Of a stretch of DNA of 64,000 nucleotides, positions 1 through 64,000 are shown one piece after another. Positions within the stretch are counted from its first letter, which is position 1. Each line of letters starts with the position of its first letter. The position numbers and the translations under genes are program-made. This DNA comes from Sinohyriopsis cumingii (Eukaryota > Mollusca > Bivalvia > Unionida > Unionidae): contig CM068835.1 of the NCBI GenBank assembly GCA_028554795.2, positions 61,007,219 to 61,071,218 on the forward strand, read 5' to 3'. Below the pieces are notes generated by a model. The model saw nothing but the letters and a program-made list of their open reading frames with translations, had not been told where the DNA came from and ran no database searches.

Positions 1-1
1 G

Positions 2-895
2 TTACGTCACCAGATCTTTAAGCACTGGTACCTGAATGGTATAAGAGAACTGATTCGTCAGAAATTGTTTCAGTGGTCAGACCTTGTTCAATACTTCCAG
101 GCCCCCGATGATCCACGTGTTGATCATTTTGGTTACTTCGAGATTCACCTAGAGCAACGCATTGAGGAAGACGAGGTAAAGGATTACCAACATTTGTTAC
201 GTGGAATCTACTTAGCGGAAGAGGAAACTTCTAATCGAAATCTGAAGTTCAGGTTACAGTATGCAAGATTTACATTTCCAACTGGAAAACGAACATCACT
301 GGCTAGAAAGTACGTGTATTGCTTCCGAAAAAAAGAGAATATAAAAACAGGTTGCTATGCCACGACTTATGTCGTATGTAATCCAACAGATTCCGTGGAA
401 GGAACTCAATGACCATATTCAAACCGTGGATCATTACCATCAATCATTACAAGAATTTTATCCATTCAATTTGGGACGACAAGTGGTGTGTGTCTTAGTG
501 ACTTGTTTTCTGGGATTTCGTTTACCAGCCGATTCTTTGTGGACTCTTTACGATCAGTACTTACCACCTCAATGGCCTTAAATGGTCACGAAAAACTCCT
601 TTTGCTCAAAGCCTTGCGTTTTCATCTGGATACTTCTCGACCTCAACAGGAAAAAAAGATTCGTCAACTTTTAGCTACCCAAGACGTGTATGACGATGTG
701 TGTGTAGCTTGTGACTTACATCCCCAATGGACAGATGTCCGTGCCTGGAAAGAATGGGGTTTTGAGGCTTGGACCCAAGAAGTGGCCCAGTATGCACGAG
801 AGTTGTTCAAGGAAAAAAGTTACTTTTCAACCCGTGTTAGTGACGGTGCCAGAAGAACCCATCACCCAGGACAGGACTGTTGTGGACAGACCTGA
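2..895 (+). pseudogene. Unrecognised Polinton gene between PolB and ATPase, frame-broken and cut by the window edge
   Basis: Reading is open from the window edge to the stop at 412, resumes in another frame to 581, then returns to the first frame to 895. That pattern fits two indels in a once-continuous gene. Comparison of the last part with element B (24340-24440) shows mainly third-position changes in the 895 frame, so that frame was coding; B has a CAG-to-TAG stop there. The visible protein is polar, with no motif I recognise. B has lost most of the gene by deletion. Its position after PolB is inferred from B, where the remnant abuts the PolB stop. Confidence 0.5.
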
Positions 896-1085
896 AAGAC
901 CCTTTCGGGAGGACACTTGTGTGACCTTACCCCCTACTATAGAACTGGTTAGAACATTACCCAAAACATGTGGTTGTTGTACAGACACTTGTGTTTATTC
1001 CACGTTCATCGTTATCATGTGCCTTTTATCCTTGTACTTAAGCCTTTGGCTTTTATGTATTTTTGTCTTTCGTATTCATGTTTGA
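792..1085 (+). CDS. Small membrane protein with C-terminal transmembrane segment
   Basis: A frame of 97 residues starts at the ATG at 792 and overlaps the end of the preceding gene in another frame by about 100 nt. The N-terminal 60 residues are polar. The last 28 form one long hydrophobic segment rich in Leu, Ile and Phe, preceded by a Cys-rich stretch (CGCCTDTC). Between A and B, differences from about 830 onward are mostly silent or conservative in this frame, which supports coding. In B the frame is lost near 24231 by loss of one C from a C run. An AATAAA lies just after the stop at about 1099. Function unknown. It could instead be the C-terminal part of the upstream gene after a frameshift. 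Confidence 0.45.
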   Translation: MHESCSRKKVTFQPVLVTVPEEPITQDRTVVDRPERPFREDTCVTLPPTIELVRTLPKTCGCCTDTCVYSTFIVIMCLLSLYLSLWLLCIFVFRIHV

Positions 1086-1119
1086 AAAAAGAACATTCAA
1101 TAAACGTGTTCTGAAAAAG

Positions 1120-1127
1120 TATATAAA
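1120..1127 (+). promoter_or_regulatory. TATA box of the ATPase gene
   Basis: TATATAAA lies 47 nt before the ATPase ATG at 1174, a spacing that leaves a short leader. The same box is present upstream of the B copy (around 24035 on the minus strand). Confidence 0.7.
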
Positions 1128-1173
1128 CTCTTGTCTTGTTTGTTTTCGTGTCACAAGTGACATTTCTCACACC

Positions 1174-1929
1174 ATGGCTACCTCTACTGTCTCTGCTCCC
1201 TCTTCCTCTACTGTCAAAGTCATCGACGAACACTTAGATCGTGCCAGTTGGGAGGCTTTGTATTTTCGCCATCCCTTTAACATGCTCATTGCTGGACCTA
1301 GCGGTTCAGGCAAAACCGAATTCTTCAAACGTTTGATCGAACATAAACATCATTTGATCGATCGACCCCCTCAACGGATCGTGTGGTGTTACAAAGAGTG
1401 GCAATCGGCGTACAGCCTCTTGCGAGAAAGTCAAGGCGATTCCATCGTGTTTGTGGAAGGTATTCCTAAAGAAGACGACGGCATCGTCTCTGACTCCCGT
1501 CAAACCCATTTGGTCATTTTCGACGACATGTTAGGAGAAGACGAAGAAGAAATTAAATTGTGGTTCACGCGCAAAGGGCATCACCGTAATGCCAGTGTCG
1601 TTTACATCACCCAAAATTTGTTTCAACAAAGTAAAGCCCATCGCACCATCAGTCTGAATGCGCATTACGTGGTCTTGTTTAAAAGCCCTCGAGATAAATC
1701 GCAAGTGCAAGTCTTAGCCAAGCAGTTAGGAACGCCTTGGATGACTCAGGTGTACGACGATGCCACTCAAACTCCACACGCCTATTTACTCGTCGATTTG
1801 AAACCTACGACCCCCGATGATTTGCGATTTCGTACCCACTTGTTTCACCACTGGTGCCAAGACGGAGGGCCTGTCCTGTACACGTCTCCGTCCTCGACTA
1901 CATTTCACTCCCCATCAAAAAATCTATAA
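1174..1929 (+). CDS. Polinton packaging ATPase (FtsK/HerA-like, A32 type)
   Basis: 251 residues. Walker A is GPSGSGKT at residues 41-48. Walker B is LVIFDD at 113-118, and a sensor-like ITQN follows at 145-148. Family knowledge: these ATPases pump the element's DNA into preformed capsids. The ATG at 1174 is chosen because it sits in ACCATGG 47 nt after a TATA box; an open frame continues upstream to 1063 but would include the TATA box. The protein is nearly identical to the B copy (23245-23988). The stop codon lies inside the TATA box of the next gene. No disabling change is seen. Confidence 0.93.
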   Translation: MATSTVSAPSSSTVKVIDEHLDRASWEALYFRHPFNMLIAGPSGSGKTEFFKRLIEHKHHLIDRPPQRIVWCYKEWQSAYSLLRESQGDSIVFVEGIPKEDDGIVSDSRQTHLVIFDDMLGEDEEEIKLWFTRKGHHRNASVVYITQNLFQQSKAHRTISLNAHYVVLFKSPRDKSQVQVLAKQLGTPWMTQVYDDATQTPHAYLLVDLKPTTPDDLRFRTHLFHHWCQDGGPVLYTSPSSTTFHSPSKNL

Positions 1930-1932
1930 AAA
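1925..1932 (+). promoter_or_regulatory. TATA box overlapping the ATPase stop codon
   Basis: TATAAAAA contains the TAA stop of the ATPase gene and lies 46 nt before the ATG of the basic protein at 1971. B has the same box. Confidence 0.65.
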
Positions 1933-1970
1933 CCTCAAACCCTTTTTCGTCTGTCTCACACAGTGTGAAC

Positions 1971-2744
1971 ATGACGTCCCTTCAGTCGCATCTTCCCGTC
2001 AAATTGATTCGTGCCTTGTATGGCATCAGTCGAGAAAAAGATCCACAAACACGAGCTCGTGTCTTAGATGCTAGTCTCAAAGAAGTCTTACGATGGTTCA
2101 CGGTGACTGCACGTCAATTACTCCAAGGAATGATTCAGATTCCTCATCAAACCAAACGCTTTTTCGATCGAAACAAAGTCGCTTTGGTCCAACTGGCCGA
2201 TCCCCGCATCGACACTCAAACCAAAAAACAAATCATTTTGAAACCTGGAGGGAGCGGTACTCTAGGAGGGGTCATCATTCGCTCTCTCTTAAGATGGGAT
2301 CCTAATGCCCCCAAAGTTATCCCCAAGACAAAAGTCCAACGAAGCCCCAAGAAGAAAAAGAAAAAGACCTGGTCCCCAAGAAGAATAACCTCTCCAGTGG
2401 CGGGACCCTCCTCTTACCAGACACCACCCCGGAAAAAGAAAAGAAGCCCCCAGAAAAAGAAACAGAGAAAAAGTCCCCAGACAAAGAAAAGTGCACAGAA
2501 GAAAACTAGTCGCAAGAGAGGCACTTCGGCCAGGACGCAACCTTACACTCGCAAACCACGACCTGCCACGGCGGTGACTGCGTCTCCGGCAGCCTCACGT
2601 TTATCCACTTCTCCGTTGATGTCACCAGGAACTGAAGAGTACTTGGAGACGTTGATCACACCAAGAACTTCTCCGTTGATGACCCCCAAAAGAACTTCCC
2701 CAGTGGCAGGACCTTCCAATTTACCGTGTGCGAATGTTGTTTGA
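1971..2744 (+). CDS. Basic core-like protein, C-terminally truncated by a deletion
   Basis: 257 residues. The N-terminal 125 residues are a predicted globular domain with conserved stretches such as DRNKVALVQLADPRID and a Gly-rich loop (PGGSGTLGGVIIRSLL). The rest is a Lys/Arg/Ser/Pro-rich tail with repeated SPLMTP/RTSPVAGPS words, typical of a DNA-condensing virion core protein (inferred). The B homologue has 306 residues. A loses the last ~75 residues because a deletion of roughly 400 bp joins this gene near 2722 to the middle of the next gene. The start at 1971 follows a TATA box at 1925. Confidence 0.7.
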   Translation: MTSLQSHLPVKLIRALYGISREKDPQTRARVLDASLKEVLRWFTVTARQLLQGMIQIPHQTKRFFDRNKVALVQLADPRIDTQTKKQIILKPGGSGTLGGVIIRSLLRWDPNAPKVIPKTKVQRSPKKKKKKTWSPRRITSPVAGPSSYQTPPRKKKRSPQKKKQRKSPQTKKSAQKKTSRKRGTSARTQPYTRKPRPATAVTASPAASRLSTSPLMSPGTEEYLETLITPRTSPLMTPKRTSPVAGPSNLPCANVV

Positions 2745-2958
2745 ACGTTTTGAAAGGCACGATCCCTTTGTCCAAACACCAGAAACAATGCTTAGGCAAA
2801 CATCGTCACGTTCTTCGGAAAATGGTTCAAAAGAAAATTCCCATTCGCAAAAAAAGAAGATGTTGGTCCAACGTGGAGGCATTTTACCTCTCTTGTTAGG
2901 CCCCATACTGAAAGGAGTCTTGGGAACCATGTTGGGAGGACTGGCGGGAGCAAGATAA
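2722..2958 (+). pseudogene. 5'-truncated remnant of the small hydrophobic-tail protein
   Basis: This matches the C-terminal half of the B gene at 21824-22210, including the hydrophobic end (ILPLLLGPILKGVLGTMLGG). Its start and first ~50 codons went with the deletion that also clipped the preceding basic-protein gene. A missing base before the A run near 2850 adds a frameshift. The final bases (AGATAAAAAGG) double as a TATA-like box for the gene at 3008. Confidence 0.7.
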
Positions 2959-3007
2959 AAAGGCCCTCGGAAGTCCCAAGATCTCAGAATCGACCCCTGA
3001 CAACCCC

Positions 3008-3649
3008 ATGGAAGGACGAAAACTAGCTTTAGTGCCTTACAAACGATGGATGGAATACCATCGGTGGCAAGAACAACGCACCCCGCATTTACCTCCCAAT
3101 CCCAATTTGAGCGAGATGTCCCAGTTACAACACGAATTGCAATCCTTGATGGATCGCCAAGATTTGTCCGAAACAGAAAAATCGCAAAAGCACGGTCAAC
3201 TCTTGCAAAGACTGCAACTCTTTCACCAGAAAGCTTTAGACGAAACAGCTTTACCCACTCTGAAAGATTTTAAGACCTTGATGAAAAGTTCAGCACCATC
3301 ATCATCATTGCCACCACCACCAATACCATCCCCAACGGTCACCAGAGATGCTACCCCACAAAGACCTGAGGAAGAAGAGACGCGCGAAGTGTTTCAAACA
3401 CCGTCAGCAGCTCCCATTTCGAGTAAGATTGCAGCATCCTTATTGACCCCGTCCCCCACACCCCAACGAGAAGAAATGAAAGCTTGGGTTAAAAAGATGA
3501 TGTCCACGCCTCCTTCGACAGAAGTGAAAAAGAAAGAAGGGAAACCAGAACCGAAAAAAGAAAAGAAAACCAAAGCCATTCCATTGCCACCTCCACCACC
3601 GCCACCATCACTACCTTCGACTTCTACTCCCGTAGCTCATCGGACGTAA
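3008..3649 (+). CDS. Conserved Polinton protein with coiled-coil N-terminus and Pro/Lys-rich tail
   Basis: 213 residues. The first 95 residues are well conserved with B (21283-21774) and begin with a KLALVPYKRW motif. An amphipathic helical stretch follows (residues ~35-80, SQLQHELQSL, LLQRLQLFHQ). The C-terminal half is low-complexity Pro, Ser, Thr and Lys and differs strongly in length between copies (213 versus 163 residues). From memory, Polintons often carry a protein with a similar LVP motif near the N-terminus, next to the capsid genes; its role is not established. A scaffold or core role would be a guess. Confidence 0.65.
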   Translation: MEGRKLALVPYKRWMEYHRWQEQRTPHLPPNPNLSEMSQLQHELQSLMDRQDLSETEKSQKHGQLLQRLQLFHQKALDETALPTLKDFKTLMKSSAPSSSLPPPPIPSPTVTRDATPQRPEEEETREVFQTPSAAPISSKIAASLLTPSPTPQREEMKAWVKKMMSTPPSTEVKKKEGKPEPKKEKKTKAIPLPPPPPPPSLPSTSTPVAHRT

Positions 3650-3739
3650 ATCCGTTTCCAAACCACCCTTTCGACCCACTCAAAGTAGCATCACCGAAGA
3701 GTGGGTGACTTATTAACACACCAACACAAAAAATAAAAA

Positions 3740-4849
3740 ATGGAAAAAGTCTTAGCCAGCATTTACTACGATCCCTCGCATCCTGCAGGTTACGCAGGAG
3801 TTCAAAAATTGTATCGTGCTGCCAAAACGCGACTGAAAAGTCTCCGTTTACCTCAAGTGCAACGATGGTTACAAGAACAAGCTACCTACACTTTACACAA
3901 ACCCATTCGACACAAGTTTGCCAGAAGTCGCACCCGAGTGGAAGGCATCGATCATCAATGGCAAGCCGATTTAGCCGATGTCTCTCATTTGGCCAGCTAC
4001 AATCGTGGCTACAAATATTTGTTTTGTGTCATCGACGTCTTTTCCAAATTTGCCTGGGTTGTGCCCTTGACTTCCAAATCCATCAGTGAGTTAGTGCGAG
4101 CCCTGCAACGGGTGTTGAAACAAAGCGGTCGTCACTCTCTTCGATGGCAAACGGACAAAGGCACCGAATTTCTAAACCAAGCTTTCCAAAAAGAATTAAA
4201 GAAACGTGACATTCATTTTTTTACCACCGAGAATCCCGAAACCAAAGCCAGCATCGTGGAACGTTTTCAACGTACTTTGAAAGAACGCATGTGGAAATAT
4301 TTTACGCATCACCACACTCTGAAGTACATCGACATCTTACCGCACCTGGTGCAAGCGTACAACCAATCTTACCATCGAAGCATCGGACGTGCCCCGCAAG
4401 ACGTGACTCCCGACAACGAAGTGCTGGTGTTTGAGCGCCTGTTCGGTACGTCCCCGACGAGGGCTGTCCCCAAGAAAAGTGGAAAGTTGGCCGTAGGAGA
4501 TTGGGTGCGCATTGGCAAAACCAAACGCACTTTCGACAAAGGTTACTTACCTAACTGGACGACCGAATTGTTTTGCGTCACTGGACGAGTGCATGGCCGT
4601 CATCCTACCGTCTATAAATTGGAAGACATGAACGGAGAAGTGCTCAAAGGAACGTTTTATTTGCCCGAGTTACAACTTGTCACCAAAAAAGAAGACGACG
4701 TGTACGACATCGAAAGCATTCTCGAACGCAGAACCCGTAAAGTGGGCAAACGACGTGTCAAAGAAGTCAAAGTACGTTGGAAAGGATATCCACCCAGTTT
4801 CGATTCTTGGATCGAAGCTTCGCAAGTCATCGACTATAAAAAGAAGTGA
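3740..4849 (+). CDS. Polinton integrase (retroviral-type DDE, C-terminal chromodomain)
   Basis: 369 residues, intact. Catalytic triad: D77 in WQADLAD, D139 in WQTDKGTEF and E174 in KASIVERF, with 34 residues between the last two. A chromodomain fills residues ~320-364 (VKVRWKGYPPSFDSWI). Family knowledge: it cuts and joins element ends into host DNA, giving a 6-bp duplication; element B shows such a duplication directly. The chromodomain may steer insertion to marked chromatin (inference). It is close to identical to the B copy, which has a nonsense codon. The start follows a short A-rich leader, with AATAAA just upstream that may end the preceding transcripts. Confidence 0.96.
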   Translation: MEKVLASIYYDPSHPAGYAGVQKLYRAAKTRLKSLRLPQVQRWLQEQATYTLHKPIRHKFARSRTRVEGIDHQWQADLADVSHLASYNRGYKYLFCVIDVFSKFAWVVPLTSKSISELVRALQRVLKQSGRHSLRWQTDKGTEFLNQAFQKELKKRDIHFFTTENPETKASIVERFQRTLKERMWKYFTHHHTLKYIDILPHLVQAYNQSYHRSIGRAPQDVTPDNEVLVFERLFGTSPTRAVPKKSGKLAVGDWVRIGKTKRTFDKGYLPNWTTELFCVTGRVHGRHPTVYKLEDMNGEVLKGTFYLPELQLVTKKEDDVYDIESILERRTRKVGKRRVKEVKVRWKGYPPSFDSWIEASQVIDYKKK

Positions 4850-4854
4850 CCATC

Positions 4855-5268
4855 ATGCCCTTTCACACATCAGACGCAGCTACGTCGACCACTCCTTCTT
4901 CACCTAGTTCTTCTGTGCAAGATTTACAAAAACAACCCTTGTGGGTGTGGTGTGGAGAACGTGTGCCTAAAACGCAAATCGTCTTTTTCTGCCAAATCTT
5001 CGTGGTGTATTGTGTCATCGGGGCAGCCATTGCCAATTTGAGTTTGCAACAAGGAGACAAACAATTGTGGACCATTTTATTGAGCAGTTGCATCGGTTAC
5101 CTGCTTCCCAATCCCTCCCTGAAATTCTCCTCGAACGGGAACGTTGTGTCCAGTGCCAGTGCCAGTCACCACTCCAACAACAACCACAACCAGAACCCCA
5201 TTTTGGGCGGAGACACGCCTCTGACGTCCAGTAACCCCTCGGACAGCCACAGAACTCTGGAATTATGA
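4855..5268 (+). CDS. Conserved Polinton membrane protein with GYLLPNPxLK motif
   Basis: 137 residues. A Ser/Thr-rich N-terminus precedes the conserved WVWCGERVPKTQIVFF stretch. Two hydrophobic segments follow: residues ~43-65 (IFVVYCVIGAAIANLSL) and ~73-85 (WTILLSSCIGYLL). Then come PNPSLKF and an Asn/His/Ser-rich tail. From memory, similar short membrane proteins ending in the LPNP motif recur in Polintons; the role is unknown, possibly envelope or vertex associated. Its stop TGA overlaps the next ATG (ATGA at 5265-5268), which suggests tight coupling. A TATA-like TATAAAA lies in the integrase 3' end at about 4836. Confidence 0.75.
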   Translation: MPFHTSDAATSTTPSSPSSSVQDLQKQPLWVWCGERVPKTQIVFFCQIFVVYCVIGAAIANLSLQQGDKQLWTILLSSCIGYLLPNPSLKFSSNGNVVSSASASHHSNNNHNQNPILGGDTPLTSSNPSDSHRTLEL

Positions 5269-6181
5269 GTCACCAAAACCAATTTTACTTAACCTTACCC
5301 AGTGACAGTTCCATGGAGGTGTTTCCCAACAACACGTTGTGCTGTTACACGGCCAAATTACCTCAAGCCATCCCCTTAGATCACGAAGCCCATTGGGAAG
5401 TGGCTTTAGTAGAAATGATTCACCCTACACAAATCCAAAACATCACCGAAAAGCAAAACTATTTTGAGGTGGAAATCCTGAACGAACAATTACAAAACTA
5501 CATGAATGACATCGGGTTTTCAGGGGACACAAAACCAGCCAGCAAACCACCCTTCATTATCTACACCGTGAAAATTCCGGCAGAGTTTTATTTTAGTGGC
5601 CAACATTTGGTGGACACTATTGCGGACAGGTTCGAGTTCGCCTTTGGCAAAGCCCTGAACAGAGTCAAAAAAGTGTCACCCTGGAGTACCATAAAGTGGC
5701 TCGTCGCTTACTGATGAAATTTCAGGATACTCAACTGTTGTCCTTCAGGTTCAATGGTAGTTTGTTTGAAATTTTGGGTCTACATCAAACAATGGTCGCA
5801 AACAATTGGAGCCCCAAGATCAACAATAATATGGATTTTTACAGAGCTTTTGGAAAACCGGTAGAACTGAACCAAGGACTGAATTTGATGTTTGTGTACT
5901 CCGATGTGGTGGAATACAACGTAGTGGGACACACCTCTGTGCCATTACTGCGTGTCATTCCTTTCAAAGTGGATAGTACCACGACCAGTGACCAGGAAGG
6001 TGGAAACACTTACCACGTCCACCGCTAATTTGTCCATCCTCATTATTTACCCGTCAGCAAGTCGTATTTGGACACGGTCAACATTGCTATAAAAGGAGAT
6101 TTGGGACAAAATATTCCATTCACCAAAGGAAAAGTCACGGTGAAACTCCATTTTCGAAAACGGTTTTCTCACGATTCGTAA
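5265..6181 (+). pseudogene. Penton-like minor capsid protein, broken
   Basis: It aligns with the intact 307-residue B copy (18669-19592). The conserved start motif is NQFYLTLPSDSSMEVFP, followed by WEVALVEMIHPTQ. Two lesions are visible: a frameshift around 5680 (the first frame stops at 5714) and a GAA-to-TAA nonsense change at 6026-6028. The remaining frame then runs to 6181. Proteins with the FYLTLPS..S motif next to the MCP are, as far as I recall, the minor (penton-like, single jelly-roll) capsid proteins of Polintons. The TATA box for the next gene lies inside this gene (TATAAAAGG at 6089). Confidence 0.8.
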
Positions 6182-6188
6182 GTAAGTC

Positions 6189-6605
6189 ATGTATCCAGTG
6201 TACCAAGGGGTGGCTCGACAGCGAGGACACGGTTTAGGAGACATGTTAAAATCGGCCTTTCGTTCGGTGGCCCCGGTGTTGAAACCGATGGTGACACGCG
6301 GATTGCACGCCTTGAAAGATGCGGCACTGACGCAAGGCAAAGAATTTCTCCAAAATGTCATCATTGACAAACAAAACCCTAAAGACGCCTTCATGAGGGC
6401 AGGCAAAAATGTCTTGCTGCAAACGGGCAAAGACATTTTGGGCCGACGAGACACACCTATAAATGCCCTGCACGCTACCGAATCAGGCATTCAGCAAGGA
6501 CAAGGCAGAAAGAGACGGCGAAGAAAACACCCTTTCACCAGACTTCAAGCTAGAAAGGCCAAGAAAAGAAGAACCGTTCGAGACTTAGACGTTTACGATT
6601 ATTGA
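6189..6605 (+). CDS. Adenovirus pVI/pX-like virion protein
   Basis: 138 residues. It starts MYPVYQG with a GHGLGDMLKSAF stretch: an N-terminal amphipathic, Gly-containing segment followed by a helical middle (residues ~25-85). A strongly basic patch follows (GRKRRRRKH, ARKAKKRR), and it ends in RDLDVYDY. The Gly-Leu-Gly-Asp segment and basic patch resemble minor core or membrane-lytic proteins of adenovirus-like viruses. Nearly identical to B (18245-18661). It lies between penton and MCP and is probably co-expressed with them from the TATA box at 6089. Confidence 0.65.
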   Translation: MYPVYQGVARQRGHGLGDMLKSAFRSVAPVLKPMVTRGLHALKDAALTQGKEFLQNVIIDKQNPKDAFMRAGKNVLLQTGKDILGRRDTPINALHATESGIQQGQGRKRRRRKHPFTRLQARKAKKRRTVRDLDVYDY

Positions 6606-6622
6606 GACACAGCAACAAAAAA

Positions 6623-7939
6623 ATGATGCACCGAGAGTCTTGCGCTTGTTCCAAGACGGAACTGGACCTGTTTGCCATGCCCCCCACCATGATGACCATG
6701 CAAGAATCCCAGTGGGTGGAATTTCATCCCGTCTCCTCATTGACCGATTCCGCTCCCGTCGAGTTTGAAATCAAAGGACAGCCCGAAGATTACATCGATC
6801 TGAATAGCAGTTATTTGTACTTGAAAGTCAAAGTAACCGAAGTGGACGGTGACCCTCTCATTGATACGTCCAGAGTAGCTCCCGTCAACAATTTCATGCA
6901 TTCCTTGTTCAGTGGAGTGGACTTGTTCTTGAACAACAAACTTGTCAGCAGCAGCATGGATACTTACCCTTACCGAGCGTACCTGGAAAATCTCTTGACG
7001 TACGGAAAAGAAGCCAAAAACACTCATCTGGATGCTTGCGTGGTATGGAAGCCTGACGCATTAGGTGCAAAGTTCGACAGCACTACAATTGATGGGGATG
7101 CTCAAAATTTATCGGGATTTATAGAACGAAGAAAGAAAATTGCACTAAGTCGTAGTTTAGAACTGATGGATCGTTTACATTTGGACATGTGGTTGCAAGA
7201 GAAATATTTGCTGAACGGAGTGGATGTCCGCTTGAGACTGAATCGCAGCAGTGCCGCTTTCCATCTGTTGTCTAATACTAACGATTACAAAACTGTCATC
7301 CAAGAAGCCAGACTCTACGTGCGACGTGTGGAAGTGTTACCTAAAGTAGGTAACGACATCAGTCAGACGTTGAGCAGAACGACCGCCAAGTATCCGATCC
7401 GACGAGTGGAAGTGAAAACCTTCACCATTCCTAGGGGACAGCGATCCATGATCGAAGATCATCTGTTCCAAGGACAGTTACCCAAACGTTTGATCCTTGG
7501 TATCGTCGAGAATACAGCCTTCAACGGAACTGTCGATAAAAATCCTTTCAACTTTCGACACTTTGGCGTGTCCAAGATCGAAGTCAGTCGCGATGGCAAG
7601 ACCTTGTGTACCCGACCTTTCGAGCCTAACTTTACCCAGAACAATTACTTGAGATCGTACTTGTCCCTGTACGAAGCCACCGGACAGTTAGGAACCAACA
7701 CCAGTCACGGTATTACGTACGAGGATTATGCAGGAGGCTACGCTTTGTGGGCTTTCGATTTCACTCCAGACCAAGGCAGCGACGAGGGACATTTCCACCC
7801 TATAAAATCAGGCCAGATTCGTGTGGAAATTCAGTTTGCAAACCCACCCCCTGATGTAACGGTGAACGTCATCCTGTATGCAGAATTCGATAATACCATA
7901 GAAATCAACAGTTTGAGAGAAGTCATTCTAGATTACTAG
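6623..7939 (+). CDS. Major capsid protein (double jelly-roll, hexon-like)
   Basis: 438 residues. Recognised by the Polinton/adintovirus MCP signature: YIDLNSSYLYLKVKV, then APVNNFMHSLFSGVDLFLNN, then DTYPYRAYLENLLTYG, and later RVEVKTFTIPRGQRSM. Family knowledge: such proteins form trimers with two jelly-roll folds and build icosahedral capsids. The ATG at 6623 in an A-rich leader is chosen; a second ATG follows at once. B (16915-18228, 437 residues) is intact and differs mainly in the variable loop at residues ~145-180. A TATA box inside the preceding gene (TATAAAT, ~6459) may drive it. Confidence 0.95.
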   Translation: MMHRESCACSKTELDLFAMPPTMMTMQESQWVEFHPVSSLTDSAPVEFEIKGQPEDYIDLNSSYLYLKVKVTEVDGDPLIDTSRVAPVNNFMHSLFSGVDLFLNNKLVSSSMDTYPYRAYLENLLTYGKEAKNTHLDACVVWKPDALGAKFDSTTIDGDAQNLSGFIERRKKIALSRSLELMDRLHLDMWLQEKYLLNGVDVRLRLNRSSAAFHLLSNTNDYKTVIQEARLYVRRVEVLPKVGNDISQTLSRTTAKYPIRRVEVKTFTIPRGQRSMIEDHLFQGQLPKRLILGIVENTAFNGTVDKNPFNFRHFGVSKIEVSRDGKTLCTRPFEPNFTQNNYLRSYLSLYEATGQLGTNTSHGITYEDYAGGYALWAFDFTPDQGSDEGHFHPIKSGQIRVEIQFANPPPDVTVNVILYAEFDNTIEINSLREVILDY

Positions 7940-7944
7940 AAGCC

Positions 7945-8451
7945 ATGGAAGACTGTTATCCCTCTTTACCTAGTGGAGAAACTTTGGACATGAAATGTGA
8001 GGAGACCATGAAAGGAGAAGAATCTCAAGATAAAGACGAAGAAGTTGTCATGATGAAGTCGAGATGGCCAGAACAAGAAGCCCATTTAGTCTCCTGTTTG
8101 GCCAAACACTTGGTCGACAAAATGACGGAATTGATCAAGAAAAATTGTTATGGGTGTCAAAACGATCATCCCAGTCAAATTCAACACGATAAATGCCTGA
8201 TGTTGAGTCAAGAAGAAAAATTGGACGAGTATCTGGACGAAGCTTGGAGTCTCATCTCGAACAAAGACGTGTTGCACCAGTGGTATAAAGACTTGCGTGA
8301 ACATTCTTGTCCACCATTAACCACTCAAGAGATCCATCGTATCGAAGCTCTCCTGAATCAGAGTGAGGAAACAGAACGAATAACCGTTTATTCGTCAGAC
8401 ATTTTCAAGCAAAAAGTCAGGATCGAATTGACGACTTATTATTACCTGTGA
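7945..8451 (+). CDS. Unrecognised Polinton protein, 168 residues
   Basis: Starts in GCCATGG five bases after the MCP stop. It is acidic and mainly helical, with a conserved-looking Cys/His cluster in the middle (NCYGCQNDHPSQIQHDKC). A zinc site is possible there, but I recognise no family. B keeps only its first ~20 codons because a ~1-kb deletion removed it together with the protease. A TATA box in the MCP 3' end (7801-7808) could drive it. Confidence 0.7.
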   Translation: MEDCYPSLPSGETLDMKCEETMKGEESQDKDEEVVMMKSRWPEQEAHLVSCLAKHLVDKMTELIKKNCYGCQNDHPSQIQHDKCLMLSQEEKLDEYLDEAWSLISNKDVLHQWYKDLREHSCPPLTTQEIHRIEALLNQSEETERITVYSSDIFKQKVRIELTTYYYL

Positions 8452-8483
8452 AGAAGAAGAAAAAAAACAACACAGACAAAACA

Positions 8484-9044
8484 ATGGATACCTGGGAACT
8501 TTATTACCTTTTGAACCACAGTTCGTATACGGCTTCTTGGAATCCTGTCGTCTGTGCTAAAGATGAACTCCCTCATCGCAAACCTAAAGACCATCATGCT
8601 TACGTGATCAACACGGACGACAGTCATCTCCCAGGAACCCACTGGGTAGCCGTCTACTTTCCTCAAGAAGGATGTGTGGAATATTTCGATTCGTACGGAT
8701 TGCCCCCTTTGGAAGACGATATCATCGACTTTATGAGAAGAAATGCTCAGACCACCCGACTCAATAATGTGAAATTACAAGGCACAGATTCCTTGGTGTG
8801 TGGACAATATTGTGTGTATTTTCTGCATCATCGTAGCCTAGGCTATTCCTTAGAACATTTAGTGACTCATTTCGATCCTCGTTCTTCTGCTAGAAACGAT
8901 GTGAAAGTAGATCGATGGTTTTGTGACCATTATGCTTATCTTTTGTCTCAAGCTAGGAAACGTAGTGTCCATCAATGGCCTAATGATTTCCAACAGTGGA
9001 AATCACAATTTCATTCACAACGTTGTCAGCCCTGTTCAAAGTAG
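8484..9044 (+). CDS. Adenain-type cysteine protease (capsid maturation)
   Basis: 186 residues. The active-site set matches adenain: H53 in GTHWVAVY, D69 in YFDSYG, Q99, and C106 in VCGQYC. The seven-residue spacing between Gln and Cys is as in adenovirus protease. Family knowledge: it cleaves core and minor capsid proteins during virion maturation. The ATG at 8484 (ACAATGG) is chosen; the frame upstream is a Lys run. TATAAAG lies at about 8283 in the preceding gene. Absent from element B by deletion. An AATAAA at 9160 follows the gene. Confidence 0.93.
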   Translation: MDTWELYYLLNHSSYTASWNPVVCAKDELPHRKPKDHHAYVINTDDSHLPGTHWVAVYFPQEGCVEYFDSYGLPPLEDDIIDFMRRNAQTTRLNNVKLQGTDSLVCGQYCVYFLHHRSLGYSLEHLVTHFDPRSSARNDVKVDRWFCDHYAYLLSQARKRSVHQWPNDFQQWKSQFHSQRCQPCSK

Positions 9045-9159
9045 ATTGTCCATTGAGAAAAAAATGTTTGTGATTTGAAAAAAATTGTTTGATGTTATAG
9101 TGTTGGATTATTGTTAAAAAATGTTAGAAATGTTGTTGTTTAGTGTTAAGTGATTTTTG

Positions 9160-9165
9160 AATAAA
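9160..9165 (+). terminator. Poly(A) signal after the capsid/protease block
   Basis: AATAAA lies 116 nt after the protease stop in an AT-rich 3' region. The same sequence follows the MCP gene in B (around 16745, minus strand). No histone-type hairpin is present here, unlike the accessory genes that follow. Confidence 0.6.
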
Positions 9166-9281
9166 AAATGTTGTGTTTAGAAAAAAAATGCCTTTGTCTT
9201 TTGTTTAGCTATAAGAATGTTGGATTGATGCTCTTTCATTTCTTACTATCCCTCTCATGAACGTTGCGGCTCGAAAACCAT

Positions 9282-9322
9282 GTGGGATGTTTTCCTTCAC
9301 GTCCGCGCTTTGACTTTAAGAA
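9282..9322 (+). promoter_or_regulatory. Accessory promoter cassette A1 (single box)
   Basis: Contains the shared box ATGTTTTCCTTCACGTCCGC followed by GCGCTTT and a TATA-like CTTTAAGAA. It lies about 50-90 nt before the accessory gene at 9374. The same box recurs before five other accessory genes in A and B. Confidence 0.75.
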
Positions 9323-9373
9323 GCGGGGTTGTTTCCAGTCTAACATCCATTGTCGACTCATCCTCCTAAGAAG

Positions 9374-9733
9374 ATGTGCTCCAAACTAGCTAAGCTCAAC
9401 GAAGCCTACGTGAATTTGCATAGGGTCAGACACAGTCTGATACCGAAGCCAGAAGAAATAGAGAATGTGAGAATGTTAAAAATCACTGAAGACCTGATAG
9501 AAGAGCTCTTCAGAGAAGAAATGAACAGGGAAAAAGAAGAATGGACAGAGAAGTACAGACTTCAGAGACAGCAGCAACAGCAGCAACAACAGCAACAGCA
9601 GCAACAACCTGAAGCTGACAGAGGCTTTGTCGATTGTCGTATCGACACCAAAGAGTTCTTCTTCTCTTTCCGAAGAAGCAGACCTATCGCCAGAAAGTCT
9701 ATCCTCAGAGGACATCGCATTCTTAGAAACTAA
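9374..9733 (+). CDS. Accessory gene acc1 (polyQ protein), element A
   Basis: 119 residues from the first ATG (MCSKLAKLNEAYV). The frame is also open upstream to a TTG at 9350, but no ATG is present there. Residues ~1-55 are a charged helical region, then a run of about 14 Gln encoded by mixed CAG/CAA. After the run the A frame gives a basic end (RRSRPIARK, ILRN). The B homologue reads the same DNA in another frame and ends acidic; the B-type frame in A would end at 9750. No known domain. It is followed by a histone-type 3' signal at 9764. It belongs with acc2 and acc3 to a possible paralogous helical family. Confidence 0.65.
   Translation: MCSKLAKLNEAYVNLHRVRHSLIPKPEEIENVRMLKITEDLIEELFREEMNREKEEWTEKYRLQRQQQQQQQQQQQQQPEADRGFVDCRIDTKEFFFSFRRSRPIARKSILRGHRILRN
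9569..9608 (+). repeat. CAG/CAA repeat encoding polyglutamine
   Basis: Interrupted CAG/CAA tract inside acc1. Its length and edge differ from the B copy (about 16267-16327), where the reading frame downstream is shifted. Confidence 0.85.
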
Positions 9734-9763
9734 AAAAAGAATGCCATAGCAAAAAAAAAAACC

Positions 9764-9803
9764 AGACCTTTTCAGGGCTACCCAATACTCTAGAAAAGAA
9801 ATA
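9764..9803 (+). terminator. Histone-type 3' stem-loop and downstream element after acc1 (A)
   Basis: The stem AGACCT/AGGGCT closes a TTTC loop at 9764-9779, with one A-G mismatch that the B copy lacks. It is followed by ACCCA and the purine-rich TCTAGAAAAGAAATA. It lies 30 nt after the stop codon at 9733. Confidence 0.75.
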
Positions 9804-10081
9804 ACGATCAATTTGCCAATGTGTGTAGGTAGAGTAGTGTGAAAATAAACACTAACTCTTTATTAATAGTGGAAGTGTATGTGTTTGTGTGTTAGTGTTT
9901 GTAAGTGCTTAAGTAAGTTGGTATGGATAGTAGATTAAAATGATGTCTTTTTCGGTGTTTGAGGTGTATATTTAGGGTTAAATTGGATTGCTTTGTGTAT
10001 GTAAATAGTCTATTGAATTGATTTATAAAAAATTTTAAAATAGTGATGGGTAGCATAAAAAAGTGAGTGAGTGTTTCTTTT
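9804..10081. other. Spacer between accessory genes
   Basis: AT-rich, non-coding. It contains AATAAA about 40 nt after the histone-type signal (~9844). Its sequence (AGTAGTGTG, ACACTAACTC, TAGTAGATTA words) is repeated in the spacers after acc2 in A and after acc1 and acc2 in B, so the whole gene-plus-spacer unit looks duplicated. Confidence 0.6.
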
Positions 10082-10183
10082 AGGTCCGCGCGTTGTTGTT
10101 GATTTTGGTCACGATCTAGGTAAGATGAATTTTATGTTTTTAGGGGGATGTTTTCCTTCACGTCCGCGCTTTTAGTATAAATT
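10082..10183 (+). promoter_or_regulatory. Accessory promoter cassette A2 (double box)
   Basis: Order: a partial box ending GTCCGCGCG, then the middle element GGTCACGATCTAGGTAAGAT (10107-10126), then a full box with ATGTTTTCCTTCACGTCCGC, then TATAAATT at 10176-10183. The ATG follows at 10239. Confidence 0.8.
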
Positions 10184-10238
10184 GAAACTCGCTGGGCAGT
10201 CTAGCTACCCTTGTTGATTGATCAACACAGCCAGAAGA

Positions 10239-10547
10239 ATGAATAGCAGAATAGTGAAACTGTTAGAACTCCAGATGCACCTGGAATATGCCAGGCGCAT
10301 AGTAAACGAACTATCAGCGGAGGCTATCGTAGAAGAAGCAAGAATGAAGAAAGAAGAGGAGGAGAGAAGAGAGAGGGAAGAAGAGGAAAAGAAAAGAGAA
10401 GAGAGGATGTCGTTCAATATTCCCGAGACAGAGGATTGGGGTGTTGAAGCGAATCATCCTCCCTCTGCGCTCCCCAGAAGAAAGGTGAAAGAAGACTGGG
10501 GAAGAAGATGCGTGTGTGGCGCCAGGCCAGGAAGGTGCAACCATTAG
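10239..10547 (+). CDS. Accessory gene acc2 (Glu/Lys/Arg coiled coil with Cys-rich end), element A
   Basis: 102 residues. An N-terminal helix (KLLELQMHLEYARRIVNELS) precedes a Glu/Arg/Lys-rich coiled-coil stretch (residues ~38-60). A conserved C-terminal motif follows (WGRRCVCGARPGRCNH) with three Cys and a His, possibly metal-binding (inference). B carries a 127-residue homologue in which the coiled-coil stretch is longer through repeated RRYKEEE units, while the ends are conserved. No known family. A histone-type hairpin lies 31 nt after the stop. Confidence 0.7.
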   Translation: MNSRIVKLLELQMHLEYARRIVNELSAEAIVEEARMKKEEEERREREEEEKKREERMSFNIPETEDWGVEANHPPSALPRRKVKEDWGRRCVCGARPGRCNH

Positions 10548-10578
10548 ATAGGTGCATCAGGAGTTCAAAAAAACCAAC

Positions 10579-10619
10579 AGCCCTTTTAAGGGCTACCCAA
10601 TACTCTAGAAAAGAAATAA
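10579..10619 (+). terminator. Histone-type 3' stem-loop and downstream element after acc2 (A)
   Basis: Perfect 6-bp stem AGCCCT/AGGGCT with loop TTTA at 10579-10594, then ACCCA, then CTCTAGAAAAGAAATAAC. It lies 31 nt after the stop codon. Confidence 0.82.
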
Positions 10620-10824
10620 CTATTAATTTGCCAATGTGTGTAGGTAGAGTAGTGTGTATATAAACACTAACTCTTTTTAAAAAAATGTGAGGGTATGTGT
10701 TTGTGTGTTTGTGTTTGTAAGAGTAAAGGTATGTTTGTGCGAATAGTAGATTATGGGTTTCTTTATTGTTTCTTAGCAAATGTGGAGAGTATAGTTAGGG
10801 TTATATTATATGAATTGAAAAAGT

Positions 10825-10935
10825 AGGGGGATGTTTTCCTTCACGTCCGCGCGATGTTTGGTCATGATCTAGGTAAGATCCATTTTATGTTTTAGGGGGA
10901 TGTTTTCCTTCACGTACGCGCTTTAAGTATAAGAA
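10825..10935 (+). promoter_or_regulatory. Accessory promoter cassette A3 (double box)
   Basis: A full box at 10826-10852, the middle element GGTCATGATCTAGGTAAGAT at 10860-10879, a second box (with CACGTACGCGC) at about 10894-10921, then TATAAG at 10928. The ATG is at 10974. Confidence 0.82.
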
Positions 10936-10973
10936 CCCACAGTATTCGTCGTTCAAACCATTCTACATAGAAG

Positions 10974-11312
10974 ATGGCTTCAAACCACCTGGATAAATTT
11001 CAATCATTGCAAGACGTCCTTGACAATTTGGGAATGATAGAACAAATGCTCGTACGACTAGTTGAAGATCACTATTCTTATAGTCCGCATAGAGTAAAAA
11101 TGGAAATTAATAATTTAAGTAAAGCAAAGGATATGATAAGTGGTGTGATGAAGGAAATAAAGGAGGAGAAGGAGGATGAAGAGGAAAGGACAAGGATGAC
11201 AGCATGGAATGAAAAAATTGAAAAAGAAGAAGAAAATGAGAAGAGGAAGAAAGAAGAAGAGGAGGAAGAGAAGAAAGAAGAGGAGGAGAAAAAAAGAAGA
11301 AAAATAGTGTAG
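10974..11312 (+). CDS. Accessory gene acc3, element A
   Basis: 112 residues. The N-terminal 60 residues are helical (LVRLVEDHYSYSPHRVKMEI, LSKAKDMISGVMKEIKEE). The rest is a Glu/Lys-rich coiled coil. It occupies the same terminal slot and has the same promoter and 3' signal as the B gene at 14063-14656, but the two proteins are clearly different, apart from a weak helical match. It reads outward into the TIR, which supplies its hairpin 70 nt after the stop. Confidence 0.65.
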   Translation: MASNHLDKFQSLQDVLDNLGMIEQMLVRLVEDHYSYSPHRVKMEINNLSKAKDMISGVMKEIKEEKEDEEERTRMTAWNEKIEKEEENEKRKKEEEEEEKKEEEEKKRRKIV

Positions 11313-11379
11313 GTGAGAAAATAAGAAGTTGGTGGAGGAAAAGAAGAAATTAGAAAGCAGAAGAAGAAGAAGAAAACCC

Positions 11380-11752
11380 AAAGGCCCTTTTCAGGGCCCC
11401 CCATATTTCTCGAAAAGAGATAGCCTTTCATTGCCTACCCTTTTTTATTTTGTTTTTTATTTTTTTTAAAAATAGAGACCCTCCCTGTTTCAATTTTACA
11501 TAGACCCTATACAGTCCCAGGGGTTTTTGGCCATGTTAAATTTACATAGACCCTATATTGTCCCAGGGTTTTTGGCCATGTTAATTCCCATAGACCCTAT
11601 ATTGTCCCACGATTTTTGGCCATGTTAATTCCCATAGACCCTATATTGTCCCACGATTTTTCTCCATGTTAAATTTACATAGACCCTATATGTTCCCAAG
11701 GGTGTTTTTAATGATAAGTCCCATAGACCCTATAGGATCCCCATTCACTACT
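11380..11752. repeat. Right terminal inverted repeat of element A with 45-bp units
   Basis: It runs from the histone-type hairpin to the terminal ACTACT. From 11495 to 11740 the word TAGACCCTAT recurs every 45 bp (11501, 11546, 11591, 11636, 11681, ~11724), with CCATGTTAA between. It has the same layout as the B TIRs but diverged unit sequences. The left TIR is outside the window. Confidence 0.8.
11383..11424 (+). terminator. Histone-type 3' stem-loop and downstream element after acc3 (A), inside the TIR
   Basis: Perfect stem GGCCCT/AGGGCC with loop TTTC at 11383-11398, followed by CCCCA and TTTCTCGAAAAGAGATAG, which matches the purine-rich histone downstream element. Confidence 0.83.
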
Positions 11753-12556
11753 TCCGATTCTTGAATGACATCAGTAAGTCTTTTCGGAAATCAGAATTTT
11801 TTTTGTGCTAATAATCCCCAAAGATCCGCTGGGACAGGGTATGTTTGAACCTTTCCGCAGTGCCCTACCTCCCGCCCTCACTCCACCTCACCTGCACACC
11901 GTACTTGGCCAAGAGTTGCGACCCGGAGCCCATACACTCCATGTTGGAGTCAGCATACAGCACACTGGGTCATTATAACGCTTCCCACGTGTAGACAGAT
12001 GCCTAAGCCTCAGCGACTTTGGGTACATCATTTATGGACAATGGCTCGGCTAGGCTTCCTTGTAACATTTGGTGACATCAACCGTAGTCAGCGCATACTC
12101 GTAGGTGTAATTCCCAATCTAGTCACACGGCAGAATCTAGAGGTCCACCTCGTGTATTTTGTTAGGGATTGATTGAAACATTTAACGTGAAGCCTATAAA
12201 TAAATCTTCCGCAATGGTACGCTTCTTGAGCTACTCCCTGGCAACATCTTATCAGGAGACATTGTCAGCTTGTTGACCGCTGCAATGCTCATTAACCGCG
12301 CGGGCTGTATGATATTGCCACATGCTTAGAATGCATTGTTTTTTGTTGTTTGCTTCTGAAATGGTGGGTCTTAAACTGCAGCTTGCTGTTTCATTGTTCC
12401 GAGACGATACGTATCAAGCATGGTGACGTAGATGCCCGATTTCGATGTCGCTAGGGTTCATCATTAGCACCGTTGTGCTTCAACAACATCTTCACATATC
12501 GAAACGTCTGTTTGAGTTTGTAAATAAAGCAGACGTAGACGACGTTTTCGTAAAGT

Positions 12557-12560
<4 letters not shown>

Positions 12561-12594
<34 letters not shown>
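12561..12594. repeat. GA dinucleotide microsatellite
   Basis: An uninterrupted (GA)n run, followed by AGATAGATAGATA. Confidence 0.95.
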
Positions 12595-12598
<4 letters not shown>

Positions 12599-13658
12599 GA
12601 GAGAGGTAAAGTGGGAGAGAGAGGTGAAGAGATAGATAGATAGATATTTTGTTTATAATGGTTGGGATGATGCTAGATTGTTGTTTAGTGTGAACTAGAT
12701 AGCTAGAGGAATATACTAATGTCTGTGTGTGTGTTCGGACAGGAAGCTTTTAGGGACCGGAGGAGCTGTAGGAGACAGAGAAGGGAAATACCCTGGTACA
12801 ATTGGTCCCGAGTCTCTGGGAGACAAGAAAAGGAGAGAACGGAAGTGGAGGAAGTGGAAGGGTGAAGGACGTAGTTGTTGGACTGAAGGGGTACTGTGTA
12901 CCAGTCAAGAAATACTACAGATGAGTAGAAACACAGGACAGGAGTAAAATCTATCACACTAATAGGCCGTCACTTGGTCGAGTGAAAGACAAGTGATAGA
13001 GTTTTGAATATTGAATTTCATTTGAGGAAGGACTATCTGTAATTGAATGGCATTAAATTTGTTGTTTATTTGAATTTCACCTTGTGTATTCAGTAATTTA
13101 ACTGTCGGCATCGCTGACTGGGGGCTCGGAGCTTTGCATCTCCATCACTACTTCAATTTCTAACAAAAACGAGCCAGGGTGGGTCTTCTGTAATAATTAA
13201 AGATAATACTGGGAGCACCCCACCCCAACGTAAGGCAGTCTACGACGAGACCTCTTTACATTTACATTTTGTTATGTCGCTTCTAGACACCATGCTTCCA
13301 CCGAGAGCATTTTTTCTTCAGAGCCATACCGGATGTAGTTCCGTACGCCCCTAACAGTTGCTTTTGTAATCGCGAGAACCGCAACCGCCAACGATTCTGG
13401 AATTGCTGAGCAAAATATAAGTATTCAGCCGCTTTTTTATCTGGGTAGCCTCAGATTTCAATAACTTTAATGTTATCATGTTCTGTTGTTTGTCCTCCTT
13501 GACATAGGTTAGGTTTGGCTAGCTACTAGGGAACATTGCCAGTTAATTTTTTTTCGGAGAAGATCGCAAAGAACTTGCACTATTTTTTTTTAATTCACAT
13601 TTTATTCTCGCAATCTAGATCTTGCTGAGAACAACCTTATTTTAATTGTGCTTTTCAA

Positions 13659-13707
13659 TTATAACGACGGGATTTCCACAGGCCCGTCAATGACACGATT
13701 CGGTTCA
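13659..13707 (-). pseudogene. Distal piece of a possible host exon split by element B
   Basis: On the minus strand, the frame that enters element B at 30230 continues in phase across one copy of the target duplication for 17 codons to a TAA at 13659-13661. This is the small distal fragment of the putative secreted-protein exon at 30224-30447. The open run is short enough to be chance. Confidence 0.3.
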
Positions 13708-13713
13708 TCCGTG
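13708..13713. repeat. Target site duplication, left copy (TCCGTG)
   Basis: TCCGTG directly precedes the AGTAGT terminus of element B and is repeated exactly after the other terminus at 30224-30229. Confidence 0.93.
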
Positions 13714-14053
13714 AGTAGTTAAGTGGGATACCCTACGTACAATGGGAATTAGCATTACAGGGACCCCTGGGACACTCTACGTACAATGGAAATTTAACAT
13801 GGCGAAAAATCGTGGGACACTTTACGTACAAGGGGAATTTAACATGGCGAAAAATCGTGGGTCACTCTACGTACAAGGGGAATTTAACATGGGAATAGAG
13901 TTTGGGTTTGTTTAGGGACAAGGGGAATTGAACATGGGATTTTTTTTTTTTTTAAAAAAAAAAATTTTTTTAAATTTAAATTTAAATTTAGGCAATTGAA
14001 AGGCTATCTCTTTTCGAGAAATATAGTTGGCCCTGAAAAGGGCCTTTGGGTTT
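13714..14053. repeat. Left terminal inverted repeat of element B
   Basis: Inverted match to 29896-30223. Outer part: three to four 45-bp units (TACGTA at 13778, 13823, 13868) with AATTTAACATGG words. Then an A/T-rich block, and the inner end is the histone-type hairpin used by acc3. Confidence 0.93.
14006..14044 (-). terminator. Histone-type 3' stem-loop and downstream element after acc3 (B), inside the TIR
   Basis: On the minus strand: perfect stem GGCCCT/AGGGCC with loop TTTC (14029-14044), flank AACTA, then TTTCTCGAAAAGAGATAG. It lies 18 nt after the acc3 stop at 14063. Confidence 0.83.
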
Positions 14054-14062
14054 TTTCTTCTT

Positions 14063-14656
14063 TTAACTTCTTAACTTTTTCCACCATCCTCTTATTTTGT
14101 CCATCATTCCTTTCTTTTTCTTCTTTTCTGTTTCCGGCATCCAGTCCGGGTGGCCCATGGCCCGGAACTTCTCTTGGATTTTCATCCAGTTTGTGTTCAG
14201 TTTTTCTAGTTCTTCCTTTTTTTTATTTTCTTCTTCTTTTCTTTCCTTTGACCACTTTTCTTTGATCTTCTTGACCTCTTCGGTCAGTACATTCCTCATT
14301 AGTTCTTCAGCTTTCTTAAGTTTTTCTAACCCCCACTTCGCGAAACACCAATCTGTCCATTCTGCAATGTCTTCTAGAAAGCACCTTGCACTCGTCACAT
14401 GATCTATTGCTTCTTTTAACTTACCCACTTTCACATACGGTAGGTTAATTAAACCTCTGATTCTCTTCTCCTCATCCTCTATCATTTCTTTTACAATATT
14501 TACTGATAAGTGTAGGCTGGTTACTTGTCTTGAGTCGAAGTCTTTTGTCACTGCATACCTCGATTCCTGTTCAACCCTTTCTGCTACACTCAGTCCATCT
14601 ACCATCCAATACCAACTTCCCATAAGATCGTGGTATAAAGCTGAAGCTGCTGGCAT
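14063..14656 (-). CDS. Accessory gene acc3, element B
   Basis: 197 residues, the largest accessory protein. It has an N-terminal aromatic region (residues ~1-25), then helices including VKVGKLKEAIDHVTSARCFL. A long Lys/Glu coiled coil follows (residues ~115-160), and a basic Trp-rich end (IRGWWKKLRS). No known domain. It reads outward toward the element end. Promoter cassette at 14708-14820, histone-type hairpin 18 nt after the stop. It shares its position and signals, but little sequence, with acc3 of element A. Confidence 0.7.
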   Translation of the reverse strand: MPAASALYHDLMGSWYWMVDGLSVAERVEQESRYAVTKDFDSRQVTSLHLSVNIVKEMIEDEEKRIRGLINLPYVKVGKLKEAIDHVTSARCFLEDIAEWTDWCFAKWGLEKLKKAEELMRNVLTEEVKKIKEKWSKERKEEENKKKEELEKLNTNWMKIQEKFRAMGHPDWMPETEKKKKKGMMDKIRGWWKKLRS

Positions 14657-14707
14657 CTTCTTGTTTGCTTATTCCGTAGAATGGGCTCCAATGACCAACA
14701 CTGTTAG

Positions 14708-14820
14708 TTTTATAGTGAAAGCGCGTACGTGATGGAAAACATCCCCTAAAAAACATAAAATTGATCTTACCTAGATCATGACCAAACAACGCGCGGACGT
14801 GAAGGAAAACATCCCCCTAC
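14708..14820 (-). promoter_or_regulatory. Accessory promoter cassette B3 (double box)
   Basis: Reading the minus strand: a full box ending CGTCCGCGCG, the middle element GGTCATGATCTAGGTAAGAT, a second box (with CACGTACGCGC), then CACTATAAAAC. The ATG follows at 14656. Confidence 0.82.
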
Positions 14821-14840
14821 TTTCTCATTTCATATAATAA

Positions 14841-15105
14841 AAACCCAAACTATACTCTCCACATACGCTAAGAAACAATAAACAAAATCCATAATCTACT
14901 ATCCACACAATCGTACGTGAGCGGTTACAAAACCCAAACTATACTCTCCACATACGCTAAGAACAATAAACAAAATCCATAATCTACTATCCACACAATC
15001 GTACGTGAGCGCTTACAAAACCCTAACTATACTCTTCACCTACGCTAAGAAACAATAAAGAAACCCATAATCTACTATTCACACAAACATACCTTAGCTC
15101 TTACA
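14841..15105. repeat. Three tandem copies of an 88-89-bp spacer unit
   Basis: Units begin at 14841, 14930 and 15018, each with AACCCAAACTATACTCT (or AACCCTAACTATACTCT in the third), AATCTACTAT and a GTACGTGAGCG-like end. Element A has a single copy of the equivalent spacer (about 10720-10805). Confidence 0.85.
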
Positions 15106-15200
15106 AGCACCAACACACAAACACATACCCTCACACTATCTTAAAAAAGAGTTAGTGTTTATATTTACACTACTCTACCTACACATTGGCAAATTGATGG

Positions 15201-15241
15201 TTATTTCTTTTCTAGAGTATTGGGTAGCCCTGAAAAGGGCT
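15201..15241 (-). terminator. Histone-type 3' stem-loop and downstream element after acc2 (B)
   Basis: Minus strand: perfect stem AGCCCT/AGGGCT with loop TTTC (15226-15241), then ACCCA, then ACTCTAGAAAAGAAATAA. It lies 31 nt after the stop. Confidence 0.84.
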
Positions 15242-15272
15242 GTTTTTTGTTTGGAACTTCATGGACACCTGG

Positions 15273-15656
15273 TTAATGGTGGCACCTTCCAGGCCTGGCG
15301 CCGCATACACATCTTATCCCCCAGTTACTTTTTACCTTTTGGGGGGAGAGAGCAGAGGCAGGATATGTCGCTTCAGAATCCCAATTTTCGCTCTCTGGGA
15401 TTCTGAAATTTCTTCTTCTTCTCTCCTTTTCCTCCTCCTCCTCCTCCTCTTCTTTGTATCTTCTCTCCTCCTCTTTGTATCTTCTTTCCTCTTCTTCTTT
15501 ATATCTTCTCTCCTCCTCTTCTTTGTTTCTTTTTTCCTCCTCCTCTCTTATCCTTCCCTCCTCCACAATGGCTTCCGCGGCCAGTTCATTTAATATGCGC
15601 CTGGCATATTCCAGTTGCACATGAAGTTCCAACAGTTTCTCCAGTCTCGTGTTCAT
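15273..15656 (-). CDS. Accessory gene acc2, element B
   Basis: 127 residues, homologous to the A gene at 10239-10547. An N-terminal helix (KLLELHVQLEYARRILNELA) precedes a coiled-coil region expanded by repeated RRYKEEE units. The end is conserved (WGIRCVCGARPGRCHH). The repeated units make the central region prone to length change while the two ends are kept, which suggests the ends carry the function. Promoter cassette upstream, histone-type hairpin 31 nt after the stop. Confidence 0.75.
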   Translation of the reverse strand: MNTRLEKLLELHVQLEYARRILNELAAEAIVEEGRIREEEEKRNKEEEERRYKEEEERRYKEEERRYKEEEEEEEEKERRRRNFRIPESENWDSEATYPASALSPQKVKSNWGIRCVCGARPGRCHH

Positions 15657-15705
15657 TTTTGGTGTTGATCAATCAACAAGGGTAGTTGGACTGCCGAACG
15701 AGTTT

Positions 15706-15808
15706 CAATTTATAGTGAAAGCGCGGACGTGAAGGAAAACATCCCCTAAAAACATAAAATTGATCTTACCTAGATCATGACCAAAAAACAACAACGCTCG
15801 GACCTAAA
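15706..15808 (-). promoter_or_regulatory. Accessory promoter cassette B2 (double box)
   Basis: Minus strand: a partial GTCCGAGCG box, then GGTCATGATCTAGGTAAGAT, then a full box, then CACTATAAATTG. It closely matches cassette A2. Confidence 0.82.
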
Positions 15809-16080
15809 AGAAACACTCACTCACTTTTTTTATGCTACCCATCACTATTTTAAAATTTTTTTATAAATCACTTCAATAGACTATCCACATACGCAAAGCA
15901 ATCCAATCTAACTCCAAATATACACCTCAAACACCAAAAAAGACATCATTTTAATCTACTATCCATACCAACTTACTTAAGCACTTACTAACACACAAAC
16001 ACATACCCTCACATTTTTTAAAAAAGAGTTAGTGTTTATTTTCACACTACTCTACCTACACACATTGGCAAATCGATCGT

Positions 16081-16121
16081 TATTTCTTTTCTAGAGTATT
16101 GGGGTAGCCCTGAAAAGGGCT
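16081..16121 (-). terminator. Histone-type 3' stem-loop and downstream element after acc1 (B)
   Basis: Minus strand: perfect stem AGCCCT/AGGGCT with loop TTTC (16106-16121), flank ACCCCA, then ACTCTAGAAAAGAAATAA. It lies 16 nt after the acc1 stop at 16138. Confidence 0.84.
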
Positions 16122-16137
16122 GTTTTTTTTTTGTTTG

Positions 16138-16521
16138 CTATGGCATTCTTTTTTTAGTTTCTAAGAATGCGATGTCCTCTGAGGATAGACTTTCTGGCGA
16201 TAGGTCTGCTTCTTCGGAAAGAAAAGAAGAACTCTTTGGTGTCGATACGGCAATCGACAAAGCCTCTGTCAGGTTCAGGTTGCTGTTCTGTTGCTGTTGT
16301 TGTTGTTGTTGCTGCTGTTGCTGCTGTCTCTGAAGTCTGTACTTCTCTGTCCATTCTTCCTTCTCCCTGTTCATTTCTTCTCTGAAGAGCTCTTCTATCA
16401 AGTCTTCAGTGACTTTTAACATTCTCACATTCTCTATTTCTTCTGGATTAGGTATCAGACTGTGTCTGACCCTATGCAATTTCACGTAGGCTTCGTTGAG
16501 TTTAGCTAGTTTGGAGCACAT
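16138..16521 (-). CDS. Accessory gene acc1 (polyQ protein), element B
   Basis: 127 residues from the first ATG (MCSKLAKLNEAYVKLHRVRH). A helical charged region is followed by about 15 Gln (CAG/CAA) and then a Ser/Glu-rich acidic end (LSEEADLSPESLSSEDIAFL). Element A reads the homologous DNA after the Gln run in another frame and ends basic. The acidic version looks more like a natural protein, so the A copy is probably the shifted one (inference). Promoter with a single box at 16573-16614. Confidence 0.68.
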   Translation of the reverse strand: MCSKLAKLNEAYVKLHRVRHSLIPNPEEIENVRMLKVTEDLIEELFREEMNREKEEWTEKYRLQRQQQQQQQQQQQQQNSNLNLTEALSIAVSTPKSSSFLSEEADLSPESLSSEDIAFLETKKRMP

Positions 16522-16572
16522 CTTCTTAGGAGGATGAGTCGCCAATGGATGGTTAGACTGGAAACAACCCGG

Positions 16573-16614
16573 TTCTTAAAGTCAAAGCGCGGACGTGAAG
16601 GAAAACATCCCCCA
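16573..16614 (-). promoter_or_regulatory. Accessory promoter cassette B1 (single box)
   Basis: Minus strand: ATGTTTTCCTTCACGTCCGC, then GCGCTTTGACTTTAAGAA, as in cassette A1. Confidence 0.75.
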
Positions 16615-16844
16615 CACGGTTTTTGAGTCGCAACGTTTAGTGAGTGTCATGAGAGGGATAGTAAGAAATGAAAGAGCATCAATCCAACATTCTTATAGCT
16701 AAACAAAAGACAAAGGCATTTTTTTCAAAACACAACATTTTTTATTCAAAAATCACTTAACACTAAACAACAACTCTAACATTTTTAACAATAATCCAAC
16801 ATCATAACATCAAACAATTTTTTTCAAAACACAACATTTTTTCC

Positions 16845-16909
16845 ACAGTCTCATCACATTCCATCTTTAAAGTTTCTCCACTAGGTAAAGAGGGATAACA
16901 GTCTTCCAT
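16845..16909 (-). pseudogene. Remnant of the 168-residue gene; protease deleted
   Basis: The first ~20 codons match the A gene at 7945, after which the sequence jumps to DNA equivalent to A ~9055, past the protease stop. About 1 kb is missing, removing the rest of this gene and the whole adenain gene. Confidence 0.85.
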
Positions 16910-16914
16910 GGTTT

Positions 16915-18228
16915 CTAGTAATCTAGGATGACTTCTCTCAAACTGTTGATTTCTATGGTATTATCGAATTCTGCATACAGGATGACGTTCACCGTTTCAT
17001 CAGGGTCTCGGTCTTTAAACTGAATTTCCACACGAATCTGGCCTGATTTTATAGGGTGGAAATGTCCCTCGTCGCTGCCTTGGTCTGGAGTGAAATCGAA
17101 AGCCCACAAAGCGTAGCCTCCTGCATAATCCTCGTACGTAATACCGTGACTGGTATTGGTTCCTAACTGTCCGGTGGCTTCGTACAGGGACAAGTACGAT
17201 CTCAAGTAATTCTTCTTGGTAAAGTCAGGTTCGAAAGGTCGGGTACACAAGGTCTTGCCATCGCGACTGACTTCGATTTTGGACACGCCAAAGTGTTGAA
17301 AGTAGAAAGGATTTTTTTCGGCAGCTCCGTTGAAGGCTGTATTCTCGACGATGCCAACGATCAAACGTTTGGGTAACTGTCCTTGGAACAGATGATCTTC
17401 GATCATGGATCGCTGTCCCTTGGGAATGGTGAAGGTTTTCACTTCCACGCGTCGTATGGGATACTTGGCGGTCGTTCTGCTCAACGTCTGACTGATGTCG
17501 TTTCCCACTTTAGGTAACACTTCCACACGGCGTACGTAGAGTCTGGCTTCTAGGATTTTGGTTTTGTAACCGTCACTATCAGCCATCAAATGTAAAGCGG
17601 CACTGCTACGATTCAGTCTCAGGCGGACATCCACCCCGTTCAGCAAATACTTTTCTTGCAACCACATGTCCAAATGCAAACGATCCATCAGTTCTAAACT
17701 TGTGTCGGCTCCCGTGATTCTCTTTCTTCGTTCTACAAATCCATCATTGTTGTCTTTCTTTTCATCAGTTTCCAATATTTCAAACTTGGTAGGTTCGTCA
17801 GCTTCCCATACCACACAGGCATTGAGATGAGTGTTCTTGGCATCTATTCCGTACGTCAAGAGATTTTCCAGGTAGGCACGATAAGGGTAAGTATCCATGC
17901 TGCTACTGACCAGTTTGTTATTCAAGTACAAGTCCACTCCACTGAACAAGGAATGCATGAAATTGTTGACGGGAGCTACTGCTTCATCGTCTATAGCACC
18001 TCGAGTCTTATCTAGAATTTTGACTTTCAGGTACAAGTAACTGCTATTCAGATCGATGTAATCTTCGGGTTGTCCTTCGATTTCAAACTCGATGGGAGCG
18101 GAATCGGTCAGTGAGGAGACGGGGTAAAATTCCACCCACTGGGATTCTTGCATGGTCATCATGGTGGGGGACATGGCAAACAGATCCAGTTCCGTCTTGG
18201 AACAAGCGCAAGATTCTCGGTGCATCAT
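16915..18228 (-). CDS. Major capsid protein (double jelly-roll, hexon-like), element B
   Basis: 437 residues, uninterrupted. Same signatures as the A copy (YIDLNSSYLYLKVK, APVNNFMHSLFSGVDLYLNN, DTYPYRAYLENLLTYG). The main divergence from A is the segment around residues 65-75 and 140-180, probably exposed loops, while the flanking strands are almost identical. That local divergence in two otherwise very similar copies hints at diversifying change or recombination. Confidence 0.95.
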   Translation of the reverse strand: MMHRESCACSKTELDLFAMSPTMMTMQESQWVEFYPVSSLTDSAPIEFEIEGQPEDYIDLNSSYLYLKVKILDKTRGAIDDEAVAPVNNFMHSLFSGVDLYLNNKLVSSSMDTYPYRAYLENLLTYGIDAKNTHLNACVVWEADEPTKFEILETDEKKDNNDGFVERRKRITGADTSLELMDRLHLDMWLQEKYLLNGVDVRLRLNRSSAALHLMADSDGYKTKILEARLYVRRVEVLPKVGNDISQTLSRTTAKYPIRRVEVKTFTIPKGQRSMIEDHLFQGQLPKRLIVGIVENTAFNGAAEKNPFYFQHFGVSKIEVSRDGKTLCTRPFEPDFTKKNYLRSYLSLYEATGQLGTNTSHGITYEDYAGGYALWAFDFTPDQGSDEGHFHPIKSGQIRVEIQFKDRDPDETVNVILYAEFDNTIEINSLREVILDY

Positions 18229-18244
18229 TTTTTTGTCTCTTTTC

Positions 18245-18661
18245 TCAATAATCGAAAACGTCTAAGTCTCGAACGGTTCTTCTTTTCTTGGCCTTTCTCG
18301 CTTGAAGTCTGGTGAAAGGGTGTTTTCTTCGCCGTCTCTTTCTGCCTTGTCCTTGCTGAATGCCTGACTCGGTAGCGTGCAGGGCATTTATAGGTGTTTC
18401 TCGTTGGCCTAAAATGTCTTTGCCCGTTTGCAGCAAGACATTTTTGCCTGCCCTCATGAAGGCTTCTTTAGGGTTTTGTTTGTCGATGATGACATTTTGG
18501 AGAAATTCTTTGCCTTGCGTCAGTGCCGCATCTTTCAAGGCGTGCAATCCGCGTGTCACCATCGGTTTCAACACCGGGGCCACCGAACGAAAGGCCGATT
18601 TTAACATGTCTCCTAAGCCGTGTCCTCGCTGTCGAGCAACCCCTCGGTACACTGGATACAT
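18245..18661 (-). CDS. Adenovirus pVI/pX-like virion protein, element B
   Basis: 138 residues, intact, with only a few substitutions relative to A (for example GRRDTP to GQRETP). Gly-rich amphipathic start, helical middle, RKRRRRKH basic patch, RDLDVFDY end. It sits between penton and MCP as in A. Confidence 0.65.
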   Translation of the reverse strand: MYPVYRGVARQRGHGLGDMLKSAFRSVAPVLKPMVTRGLHALKDAALTQGKEFLQNVIIDKQNPKEAFMRAGKNVLLQTGKDILGQRETPINALHATESGIQQGQGRKRRRRKHPFTRLQARKAKKRRTVRDLDVFDY

Positions 18662-18668
18662 GACTTAC

Positions 18669-19592
18669 TTACGAGTCGTGAGAGAACCGTTTTCGAAAAT
18701 GGAGTTTCACCGTGACTTTTCCTTTGGTGAATGAAATATTTTGTCCCAGATCTCCTTTTATAGCAATGTTGACCGTGTCCAAATACGACTTGCTGACAGG
18801 CAAATAGTGAGGATGGACAAATTCGCGGTGGACGTGGTAAGTGTTTCCACCTTCCTCGTCAGCATCTGTGGCAGAATCCACTTTGAAAGGAATGACACGC
18901 AGTAACGGTACGGAGGTGTGTCCCACCACGTTGTACTCCACCACATCGGAATACACAAACATCAAATTCAGTCCTTGGTTCAGTTCTACCGGGGCACGAA
19001 ATAACTTTCTAAAAGACTCGTTGTCGTAAACGATGGGTAATTCGTTTTTCTTGAGCATGGTCTTTCTCATGTCCATGTCTCCGCCCAACATGTCAAACAA
19101 TTCAGGACAAAATAAAATGGGCAGGATTTTACTTCGTTCAAATTTCATCAAGAAGCGACGAGTTGCTTTGTGGTACTCCATGGTGACACTTTTGTTGACA
19201 TGCTCCAAAGCTTTCAGAAACACGACATTAAACCTGGAGGTTATGGTGCTGACCAATTGTTGACCACTAAAATAATAGCCTGGGGGAATGAACAAGTGAT
19301 AGGTGGTGTACTTTTGTGTACGGGTTTTCTTGTCATATTTGACATTGCTATCCATCCACTGTTGCATTTGCTCGTCATGAACTTCCACATCAAAAAAATT
19401 TTGATTGGGAAGGACATTGAGGACTTGGGTCGGGTGAATCATTTCTACTAAAGCCACTTCCCAATGGGCTTTGTGATCTAACTGGATGGCTTGAGGTAAT
19501 TTGGCCGTGTAACAGCACAACGTGTTCTTGGGAAACACCTCCATGGAACTGTCACTGGGTAAAGTTAAGTAAAATTGGTTTTGGTGACTCAT
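18669..19592 (-). CDS. Penton-like minor capsid protein, element B
   Basis: 307 residues, intact, and the reference for the broken A copy. Starts MSHQNQFYLTLPSDSSMEVF. Further conserved blocks are WEVALVEMIHPTQ, YYFSGQQLVSTI and ELNQGLNLMFVYSDVVEYNV. It probably forms capsid vertices. The ATG overlaps the stop of the membrane-protein gene. The central part (residues ~75-190) differs strongly from A, while both ends are nearly identical. Confidence 0.82.
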   Translation of the reverse strand: MSHQNQFYLTLPSDSSMEVFPKNTLCCYTAKLPQAIQLDHKAHWEVALVEMIHPTQVLNVLPNQNFFDVEVHDEQMQQWMDSNVKYDKKTRTQKYTTYHLFIPPGYYFSGQQLVSTITSRFNVVFLKALEHVNKSVTMEYHKATRRFLMKFERSKILPILFCPELFDMLGGDMDMRKTMLKKNELPIVYDNESFRKLFRAPVELNQGLNLMFVYSDVVEYNVVGHTSVPLLRVIPFKVDSATDADEEGGNTYHVHREFVHPHYLPVSKSYLDTVNIAIKGDLGQNISFTKGKVTVKLHFRKRFSHDS

Positions 19593-20005
19593 AATTCCAG
19601 AGTTCTGTGGCTGTCCGAGGGGTTACTGGACGTCAGAGGCGTGTCTCGGTCTAAAATGGGGTTCTGGTTGTGGTTGAAGTGGTGACTGGCACTGGCACCG
19701 GACACAAGGTTCCCGGGGTTCCCGTTCGAGGTGAATTTCAGGGAGGGATTAGGAAGCAGGTAACCGATGCAACTGCTCAATAAAATGGTCCACAATTGTT
19801 TGTCTCCTTGTTCCAAACTCAAATTGGCGATGGCTGCCCCGATGACACAATACACCACGAAGATTTGGCAGAAAAAGACGATTTGCGTTTTAGGCACACG
19901 TTCTCCACACCACACCCACAAGGGTTGTTTTTGTAAATCTTACACAGAAGAACTAGGTGAAGGAGGAGTGGTCGACGTAGCTGCGTCTGCTGTGTGAAAG
20001 GGCAT
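19589..20005 (-). pseudogene. Polinton membrane protein, element B, with early nonsense codon
   Basis: Homologous to A 4855-5268. A CAA-to-TAA change at 19940-19942 stops translation after about 21 codons. The remaining frame (WVWCGERVPK to the end) is open for 110 codons and could restart at an internal ATG at 19921, keeping both membrane segments. Ends with the same overlap onto the penton ATG. Confidence 0.8.
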
Positions 20006-20010
20006 GATGG

Positions 20011-21120
20011 TCACTTCTTTTTATAGTCGATGACTTGCGAAGCGTCGATCCAAGAATCGAAACTGGGTGGATATCCTTTCCAACGTACTTTGACTTCTTT
20101 GACACGTCGTTTGCCCACTTTACGGGTTCTGCGTTCGAGAATGCTTTCGATGTCGTACACGTCGTCTTCTTTTTTGGTCACACGTTGTAACTCGGGCAAA
20201 TAAAACGTTCCTTTGAGCACTTCTCCGTTCATGTCTTCCAATTTATAGACGGTAGGATGACGGCCATGCACTCGTCCAGTGACGCGAAACAATTCGGTCG
20301 TTTAGTTAGGTAAGTAACCTTTGTCGAAAGTGCGTTTGGTTTTGCCAATGCGCACCCAATCTCCTACGGCCAACTTTCCACTTTTCTCGGGGACAGCCCT
20401 CGTCGGGGACGTACCAAACAGGCGCTCAAACATCAACACTTCGTTGTCGGGAGTCACGTCTTGCGAGGCACGTCCGATGCTTCGATGGTAAGATTGGTTG
20501 TACGCTTGCACCAGGTGCGGTAAGATGTCGATGTACTTCAGAGTGTGGTGATGCGTAAAATATTTCCACATGCGTTCTTTCAAAGTACGTTGAAAACGTT
20601 CCACGATGCTGGCTTTGGTTTCGGGATTCTCGGTGGTAATAAAATGAATGTCACGTTTCTTTAATTCTTTTTGGAAAGCTTGGTTCAGAAATTCGGTGCC
20701 TTTGTCCGTTTGCCATCGAAGAGGGTGAGGACCGCTTTGTTTCAACACCCGTTGCAGGGCTCGCACTAACTCGCTGCTCGATTTGGAAGTCAAGGGCACA
20801 ACCCAGGCAAATTTGGAAAAGACGTCGATGACACAAAACAAATATTTGTAGCCACGATTGTAGCTGGTCAAATGAGAGACATCGGCTAAATCGGCTTGCC
20901 ATTGATGATCGATGCCTTCCACTCGGGTGCGACTTCTGGCAAATTTGCGTCGAATGGGTTTGTGTAAAGTGTAGGTAGCTTGTTCTTGTAACCATCGTTG
21001 CACTTGAGGTAAACGGAGACTTTTCAGTCGCGTTTTGGCAGCACGATACAATTTTTGAACTCCTGCGTAACCTGCAGGATGCGAGGGATCGTAGTAAATG
21101 CTGGCTAAGACTTTTTCCAT
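20011..21120 (-). pseudogene. Polinton integrase, element B, with internal nonsense codon
   Basis: Near-identical to the A integrase. A TGG-to-TAA change at 20302-20304 stops it after the catalytic domain (DDE residues all present upstream), removing the chromodomain at 20020-20165. The catalytic core could still be made. The true start is the MEKV methionine at 21120; the frame is open further upstream by chance. Confidence 0.92.
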
Positions 21121-21282
21121 TTTTTTTGTGTTGGTTGGTGTGTTAATAAGACACCCACTCTTGGAGGATGCTACTCTTTTGCTCTTGGGGTATTTTCTTT
21201 GATTGCAATGCTTTGCGTGTGCGGCCAGCAATAGGTGTCGAAGAGGAGAAGGATGTCTGAGCGGGGGATATCGGTTCTTGTT

Positions 21283-21774
21283 TCACTTCTTCACTTTCTT
21301 TTTCTCTTGTGAGGAAGAAGGGGTGGTCATAATCTTTTTAATCCATCCAATTCTGGAGGTAGGTGGTGTTGTTAACTTGCGTACTTTTTTTGGTGGAGTT
21401 TGAAACCCTTCCTGTTCTTCTTCTCCTTTTTCTGTCTTGGTCACTGGTACTGGTGGTACTGGTACTGGTACTGGTACTGGTGATGGTGCTGGACTTTTCA
21501 TCAAGGTCTTAAAATCTTTCAGAGTGGGTAGAGCTGTTTCGTCTAAAGCTTTCTGGTGAAAGAGTTGCAGTCGTTGCAAGAGTTGACCGTACTTTTGCGA
21601 TTTTTCTGTTTCGGACAAATCTTGGCGATCCATCAAGGACTGCAATTCGTGTTGTAACTGGGACATCTCGCTCAAATGGGGATTGGGAGGTAAATGCGGG
21701 GTGCGTTGTTCTCGCCACCGATGGTATTCCATCCATCGTTTGTAAGGTACTAAAGCTAGTTTTCGTCCTTCCAT
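21283..21774 (-). CDS. Conserved Polinton protein with coiled-coil N-terminus, element B
   Basis: 163 residues. The first 95 match A (KLALVPYKRW; QLQHELQSLMDRQDLSETEK). The tail is different: a PVPVPVP run encoded by a GGTACT/GGTACC microsatellite, then a Lys-rich end. It is shorter than A (213 residues), which fits a tail under weak constraint. Confidence 0.65.
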   Translation of the reverse strand: MEGRKLALVPYKRWMEYHRWREQRTPHLPPNPHLSEMSQLQHELQSLMDRQDLSETEKSQKYGQLLQRLQLFHQKALDETALPTLKDFKTLMKSPAPSPVPVPVPVPPVPVTKTEKGEEEQEGFQTPPKKVRKLTTPPTSRIGWIKKIMTTPSSSQEKKKVKK

Positions 21775-21823
21775 GGGGTTGTCAGGGGTCGATTCTGAGA
21801 TCTTGGAACTTCCGAGGGCCTTT

Positions 21824-22210
21824 TTATCTTGCTCCCACCAGTCCTCCCAACATGGTTCCCAAGACTCCTTTCAGTATGGGGCCTAACAAGAGAGGTAAAA
21901 TACCTCCACGTTGCACTAACATCTTCTTTTTTTGACGAATGGGAATTTTCTTTTGAACCATTTGGCGAAGAACGTGACGATGTTTGCCTAAGCATTGTTT
22001 CTGGTGTTTGGACAAAGGGATCGTGCCTTTCAAAACGTTCAAACAACATTCGCACACGGTATCGATGACCTCTTTGGAGGCTGTTTGAATGAGTTTTTTT
22101 CGTAGGGGTGGAGAAGCTTTGGACAGGACAGATAACATGTCCCCATGTTTGGCTAAACGTGGTGGCAGTCCTTTCCTTTTCTTTCCTTGGGGTTTTCTGG
22201 AGGGTGACAT
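21824..22210 (-). CDS. Small basic protein with Cys/His cluster and hydrophobic C-terminus
   Basis: 128 residues from the ATG at 22210, chosen over an upstream GTG because a TATA box (TATAAAAAAGG, ~22266-22273) sits about 55 nt before it. Basic start (SPSRKPQGKKRKG), then a CECC...H..CLGKHRH cluster that could bind zinc. It ends in a Gly/Leu-rich hydrophobic segment (ILPLLLGPILKGVLGTMLGG), reminiscent of adenoviral pX/Mu-type or membrane-active peptides. Element A retains only the 3' half. Confidence 0.65.
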   Translation of the reverse strand: MSPSRKPQGKKRKGLPPRLAKHGDMLSVLSKASPPLRKKLIQTASKEVIDTVCECCLNVLKGTIPLSKHQKQCLGKHRHVLRQMVQKKIPIRQKKKMLVQRGGILPLLLGPILKGVLGTMLGGLVGAR

Positions 22211-22269
22211 CTTTGAGTTTTCAGGAGCACCAAAAAAACACTGATACCCGACTTGGTCACAGGCCTTTT

Positions 22270-23190
22270 TTATACTGGAACGCGTCGCCACTGATTGTCT
22301 TTACGTCGTATTAGTTTGTGGACAGGCATGACACGTCGTGCAGGGGTACGTAACGGACTAAATCGAGCCAGTTCTTGCTTGGACAAATCCAGTAAACTTT
22401 GTAACATGCCCGATCTTTCTTGAACTTTGATTTTGGGAGAAGGTACTTTGTGAGCAGTAGCCACTGCCACTAAATTGGAAGGTCCTGCCACTGGGGAAGT
22501 TCTTTTGGGGGTCATCAACGGAGAAGTTCTTGGTGTGATCAACGTCTCCAAGTACTCTTCAGTTCTGGGTGTCATTAACGGAGAAGTGGACAAACGTGAA
22601 GCTGCCGGAGACGCAGTCACCGCCGTGGCAGGTCGTGGTTTGCGAGTGTAAGGTTGCGTCCTGGCCGAAGTGCCTCTCTTGCGACTAGTTTTCTGTGGAC
22701 TTTTCTTTTTCATGGGGGCTTCTTTTCTTTTTCCGGGGTGGTGGTGGTGTCTGGTCAGGGTAGGGTCCTGCCACTGGAGAAGTTCTCCTTGGGGACCTGG
22801 TCTTTTTCTTCTTGGGGCTTCGTTGGACTTTGTCTTGGGGATAACTTTGGGGGCATTAGGATCCCATCTTAAGAGTGAGCGAATGATGACCCCTCCTAGA
22901 GTACCGCTCCCTCCAGGTTTCAAAATGATTTGTTTTTTGGTTTGAGTGTCGATGCGGGGATCGGCCAGTTGGACCAAAGCGACTTTGTTTCGATCGAAAA
23001 AGCGTTTGGTTTGATGAGGAATCTGAATCATTCCTTGGAGTAATTGACGTACAGTCACCGTGAACCATCGTAAGACTTCTTTGAGACTAGCTTCTAAGAC
23101 ACGAGCTCTTGTTTGTGGATTTTTTTCTCGACTGATGCCATACAAGGCACGAATCAATTTGACGGGAAGATGCGACTGAAGGGACGTCAT
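22270..23190 (-). CDS. Basic core-like protein, element B (full length)
   Basis: 306 residues. The globular N-terminal ~125 residues are as in A. A Lys/Arg/Pro/Ser-rich middle follows (KRGTSARTQPYTRKPRP, repeated SPLMTP). The conserved basic C-terminus (RFSPLRTPARRVMPVHKL) is missing from A. It is probably a virion DNA-binding core protein by composition and position. Its 3' end carries the TATA box of the next gene. Confidence 0.72.
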   Translation of the reverse strand: MTSLQSHLPVKLIRALYGISREKNPQTRARVLEASLKEVLRWFTVTVRQLLQGMIQIPHQTKRFFDRNKVALVQLADPRIDTQTKKQIILKPGGSGTLGGVIIRSLLRWDPNAPKVIPKTKSNEAPRRKRPGPQGELLQWQDPTLTRHHHHPGKRKEAPMKKKSPQKTSRKRGTSARTQPYTRKPRPATAVTASPAASRLSTSPLMTPRTEEYLETLITPRTSPLMTPKRTSPVAGPSNLVAVATAHKVPSPKIKVQERSGMLQSLLDLSKQELARFSPLRTPARRVMPVHKLIRRKDNQWRRVPV

Positions 23191-23244
23191 GTTCGCACTG
23201 AGAGTGAGACAGACGAAAAAGGGTCTGAGGTTTTTATAGATTTT

Positions 23245-23988
23245 TTATGGGGAGTGAAATGTAGTCGAGGACGGAGACGTGTACAGGACAGGCCCTCCGT
23301 CTTGGCACCAGTGGTGAAACAAGTGGGTACGAAATCGCAAATCCTCGGGAGTCGTAGGTTTCAAATCGACGAGTAAATAGGCGTGTGGAGTTTGAGTGGC
23401 ATCGTCGTACGCCTGAGTCAACCAAGGCGTTCCTAACTGTTTGGCTAAGACTTGCACTTGCGATTTATCTCGAGGGCTTTTAAACAAGACCACGTAATGC
23501 GCATTCAGACTGATGGTGCGATGGGCTTTACTTTGTTGAAACAAATTTTGGGTGATGTAAACGACACTGGCATTACGGTGATGCCCTTTGCGCGTGAACC
23601 ACAGTTTAATTTCTTCTTCGTCTTCTCCTAACATGTCGTCGAAAATGACCAAATGGGTTAGACGGGAGTCAGAGACGATGCCATCGTCTTCTTTAGGAAT
23701 GCCTTCCACAAACACGATGGAATCGCCTTGACTTTCTCGCAAGAGGCTGTACGCCGATTGCCACTCTTTGTAACACCACACGATTCGTTGAGGGGGTCGA
23801 TCGATCAAATGATGTTTATGTTCGATCAAACGTTTGACAAATTCGGTTTTGCCTGAACCGCTAGGTCCAGCAATGAGCATGTTAAAGGGATGGCGAAGAT
23901 ACAAAGCCTCCCAACTGGCACGATCTAAGTTTTCGTCGATGACTTTGACAGTAGAGGAAGAGGGAGCAGAGACAGTAGAGGTAGCCAT
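23245..23988 (-). CDS. Polinton packaging ATPase, element B
   Basis: 247 residues. Walker A GPSGSGKT and Walker B LVIFDD as in A. A TCA-to-TAA change removes the last four residues compared with A, probably harmless. The start at 23988 lies in ACCATGG after a TATA box. Confidence 0.93.
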   Translation of the reverse strand: MATSTVSAPSSSTVKVIDENLDRASWEALYLRHPFNMLIAGPSGSGKTEFVKRLIEHKHHLIDRPPQRIVWCYKEWQSAYSLLRESQGDSIVFVEGIPKEDDGIVSDSRLTHLVIFDDMLGEDEEEIKLWFTRKGHHRNASVVYITQNLFQQSKAHRTISLNAHYVVLFKSPRDKSQVQVLAKQLGTPWLTQAYDDATQTPHAYLLVDLKPTTPEDLRFRTHLFHHWCQDGGPVLYTSPSSTTFHSP

Positions 23989-24047
23989 GGTGTGAGAAAT
24001 GTCACTTGTGACACGAAAACAAACAAGACAAGAGTTTATATACTTTT

Positions 24048-24484
24048 TCAGAACACGTTTATTGAATGTTTTTTTTTCAAACATGAATACGAAAGACAAA
24101 AAATACATAAAAGCCAAAGGCTTAAGTACAAGAATAAAAGGCACATGATAACCATGAACGTGGAATAAACACAAGTATCTGTACAACATGTTTTGGGTAA
24201 AGTTCTAACCAGTTCTATAGTAGGGGTAAGGTCACACAAGTGTCCTCCCGAAAGGGTCTTTCAGGCCTGTCCACGACAGTCCTGTCCTGGGTGACGGGTT
24301 CTTCTGGCACCGTCACTAACACAGGTTGAAAAGTAACTTTTTTCCTTGAATAACTCTCGTGCATACTAGGCCACCTCTTGTGTCCAAGCCTCAAAACCCT
24401 GGTCTCGGTGATGTCCAACATTTGACTCCTAACCAATCTGGTTTCTTCTTCGTTAACGACATGGTAAGTTACTTCAATGAACAA
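24048..24484 (-). pseudogene. Remnant of the post-PolB gene(s) and small membrane protein
   Basis: Corresponds to A ~730-1110. Most of the upstream gene is deleted. A TAG replaces CAG in its frame, and loss of one C near 24231 breaks the overlapping small membrane-protein frame, whose hydrophobic segment is still recognisable (VIMCLLFLYLSLWLLCIF). Confidence 0.7.
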
Positions 24485-24488
24485 TGAA

Positions 24489-27400
24489 CTATCGATCTTG
24501 CCTAGGGTTCCTTTTCATATACAGACCAATACCGACGTGACCGTACGGTAAGGTGAAGTGACTGGGAAGTCGCACTCGCTTCTGGTATACAATTTGATAG
24601 ACTTTTTCCAAGGGTCGACTGACGATGTGGTGAGTGGGTAAACGTACAATCTTGTTCGGTTGATAGGTGGTCACTTTAAAGTTTCCATCCTCTCCCGATT
24701 GCAAGGCTTCTTTCAATACCCCAAAGTTGACCACTCGACTGGTACGATGATTCAGAGTCAGTCCTTTCACTTTGCACGTCGTGTGCACTTCTCCTTGTGG
24801 GTCCCGGTATTCGTAGCCGTAATTTTTGGGACCACCACTGACGAAACTTAGAATCTTGTTGTCGGGATGCTCGTCTGTCCAGGCTCCTAAACGGTCTCCT
24901 TCGATGTCAGGGTGCTGTTGACTCGGGTGATGGATGTAAATGCAACTGTCCGTGTCAAAGTACAGGACGCGTTCTTCTAACAGTTCTAAAGCTTCGTACA
25001 ATTTTAAGCGAGCATGAGCTGTCACGTAAGCCGCAATGATGACATTTCCAAAAGGGTCGTCTTGTGCAAAGTCCAGATCTTCTTCGTAATTGACCAAGAT
25101 CAAATCCTCTCGAACGACGTCCACGTGTTTCTGTATTTGGTTTTGTCGTGAATCATCTGGAAGTAGCGGGAAGGTTCTGTCAAATATTCCGTCTTGGGTA
25201 AACACGGTCGTTGTGCCATTTTACCCCACAAGCAATTTAACATCACTTTGGCAAACGATCGCCTGCCTTCGTTTTTTTCGATGTGGTCTAAAGAGATGCC
25301 TTCTTGTGCGTAGTATTTCTCTTTGAATTGTATTTGGTCTTCGGGAGTGTGACACCAGGAAGGATAGCCGCTGGCTTCTTGTTTCAGTTTCCACCACTTG
25401 GTATCCTTGCTGTTCTAACTTTAGGCGTCGCTGACAAGTGTCCTGGTACAAGTCTTCCATGGTTCGTTGCAAAAACTGATTTTTAGTGTCACGGTCTGGG
25501 TAACAGATGGGACATCCGTGAAATAAGCAACCGTTAAACTCATACACGATCTTGGGGTTTTCTAAGTCCCAGTCATCTACCGAATACGTTCCGATGGTCT
25601 TTTCGCCTCCTCCGTTGCGGGCATGCTGAATCCATTTGTCTTCCTTGTCGCACAAGTAATGTAACCAACGTAGGGCTTTGACCGAGTATTGACGCTTGAC
25701 ATAGTGGGTCGTTTGAGGACTGATGACAGCTACAGTGTTTTCAGGCATGAATCGTTGGCGGTACACTAAGGAACACGCTTTGGCAATGGTGCAAGCTTCT
25801 TTCAAAGGATCGACCCCTCCGTGTTCCATGAACAGTTCTCGAAATTTTCCACAGCAACGCCGTAAAATGTCCACGTCGGAACGACAATACTTTAACATTT
25901 CTTCCTGAAAGTCGAAAGGGTCCGAGGCGTGAGCTTGGTACCAAGCGTAGAAAGCTTCTCGTTGTTCGGTACGCATGTTGTCGGGGTCGTAATAGTGAGC
26001 CTCAGGCAAATGGGGTAGAACGGCATGTTGATTGGCTTCCGTATTGAAAAAGTGTGGAAAGTACCCTTTAGCCATTTCTGTCATTCCAAACGTTTTAGGC
26101 ATTCGACTCAAAGGCATGGCCAAGTAACTCATCCAATCTTTAAACTGTAATTGTCTCACTTGCATGAAAATGATTTTGGCTCCGTTCAAAATCACTTTAG
26201 GACGTTCGGTGCCATGTTCCGTATAGTACCTCAAAAGAAACTGTCCATCGTATCCGGAGAAATTGTGAGCCATCACCGTGGCATGACGATGACAATCTCC
26301 GTAACGTTCGATGTCCTCTTTGCTCCACGTCTTGTCGATGGGGTCTAAGACCCATTGGGCAAAATCGGCTAACGTGTTTGGTCCCCGAAAGATTTTTTCA
26401 CGCCCTCCGGGAATCTTGCTGCAGTGAGGGCAATGACTGAAGATAGGTTCTTGAATGCACTTCTCGCACGCTCGATGAGCCACGCAGAAATTAGGAATGT
26501 GAATGCCGGTGTCTTGCATGCATTCGAAATCGAAAAAGATGAAATTGCCTTTCTTCTTGTGACCGTCCTCTTTCTCTGGTGGGGGTTGGTATTTTTGCAC
26601 GTAGCATTCGTGTTCCAAGTCCACGATGTGGTGACAAATGTGACATTTTTTCTTTCCTCGACATACGTGTGCCTTGGCATTGTTGGTAAGTATGCCTTGT
26701 CCACAGGTAGGGCACAATCTCAAGAGTTGACAAGCACATTTCTGCTGTGAACCTTGCGTCTTCAGATGTTGCTGGTAACAGACAGGGCTGACAAACGTAC
26801 GCAGACAAGTCGAACAAGGCACTGGTTCTTCGCTCAGACAGGGTGGAGAGGCCAAACATTCTGGGCATTTCAATCCACAATGCTTGTGTTGTTCTCGATT
26901 GTTATAACCATAATCACATTTCTCACAATAATAACCGTATCCCAGGAATCCAGTGATACTGGTAATGGTATCGAAATGGTCATCGTGATGATAGACATGA
27001 ATGTATTTTCCGTCCTTAAAATCTTGGCCTCGAAACAACAGAGGCCCGCGCATTTCTTGAGGGTGCACTTTCAAGGTGTAGCGTGGAGCTAGGGCATCTT
27101 GCAATTCTTGCATCTCAGGAATGCCACAGGGTGTGTCTTTGGACAGTCCGGCTTGTTGTAACAGGAGTTCTGCTTCGTTTCGTTGTTTGGCTCGATAGGA
27201 ACGTTGAATAGTGTTCCAGGTTCTTTTCCATTCTACCGTGTCGTTCTTGTTGGCATAGGTTCGTCCCACCACGATGGCTCGAGCTAAACACATCTGGTCT
27301 TGAGGGTTGTTAATTCGGACGAGACTTGTTTTGGTGTTGCGAAGGTCGTCCACCAATAACATCTTTTTGCGTCCTGTCCCTTGAGGAAGAGAGACGTGAG

Positions 27401-27947
27401 CCATTTTCAGTGTGGCTTTACCATCGGTGATGTCAAACTGGTCATTAGATTGTTGTACGTGTTGAATCTTGTCCATGACTTTGGAAGGGGTCAGTTCTGC
27501 GGGTCTGCTAAACTCGATCCAAACAGGGGATTTCAAACCGTCGTGATCTATGGATAGTGTCAAGCGATCGTCTTCTTTGGGTTGACATTGTCGCTTGAGT
27601 GCAGTGAGCAAAGAATCCCACATCTCGGTGATAAACCCTTCTGCTTTCTCCAAGGGTTCGTCGGCCTTGAAATCTTTAAACTTCACCGTGTAGGTGTAAG
27701 CCGTGGTTCTAAATTTTCTAGAGGAGCGCTTTTCCGTCTCTCGAATGGAATAGTATTTTTCAGGGTTGACTAAGGGTGACGAACTTGGTTTAGAGGGTTC
27801 GGATTCTGGTTCACTCATGTCCTCTTCAAAATCACTGGCATGAATTTGTGCCAAGATTTCATCCCTGGTACGAGGCGATAGATCACGTTTCTGCCTCTTA
27901 CTTTCTTCTTCTTCTTCTTTCTTCTCGAATGAATAGGATCGTTTCAT
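24489..27947 (-). pseudogene. Protein-primed family B DNA polymerase (PolB) of element B, inactivated
   Basis: N-terminal Polinton domain (residues ~60-330; KFRTTAYTYTVKFKDF, MCLARAIVVGRTY). A Cys/His-rich zinc-finger region follows (~345-455). Exonuclease motifs: FFDFECM (~470), HNFSGYDGQFL (~560) and YCRSDVDIL (~688). Motif [11 protein letters not shown] is at about 24955. Compared with C, about 610 bp between VVE (~25400) and the KQEA region is deleted, removing polymerase motif A (SLYP) and shifting the frame. A second frameshift lies near 25165. The polymerase cannot be functional. The promoter region is shared with the divergent zinc-knuckle gene. Confidence 0.95.
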
Positions 27948-27993
27948 CTTGAGTGCAAAACGTCAAATGACTCAAGTTCAAACACCATAGACT

Positions 27994-28028
27994 AATTTAT
28001 AGTCATGGCAAACCAGCGTATATAAAAA
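27994..28028. promoter_or_regulatory. Divergent promoter between PolB and zinc-knuckle gene
   Basis: Only 133 bp separate the two ATGs (27947 minus, 28081 plus). TATAAATT on the minus strand (27994-28001) serves PolB, and TATATAAAAA (28019-28028) serves the zinc-knuckle gene. The boxes are about 18 bp apart. Confidence 0.7.
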
Positions 28029-28080
28029 GGGTGTGTCTTGTCCTTTCACTATTCATTTCACTCTCAAACCGAGGAGAACG

Positions 28081-28573
28081 ATGGAAGAGACTACCCAGAT
28101 GGAACGTTTCGTCAGAGCTTTGCGAGGGGTCATTAGAAAATTCTCTTCAGACCAGCCGACGGACTACTCTCCTTCCTTTCGAGATAAGAGTCAGGATACT
28201 TGCTATATCTGTCAGAAGAAAGGGCATTGGTCTTCAGAGTGTCCAGACCGTCAAAAAAGAAAAAAAAACAGGGGCTAAAAAAGACAAAAGTCAAGATACC
28301 TGTTATTATTGTAAAGAAAAAGGACATTGGTCTCCAGATTGCCCAAAAAAGAAACAAGAGGAGTCAGAAGAAAAGAAGGATTCTTCTTCAGAAGAGAGGG
28401 ATTCTTCGGAAGAAGAGAGGGATTCTTCGAAAGAAGAGAGGGATTCTTCAGAGGAAGAGGAGGAAGAAAGAAGACAATTCTATTTAAAAGAAGCAAAGAA
28501 ACAGGAGAAGAAAAGAAGAAGGGAAGAAAATGAGGAAAAAACGGTGAAGAAATTAAAAAAACAGAGAGACTAA
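28081..28573 (+). CDS. Zinc-knuckle protein with acidic/basic tail; reading-frame break at an A run
   Basis: Two CX2CX4HX4C knuckles: CYICQKKGHWSSEC in the first frame and CYYCKEKGHWSPDC in the second. They are a direct duplication of about 70 bp. The frame from the ATG at 28081 stops at 28276-28278 just after the first knuckle. The +1 frame carries the second knuckle, repeated DSSSEERDSSEEE units and a Lys/Arg/Glu-rich end to 28573. The switch point is a run of nine A (28260-28268), so it is either an indel or a slippage site. Knuckles of this type bind single-stranded nucleic acid; a PolB accessory role is a guess. Confidence 0.65.
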
Positions 28574-28802
28574 ACAAGGAGAAAGAAGAAGTCAATGAAC
28601 TTTTAATTAAAGTGTTTTGTGGTGAATTGTGAATTGGATTGTAAAAAAAATGGATAAAAGAATACATGAATGATATAAGGTAAGTGTCTTTGAGTTTTGA
28701 TTTTATAATAAGAAGCTACACTCACGCACTCATACACAGACACGTACTATAAGGGTAAAATGGGTGGGGTTTATTTTTGAGTTATTGGCAAATTGAAATT
28801 GT
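28574..28802. other. Intergenic DNA between convergent zinc-knuckle and acc4 genes
   Basis: AT-rich, non-coding; no AATAAA hexamer was noticed near the zinc-knuckle stop, and no histone-type hairpin on that strand. Confidence 0.5.
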
Positions 28803-28841
28803 ATTTCTTTTCGAGAAATGTGGGTGGCCCTGAAAAGGGCC
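28803..28841 (-). terminator. Histone-type 3' stem-loop and downstream element after acc4
   Basis: Minus strand: perfect stem GGCCCT/AGGGCC with loop TTTC (28826-28841), then ACCCA, then TTTCTCGAAAAGAAATA. It lies 25 nt after the stop at 28867. This is the copy closest to the metazoan histone consensus. Confidence 0.87.
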
Positions 28842-28866
28842 TTTTTATTTTGGTGTAGGGGTGAGT

Positions 28867-29427
28867 TTAACCAATCAACTTTAACTGCCTTAAGCCTTTG
28901 CCACGGCCGAGGCCTACTTCTGATGATTGGGTTGAAATCACTAAGGGTGGTACGACAGGCTTAGTCACAGGGTTGGCGTGTTTAGCTCGGGAAGGTCGTA
29001 TTCTCTTCGGTCGTGATAAAGAAGTCTGATACATTTGTTTCAGACTTCTTAACTCCGCTAAAATGTCCAACAGTACCGTAGCCGTTTGATTTTCACCCTC
29101 TTGTTTCTTTGCTGCTACTTCTTCTTGCTGTTGTTGCTGTTGTTTTTTTCTTACCTCTTCTTGTTGCTGTTGCTGTTGCTGTAGGAGAAAAGCTTGTTCC
29201 GCTTCCTTTTGTCGTTGCATAAATTTCTCCAATTCTTCTTTCTGTCTCTGTCTAAAATTCTCCACTTGCGGTAATAAAGAAGGTAACGAAGGTTCCGGAA
29301 CAAATTCTTGCGAGGTAAGAAAATCCACAAAATCCCAATGTACCTCTTCTGAAAGTAAGTCCGGGTTCCCTTGGGCAGTCTCCCCTGCTGGTGCACCCCA
29401 ATGGATCGTTTTCTGAGTTTCCGTCAT
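28867..29427 (-). CDS. Accessory gene acc4 (Gln-rich coiled coil)
   Basis: 186 residues. An acidic/aromatic start (VHWDFVDFLTSQEF) precedes a long coiled coil rich in Gln and Glu with two Q runs (residues ~80-108). A helical ILAELRSLKQMYQ follows, and a basic Pro-rich end (RPKRIRPSRAKHA; GLGRGKGLRQ). No known domain. Its promoter is shared with the divergent acc5: TGACGTCA and TATATAG about 50-60 nt upstream of the ATG. It lacks the box cassette of acc1-acc3 but has the same histone-type 3' end. Confidence 0.72.
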   Translation of the reverse strand: MTETQKTIHWGAPAGETAQGNPDLLSEEVHWDFVDFLTSQEFVPEPSLPSLLPQVENFRQRQKEELEKFMQRQKEAEQAFLLQQQQQQQEEVRKKQQQQQQEEVAAKKQEGENQTATVLLDILAELRSLKQMYQTSLSRPKRIRPSRAKHANPVTKPVVPPLVISTQSSEVGLGRGKGLRQLKLIG

Positions 29428-29646
29428 GTTGAATCACTGTCGCATAGATTGACTGCACACAAGCGCTAGCGAATCTATATAGACCAACTGACGTCACAGA
29501 CTGCTCTCTTCGGATTGGATGCGGGCTGACTGAATTTTGTAACGCGTGTTCGGATTGGTGAATGAACTCAATCCGTTTCAATCCTACCTCTACCTATAAA
29601 TAAGCGCAGTTCAGTGCATTGATTCACTTGTTCTCGTCGCTTCAAG
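29428..29646. promoter_or_regulatory. Divergent promoter of acc4 and acc5
   Basis: 219 bp between ATGs. Toward acc4: a CRE-like TGACGTCA (~29490) and TATATAG (~29477). Toward acc5: TATAAATA (29596-29603). Two CGGATTGG words (29512-29519, 29551-29558) are inverted CCAAT boxes. CCAAT and CRE sites also occur in many animal histone promoters. Confidence 0.6.
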
Positions 29647-29880
29647 ATGTGGACCGATGTGCAATCTTCTACGCTTGTGTCTTCCATGATGTTCCGGACG
29701 GACATACCCATGTATGTCCGATCCAAGTGGACCGTTGTCCACAGGACAAACACCAGCCTGTGGATACGTAGGATCTACGTTGAAAGACAAGGATGCCTGA
29801 AAAGAGTGCTGATTTACGGACCAACAGTGAGACGCAGCCTAAGAACAAGAAGAAGACCAATGCGGTACCCTTTATGTTAA
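29647..29880 (+). CDS. Accessory gene acc5 (small basic protein) at the PolB-side end
   Basis: 77 residues, Arg-rich (VRRSLRTRRRPMRYP), with no Lys-rich coiled coil. No recognised domain. It reads outward toward the right end of element B and ends 24 nt before a histone-type hairpin that belongs to the TIR. TATAAATA lies about 45 nt upstream. Small and unsupported by a homologue in the window, but position and signals match the other accessory genes. Confidence 0.55.
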   Translation: MWTDVQSSTLVSSMMFRTDIPMYVRSKWTVVHRTNTSLWIRRIYVERQGCLKRVLIYGPTVRRSLRTRRRPMRYPLC

Positions 29881-29895
29881 TTAATACATTAACAT

Positions 29896-30223
29896 AAACC
29901 CAAAGGCCCTTTTCAGGGCCAACCATATTTCTCGAAAAGAGATAGCCTTTCAATTGCCTAAATTTAAATTTAAAATATTTAAAAAAAAAAAAAAATCCCA
30001 TGTTCAATTCCCCTTGTCCCTAAACAAACCCAAACTCTATTCCCCCATGTTAAATTCCCCTTGTACGTAGAGTGACCCACGATTTTTCGCCATGTTAAAT
30101 TCCCCTTGTACGTAGAGTGTCCCACGATTTTTCGCCATGTTAAATTTCCATTGTACGTAGAGTGTCCCAGGGGTCCCTGTAATGCTAATTTCCATTGTAC
30201 GTAGGGTATCCCACTTAACTACT
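29896..30223. repeat. Right terminal inverted repeat of element B
   Basis: Inverted copy of 13714-14053, ending TTAACTACT. Contains the hairpin for acc5, the AT-rich block and the 45-bp units. Confidence 0.93.
29905..29947 (+). terminator. Histone-type 3' stem-loop and downstream element after acc5, inside the TIR
   Basis: Perfect stem GGCCCT/AGGGCC with loop TTTC (29905-29920), flank AACCA, then TTTCTCGAAAAGAGATAG. Confidence 0.83.
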
Positions 30224-30229
30224 TCCGTG
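30224..30229. repeat. Target site duplication, right copy (TCCGTG)
   Basis: Exact repeat of 13708-13713, directly after the terminal ACTACT. Confidence 0.93.
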
Positions 30230-30447
30230 CCTTCCAACAACGGAAGTTTATCGGAGAGGATCACAACAATATACCTGTAATTTCCACCAGGTACATTTAT
30301 ATGTTCAGTAGTGTGTCGACCACGGTTTGCTTGAACAACTGCGGGCGTCAACATGAGAAGTAATAAATTAGGAATAATGTAATGAAGTATTTTTGGGAAC
30401 TCTGCTGACATGTCTCGAGGTTTTAATGCCGGTCCATATACGACCAC
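30230..30447 (-). pseudogene. Possible host exon for a small secreted protein, interrupted by element B
   Basis: The minus-strand frame starts at an ATG at 30447 or 30411. The second start gives a signal-peptide-like segment (ILHYIIPNLLLLMLTPAVVQA) followed by a polar stretch. The frame runs straight into the element, and on the far side of the target duplication it continues in phase for 17 codons to a TAA at 13659. The hydrophobic start and phase continuity suggest a real exon broken by insertion; both could be chance. I recognise no family. Confidence 0.35.
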
Positions 30448-31377
30448 AGCATGCGATATGCACGTACCAATTGACTGTTTTCCAAGTCAAACAAAATTTC
30501 TTCGAAACGTTCCTGATGACGATGTATCCACAACGAAACTTCATGCATCTTAATTTGTTATAATATCACGTACAGCTGCCTGTCAGTCAATCAATTCGTA
30601 TCCTGAAACGCCACAAGCACGCGTGTCGGCATGCTGATACATTATTGTGAGTTTATTTACAAGACAAACTGTCATGAGTGGCATTTTGTATCTTGTATGT
30701 ATTAGGCACGACAAAGACCCCATCTACAATAACAAACACTAAAGTGATCGAGTTAACAGGGTTATCCATAATTTCAATTTCAAATTTTTGTTTTTGTTTT
30801 CTGTGACACCATCACTATGCCAAACTGTGTCGTTGTCGTTGCCCTTGTGGGTTAAGACGACTGTGTGTTTGGCTTCGAAATTAACCTTGCGGACACTTCT
30901 GCAAAACCCAAATATACAACTTCTGAAGCCGCATTTTCGGCTCCTTAATAACTCTGTTTTCATTGTTTTGTTGATATTGATCAATAGAAATCGATCAACC
31001 TGTCAAAGGAGAACATCAAAATAGGTTTTCGAATGAATGAATTTCAGTACAACTTGGAAATAAATATATTTAGAATAAATAACAAAACACAATATTACGT
31101 AAAACCTGTTTAAAAGGAGATCACGAAAAGGAGACATCAAAGCTATTCTAGCACCAAGCACTCTAGATGGATAGACTGAAAAGTAGCCATTGCTAAGATC
31201 AGAGTGGAGAATAAGGCGATAAATGATAGTGACTTAATGATGGAGAAAGTCGTAGTCTAGTATTTGCTGACTAGCATTTCGAAATTGCATGAGACTGCAT
31301 ACAAGCATTTAGAAAGTTTTATATTTGAAATAATTTTTATTCCTTTCATTTGTATTTAAGACTTCTGTCTATTTCCC

Positions 31378-31380
<3 letters not shown>

Positions 31381-31414
<34 letters not shown>
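31381..31414. repeat. GT dinucleotide microsatellite
   Basis: (TG)n run of about 15 units. Confidence 0.95.
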
Positions 31415-31417
<3 letters not shown>

Positions 31418-34400
31418 AGACTGGAAATAAACTTCATTTATGTTATCATTTGAATTCATTATTTTTACAACATAATTGAACTGTTAAATGATTTGGAAAT
31501 CTACGCTGATGAACGCAATAAGGGACTAAATGTTGTAATTAGGGTTGCGGAAAAAGAGGCTGCAAGATGGCAAACAGACTTATATCTGATATACACAGGT
31601 TGGATTGGCCGAATCCCAGAAAATGCCAGAATTTAGAGTCAGGACGGAAAGCAAAATTAGATTCATTAAAAAGGCTCCATACAATGCCACGAATATTTGC
31701 TACCATGTTCTGATACATCACAACCTATTACAGCTATACAGATAGGGCATTTGAAAATGTCAAGGAAGCATGTGCACTTAATTGCCATTATTCTGAAGTT
31801 AATGTGATTATATTACTGGTCCTGATGTCCGTTTGTAATCATGCATACATAAACTACAGATACATACGAACTCATTGCTAGATTGGTTATGGCATGGAAA
31901 TCTTGAGAGCTTTATGAACTCAGTTATTTCATTGCGTGGTTTTCGTTCGTAGTTTGTGCCTCGAAAGAGTATGGACTGTATCCCCCCCCCCCCACCTCCA
32001 TTATAAGCATATAGTGCGAAGCTTTTTCAGGATGCCGTCTCCTTCAGAGGTATGTAATAATTTATTCTTTCCCGTTCTTTCTATTATCATTGTTTGAAGG
32101 AGTATTTTGCTTTATTAGACATTTCGTGATTTTGTCCCAGATTTCCATTTTGTTTGTCAAATTTCATCTGACACATTCCTGTAAGATTTAATTCAGTCTG
32201 TTTTCAGTTTGGAGTCCTATCTTGATCTGATTTGACAAACTAGCAGGAATTGCGAATCTTATGTGTAATAAATGATGAGAATGATTTCAACGTTTTGTAA
32301 CTTTTCATAACTTTTTCTTGTTGGAGATAGATTCACTAGCGAACTTGGTTATAGCGAAATCTTATAAATCGTTCTGAACGTAGACCAGTTTATATTGTCA
32401 GTTCTTGTGCACATATACATGACACGTATTGTGTCGTTTGTACTGAACTGAAAGATTCTAGTCCATGTATTGCACGGTTCGGCGCATCTGTATCAGATGA
32501 ACTCAAGACTCTTAGCGCAGAAATGTTGGTTGTGTAATTATTTGTCTGTTGGCTGTCCTAAAGTCATGTCCGATCCATTATAGCGCCATGGGGTCTGATG
32601 GATCAACGTTGGATGGCATGCTCAGCTTCTTCTGCGTGGAAGTCGAGTTCAATGACAGACAAAAGGAATGCCATTTTTTCGCCCAACGTTACGTGCGAAA
32701 CATAATAATTTCGTATCTGTTCTATGGACAGCGTGGTTTCAACAGCTGCTAATCGCGAACTTTTTTTATCCCTTGTGCGAACACACTAATGTCATATCTA
32801 TTGTTTGAACATAATATATAGGCCTACATGCTTTGTGTGTGCAGATATTAATTTCATTTTGTCGAAAAGGTAACGTGAACACCTTCTGTTGAAAGATCAG
32901 AAAAATTGGCAAAGACATGCGAACAACGTTTGAATGCCTCATTTAGATTCTTAGTGATGATTTGAATAACAAGGTCTAGTGCATACGTAGACCATTTCTT
33001 TAAAAATGCTTGTCTAGTTCGAATTGTGTACCAGATTAAAATGATATACACATGAATATCTTTTTGCAGCTGTTGGAGACTGCTCACGAGTGTTCTTATT
33101 TTTTTAAATATTATGTTGTAAATAAATATCTATTTGATAACGGGTGTTCGTATTTTCTGCGGATTCAGTTTCAGGTAGGTCCATCTTTGTGACATGCAGC
33201 ATATGAAATATCTAAGCATATGCCTTCAACAAAGAACAATGAATTTATCAGCATGGACTCTAAATACATTCTAACAGACACGAATCCGGTGCAGACGTGG
33301 AGAAGCCCTTTCGATTAATAAGAAACGACAAATACTTTCACTAAATAGTCCACACTGCAGTCCTGCCCATCTACAAAACTCCAAATTTTGCCAGCCACAG
33401 AACAATACCCACAATAAAAATAATTGCAACCATTTCTAGAACACTAGCTTCCATGTCTCGAATCTCAACGCCAACGAAAAAAACTGTGGTTATATACCTC
33501 TTGAACAGCTGAATACACAATAACTTAGTAGCCAGGTTACTAGGCCTAACATAGTGAAATAGAATTGTATCGAATATACACGACCACCAATAATAAGAGA
33601 GGAAACTAAATGTTTACGTCTTTGGGAATAATACTACTTTATTGTTCAAATTTACATGTGGTTTACATATAATCTTCATAATCTGCAATTCTTGGGTGAT
33701 TTGTTAATTTTGTTAATATATGTTATACTGAATCTCTTAGTATTGTTTAGAAGAGTGATCACGCTAAATAATCCGAACATTTGTATAAATATTATTTGGT
33801 GATTCCAGGAAGTGATATAACAACTGTCTGCATACGGACTGTCATATTCGAATTTCACACCAATTTTTATTTTTTTAATTTTTTTTTTAATTTCATGTTT
33901 ATTTTTAAAATACGTAGAGAAGAGGAGTATCATTTGAATAATTGTTTTACAGATGAACATTATTTTATGATCTGACAGTCTTGAAATGTATCCAGAAGTT
34001 AGTAACCTCGTCGGGGACATACATGTATTTCATATCAATTTATTGAATTGAATGAATAAATGCGTGTTCTATTGGAATGAAATAAAAGTTATCAGTTTAG
34101 ATATTTAAAGTTCTGAACTAAAATAAAGAACTAAAATCATATTATAACAATAGATTGCATCAGAAAAAAGAGTAGATTAAATCTTGCAGATTCAAGCTTT
34201 GATGGAAGAGTATGTTTTTAAAAGTCTGCTTTCAACAGCATCGGTAGCAAAGTGGAAAACACGTTGGTTTCGACCCAATCTACTCTTAAAGTTTATGCTA
34301 AGATCCCGTCATTGGCGTGCCAAGCTTATTTGTCAACTCAGCAAACCTACTTTCGTCTCGTTGAAGTATGACAGTGTGGGTGAGTGTCAGAATCATGCGT

Positions 34401-35100
34401 TAAAAGTGATACAACACCAAACAGGCGATAATAGTATGAATTCAGATAACGTTTGTTTACAGAAGACAACATGCTGCGGTGCACTTCATATGTCTGAGAA
34501 CTGTATCCCTATGTCTAAATGTGGGATTACGTGTGAAGCTGGAAGTCTTTTGTTTCGATTTATGAACTCTGGTGGAGCTGAATTCAACAGTAAAAGTGAA
34601 GTAATTGAAGCGATATCTTGGTTGATTTAATGTAACAAATTTATGGGGACAACAATGTTCGTCCTATATTCTCTCAATTTACACTGAGGATAGGAAGAAC
34701 ATTGTTCCTGAACCCATGTTTTGACTTTAGAATTCAGAGTTAACCATAAGCAGGGTTATACAGTGCAATGTCACTTGCTTCATTCTTAAAAAGGCCGTGT
34801 GATTGTCTTTTTTCTGAAAAACCGTAAATCTAACGTTAGAAGAAAAAAAAATTCCGTGACATATTGCAGTTCCAAAACAGGATAATGTTAAGATACCAGA
34901 ATTGTGCAAACTCAAGCTTTTATATCATCCAAAGATTTACTGATGGAAGAAAAAAAAATCGTTCTACAATTTTTTAGAGTGTAAACTTTTGAAAAAAAAT
35001 GACATGACGAAAAGTTCACGTAATTATGGTGACTACTGATCACAATTTTGGAGAGTTATCTTCAAACGGGAACATATTCCATTAGGGTATAAATCAAAAC

Positions 35101-35103
<3 letters not shown>

Positions 35104-35135
<32 letters not shown>
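35104..35135. repeat. GA dinucleotide microsatellite
   Basis: Uninterrupted (GA)n run. Confidence 0.95.
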
Positions 35136-35136
<1 letters not shown>

Positions 35137-36317
35137 ATGTATTCCTACTTCAAAAATATGACGACACGTACGTTTGTTTTTATGGCACAGTTTCCTTATG
35201 AAAGTTTCAAAGAAACACTCATTCCAATTACATAAGATAAGATAAGAATTCTTTATTTCAGACTACATAGTCTATACATCTAAATTAAAATATAGATATG
35301 AGGTATAACGGTACCAATTGCGCAAGTCCAGGTGGGCGGAGCTTAAGGTGTATGGAACATTGTATTCAGAATTAAAGAACAACACTAGCTGTGATTGGTG
35401 CATTATGTAAGAGTTGTACTTTCTGTTTGGCTTAAAAAAAATGTTGAGCCTCTTGGCAACATGTGAGTTTGTGTTAATTTCTATCTAGATCATATTTTGT
35501 ATTTTTTATGATTTTTTTAAAATATGGTACACATGGCTGAAAATGTGCTTGTTGTGACTAGATAACTCTTACCCCTGTCTAGTTCCAGTAGAGTTATCTC
35601 TCTTAAATGCAATGGAGTACCTGGTTATGTCATTGTCAAATTGACAATCTAGCATTGTTCTATATGACAGTGTGTGACATGCATGCCCAAGTAGGACAGA
35701 AAGTATATTTATTTCACAAAACATTAGCATTGAGGTATATGGAAAAACAATTGGTACCGTGATACCATAAAGTAAAATCACTGAAAACATAAAAGAACAT
35801 ATAGAACATAACACAATCACATCCATAGAAAAAATACACCCTTTAAAAAAATATCATAAGTGAACTGAAGACGCATGTAATTAAAGAGTGACCACAGAAA
35901 AGTACATCCAAACAAGTCGTGCTATATTTCGTAACATGACTAACATAATTTCCATGAGCCGCTCATGGCGTGATCATTTGTGTTTTAGTTTTATTGTTTG
36001 TGAAGTGACTAATGGTCAGGTACAGAAAAACGTGTCTGATCATCTTACGGTGCGAATAACAAGTGAAACCAATTTGAAGCTAAGGCGGTGGAAAATATCG
36101 ACTGACCAATGAAGTCGCTTACAACGTGTAACACATTGTTTGGTTGTAAATTCAGGGCTTGTTGGCAGTAGTGTAGCGACCAGCCGCAGAATAAAAAAAA
36201 AACAAAAAAACACGTCCAATCTTGTCGCTGTGCAAAAAGGTACTGAAGTCAATTCGAAGTCAAAGCGGTAAGAAAATAAGTATAGCCAATGAAATCGTTT
36301 ATGATTAGTGATGCACT

Positions 36318-36318
<1 letters not shown>

Positions 36319-36356
<38 letters not shown>
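36319..36356. repeat. Run of 38 T
   Basis: Homopolymer about 0.5 kb upstream of remnant C. It could be the reversed poly(A) tail of a retrocopy, but no parent sequence was recognised. Confidence 0.95.
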
Positions 36357-36359
<3 letters not shown>

Positions 36360-36818
36360 GTAGTGTGACAAAATAATACCAACGCAAGAGCGCTGTTACC
36401 ATTGAAGTACAGACAGATTGGAGTGTAAACGTACAAACCCTTTGTTGCGTATTGTACCATTTCTTCTTGCCACATCAAATATTAAACGGCCACAGTACTG
36501 GTTCGCGTTTTGAAACTAACAAACATTTTTAATCTTACTCAAACATTTTGACAAGCACACTCACGTTGTCGAGTAGCGTAGTTTTCTGGAGTACGTACGT
36601 GTCCCAGCGACACAGTGCCGTCTCTAGCTCTCTTGAAGACACCAACTGTTTGTTTTATTTTTCTTGCAACTATTTTCTTTCGTGGTAGGGTTTGAATCGA
36701 AGGATCGTCAAGATGCATGAGGTGTTTAAGACGCAACGCTGTCGTTGGGTTCCTATATGCTTGGCTTTCACTTGCCTTGTGAAATATACCAAGTCATTGT
36801 CACAAGGAGAGGTAGAGA

Positions 36819-36826
36819 GGGTATAT
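36819..36826 (+). promoter_or_regulatory. TATA box of the remnant C PolB
   Basis: GTATATAT lies about 50 nt before the PolB ATG at 36874. Confidence 0.55.
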
Positions 36827-36873
36827 ATGGAAAGAATGAACTTGGTTAAATCATTTCTGAATCAGCAATCGAG

Positions 36874-39800
36874 ATGAAACGATCGCACGATTTCATTAAG
36901 AGAGAAGAGGAACGTAAGAGGCAGCGAAGTGACGTATCGCCTCACACACGAAAAGAAGTGTTCGCTCAAATAGAAGACATGAGCGAACCTGAACCAACAC
37001 CTTCCACGTCTGCGACCAGACAGAGAGAGTCTACTCCAAACCAAAGTTCACCAGTCAACCCTGAAAAGTACTATCACATTCGAGAGACGGAAAAGCGCTC
37101 CTCTAGAAAATTTAGAACCACGGCTTACACCTACACGGTGAAGTTTAAAGATATCAAGTCCGACGTACCGTTGGAGAAAGCAGAAGGGTTCATCACCGAG
37201 ATGTGGGATTCTTTGCTCACCACACTCAAGCGACAATGTCAACCCAAAGAAGACGATCGCTTGACACTATCCATACAACACGACAGCTTGAAATCCCCTG
37301 TTTGGATCGGTTTAGCAGACCCGCAGAACTGACCCCTTCCAAAGTCATGGACAAGATACAACAAGTGCAACAATCCAATGACAAGTTTGACATCACCGAT
37401 GGTAAAGCCACACTGAAAATGGCTCAAGTCTCTCTTCCTCAAGGGACAGGACGCAAAAAGGTCTTATTGGTGAACGACCTTCGCAGCACCAAAAAGAGTC
37501 TCGTCCAAATTAATAACCCTCAAGACCAGATGTGCTTAGCCCGAGCCATCGTGGTTGGACGAACCTATGCCAACAAGAACGACACGGCAGAATGGAAAAG
37601 AGCCTGGAAAACTATTCAACAATCGGACCGAGCCAAACAACGAAACGAAGCAGAACTCCTGTTGCAACAAGCTGGCCTGTTCAAAGACACACCCTGTGGC
37701 ATTCCTGAAATGCAAAAATTGCAAGATGTCCTAGCTCCACGATACACCTTGAAAGTGCACCCTCAAGAAGAGCGTGGGCCTCTTGTTTCGAGGCCAAGAT
37801 TTTAAGGATGGAAAATACATTCACCTTTATCATCACGATGAACATTTCGATACCATTACCAGTATCACTGGATTCCTGGGATATGTTTATTATTGTGAAA
37901 AATGTGACTGTGGCCATAAAAATCGAGAACAACACAAACATTGTGGATCGAAATGCTCAGGATGTTTGGCCTCTCAACCCTGTCTGGACGAAGGACAAGA
38001 ACCAGTCCATTGTCCAGCTTGTCAGCGCACGTTTGTCAGTCCTACCTGATACCAACAACATTTGTAAACACAAGGTTCACAGAAGAAATGCGCTTGTCAG
38101 CTGCTGCGATTGTGCCCCGCGTGTGGACAAGGCATACGTACCAATAGTGCCAAGGCAAACGTATGTTCAGGAAAGAAAAAATGTCACATTTGTCACCACA
38201 TCGTGGATTTGGAACATCAATGTTACATGCAAAAATACCAACCCAACAAGAGGAAGATGACGGTCACAAGAAGAAGAAGAAAGGCAATTTCATCTTTTTC
38301 GATTTCGAATGCATGCAAGAGACTGGTATTCACATTCCTAATTTCTGCGTGGCTCATCGAGCGTGCGAGAAGTGTATTCAAGAACCTATCTTCAGTTATT
38401 GCCCTCACTGCAGCAAAATTCCTGGAGGGCGTGAACAAATCTTTCGAGGACCAAAGACGCTAGACGATTTTGCCAAATGGGTCTTAGACCCCATCGACAA
38501 GACATGGAGCAAAGAGGACATCATACGTTACCGAGATTGTCATCGCCATGCCACAGTGATGGCTCACAATTTCTCCGGATACGATGGACAGTTTCTTTTG
38601 ATGTACTATACGGAACATGGCACCGAACGTCCTAAAGTCACTTTGAACGGAGCCAAAATCATTTTCATGCAAGTGGGACAAGTGCAGTTTAAAGATTGGA
38701 TGAGTTACTTGGCCATGCCTTTGAGTCGAATGCCTAAAACGTTTGGAATGACAGAAATGGCTAAAGGTTATTTTCCTCACTTTTTCAATACGGAAGCCAA
38801 TCAACACGCCGTTCTACCCCATTTGCCTGAGGCTCACTATTACGACCCCGACAACATGCGTACCGAACAACGAGAAGATTTCTACGCTTGGTACCAGGCT
38901 CATGCCTCTGACCCCTTCGACTTTCAGGAAGAAATGTCAAAGTATTGTCGTTCCGACGTGGACATTTTACGACGTTGCTGTGGAAAATTTCGAGAACTGT
39001 TCATGGAACACGGAGGGGTCGATCCTTTGAAAGAAGCTTGCACCATTGCCAAAGCGTGTTCCTTAGTGTACCGCCAACGATTCATGCCTCAAAAGACCGT
39101 GGCTGTCATCAGTCCTCAAACGACCAACTATGTCAAACGTCAATATTCGGTCAAAGCCCTACGCTGGTTACATTACTTGTGCGACAAGGAAGACAAATGG
39201 ATTCAGCATGCCCGCAACGGAGGAGGCGAAAAGACCATCGGAACGTATTCGGTCGATGGCTGGGACTTAAAAAACCCCAAGATCGTGTATGAGTTTAACG
39301 GTTGCTTATTTCACGGATGTCCCGTCTGCTACCCTGATCGTGACACTAAAAATCAGTTTTTACAACGGACCATGGAAGACCTGTACCAGGACACTTGTCA
39401 GCGACGCTTGAAGTTAGAACAGCAAGGATACCAAGTGGTGGAAATGTGGGAACACGAATACGATCACCGTTTGAAAATCGATCCCGAGTTTAAACGTGTC
39501 GTGGAAAGTTACAAGCTGATGGACCCCCTGAACCCGAGGGATAGTTTGTACGGAGGAAGGACCAGTGCCACCTGTTTGCTGTACCAAGCCGACGAAGAGA
39601 AAGGAGAAGAAATCAAATACTTGGATGTGTGTTCGCTGTATCCTTACGTATGCAAATATTGTCACTTTCCTACAGGGCATCCGCGATTGATGACGGAACA
39701 CATCGACCTGGTCAACATTCGACAATACGAAGGCTTGATCAAGTGCAAAGTTTTGCCTCCCACGAACCTATACCATCCCGTCTTACCTCACCATTGTCAA

Positions 39801-40974
39801 GGCAAACTGATGTTTCCATTGTGCCGTACTTGTGCTGAAACGTGCAACCAAGATCAGCCTTGTCAGCACACCCAGGAAGAACGGGCCTTGACGGGAACCT
39901 GGGTCAGCGTAGAATTGTTCAAAGCTATGGACATGGGATACCAACTATTAGAAGTGTACGAAATTTGCCACTTTCCCAAGACAGAACAATACCACAAGGG
40001 TGACCCCACTCAGAAAGGCATTTTCGCAGACTACGTGGATGCCTTTTTGAAACTGAAGCAAGAAGCCGGCGGCTAACCTTCCTGGTGTCACACTCCCGAA
40101 GACCAAATAAAATTCAAAGAGAAATACTATGAACAAGAAGGCATCACTTTAGACCACATCGAGAAAAACGAAGGCAGGCGATCGTTTGCCAAAGTGATGT
40201 TAAATTGCTTGTGGGGAAAAATGGCACAACGACCGTGTTTACCCAAGACGGAATATTTGACAGAACCTTCCCGCTACTTCCAGATGATTCACGACAAAAC
40301 CAAATTCATCAAACACGTGGACGTCGTTCGCGAGCATATGATCTTGGTCAATTACGAAGAAGATCTGGACTTTGTACAAGCCGACGCATTTGGAAATGTC
40401 ATCATTGCGGCTTACGTGACAGCTCATGCTCGCTTAGAATTGTACGAAGCTTTAGAACTGTTAGGGGATCGCGTCCTGTACTTTGACACGGACAGTTGCA
40501 TCTACATCGATTTTAGGAGCCTGGACAGACGAACATCCTGACGACAAGATTCTAAGTTTCGCGAGTGGCGGTCCTAAAAATTACGGCTACGAATACCGGG
40601 ACCCACAAGGAGAAGTGCACACAGAGTGTAAAGTGAAAGGATTGACTCTGAATTATCGTACCAGTCGTGTGGTCAACTTTGGCGCATTGAAAGAAGCCTT
40701 GCAGTCTGGAGAGGATGAAAACTTTAAAGTGACCACCTACCAGCCGAACAAAATTGTACATTTACCCACTCACCACATCGTCAGTCGACCCTTGGAAAAA
40801 GTCTATCAAATCGTGTACCAGAAGCGAGTGCGACTTCCCAACCACTTTACTTTGCCGTACGGTCACATCAATATTGGTCAGCATATAAAAAAGGACAACG
40901 TCCAAGACCAACAGTTCATTGTCACTACTAAGACCAATCGAGAAAAAATGAATCCCTTCAAACAGCAAGTATAG
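36874..40974 (+). pseudogene. Protein-primed family B DNA polymerase (PolB), remnant C, multiply broken
   Basis: The only copy here that retains the whole polymerase region: exonuclease motifs at ~38295 (FFDFECM), ~38565 (HNFSGYDGQFL) and ~38943 (YCRSDVDIL); motif A (DVCSLYPYVC, ~39625); motif B (MLNCLWGKM, ~40198); motif C ([10 protein letters not shown], ~40480). Lesions seen against B: a 1-nt loss near 37308, a 2-nt loss near 37765, a nonsense codon near 38047, a frameshift near 38240, a TAT-to-TAA change at 40074-40076, and a deletion of about 38 bp near 40510. A TATA box lies in its 3' end (~40884). Confidence 0.95.
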
Positions 40975-41150
40975 AACGTAAGACTAAAGTCCAACGAGAA
41001 ACTCGGGTGTGATTCTTTGCCTGACTATCACATCACCAATGCAGTACCACATCTTAGTTATTTATGTACTAACGCCATCACTAACTACGTGCAACCAGTG
41101 AAACTTCCAGACCACAAAACTTTACCTTATGGACATACTGATATCACCCA

Positions 41151-41158
41151 GTATAAAA
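41151..41158 (+). promoter_or_regulatory. TATA box of the PolB-N-like gene
   Basis: TATAAAAAGG lies about 60 nt before the ATG at 41211. The surrounding 100 bp resemble the PolB 3' end just upstream (40855-40960), including a similar TATA box, so this is a duplicated PolB-tail/promoter segment. Confidence 0.6.
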
Positions 41159-41210
41159 AGGAACGACTTCCAAGAACGACACTTCATTGCGAGGACAAGC
41201 AACGAGAAAG

Positions 41211-41609
41211 ATGAATCACTCTACGCAGATGAAAAAAGAGAAGGAACAAACATCACTGACCTCTTTCACTACCATACCGTCACAGCAAAGTGCGTCCAAG
41301 AAGGGAAAGGATTCAGTAGACCTACAGGAGTATTTTAGCATCCAAATGACTCAGACAGCGACCTCAAGAAAATTTAGAACGACAACTTACACCTACATGG
41401 TGAAATTTAGAGACTTCGCGTCTGACATTTCAGCTGAGGAAGTAGCAGGTTTCATTACGGACCTACTTGACTCACTGTTAGAGAAACTCAAATGTCATTG
41501 CCAAGTCAAAGATCGAGGTCGTTTGAGCCTATCTATGTATCACGACAGTTTGAAGTCACCTGTATGTCTCGGATTTAGCACACCTGCAGAAATTCTTCCA
41601 AACTTTTGA
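41211..41609 (+). CDS. Stand-alone paralogue of the PolB N-terminal domain
   Basis: 132 residues. After a Lys/Ser/Thr-rich start it matches PolB residues ~60-165 (SRKFRTTTYTYMVKFRDF; LSLSMYHDSLKSPVCLGF) at clearly lower identity than PolB B versus C. Homology to PolB (KFDIIEGKVTIHMV) continues in another frame to about 41700, so a frameshift has probably shortened it. It is not a simple recent duplicate of the neighbouring PolB. The domain has no assigned function that I know; a separate copy with its own TATA box suggests it can act alone. Confidence 0.6.
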   Translation: MNHSTQMKKEKEQTSLTSFTTIPSQQSASKKGKDSVDLQEYFSIQMTQTATSRKFRTTTYTYMVKFRDFASDISAEEVAGFITDLLDSLLEKLKCHCQVKDRGRLSLSMYHDSLKSPVCLGFSTPAEILPNF

Positions 41610-41729
41610 GGGCTATTGAAGACATGCAGTCGATGAGAGGAAAATTTGACATCATCGAAGGAAAAGTAACCATTCATATGGTATACATTGTACCTCCATG
41701 GGAAGAAGACGATGACTGCACTTGATCTG

Positions 41730-42239
41730 CTTACTGAAAAGTGTACCTAGCACGATGGATATAACAGCCGATTTACGAATGAAACGGATTAAGTGATGTG
41801 AAATATCTACGCTGGGACACAAGTGCTAGCTGACCAGATTTTTAACAACGTGTGAGACGAATAGAGAGAGAGAGAAACATGAACTTTGTCCTATTTGATT
41901 GCATGTTACTTGTTTTGTGTTAGCTTTTTCTTATAAATGAACATTAAATGTAAACAGGTTTACTAGAGCCAAGAACTAAATAACTAGTAAATAGGTTTGT
42001 TTGATGTAGAAATGCTTATGTATTAAATGGATTGTGCTTAGACCAAAGCACAGGCCAGAGAGCCCATGTATATACTTGAATAAATGTTTTGAACCCATAC
42101 AATAGACTTTTCTTTTTTGAGCCTCTATTCTCTCTGTGAGGTTTGTTTTAGAACATTTCTGTCGTCTTTTCTGTGTGTTTAAATGTGTATTTGTATGTTT
42201 GTCCCTATCTACCCTTTGTCCTTACAAATACATTAAAAT
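41730..42239. other. Non-coding 3' region of remnant C
   Basis: AT-rich, with AATAAA at about 42079. No histone-type hairpin and no accessory cassette were seen, in contrast to A and B. Confidence 0.5.
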
Positions 42240-42447
42240 CCCTATAAAATGTTTTGACCCTATAAACCTCATGACGTCACCCAAAGTTTAATTCCCATTG
42301 ACATCCAGGTGGCATTTCCATGTTAAATTCCCACTGACGCCAAAGTGCAAAGTGACATTCCCATGTTAAAGTCCCATTGACGCCAAAGTGCAAACCCCTA
42401 TTTTAACGTTAAAGTCCATTGACGCTAAGGTGACCCCATATACTACT
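42240..42447. repeat. TIR-like array of remnant C
   Basis: Units of about 41-44 bp with TGACGCCAAAGTGC and CCATGTTAAATTCCC words, ending in ATATACTACT. The layout and terminal ACTACT match the TIRs of A and B, but the unit sequence is different. Confidence 0.78.
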
Positions 42448-45400
42448 TACGTCGGATACATTAAACATAAAAATATTTATATATTCAGATAGTATGAATA
42501 GACAAATTAAATATTGAATACTTGACAGTGCATCATCAGGTGATTCTAGCAGATCAAGAGAAGAATGGTTTCTAAGAGGATCTTGAATAATTAATATTTT
42601 ACATATGCTTAATTCCATACAATGCGCATTGCATGTACTTAATTTTGCATATTAAACGAAATTTAGAAATAGCATCTTCTTTTAAAGTAGTAAATTCAGC
42701 AGTATTTTTGTTAAATTTAGTTTTTTATTTTTATTTTTGTCGAGTCATTATATAGAGACATAGAAACATTAAAAGAAATTTAAGCTGTGATAAAAAAGGC
42801 AGGTGATAAAAAAAACTAGAAGGTTTATTTCGTGTAGAATGAAAACTTATTACATTCATCGTATCTCACAATAATATCGTATCTCACAATAATATTAAGC
42901 GCTGAAAAGCATTTCTCTTGATCCTGAGATTTGCAGATAAATGCTTCTTTTCTCTCTTACATCATTTTTCGACACTGATATGTTAAACTAGTCATTAGCT
43001 TCAGCAAAATTTGAAGGTAAATACGTATTTTGTTCAGATACAGACATCGATGACGTATGACCTATCTAAGAAAATATGCATACTAATTCTTCATTGTTAT
43101 CATTTAGGATAAATTGGATTAAAAACGTGACAGTTATTTCAAAATAAAACGACAGATTACTGAGACTGTGCAAGGGAAGGTTATATGTTAAATGGAAACA
43201 TTTTAGACATATTTACTGCAATTACGAAAATTCAGTTACTTAAACAAAAGTCAATATATTTCTGGACACATTATTAAACGGGGCTGCTAGGAGATACAAT
43301 ATTCAAATTTAAAGAAGAGAGAACCCAAACATTTGCATACACACTGCAAAGCAAGCGAGAAAATACACTTTCGTATAAAAGGTTTATGGTATTCAAGTTG
43401 GAATGTAATGTCACTGAAACGTTATTATCATGCAATCATTTAAAAAAAGTACAACGGATATAACTCAATTCTAATAGTGATATATTTCTAACCAAATTAG
43501 GCTTTGGCTCAAAAAGTGAAACAGCCGACTGGAGACGACATACACGATGCCCTCAGAGACATGTGTTATAAGCAAAGACCAGACAAAGTATACTTTTACG
43601 AAGTGAAATATTTTCATAACTGTAGCGTTAAGAAATTATTAAGGAAAGAAAATACCTAAATCTTTCCAGTTGGACTCAGAAGGACGAAAGCATAACGAAA
43701 ATCTGAATACAACATTAAAATACTTCAGTCTGGAAATTCCCGAGTCACTGATGGATATACTAATGCCTACAAGACAAGTCATATGCCTTCAATTAAGTAA
43801 GAACGGAAGAAAATGGATTGGATCAAAATATTTGGGTTGATGGATAACTAATACTCGCGAAACCCAAGAATACAAACTAAGCGAGACGATCTGCATCTCA
43901 AATAAATTCTTTGCAAAATTATATCTTCTTAATTTTACGGAAGAGATTTCGAGAGTATATCTTACGAGGAGTTATTCCCATACATGGGCCATGACATTGT
44001 GTTCAAAGATGAAACAATCTAAAAGCAAAGCAATAAACCATCAAAAATATAAAACGTAAAAATAGAAAAGAACGCAAAAGAACAAATCAAAAATGAAACA
44101 AATAAATCCCATAAATATATTTACTACTAAAATGGAAAGTATATATTCATCATTATAACAGTTGGATAACTGCTGAAACTATGTACACGAACATTAATAC
44201 ATGAAAACTATTTAGATGAAGAATAGAAAATATAACGACGGTTGGTCTAATATTTTGTGGAATCACCTCATAATATAGTCAAAAAAATTATACAAAGGCC
44301 AGATTTAATGACGTCTTGTATAATAAAACTATTCCGTTAAAACAACCTAAAGGACTCCCCTGAATGTCAAACCAGCGCAGATTGTACAGGGAATGCGATT
44401 AGTGTTTGTATTAATTTTCTGAAGAAACCGAACCATACTTGAGCACACTAATAAATAGAAAATTTGGAGAGTTTCGTTCTGTTATAGTCCAGCTTGATAT
44501 CCGCAATTAAAAATCAGAAGAAAAAATGGATGATATAAAATTGTAAAAGAATTGGTATAATAGAATAATACTTCCACCATAATTAATATAAATTGCAAGT
44601 GTAGTCAGGAAGAGACAACCGTTTCTGTGTAACTTCATCAGGTATGAACACTCCTTCACACATGACCGTTTAAAATAGACGACTTTGGGAACTTTAAAGA
44701 TGAATATAACATTTATGTAAATCGAACTGTAGACAGCATTATAAGACTTGTTAAAGTAACGAGAAATTACAGAAAAAAATATGTTAATATTGATCTTATT
44801 TTGACGGGACACAAATTACATTCTTACAAATGAGAGCATGCAAAATAGCGTGAATAAAGATGTTTACAGATGTTTAAGGACTGTCTATTTATCCCAACTG
44901 CAGTTCTCAAAGAGAATACTATAAATAGACCATATAATCATTGATTATACTTCAATTATATAATATTACGTTGAATAATGTTGCAATTAATTATTACGAA
45001 GACAATATGTATTCAGTGGTTAACATAAGCACACTTCCATATGGCAATATTTTTTCGACTAGCTTATAATCAAATAGGTATTCCCAAACTATTTAAAAGT
45101 ATAATTCTTTTGTTTTCTTTTAACTTTTCAACCGTCGCTTCTCTTGGGATCACATATCCTACATTGTTTACCAGACGCACAGTTTCAATAGAGATTTTAT
45201 CCATAGAGTAAAGGATCACTAGTCTTATTGACCCCTAAATAACCAGCCAAGGGATTTTCTTGGGTAGACTAAAAGTTTCATGTCGATAAGACTTGGAACG
45301 ACAATGTGATAGCCCATTGGCCAATCGTCACCAGCAGGTATATCAGGTGGTCTCCATCATTTTCTCTCAAGGGCGCCATTTTTAAAAATATACCAAATTG

Positions 45401-45634
45401 CTATGTCTGATTGTACATGCTATTTCCGATTTCCAACGTCAGGATGTGGAAGTATGTTGCCGTCTCTCACGTTTAGTATATGAGGTGTTGAATAAACGTT
45501 CACTCACATTTATCATTTCGACACCATTTACAATATTTAGAGACTTTGTTTTCTTGTCATAATGTATAAACTTAACCTGCACTCACTCGTGAGTTGACGT
45601 CCTATTGCGTATGATAGTTCCTTCGAATAGTACT
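42448..45634. other. Host non-coding DNA
   Basis: Very AT-rich, no gene supported. The segment 44818-45030 is one copy of a dispersed repeat (see below). Confidence 0.6.
44818..45030. repeat. Dispersed repeat, copy 1
   Basis: About 210 bp, matching 61094-61310 at roughly 90% by eye (GATGTTTACAGATGTTTAAG, then ATATAATATTACGTTGAATA). No terminal repeats recognised. Confidence 0.85.
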
Positions 45635-45945
45635 CAACCGCTCCGGTGGCCTAGTGGTTAGAGCGTCCGCCTCGGATGCGGGAGGTCGTGGGTTCGATCC
45701 CTGGCCGTGTCATACCAAAGACTTACAAAAATGGTACTAACAGCTGCCTCGCTTGGCGTTCAGCATTAAGAGGTCAGTGTTAGGGCTGGTCGGCCTGGAG
45801 TCTGGGTGGGACATCATGCTACATGTCTGCGGCATGATGCCCCAGTGCTAGATATCACTTTAAACTGCCACACTGCAGACATCGTAGCGATATGACTGAA
45901 AAATTGTTAAAGCTACGTTAAAAATCGAAATCCCATCACATCACA
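45635..45945 (+). mobile_element. tRNA-derived SINE, full length
   Basis: The tRNA-like head has an A box (TGGCCTAGTGGTTAGAGC) and a B box (GGTTCGATCCC), with a proline-like CGG anticodon loop. The body starts TACCAAAGACTTA and carries CATGATGC words, then an ATCAC-type tail. It is flanked by a perfect 12-bp duplication TCGAATAGTACT at 45623-45634 and 45946-45957. The body is shared with the tandem array at 60.2-61.1 kb. Confidence 0.9.
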
Positions 45946-45957
45946 TCGAATAGTACT

Positions 45958-47504
45958 TTCACTGAACCAAATGTCTTTGTTATTGTTGATCACTTCAAAA
46001 ATGCTATTATGTGACTACAAAATCCAGACAAGTCTTGACTGGTGTCATCGTAAACCAATATTCGCTTAAAATACGACTAAATGAATGTCATAACCTTTAC
46101 GTAACAATTTTGTTTTCAATTTTTCTTCGTCCTTTTATGCGTCTCAGTTTTTTTCCCCATGAAGACGAATGCAACGTGGCTTACTTCTTATATATTCATC
46201 ATTACACAACAACATTATTTGAACTTGGTCGCGCGTTTTGGTCTACTTAAAAATGAAATTTGGAGTCATTTTGTGAATAAATGCGAATTGAAACATCTTT
46301 TTCGTTTGATATGGGATGAATAAATTTTGGCATTTACGAAATTCGTGATTATGGACTAGATTTATCTGTGCCTATTCTATATGAAGTATATTGGATTTCA
46401 GCGGGAAGGGAGCAGCGTGTTGACATCTGCAGGTATTTCTGTTCTGTCATTGACTATTTGAAATAATAATGTGGGAAAAATATGAAGTCTTCCAATTGCA
46501 GTTATCAAAAAGACGCTATGAAGTATAATGTTTATGCCATTTTGAGTGCAGTAAGGAGGATGTAATTGCACTTGGAATATAGTCGAAATTAAAATACATT
46601 TTCAAAATGTGTAATCAAGCTTGAGAGCCCATGACATGTCTCATGTAATTCTGATTTGTAGAACTAAGAATGTACATTTTGAGGAAATTCAGGATGTAAA
46701 ACTGTAAGTATATTTTGTGTCATTCTTATTACCAGCCAAAGAAGACAGCTTATGCCTTTTCACTTGCATGTGATTTTTAGGTACCAAGCAGTTTTATGAA
46801 ATCTGGCGTCTATTGCCCGCCTAAATCCAAAACATTGTATCAAAAATGTTAACGTGGAATGTAGCAAAACAGCTGGTATGTGGCATTCAGAAACACATTT
46901 AATCAACCAATACGTAAAGCACCTGCTACGTGAGTGTACGTGATTTGTTTACAAATTAAAAATGATAGCGTCTGCGTCCATTGTTTGTTTACAATAGAAA
47001 GTAAATTTAAGGGAGAAAAAAATGAGCATATAATAATACTTAAATCTCTATAAAGATACAGATACAGATACAGCCACTTCCCGGAGTGTCTTTTTTTTTT
47101 GAAAGCTCAAATATGGTAACCCTTCTATTAGTTCGTACTTTGCCGATGTTTAGTAAGCGTCTCCATGTAGCGAATTTCGTGCAATGGCTGCATCGTCTTA
47201 GCAATAATGCTGTAGTCTCGAATAATTATGACACTGATAGGTAACTTGCTTAACGAGCGGTAATTGCATACCGAAGAAACGTCTGAAGAACATTTTATTG
47301 TTTCTGGAATGTGTAGAGAAACGTGATAATTTAGAAACTGAAGTAAACGAAACACTTCAACCAAAACAATGCAAATGTTTTACGATTGTGACCTGGGTCC
47401 TATGGTTTAAATGAAAAGTAATATTAAAAGTTTAATTATATGTTTTAGCTTTTTAATGAATCATCCCAACTATTAAAAAAAATCTATCTATCTATCTATC
47501 TATC

Positions 47505-47566
<62 letters not shown>

Positions 47567-48089
47567 CCTCTCTCTCTCTAAGTTTTCATGGCGGAATGAA
47601 CACTACGACGTGTTGGTACTTTTGAGGCCGATATTTAGGGTTTGTTTTGTTACTGAAAGGCATTTGTAGAATAAACATTGGAAATCAAGACATGACTGTT
47701 AATTATGGATAAACATATCTGGATTTGTACTCATCACAAATTGGTGCAATGTATACATGAGATAATGAGGTAAAGTATATCACTTACTCCTTATATTCCA
47801 AAACACTGCATTCTAAATGTACACCATTCAGTGAAGGTTGCATGTAAAGCAGTACGTGTTCTAAACAAGATTACAATATTTACGACATCACATGATAAAT
47901 TCACGAGACCCGATTTTGAAGTCAAATGGTATTACTTTCATTGGAAAAACAGCAATATTTACTAATATCAATATGACACGTGTCCACTAAATAAATTAAA
48001 AAGAATGGATAACAATTATTTGTGAAATTGTGAGCCGTATAGTGCAGCACTTGAGCGTAAAACAGCGGTCTATGTCGTGTAGCGGATAT
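45958..48089. other. Host non-coding DNA
   Basis: No gene supported. Contains the TATC microsatellite at 47486-47566. Confidence 0.6.
47486..47566. repeat. TATC tetranucleotide microsatellite
   Basis: (ATCT)n for about 80 bp, followed by a CTCT run. Confidence 0.95.
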
Positions 48090-48720
48090 TTAAGATGGGA
48101 ATGGCACATTGGGGGCAAAGGGAATTTCACATGGGCAAACATGGCACACTCCGGACAATGGGAATTTCACGTGGACAAAAATGGCACACTCGGGACACTA
48201 GGGAATTTAATATTAGATTGGAACTGTTGCGTCTAACGGAAATTTAACATGGGGTCTAACGGTACTTTAACATGGGAATTGCAATATGGCATGAACATGA
48301 ATTTGACATTGGAATATCAATATGGGACCTAACGGGAATTTCACATGGGAATATCAATACGGGACGTAAAGAGAATTTCACAAGGGACGATCAATATGGG
48401 ACCTAAAGGGAATTTCACATGGGAAGATCAATACGGGACCTAAAGAGAATTTCACAAGGGACGATCAATATGGGACCTAAAGGGAATTTCACATGGGAAG
48501 ATCAATACGGGAACTAAAGGGAATTTCACATGGGAAGATCAATACGGGAACTAAAGGGAATTTCACATGGGACGATCAATAAGGGAACTAAACGGAATTT
48601 CACATGGGAAGATCAGTATGGGACCTAAAGGGAATTTCACATGGGAATATCAATACGGGATCTAAAGGGAATTTTACATGGGAATGCCACTATAGCTCCT
48701 AGCGGTAATTTAAGCGTTTT
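48090..48720. repeat. Orphan TIR-like array with GGGAATTTCACATGGG units
   Basis: About fifteen units of roughly 37 bp. Each has GGGAATTTCACATGGG or a variant (AATTTAACATGGGG in the first units), followed by GATCAATA and CGGGACCTAAA. The word AATTT(A/C)ACATGG is the same as in the 45-bp units of the Polinton TIRs. No Polinton genes flank it directly; the degenerate PolB relic is 4-6 kb away. Confidence 0.75.
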
Positions 48721-48889
48721 CAAAAACTGACACGATTGTATTAAGGGGAAATATAATGTTAAAAATGTTCATAGGTTTAAAATGATGTTAGTATAAGTCT
48801 CTAAGGCATCTAACAGGAATTTAACACTGACACGATATCGGACCATCTAAAATGTTTCCATTTTGTTTTTACAGTCCCTAATGGGAAAC

Positions 48890-49330
48890 GTAATGTTAAA
48901 ACTACATCTGCTATTCAAAACCAATCAATCTATTTACTATCCAATGCCCCAAATGTGCATTTCAACATGACGTTTGGACTGACCATCACCCACTCATCTA
49001 CTGACCACCATGCGTAGGATGTAATAGACCGGAATACAAATAGAAGGTAGATCCCTAATAAAAGATCTACACAGGCCAATTCTATTCTAACGTATTTAAT
49101 CTCCCCTTAAAACAGAGGAAGATGCATATTCCAAATAACTTCACTACCATCAATTTTGAAACAAAACTACCATCCACTGCTACATTCATAATCCATACGA
49201 CGCTTGTAATTCTAGCATTCATGGAGGGGACAAAGGGCAATTAGTACTAGTACATACGCACATACACAAACCTTGCTTTCTTTAGATATTAAATAGGACG
49301 AAGGAACAAACAAATGCACACTTAAAGGTA
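48890..49330. repeat. Degenerate repeat, copy 1
   Basis: Shares TAATGTTAAAACTACAT, CATCACCCA.T.ATCT and GATGTAA words, in order, with segments at 51220-51680 and 51690-52060. Highly diverged; the spacing between the last two is about 480 bp. Confidence 0.45.
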
Positions 49331-51219
49331 GGCATTAGCTTACCAGTGTGTCACAGAATAAGGCAAGAAATAACTTGGTTCCGCCTTAGGACGATTGGAT
49401 CATTTTCGTCGTACATACATGCGTACAACGTTACCTAGGGTGGGTAATTGTTTTTTTAATTTTTATAGCTATGTATCTCGTCGTAGATCGCTTGCGTTAA
49501 GAGTCACAAAAAGCACGGCATGTACGGGCATTTTTCACTTACTGATACTCATGCTCAAGTGGATTTAAGGCAAATTATTGTTTTATCTAATTCACACAAT
49601 GGTCTTTTGGATATTGTCAAGGAGTGCACGTTTTCCATTTTTGTTCTACAGCCATAGGGGTAAGCGTTGCATTTTTATTTTATTTGATATTTGAAGCATA
49701 TTCAGTTTTTAATGTCGTAGCGTGAAATGTTACCTTTACCACTACGCGGATTTGAAACATTGTGACGTTTAATTTAGTAGCATGTATCTATTATGTTATT
49801 ATGCCCAGTTTGGTTTTATTTTAGCTGTTCGTATGTGTGTGCAGGTATATCAGGCTTTTGGTTTGTATGTCTGTTAGGGGATAGAAGCAGGTGTGACCAT
49901 CAAGGCCATACAACGACGGAACTGCTTATTTGTAAACTTGTGCGCATGGTGGATCCATGAAGGGTTGTGTGTAGCCAATACAAGTTTGGGCCAACCCAAG
50001 AATTCAGGAGAAGTGTGTGGTTTGATAATGGACACGTGAACCAGGTCAAAATGTTTCGTTTGCAAGTTTTGTCAAGTATTTATGAGTCATACTTGGTTGT
50101 GAATCATACGGGATGCACAAATGAGTGAATCACGAGTTATATGTTTGGTACAATTGTTATGGTGATATAAATTGAACATATGTGTTTCAATTGATAACGT
50201 TGTTTCATTTGAATAAAACTGAGTCACTTTCATTACATGAGATTATATGAATCTTACTTTCATTACATGAGATTATTTGAATCTTAATTTTGGTACATGA
50301 AATTGTATGAATCTTACCTTTATTTTTGAATATATGAACCACATTTTTGTTTTCCCCATTTGTAAATTAGAGCGTAAAGTAATTGAATGAATCGTATGTT
50401 TACTACGTGTAAGAATCACTGTATTTGTAGAGTATATACATATTTTTTTATTAATTCATTTTATAAACATCCATCTTTCACCCTATTGTGTTGTGTGGTC
50501 ATTTAATCGAAGCATTCATTCAGGTCAATCCTGTTACAATCCCCGACAATATTTATGCTCTATTATATATGATGTGAACGAAGTGAATAGCGTAAGAGTG
50601 CAAACTCACATATAAAAACACCCTTCTTCAGATATTAATCAGTATGGAGAGAAGAGCAAACACACACGCATACACACACACACACACACGCACGCACACA
50701 TACACACACACACACTTAAGAACATGCATTTACTTACTAAACAATCAAGACAAAATATATAGGTTGTAATTCATGTGTGATTCTAAATTTTCATTAGTTT
50801 TTCGAATGCGATGCAGATTTAGTTCTTACGTTTGTTATAAATTTTCGATTTGACATCCTAGATTTAATTAAATTGACCACATTGGCAAACTAAACCAGAC
50901 TTTGGTACGAAGCTAAGGGTTCTTACAAGGTTGTGATATCGAAGGTTCGCATGTTAATGGTAAAATGATTGAATGAAGAAATGAAGAACACTAAATGACA
51001 GACTTGTTCAAACCAAACACAGCTTTAACATGGTAGGGCTTTCTGGCCTCTGCTGCGAAATGTAATATCAACTATATCCATGGGTGTAATATAATGGGCC
51101 TCTATTTGGACAAAGCGAAGTTGACATTACGCCTCCATGATGAAATATTTAAGGGTTAAGGTGAAAATGTCATAGTTCAATATGATGGTGTATTACACAT
51201 TGAAGATAGGAAATGTAAT
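49331..51219. other. Host non-coding DNA
   Basis: No gene supported. Contains a CA-rich microsatellite at 50660-50716. Confidence 0.6.
50660..50716. repeat. CA-rich microsatellite
   Basis: Interrupted (CA)n with CG and TA variants. Confidence 0.9.
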
Positions 51220-52060
51220 GTTAAATAAGTCAACAGCTGTCTACTATCCGAAACCTAGTCATCTACTTTTCAAAACCCTGTCATCTACTATCAAATATAT
51301 AATGATCTACAATCCAATATCCCACTATTTGGAGTGACCAAAACCACAAAATTCACAATTTAGACGCCGTTTAGAATGGCCAAGACTCACTCAACTATAG
51401 CCAACACAAATTATGATGTAAAGAAGCTGTTTAAAATATAATTGGAAACCCTTATGCACATAACAAACCTCTCTGTCTACATTATTATTATTATTATTAC
51501 TATCCCTTTCGTTACAAAATTGAAGCCCCTATCCCTTATAAGTTTCCTATCATCTCTTTTAAATAAAACTACCAGTAAGGTGGAAGGATAACAATGGGAA
51601 GAATATACAAGCTATACATTCAAACTTACTTATTCACTATCACGAATGGAGTGAAAGAAGACAAAAGGGCAAGAGTGCATGCAGAAAATGTAACGTTTAA
51701 ACTACATCGAGGACACACTACGTAATTATCAACTCTACTCTACCCCGCAATTGCTTGTGAGAAGGCTGTTTCCAGTGGCCAATACACCCTAATTGCTACT
51801 CAATATGCCGTTTGCAGTGACCATCACCCAGTAATCTGCTGGCCACACTGAGAACGATGTAAAAGAAGTGGCGTAAAATGCAATCTAAATCTATTAGAAA
51901 CACAACTATCCTATCTCTTTTAAATTTTCGAGTTATCTACTTACAAACAACTTAAAACACTCGTCCTCGTCCTCGTATAATTTTCCTACTATTCATGTTG
52001 AAAATAAAAAATAGTCCCTACCCAAAATATAATCAAAGAGAGTAAGATGTACAAACCTCC
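51220..52060. repeat. Degenerate repeat, copies 2 and 3 in tandem
   Basis: Two diverged units of about 480 bp starting near 51220 and 51690, related to 48890-49330. Confidence 0.45.
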
Positions 52061-52599
52061 ATGTTATTTTAAGATACCATAGTCTTAAAATAAGTAACAG
52101 AAAAGAACGAAAAAAGACAAGGTTTGTAAAATTAATAATTATTATTTATTTCCCAAAATACATACTGAAAAAAATTAAAAATAACTTACAGTATAGCGAA
52201 CGACATCTTAAACTCCTAAATATTTTCTTTCTTCCAAAAGTATCGAGTAATCCAAATGAATTCTAAATGTATTGCGAATTATTGTCAGTAATGCACTGAT
52301 GTATCGACAATAAAGATGTAAATCCAAACAGTCACTAAAAGAATTCACAGCAATTCTGTACAGCTATTAAATATCCAAATAGTCTATAAATAAACTCAAA
52401 TGTATTCCCGCGACAGTTATTATTCCAATTAATCTGAAATGTTTCGAGCACTGTATTTATAACAAACGATTAAATTTAATAAATTAACTCCAATCAATAT
52501 AAAAAAAGAATAAACTTTCATGACAGGTGGTACTACTACGAATGCCTAACTTTACATAATAATTCTGTAATACAGAATACTTGAACGTAACAGAGAGAA

Positions 52600-54553
52600 T
52601 TCAATACGATGCTTGAAATAATCATCTTGGCATTTCGACGAAATCAGGCTATCAGTAAACTTATCAGCTATTTTAACGACAGCTATTTTTGCCTCTACAA
52701 TGGTGCATAACCATGGCTTAAACTTGTCTACTACCTTCTTGAATGCAGTGCTTTCAGAGCGCTCAAGTGGGTATTCACTTGTGTCGTACAAGCTGGCATA
52801 TCCAGCGATATCGCGATAGACATCGGCAGTATCAGTCTGCAGCAGCAGGCTGGCGGTGTCCATGTATAACACGACAGCCTTTCCACCACATCGTAACTTG
52901 ATACAATTGTAGCACACATCGTACATAAGTTCCTTAATGAGGTCCAGGACTGAATGTCCGTTACACAGTTGGTGGTGTAAATTCGTGTCATCCTTTCTGC
53001 CGTAAACTTAAAGGAGACTGATGCTAAATATTTTCCGCGTCTAACACTGGGTTTACATTCAGGCGCCGATGCTTGTCGTCTTCCCGCCTCAAACCTCATG
53101 CGATATAGGACACAGAATACTAATGGTATGAAAAAATGGGAACCAGCCTGGAAATGGGTGAACATAAAATAGAGTATATATGGGTTAGGCTGACCAAGAC
53201 TGGGTAATAATGTAAGTTCTCTTGTTGGAAATAGAATCTTTTGAGAGCTTATATGTAAGTGAAAAATAGAGACATTGTTTAACTGATGGAATTTCAGTCC
53301 TTTAACAGTCTTGAGTTTGGAAAACTCATTACTAAAATTATCACCCGATTCTTTGGCGCGGAATTGAAAGCACACGTTTCAAACACGTGCAGATCCAGAA
53401 ATTTCCACGGCTCATATCCTTTCCTCTACACAGAAGCTGACATCCAGCTTTCATCTATACTGATAAATATAGGTTTGATCATGACCACTCAAATTTTTTA
53501 AGTTACTGAATTTTTAATATCATGGTGTTTGCATAGGTTTACCATGGGAATTGAATTAGTACCGTGAGTCCATAAATCGGGATCCGCTTGTCTAGATTCC
53601 CAATTGTTTTCCCGAATACAGGGTTCTTCTTCAGCTTGAAGAAATCTTGCTAAAGTCCGATGTGCCTTTGGTTCTGAGATAAATACTGAGCTTCTATTAT
53701 GGGTCCATCCACAGACTTTGGTCAAATTCCAGTGTAATCTGAGCTTTGGTTAAAGGCATTCCGAGCTTTGTGTTAATCTCGATATTTCAGCAGTGAACCA
53801 CTTACTGCTCAATGTTTTGCGGCTTAGAACCAGTGTGGCGATTTTTAAAATTAAATTTACGCTCCAGTTTGCTCAAGAAATCACGCTGGTCCTCTTTCAG
53901 TCACTCTTCCTGGACGAGCATCGCCTCTAAAGTCATTGGGTAGTTGCTGCCATGAAGTTACGCCTGATACTCAATGTCTGCCTCAGGAATGTAGCCCTTT
54001 GGTGAAACCGCCTTAATCTGGTGAAAGCCGCCATTGTTTTTCCGGCGCAGGTCTTCCACTCGCTTTTGGGCATGGTCATAGTCTTTTTGGCTAAACATGC
54101 GTGGTTGAGTAGTCTGTCGAAGGCCTTTATCGGTGTCTGAATCGTTCCTATCTGCTCATATTTTCCTATGTGTAGACACTCTCTCGAAGAAAAAAGGTAA
54201 ATGTTTTGTTCTATGTACCATACCTTGGAACGAAAGACCTCCTTTGACATACTGTCTGCCAGCTTCCCGAGGCTGCTATTCGTAAATTGGAGTTTGTCAA
54301 GAAACTATAAATTTCCTAATGAGAACGTCATGTATTTTTCCTTGTTGTTTGGGCATGATTTATCTCTTTTATCAATTCTATTCTGATGTCCTCGATGACC
54401 AGGTGCCCTTCGGAAGTTAACAATCACGACAGGCATGCCATCTATCTCGGCTTCTTTAAGCCCACTCTCGAGGCTCTGGATGAATGTGGCCATAGCCTCA
54501 TGACCGAGATATAAAATTGGCTCAATGGATATTCCGTCACGGCAGAAGACCAT
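52600..54553 (-). pseudogene. Relic of a transposon-type DNA polymerase B of a different lineage
   Basis: At 52926-52700 (minus) the translation carries the order expected around polymerase motif C: MYDVCYNCIK, then VVLYMDTASLLLQT (DTD degraded to DTA), TADVYRDIAGYASLYDTSEY, and VVDKFKPW. From memory, the DTDS..DVY.D...L.DTS.YP..KV.GKFK pattern is that of PolB proteins from another Polinton-like group. At 54553-54430 a degenerate EPILYLGHEAMATFIQSLE block resembles the N-terminal part of the same polymerases. The middle is decayed. It is not closely related to the PolB of B and C. Confidence 0.55.
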
Positions 54554-54695
54554 ATAGCAAAAGTTACGTGGAACCTGGTCTGCGTGATGCTTTTATCTGA
54601 CTGCTGGCGGGACATTTCACCGGAACGTCGAATACGTCATACAGTTGAGTGCAACGCAGCGAACATAGTAAGCAGAGAACCACACTAAATAGAGG

Positions 54696-54853
54696 ATATT
54701 TGCTTGAAATTAGTGAATAACGGATATATTTCATCGAGTGGATGAAAAACCCAGTATTTTCACGAGTGGCTAAGCCACGAGTGAAAATACTAGAGTTTCT
54801 CACCCAAGAGATGAAATGTATCCGTTATTCACTCGTTTGAAGCAAACATTCTT
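54696..54853. repeat. Palindromic hairpin MITE
   Basis: Two arms of about 75 bp are inverted copies (AGTGAATAACGGATA.ATTTC at both ends; AGTATTTTCAC..GTGGCT near the centre), with almost no spacer. It would fold into one long hairpin; it has no coding capacity. Confidence 0.8.
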
Positions 54854-55479
54854 TTTAATTTATGCTCACATACGTTGGCTACCTAAAGTTTGTGACACAG
54901 TGAGTTTGCAGATTTCTTACGGTAATCTCAGCTATTTACTGTACATGTTCTGCTGTGCTACGTGTACCTGCGCCCAAAATTAGTTCACATCACATTGATA
55001 AAAAATAACTGAAATTTCCAGAATAACAAACTACAAGTTTCAAGGATAACAGACAGGGATTATTAATAAGAAAACAACCACTACATAAGGAAAAATTAGT
55101 TCACTGACAGAAATATCAATATTATTTTAATTAGAAAATCAAGTAATTCACTGCTTAGCATAAAATAAATCCGCGTATTTAATATGCTGAATATATTTTT
55201 TTCCACGGTGTAATACATTTTGAGGAAAATTGTTTGACCAAATCGGTTTTAAAAGGCTCATTCGCGAATATTATTACTATTTTATTTAAAATGTGAATTT
55301 TGACCTCTCTAGCCATTACTTAGTGATAAGGGACAGTGCGGGTTAGTAGGAGCAGAGGTTGCAGTGCCCTACAATTAGGATATCCTTGAAAGTGTCTGAC
55401 GTTTGCACACTATACTGCTCTCTACGTACATCTATAGACCTATTAATATAGTATACATAAATACATCCATACATATCAC

Positions 55480-55480
55480 C

Positions 55481-55508
<28 letters not shown>
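55480..55508. repeat. TAA trinucleotide microsatellite
   Basis: (AATAAT)n run. Confidence 0.9.
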
Positions 55509-55512
<4 letters not shown>

Positions 55513-55589
55513 CAGTAATAGTATCAACTATAAGTCTCTTCATTTGGGACCTTAAAGTCAGCATATAATATGTAAAGTTGAGATAGGTC

Positions 55590-55680
55590 CCTATTATTAT
55601 TATTATTATTGTTTTTATTATTGCTGTTATTATTATTATTATTGTTTTTATTATTGCTATTCTTATTTTTATTATTATTA
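55590..55680. repeat. TTA trinucleotide microsatellite, interrupted
   Basis: (TTA)n with TTG and CTG interruptions; complementary to the run at 55480-55508, 100 bp away. Confidence 0.9.
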
Positions 55681-56412
55681 GTCTCTATTCTACAAGGGAA
55701 AATAAAGGGAACTTTTCCTCTCCATTTGATAAATGAGAAAATTTCTGAATATCGGAGGGATTTAATGAACTATCTTAGATGTGGCTTGAAATTATCATGC
55801 ACTTTACGGGAGCATGTGGTTGAATGTACAGCATGGTTCTTGGGGAAATCAGCCTAAACCGCAGAATAGCACATCGCATAAAGGATCCTTACCATCTAAT
55901 ATCATCATTATCACCAGCATCATAATCATAATCATCATTATGAGAGATTCGTATGTAATTTGGTTACTTTTGCCTTACCTTTTTTGACTATCTGATTATT
56001 ACAAATCCAAATAATAGACCCTGATCATCGTCGTCATATCATACACCTCTACAAAGAGGTTTATGCAATTTGATTTATTTTTCCTTTACACTTGTCTTTT
56101 CATTTTTTTATTTGCATATTTTAAATCTAAAGGAACAGATATCTGACATATATTAATTTATTGTTCATATACCAAAATGAACATAAATATAAATGGAGTG
56201 GGGAAGGGTTTAAGATATCTGATTTTAAACCAGATCAACAATACTAGATCACTTATGCATTATTTTCAGTCTGAAAATAACTGGTTTAACTGAAACGGAT
56301 AAATGCTGTATGATCCCAACCCCACCGACATCTATACAGGTCTATAAATTTGTCAGTTTTGCCTTCAACTTTAATTTTTTTATTATTTTATTATCGAAAT
56401 ACATGATGGTAC

Positions 56413-56664
56413 GGGGGCACCGATTGGCCAGTGTTCTAAAGCGCTCACCGATCCGGATCACTGCCATTTCACCTCTGTCTGCGTGGGTTCGAGTCTCAGG
56501 CTCGGCTAATGTGGATAAGTGAGAAAGCTTGCCAGTAGCTTCTCTAGGGTCGATGGTTCTTCCCGGGGTTTCCAAGGGTTCATCCTCCACCAGTAATACT
56601 GGCCGCCATGTATAGCCTATCTTGTGCTAAAAAATGGCCTTAAACCCTACAACAACAACAACAA
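56413..56664 (+). mobile_element. tRNA-like SINE of a second family, copy 1
   Basis: Head GGGGCACCGATTGGCC with box B GGGTTCGAGTC. The body has GTGAGAAAGCTTGCCAGTAG and TACTGGCCGCCATG. It ends TTAAACCC and (ACA)n. Flanked by CATGATGGTAC and CATGCTGGTAC (one mismatch), a likely 11-bp duplication. Confidence 0.82.
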
Positions 56665-59298
56665 CATGCTGGTACAATTACAATGTATATAATTTTATGA
56701 CACAGTTCATGTTTTTCTTCCAACATCTTAAGTCTATACAGCACATTTATATCAAACAAATATCTGACGAAGAACAGATTATTACAAAACATATTTCTGA
56801 AATATGTTTGTATAATTCTTCCTTTGCTCAAATACCATTGTTGTCCTTTTTCAAGCTTTCTTCTGAAAAGTCGTCCACAATGGTAAAATTAAAATTGTAA
56901 AACTTTATATAAATATTTTGGTTCTCTGCGTGATGGGCACAATAGTCTCTTCTTTGACTTTTGTTATACAACTGTGCTGACTTTATAGTGTCTTTATAAA
57001 AAATATATGAAAATTGCAGGATGTATACCTTTCTCAGTTATGTATTCTGTCTTGTATTTTCTCTCTGTTTTATATTTCATAGTGATAGACATGTACGAGT
57101 CAAAGCTATTTCTCGTAGATATTGTGTTTATTGTTTGCTTTTGGATGTAAATTGTTTGTTCATCTGATGAACCGCTTGTTTTGTTAAATAGATAGGAAAA
57201 CGTTTATTTGCACCGTCATCAATAATATCTCTCTGTATATATATACTTACGTAAAACGTTGCAGAGAGAATGCAATACGAGGATGGAAATAATATTATTG
57301 GTATTTCGAAATCAGTTGAATGTATGTATGTATGTATGTATGTATGTATGTGTTTTGATGTTATGGTCTTAAACTAAGTAACAGAGAAGAGTGAAATACA
57401 ACTAGTTTGTACAATTCAACAAAGAATACATAAACCAATAGCTTACAGTATTGTGAATTATATCCTAAGTAGTTGTACACATTTTTATTAACAGTTCAAA
57501 ATTATTGAGTATTTCAAATTAGTTCAATGTTGTTCCGAATGATGTCCAATCTATTACGCTGAATTGCCTATAGGCTGGAATGGTTTCATGTGCTAATAGT
57601 CTTGATATAAATCAATGAAATAAACCCAATAGGTCGTTAAATGAATGATGTTATAGCCACGTATTACCAAAGTGTATGAGCGCATTGCAATTCCAATGAG
57701 TAATTAAAATAAATCAATTAAATCCTCTCATTTGAACAAAATGACTCCACTAAGACTGATGTTCAAGGTAGGAATAACATAATTCTCAGGTAAACATACC
57801 TTATACGAAAACTAAGATGCATTTTTAGAACCAAAATGAAGGTCGAATAATCATTTCTAGATCCTTGTAACCGTGACAATGTCAGGTTCTTTAGCAATTA
57901 ACTAATTAAGAATTAGGTGATCTGTTTTTCCTAGCTGAACCCATGACTAGCACTCGAATATCAAGTTCGTCATCAAGATTTTGTCTACGCTTTCTAAGGC
58001 TACTATAACATGTTTATCAAACAAATGTGACCTTATCTTAAACTAGAAACTCACAATCATTAAAAAATCAGCTATTTAATGTGTTATTGACTAAACGATC
58101 ATTGCAATCTATAATCATAACACTCAATGTACCACACATTATATACGTTTATTTTGGGGATATTGGCTTGAGGTTTTTTTGTCCTGGTGAGACGGGTTTG
58201 GTCCTGTTGAAAAGAATAACAACACAGTTTTGGGTAGAATAAGCAAAAAAGGGTAGACAATTACAATTATGGGGAATAGCATCTAAAATGTCTCATCTAG
58301 TTCACCCCTTTCGATTCCGAGAAAGCTCGTTTGCTCTGCTCTCTACATTCACTCTTTCTTTTCTTAGTTGCTTCTGTTTCAGTAAACGATATTTTCGAGT
58401 CATGATAGCTTTGAATACGAGATGTGCCAAATCAAACATTTTACAATTAATTAATGTATTCTTAAGTTCTTTTTTCCTGTTTCTTCAATATTTCATTCAA
58501 TTGTTCACGGCTTATCAACGCACTCGCACCTCACTTTCTTTCAATCTTACTCGCTTGTTTTACTCACTGATTAGTTCTCACTCGCTTAGCAACTCACTTG
58601 TTTTCATAAACTCACTCATTCATTGAAGACTGACGAACAAGTTCATTTCGTAGAAAGTCGAACATCTAATACGAAGGTCGGCAGTTGAATACCCACCAAA
58701 GCCTCCCCGGGTTGGCTGCATCCGCAGTATATCCTTGGGAAACGCGCACAGTTTTCATTTCTTCATCACGATATAGTCAATAATATGTTAAAAGTAATTT
58801 TAAAACGCACAAAATCACAAAAAGCCTCAAGCAAATTATTTTCTGATAAAAGCAATACTAGCTTACTCATCTTTCGTTTCAAGATACCACCGTTGTAAGA
58901 AACAGAACACGGACCGGCGATATAACAAACAGAGGAACTTGCGGAGATCCGCCTAGCACGCTCAGTCACTTGGTCCTTTATAAACAGAAGCCAGACGCAG
59001 CTTTTTACGTCTGTCCAGGTTTAAACCAATACGTAGCTATTCCCCTGACTTGTCCAATCATCTACTGTCAACCGAACAGAACCTTTTCCACACCTGATTT
59101 TGCTACTGACCAATCCGTCTTTTATGAAGGTAAGTACCTTTGTTTTACTCTCGCAAAGAGATCAGTCACCAATCCAAAAGAGTAAAGCCAGTGCTTTCTA
59201 GAAAGTTTCGGATCGTATAAAAATAACTCACATTCTCCTCTATAAGTTCGAATGCTCTTGTGTGCACAATCTGTTTGAGTAAGGGCATACCGCGCGTA
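56665..59298. other. Host non-coding DNA
   Basis: No gene supported. ATGT tetranucleotide run at 57319-57350. Confidence 0.6.
57319..57350. repeat. ATGT tetranucleotide microsatellite
   Basis: (GTAT)n, about eight units. Confidence 0.92.
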
Positions 59299-59557
59299 GG
59301 GGCCCGAGTGGCTGAGTGGTCTAAAGCGCTATCCGTTACGGATCACGGCTATCTCACCTCTGTCTGCGTGGGTTCGAGCCTAGGATTCGGCCATTGTGGG
59401 TATGTGAGAAAGCTTGCCAGTAGCATCTCGTGGGTCGGTGGTTCTTTCACGGATTTTCCCGGGTTCTTCCTCCACCATTAATACTGGCCGCCATGCATAG
59501 CCTATCGTGTGCTGAAAAATGGCGTTAAACCCCACAGCAACAACAACAACAACAAAT
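59299..59557 (+). mobile_element. tRNA-like SINE of the second family, copy 2
   Basis: Head GGGGCCCGAGTGGCTGAGTG, box B GGGTTCGAGCC, body GTGAGAAAGCTTGCCAGTAG, end GTTAAACCCC then (AAC)n. Same family as 56413-56664. No clear target duplication seen. Confidence 0.82.
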
Positions 59558-60185
59558 AACTCTCGTAGACTTGCCGCTTGCCACAGTTTTTATTTTCATT
59601 TAAGTGCATGTAAAGAGGATTCAGAATCACAGACGAACTGGAAATCCTTGGTTTTGTCAGCAGATAAATTTGGTTGCTGCTTTTTTCGCTTCAAATGCTC
59701 AGAAACAATAAGTAGAAAATTTCGTACAACATGTACACTGAAAAGTGCAAATTTAAAAGCAACCAATTTAGACTGTATATATTATGTGGAAGCGGTAGAA
59801 TTAGAAGTCATTGATATGATTGAAGAAACGTTACAACGTATTGTAAGCATAGGTACCATTTAGGTTATTCCTTAGACCTAAACACAATTTCTGAAGCTCA
59901 AATCATTCTCTGGATTTTCATTACTGTTTCCGTGACCAATTAAGAACATCATTTATTAAGATAGATTTGACAATGAATATCTAGTTGCTAAAAACATGAT
60001 TCAGTTAAGGAACGAAAGTAAAGTCATGTATACCTATATTTTGTTGCAGAATATGTCTTAATATTTTGTAGAATATTTCAATAACTTCCGATCGGTTGGG
60101 TTAGGTCACACGAAAAAAACAATACACACATAGACACAGACACACACTAAAACAGAGACACATACGCATACACAGACATATTCAT

Positions 60186-60395
60186 ACCAAAGACAATTTA
60201 TTTACTAGCATCTGGCTAGGTTCGCGCTCAGCGATAAGAGGTTAGTGTTAGTACTGGTCAGCCTGGTTTCAGGATAATATGACTGGGTTGGACATGATGC
60301 TACATGTCTGAGTTTTGATGTTCCACTGCTAGATATCACTATTAACTGCCACACTGCAGACATCCTACCAATATGACTAAAGTAGCTAAAGATAG

Positions 60396-60430
<35 letters not shown>

Positions 60431-61090
60431 TCCAAAGGCTTACAAATGTTTTAATATCAGCTGGTTAGCTTCGCGTTCAGCGTTAAGAGGTTAGTGTTAG
60501 TATTGGTGAGCCTGGTTTCAGGATAATGTGACTGGGTGGGACATGGTGCTACATGTCTGAGTTTTGATGTTTCAGTGTTAGATATCACTATAAACTGCCA
60601 CCCTGCAGACCACGTAGCAATTTGACTAAAGTTACTAAAACTGCTTCGCAAATCACACACAAACAGAAACAGAGACACTCAAAAACACGAACACACACGC
60701 ATACACTCACATACTCGTACCAAAGACTTAAGAAGTTTGTTGTTACTAGCAGCTGTCTAGCGTCGTGCTTAGCGTTAAGAGCTTAGTGTTAGTAATGGTC
60801 AGCCTGGTTTCAGAATAATGTAACCAGGTGGGACATGATGCTACATGTCTGGGTTTTGATGTCACAATGCTAGATATCACTATACAATGCCACTCTGCAG
60901 ACATCGTAGCGATTTGACTAAAATTGCTTAAGCTACTTCGCAATTCACACACGCACATACTCAAAGAGACACAGACATACGCGCGCGCGCACAAACACTT
61001 ATTCCAAACTCTTAAACATTTTCTTACTAGCAGCTGGCTAGCTTCGCGCTCAGCGTTAAGAGGTTAGTGTTAGTAATGGTCAGCATGGTT
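60186..61090. repeat. Tandem array of SINE bodies (four units)
   Basis: Units of about 270-290 bp start near 60186, 60430, 60718 and 60998. Each begins with an ACCAAAG/TTCCAAA word and carries AGAGGTTAGTGTTAGTA, ATGCTACATGTCTG and GCTAGATATCACTAT. They lack the tRNA head of the SINE at 45635. CA-rich linkers separate the units. The fourth is cut by the dispersed repeat at 61094. Confidence 0.82.
60398..60430. repeat. CA dinucleotide microsatellite
   Basis: (CA)n linker between two units of the SINE-body array. Confidence 0.93.
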
Positions 61091-61093
61091 GCA

Positions 61094-61310
61094 TTTTTAC
61101 AAGGATGAAACGAGAGCACGCAAAATAACGTGATAAAGATGTTTACAGATGTTTAAGGACGGTCTATTTATCTCAGCTGTAGCTCTCGAAGATAATACTA
61201 TAAATAGATCATATAATCATCGATTATATATCAATTATATAATATTACGTTGAATAATGTTGCAATTAATTATTATGAAAACAATATGTATTTAGTGGTT
61301 AACATAAGCC
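61094..61310. repeat. Dispersed repeat, copy 2
   Basis: Matches 44818-45030 in the same orientation. It interrupts the fourth SINE-body unit, so it arrived after the array formed. Confidence 0.85.
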
Positions 61311-63311
61311 CCCGTAGACAAGAAAATAAGAAAATTTAATCAATAACAAGTAATAGCGGCAACCCCAATTCAGTCTAAGTTATGTTAACAGAATGTAATA
61401 GTGGTGTCTAATTTGGATCAATTGCATCATAATAACGAGTTGTGAAAAGAGCGCAATGTCAGCAACTGATTGCATCTCCTTCCTTTCGTGACCCGTGCAT
61501 TACGTCTTCCTATTCTCTAGTCTTCCTATTCTGCACGATTCATCTCTTCCTGGACCTCCTAGTACTTTATTCTGAACACGTCATCTATTTCCGGACTTCA
61601 GTCTTCGGGCTGTCCTCTCTCTCCGAGAAAGCTGTTTCCTTAAATTACAAAATTACCCATAAATCTCTATACGTAACTCTTTCTATACGTACATAGTATT
61701 TCCTCACTTACGTTACTCAGAAGCATAACTAGCTATCCAAACACTTCATAAATTCTGACCTAATTCGATAGATCTTCACTCTCGCTTCACAGTGACCGAC
61801 CATAAATTAACATGTGAGCGGTGTATCTTACATTACCTTATCTCTTTACTATCGCATAAAATTCACAAAATATTAGCTCGTAGCAATTGCAAACCTACAA
61901 GATGATTTAAACATTACAAAATCAGATATAACATGCGATTATCGTTAACTCACGATAATCAGTATCGTCCTAAATGACAAAGGAAATTATTTCATATAAC
62001 CCTGTGAAATACAACATATGAAAATTTGGATCGCATGCAATCCTTCAATTATTATAATAAACTAGTAAATAAAATTAAAGAGATATATTGCATAGCAAAA
62101 TTCCATGAAAATGAATAAACGATACATAATATGTATCCTAGTCATATCAAACACATTTGCATAAAACGAACAATCAAAAATTGAAAATTACGTGAAAAAT
62201 TTAAATTGCGTACCTTATTGCTATTCTCTTTCAGAAATTGTACGTGTTAGCACTAAACCCTGTCTTCTCTTACAAGATAGCTACCTGGTCAATTTTCTTA
62301 TTAACGAAGAAAGCACTATTCTGTTTAGGCATCCTCGGAGCCAAACCTCTCATCCCTCAGGAAATTTCGGACTAAAGAATTTCGACCAAAGTCGTCACTT
62401 GAAATTCACATTACTTCCAAAGTGTATGCCTTAATTTACTCTGGTTCCTAAATTTTGCCAAGATAATCATTTTTTTTCTCAGATTTTGGATAGCATAGAA
62501 TCTCTGAGATACGTTGCATATCAACTTCCCTTTGAAAATGACTATTTGATATGAGTTTAATTCAAGCGGTTACAGTTTGTAGCTCAGATAATTACTTTCT
62601 CAAGACAACGTTGCGATGCCTCGGTCAAATCTCAATGAGTCATTGATGCTGGCATTTCAAGTTTAACACTGACACAGGGCGGAGGGAAAGAAGAAAGGTC
62701 AAGTGACTCTTCACAAGGACCTTTCTTGCTTAAGTGTGATACAATTGTATTGCCCTAAGGTTCAGTACTATTCAACATTCGACACTTTACAAAGAACAAT
62801 GAGTAACTACAGCCATTTGTTTAATTTATCAGCAGATTATTACAATTAAATTCCCGTCACTAAAATGCAATTCTTCTCCTGTAAATCAAGATGTACATAA
62901 GTGATGTGGATTTTACGACAATAAAGTCAAACAATATACTTATATTCTATCTCGATAACATGAAGAGCACATTTTTCCTCACGCAGTTTGTAACATATAA
63001 TCATTATATGATTTTCTCTCAAATACTTTACTTGCAACACTTGTATATCAGATAAAAGCTTTATGTGGTTATTAAAAACTGATAGTTTCTCTCGATGTCT
63101 TAAAGGAGTTGCCATAATTCATTTTGTTTTTAGTGTCAATGCAAACAAGACATTTGTCCTGTATTAATTGCTTGTGGTTTTATTTCTGAAGGTTGTTTGG
63201 ATTGTGGAGATTTTTCGACTTAAAATAAGAAGAATTAAAATTTAGAGCCGTACTGAGTAGTTTCTGTTGATGTGGGTCAAACGCCATTTTCAGCACATAA
63301 TAATCTATATA
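61311..63311. other. Host non-coding DNA
   Basis: AT-rich; nothing recognisable. Confidence 0.6.
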
Positions 63312-63462
63312 AGGTGGCCATTATGACTGATGAAAGAAGAACCCGGGACAGACCAAAGAAGAACCACCGATCACGGAAATCTGCTGGCAAGCTTTCGACA
63401 TACTCACGTTGGGTGAGTCCTAGACTAGAATACACGCGGACAGAGGTGAGATATCAGTCAAC
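63312..63462 (-). mobile_element. Second-family SINE, degraded partial copy
   Basis: The minus strand reads GTGAGTATGTCGAAAGCTTG, a GGTGGTTCTTC word, CCGGGTTCTTC and AATGGCCACC, matching the body of the SINEs at 56413 and 59299 with many changes. Confidence 0.6.
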
Positions 63463-64000
63463 TGAAAAGACGAGCGCACTAGGCCCTTAATCCACCCGTG
63501 TCTTCCGTGTTGAACAGAAATTATTAAGCTAATGAATGCATGTCAAAATGTCCAACTATCAAGACTTTATGTCTCCATCAACCAAAGATGTGAAAGGTTC
63601 TGGTTCAAACTTTGTAATATTTTTGAATTCTTCGTATTGGTTAAACTTGATTCAGTACAGTATTGTTGCATTCCACAGTTTTCACCCTTACTGTATGGGA
63701 CCGGTAGAACTAAACGGGTTGAATGATACATTAGTCTTTATATAACAAACTATTTCTTTAGCATATTTATATGACACAGCTGGTTCTGCTGCTGCCATCC
63801 TGGAGAGTTAATGAGATGAGCTAAGTCATCTACTTTCTTTTGAATTCTATAAGGGTCACATACATTATCCCGAAGAACATTCTGATGTATGGACAAGAAA
63901 ACTAGAACTCCACCACGTGGTTTAAATTTCTTTCCGAATGTACTTCTTTCTTATCTTTTTTTGTTAGTCTGAGTTGAGTGGGGATTAGTTCTTGCTACTT

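Follow-up and report, generated by a model that had tools for sequence, protein, structure and literature searches.

Polinton accessory genes with histone-type 3' ends and, at most of them, a host histone promoter block

The 3' ends of metazoan replication-dependent histone genes are of the type modelled by RF00032 and are processed by SLBP and U7. Polintons, the mobile elements considered here, are relatives of virophages. In a 2009 article (PMC2781718) the stem-loop is called unique to histone mRNAs, and SLBP is said never to have been implicated, as of that year, in the regulation of non-histone genes. Two Polintons, A and B, lie in the window, by which we mean the whole 64-kb stretch of DNA analysed, and an earlier note on these letters had described histone-type hairpins on all eight of their accessory genes. 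Our analysis makes it highly probable that this Polinton family gives its accessory genes the build of a replication-dependent histone gene.

Assignment of the two elements to the Polintons rests on PolB in B and an integrase and ATPase in A, all exceeding their Pfam cut-offs, together with the terminal repeats (13714-14053 and 29896-30223) and target duplication of B, whose integrase region matches the integrase gene of A. Viral contigs yielded no relatives, whether searched with capsid, with a two-row capsid alignment, with integrase or with PolB; genome contigs yielded none by capsid, and neither of two hairpin patterns matched a viral contig. The collections searched may omit records near this genome. 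A dispersed tRNA-like repeat was also noticed.

Table 1 Positions of the elements, genes and signals in the window
Feature	Position (nt)	Strand	Remarks
Polinton A, right part	757..11752	+	similarity to B starts at 757; right terminus 11752
AATAAA past core gene cluster, A	9160..9165	+	counterpart at 16746 (-) in B
Promoter block, A gene 1	9286..9308	+	
A accessory gene 1, 119 aa	9374..9733	+	first 76 codons vs B 16138-16521: dN/dS 0.08
A accessory gene 1 hairpin	9764..9779	+	histone-type; one broken stem pair
Purine element TCTAGAAAAGA, example	9789..9799	+	identical in host H3 and H2B
Variant block GTTTCTTTTAGGTCCGCGC	10073..10091	+	final 18 letters in host H4 promoter
Promoter block, A gene 2	10147..10169	+	
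A accessory gene 2, 102 aa	10239..10547	+	dN/dS 0.19 vs B 15273-15656
A accessory gene 2 hairpin	10579..10594	+	histone-type; RF00032 31.9 bits
Two promoter blocks, A gene 3	10830..10921 (10830-10852, 10899-10921)	+	
A accessory gene 3, 112 aa	10974..11312	+	median dN/dS 0.14, 4 relatives
A accessory gene 3 hairpin	11383..11398	+	RF00032 37.0 bits; within A's terminal repeat
Polinton B, complete by its ends	13714..30223	-	AGTAGTTAAG at both ends; 6-bp target duplication TCCGTG
Hairpin, B gene 14063-14656	14029..14044	-	RF00032 36.9 bits; within terminal repeat
B accessory gene, 197 aa	14063..14656	-	median dN/dS 0.14, 3 usable of 4 relatives
Two promoter blocks, B gene 14063-14656	14721..14813 (14721-14743, 14791-14813)	-	
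Hairpin, B gene 15273-15656	15226..15241	-	RF00032 31.0 bits
B accessory gene, 127 aa	15273..15656	-	median dN/dS 0.20, 9 usable of 13 relatives
Promoter block, B gene 15273-15656	15721..15743	-	
Hairpin, B gene 16138-16521	16106..16121	-	RF00032 29.3 bits
B accessory gene, 127 aa, glutamine tract	16138..16521	-	median dN/dS 0.32, 16 relatives
Promoter block, B gene 16138-16521	16587..16609	-	
Hairpin, B gene 28867-29427	28826..28841	-	RF00032 41.2 bits
B accessory gene beside PolB, 186 aa	28867..29427	-	hairpin 28826 downstream
77-aa gene, B right end	29647..29880	+	TATA-like box upstream; 16 relatives, dN/dS 0.08-0.17 vs B
Hairpin, B right-end 77-aa gene	29905..29920	+	RF00032 38.1 bits; within terminal repeat

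All eight hairpins were recovered with the positions and strands previously given for them, each in sense after a stop codon at a spacing of 16-70 nt. The 6-bp stem ascribed to them folds as described in seven but not at 9764, where the stem, AGACCT/AGGGCT, has one broken pair and the sequence is predicted to fold otherwise. An ACCCA flank or close variant had been claimed throughout; ACCCA is exact at 9764, 10579, 15226 and 28826, and the other sites carry ACCCC (16106), CCCCA (11383), AACCA (29905) and AACTA (14029). Either TCTAGAAAAGA or TCTCGAAAAGA does lie downstream of every hairpin, with 13-14 nt from the end of the stem to GAAAAGA at the six sites measured. The attribution to all eight accessory genes stands for the visible genes, but the left part of A is unrecognisable in the window, so that "all eight" means all visible ones. 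Nor are the eight independent, since those at 14029 and 29905 are the two copies of a single hairpin in the terminal inverted repeats of B and that at 11383 lies in the right terminal repeat of A.

The pattern RGCCCTTTTHAGGGCY with up to three mismatches matched 17 times in the window, mirror reads counted, compared with a mean of 2.59 (sd 1.61, maximum 6) in 100 shuffles. Every hairpin lies 10-75 nt past a same-strand ATG ORF of at least 77 aa, a placement found for 5.7% of the positions in A and B. With RF00032, whose gathering cut-off is 34 bits, four of the eight sites score at or above the cut-off and three under it (Table 1), and 9764 is absent from the window matches at E<=1. A model of the seven intact modules gave 65.7-83.7 bits for the eight sites and 13.7 for the next match in the window; seven of the eight scored sites were used to make the model. 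Of these seven modules, four have G-C as their first stem pair and three have A-U; covariation is confined to this one pair and was equalled in 19 of 500 shuffles. The sites under the Rfam cut-off or unlisted are the four at tandem genes whose first pair is A-U.

The comparison with host histone genes under the Rfam model, which the earlier note had proposed, placed the genes of two histone repeats (H3 35.9, H4 37.7, H2B 38.2, H2A 39.4 and H1 35.0 bits) in the range of the better element sites. All five host genes have the hairpin, with a G-C first pair, and a GAAAAG-type element. With a model made solely from the element sites, two host stretches totalling 19,600 bases gave 12 matches at E<=10, every one of them at the 3' end of a histone gene (E from 2.3e-12 to 3.3e-8); these covered all five genes and nothing else. 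TCTAGAAAAGA is exact in host H3 and H2B and at four of the eight element sites, where the full run in common with the host was equalled by 0, 0, 0 and 1 of 300 shuffles; the U7 that serves the host should therefore pair with these sites too. The other four sites, with TCTCGAAAAGA, have runs of 8-9 nt in common with host genes, a length that 20-101 of 300 shuffles equal; of 1000 stretches drawn at random from the window, 16 have runs of at least 10. A search for the host U7 with RF00066 gave no match among the 65 of 801,960 candidates that were scored, a search in which no control was detected either. Pairing with assumed U7 ends of human, fly and sea urchin was mixed: at the four tandem-gene sites it did not exceed that of shuffles (106-425 of 500 as good); at the other four the corresponding numbers were 41-127 (human), 6-20 (fly) and 97-148 (urchin). 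In a genome hairpin search that scored 75 of 589,472 first-look candidates, the best 30 of the 75 were all relatives of these Polintons. Taken at the level of sequence, the matching hairpin and purine element in five host histone genes strongly support the proposal that the elements borrow the host histone 3' pathway.

Beyond what had been noted before, the likeness extends to the promoter at six of the eight genes. A 23-nt block precedes the six tandem accessory genes, with eight copies in the window against 0.00 expected, and differs from host promoters by one mismatch of 23 in H2B, two in H1 and five in H2A (reversed). Exact matches number 31,152 genome-wide and 0 for the block read backwards. 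In the six tandem genes a TATA-like box lies 29 nt from the start of the block, whose core ACGTCCGC may resemble the vertebrate HINFP/MIZF motif. The variant block of A has a counterpart in B at 15814 (-) with one difference. The block is missing at 28867-29427 and 29647-29880 and is thus not found at every hairpin gene, and host H3 has none within 260 nt. Core genes of A and B have neither hairpin nor block, their cluster being followed by AATAAA. Between 150 nt upstream and 250 nt downstream, A[AT]TAAA is absent at five of the eight hairpin sites; AATAAA occurs 50-65 nt downstream of the other three, with another 8 nt upstream of 28826, so polyadenylation is possible there.

Where dN/dS values are given in Table 1, they show open-frame copies of the accessory genes to be under purifying selection. 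The frame of 16138-16521 ends past its glutamine tract unlike those of its 16 relatives. The 77-aa frame is open in 16 relatives among the fetched loci, which with their dN/dS rules out a chance ORF beside a duplicated terminal repeat. Single-sequence structure prediction gave a mostly helical protein at low confidence for 14063-14656 (mean pLDDT 63) and one long helix for 28867-29427 (mean pLDDT 73), and a PDB sequence search with one accessory protein gave weak matches only. Pfam matches at E<=1 for seven of the eight proteins (all except the 77-aa protein) included no histone family, which rules out captured histone genes for those seven. LxCxE, a retinoblastoma-binding motif, is absent from all eight proteins.

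It could be argued that the signals are passengers, taken once from host histone gene ends by an ancestor, spread with the cassettes and now unused. Accessory cassettes have indeed been copied within and between elements, and one of the eight hairpins is broken. We sampled 40 genome sites picked by the promoter block alone and found a sense hairpin of at least 14/16 at 39 of them, 0.4-0.9 kb downstream of the block (antisense control, best 10-13/16). Four of these 39 hairpins lack a pair, but 35 keep all six, G-U allowed; GAAAAGA is present with at most one mismatch in 37, and an ORF of at least 60 aa ends 0-110 nt ahead of the hairpin in 37. On 20 of the 40 loci RF00032 gave five scores at or above gathering and 12 at 22.3-33.9 bits, with three unlisted. 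In addition, the terminal repeats of A and B agree in 57-60% of columns overall whereas the module within them agrees in 43-44 of 46, a conservation reached by 12 of 397 and 13 of 429 windows. It is weaker at 10579/15226 (40 of 555 windows equal) and uninformative at 9764/16106 (237 of 402). The module core is kept across different flanking contexts, and this, with the near-identity of the terminal-repeat module, the retained pairs and the purifying selection on the frames, makes unused passengers very unlikely.

A role at the level of DNA, with the hairpins acting as palindromes in replication, integration or gene conversion between cassettes, would suit the three hairpins inside terminal inverted repeats and the mosaic divergence of A and B. 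We regard it as extremely unlikely, given that five hairpins lie outside the repeats, that every one of the eight stands in sense past a stop codon, and that loop polarity and a downstream purine element would be needless. Polyadenylation or termination signals of mimivirus/virophage type, outside the histone pathway, would also sit at gene ends, but those hairpins are not known to be conserved in sequence, and with stem, loop and purine element matching host histone genes and six genes carrying the host promoter block as well we give this reading almost no credence.

Each of the eight accessory genes has a short leader-to-stop frame and, after it, a histone stem-loop, damaged in one case, with a host-type purine element. 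Host SLBP and U7 snRNP would cut the transcript past the stem-loop, leaving a non-polyadenylated mRNA, and the promoter block would place the genes under a factor that drives host histone genes. Their proteins may thus be made in S phase, the time at which a DNA element can replicate, or else in oocytes rich in histones and in early embryos. That element genes have the start and stop signals of host histone genes suggests that they ride on a replication-linked gene programme. We see an even chance that the family has placed a whole gene class in the host histone regulon, at promoter and 3' end alike, through elements numbering on the order of ten thousand and about 30,000 blocks, with proteins made in S phase or in oocytes and cleavage stages and a load on SLBP, U7 snRNP and the promoter factor that may be enough to affect host histone supply.

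Histone-type ends and promoters are not known to have been described for Polinton accessory genes, and a full-text literature search gave no report of them in Polintons among the titles and opening lines of abstracts. A mobile element carrying the histone 3' signal on non-histone genes, most of them also with the host histone promoter block, would link Polinton expression to the replication programme of the cell and would supply a class of naturally occurring non-histone genes on which the contribution of the stem-loop could be tested, while thousands of natural variants of block and stem-loop could tell which letters matter. In common with mimivirus and virophage signals, hairpins here end viral genes, but they are of the histone type, conserved in sequence and followed by a purine element. 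Like other Polintons/Mavericks (adintovirus-like), the elements have a chromodomain integrase, viral-type PolB, A32-like ATPase, a weak adenovirus-type protease match, a 6-bp target duplication and terminal inverted repeats; unlike them, their accessory genes have histone-type ends and promoters. With metazoan histone genes they share the 6-bp stem, TTTC/TTTA loop, purine downstream element and short intronless frame, and with those of this host the same purine element (four of eight sites) and promoter block (six of eight genes). They differ from histone genes in that the proteins have no histone domain (seven of eight scanned), in their residence in a mobile element of very high copy and, relative to the host genes, in the A-U first pair of four modules.

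Judged from their sequence, all eight accessory genes of Polintons A and B, which are short frames, are followed by a host-type stem-loop and downstream element, damaged in one case, and six of them carry the histone promoter block of the host. The earlier note had placed a histone-type hairpin after each of these genes and we located all eight on the sense strand past a stop codon, at 16-70 nt (the six tandem genes 30, 31, 70, 16, 31 and 18 nt; the two genes at the right end of B 25 and 24 nt); for comparison 5.7% of positions in A and B lie 10-75 nt past an ORF of 77 aa or more. A consensus scan of the window for the hairpin returned 17 matches, mirror reads counted, against a mean of 2.59 and a maximum of 6 in 100 shuffles. 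Measured against the Rfam histone stem-loop (RF00032), as had been proposed, four reach the gathering score, three fall under it and one is unlisted at E<=1. The stem of 6 bp described for every site holds in seven, with the stem at 9764 mismatched and its predicted fold differing from the hairpin. Of the seven modules (hairpin plus downstream purine element), four begin the stem with a G-C pair and three with A-U; 19 of 500 shuffles reach the resulting covariation score.

Hairpins in the window, host histone genes compared with them and the extent of Polinton B
Feature	Position	Strand	RF00032	Sequence
Hairpin	28826	-	41.2 bits, above gathering	
Hairpin	29905	+	38.1 bits, above gathering	
Hairpin	11383	+	37.0 bits, above gathering	
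Hairpin	14029	-	36.9 bits, above gathering	
Hairpin	10579	+	31.9 bits, below gathering	
Hairpin	15226	-	31.0 bits, below gathering	
Hairpin	16106	-	29.3 bits, below gathering	
Hairpin	9764	+	absent from list at E<=1	
Host H3			35.9 bits	purine element TCTAGAAAAGA
Host H4			37.7 bits	purine element CTAGAAAAGA
Host H2B			38.2 bits	purine element TCTAGAAAAGA
Host H2A			39.4 bits	purine element CCCGAAAAGG
Host H1			35.0 bits	purine element CTAGAAAAGA
Polinton B	13714-30223			AGTAGTTAAG starts both ends, TCCGTG flanks both sides

The same genome (2.9 Gb) holds tandem histone repeats with a unit of ~8.3 kb, from which host genes were taken in two stretches; there H3, H4, H2B, H2A and H1 all terminate in the hairpin with a purine element behind it. 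The repeat is present in many copies, largely on short contigs and also at 13.10 Mb of contig C14 (150 of 662 candidates scored). Purine runs of 10-12 nt are common to the sites at 9764, 10579, 15226 and 16106 and host H3, H4, H2B and H1, and the best run of these four sites was matched by 0, 0, 0 and 1 of 300 shuffles; the other four share only runs of 8-9 nt with the host, matched by 20-101 of 300 shuffles. Among random window stretches 16 of 1000 had a host-shared run of at least 10. Model R1, built from the element modules only, gave 12 hits in 19,600 host bases, every one at a histone gene and covering all five types (E 2.3e-12 to 3.3e-8), with a large share of the score coming from the hairpin. 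A U7 family search with 65 of 801,960 candidates scored did not find the host U7 snRNA. Downstream of the purine element we also observed a second conserved box, (T)TCAATTTGCC (e.g. 9808-9817), which may be an additional contact for U7 or a separate processing site, and a similar box is found in host H2B (TTTCAATTTTG) and H2A (ATCAATTTTGCC).

Alignment of the regions 5' of the tandem genes revealed a 23-nt block, GATGTTTTCCTTCACGTCCGCGC, with a TATA-like box after it. At up to 3 mismatches it occurs 8 times in the window versus 0.00 in shuffles, exclusively 5' of the six tandem genes, two of which have two copies; the two genes at the right end of B have TATA-like boxes without the block. In five genes the box lies 29 nt from the block start, and in A gene 3 the first scripted match is TTTAAG at 23 with TATAAG visible at 29. 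Host promoters contain the block with 1 mismatch in H2B, 2 in H1 and, reversed, 5 in H2A, and H4 has the variant TTTCTTTTAGGTCCGCGC, which is present at window positions 10073 and 15814, the latter with one difference; no form, variant or reversed, lies within 260 nt of H3. The host distances from block start to TATA-like box are 28 nt in H1, 26 in H4 (variant) and 52 in H2B.

A genome-wide search for the block, with two of its positions written as N and W, gave 31,152 exact matches, against 0 for its backwards control; at about three cassettes per element this would suggest elements on the order of ten thousand. Of the 41 sites listed first on contig C1 we sampled 40, in ~20 clusters (one twin 69 nt away dropped), a set biased to well-kept copies by its exact promoter match and its origin at one end of one contig. 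In 39 of the 40 a hairpin matching 14 or more of 16 letters lies in sense 413-850 nt downstream; among these 39, six pairs are kept in 35, GAAAAGA at up to 1 mismatch is present in 37, and in 37 an ORF of 60 aa or longer stops 0-110 nt 5' of the hairpin. The opposite strand gave best scores of 10-13. A TATA-like box at 29 nt is shared by 33 of the 40. RF00032 run on 20 of these loci placed 5 at or above the cut-off and 12 at 22.3-33.9 with 3 unlisted, and in the genome search the best 30 of the 75 scored (589,472 candidates) were all relatives of A or B.

The terminal repeats of A and B agree in 57-60% of aligned columns, gaps counted, and their module in 43-44 of 46, a level reached by 12 of 397 and 13 of 429 windows. 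The modules at 10579 and 15226 agree in 43 of 46 (40 of 555 windows equally good); for 9764 and 16106 the test is uninformative, as 237 of 402 windows do equally well.

The dN/dS comparisons use only frames found open and so are biased to intact copies. Medians were 0.32 for 16138-16521 (16 relatives including A gene 1), 0.20 for 15273-15656 (9 of 13 relatives usable), 0.14 for 14063-14656 (3 of 4 usable) and 0.14 for 10974-11312 (4 relatives), and the initial 76 codons of A gene 1 against its B counterpart gave 0.08; divergence between genes 10974 and 14063 is too high for such a comparison. In 35 of 40 sampled loci the tandem gene has a frame open for 80 codons or more where the start is expected. 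The 77-aa gene (29647-29880) has a matching open frame at 16 places in 15 of 30 loci, with dN/dS of 0.08-0.17 versus B; between copies that are almost identical the ratio carries no information and exceeds 1 in several pairs. Pfam found no histone domain in the seven accessory proteins scanned, and single-sequence structure predictions for two gave mainly helices, with low to middling confidence. The glutamine-tract gene copies 9374-9733 and 16138-16521 end in different frames past the tract, and in the 15 sampled relatives the frame is 114-122 aa long and stops 26-50 nt 5' of the hairpin.

A and B are Polintons. An integrase core plus chromodomain and an ATPase like poxvirus A32 exceed the Pfam cut-off in A, as does a DNA polymerase B of viral type (PolB) in B, and a protease match in A lies under it. 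The terminal repeats of B are 94% alike and enclose hairpins 14029 and 29905 close to their inner ends, both reading outward; A ends on the right at 11752, with 11383 as the counterpart within its terminal repeat, and A-B similarity begins at 757. Divergence over 757-11752 is uneven, with dS of 0.03-0.07 for the ATPase, integrase and 6189 gene, 0.16 for gene 1971, 0.23 for the capsid gene and 1.18 for an accessory gene, and this patchiness suggests recombination between elements. The stretch 8014-9058 of A, with most of the 7945-8451 gene and the protease gene, is missing from B around 16840. The PolB frame of B (24489-27962) is interrupted, with another frame open to the left of about 25.2 kb, and a PolB fragment at 37-41 kb (36850-40971) is interrupted more than once. 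A palindrome, TTTATGTTAA...TTAACATAAA, lies at 29871-29898 immediately 5' of the right-end hairpin, with similar ones in relatives (e.g. loci L002, L009, L018). Tandem 37-45-bp repeats occupy 13768-13939, 30045-30169 and 11499-11734 within the terminal repeats, and similar-looking arrays at 42309-42432 and 48100-48684 may mark other element ends. A tRNA-like sequence at 45640-45919 (tRNA-Pro, ARAGORN), whose downstream part recurs at 60182-60936, is by its look a tRNA-derived dispersed repeat.

A full-text search, judged on title and start of abstract and a weak test of absence from print, listed no paper describing Polintons with histone-type ends, and the main text of PMC9683012 and PMC10120064 has 0 occurrences of histone and stem-loop. 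A passage in PMC2781718 states that SLBP had never been implicated in regulation of non-histone genes. The arrangement of signals would have accessory transcripts cleaved through SLBP and U7, leaving mRNAs that are presumably non-polyadenylated and likely expressed alongside host histone genes in S phase. AATAAA lies 50-65 nt 3' of three of the eight hairpins and could be a fallback; no A[AT]TAAA was found near the other five, and AATAAA also occurs 3' of the core gene cluster. As to origin, convergence on histone-like signals appears the less favoured reading, since the block and purine element are nearly identical to this host's own, which favours capture from host histone genes or continued matching to them.
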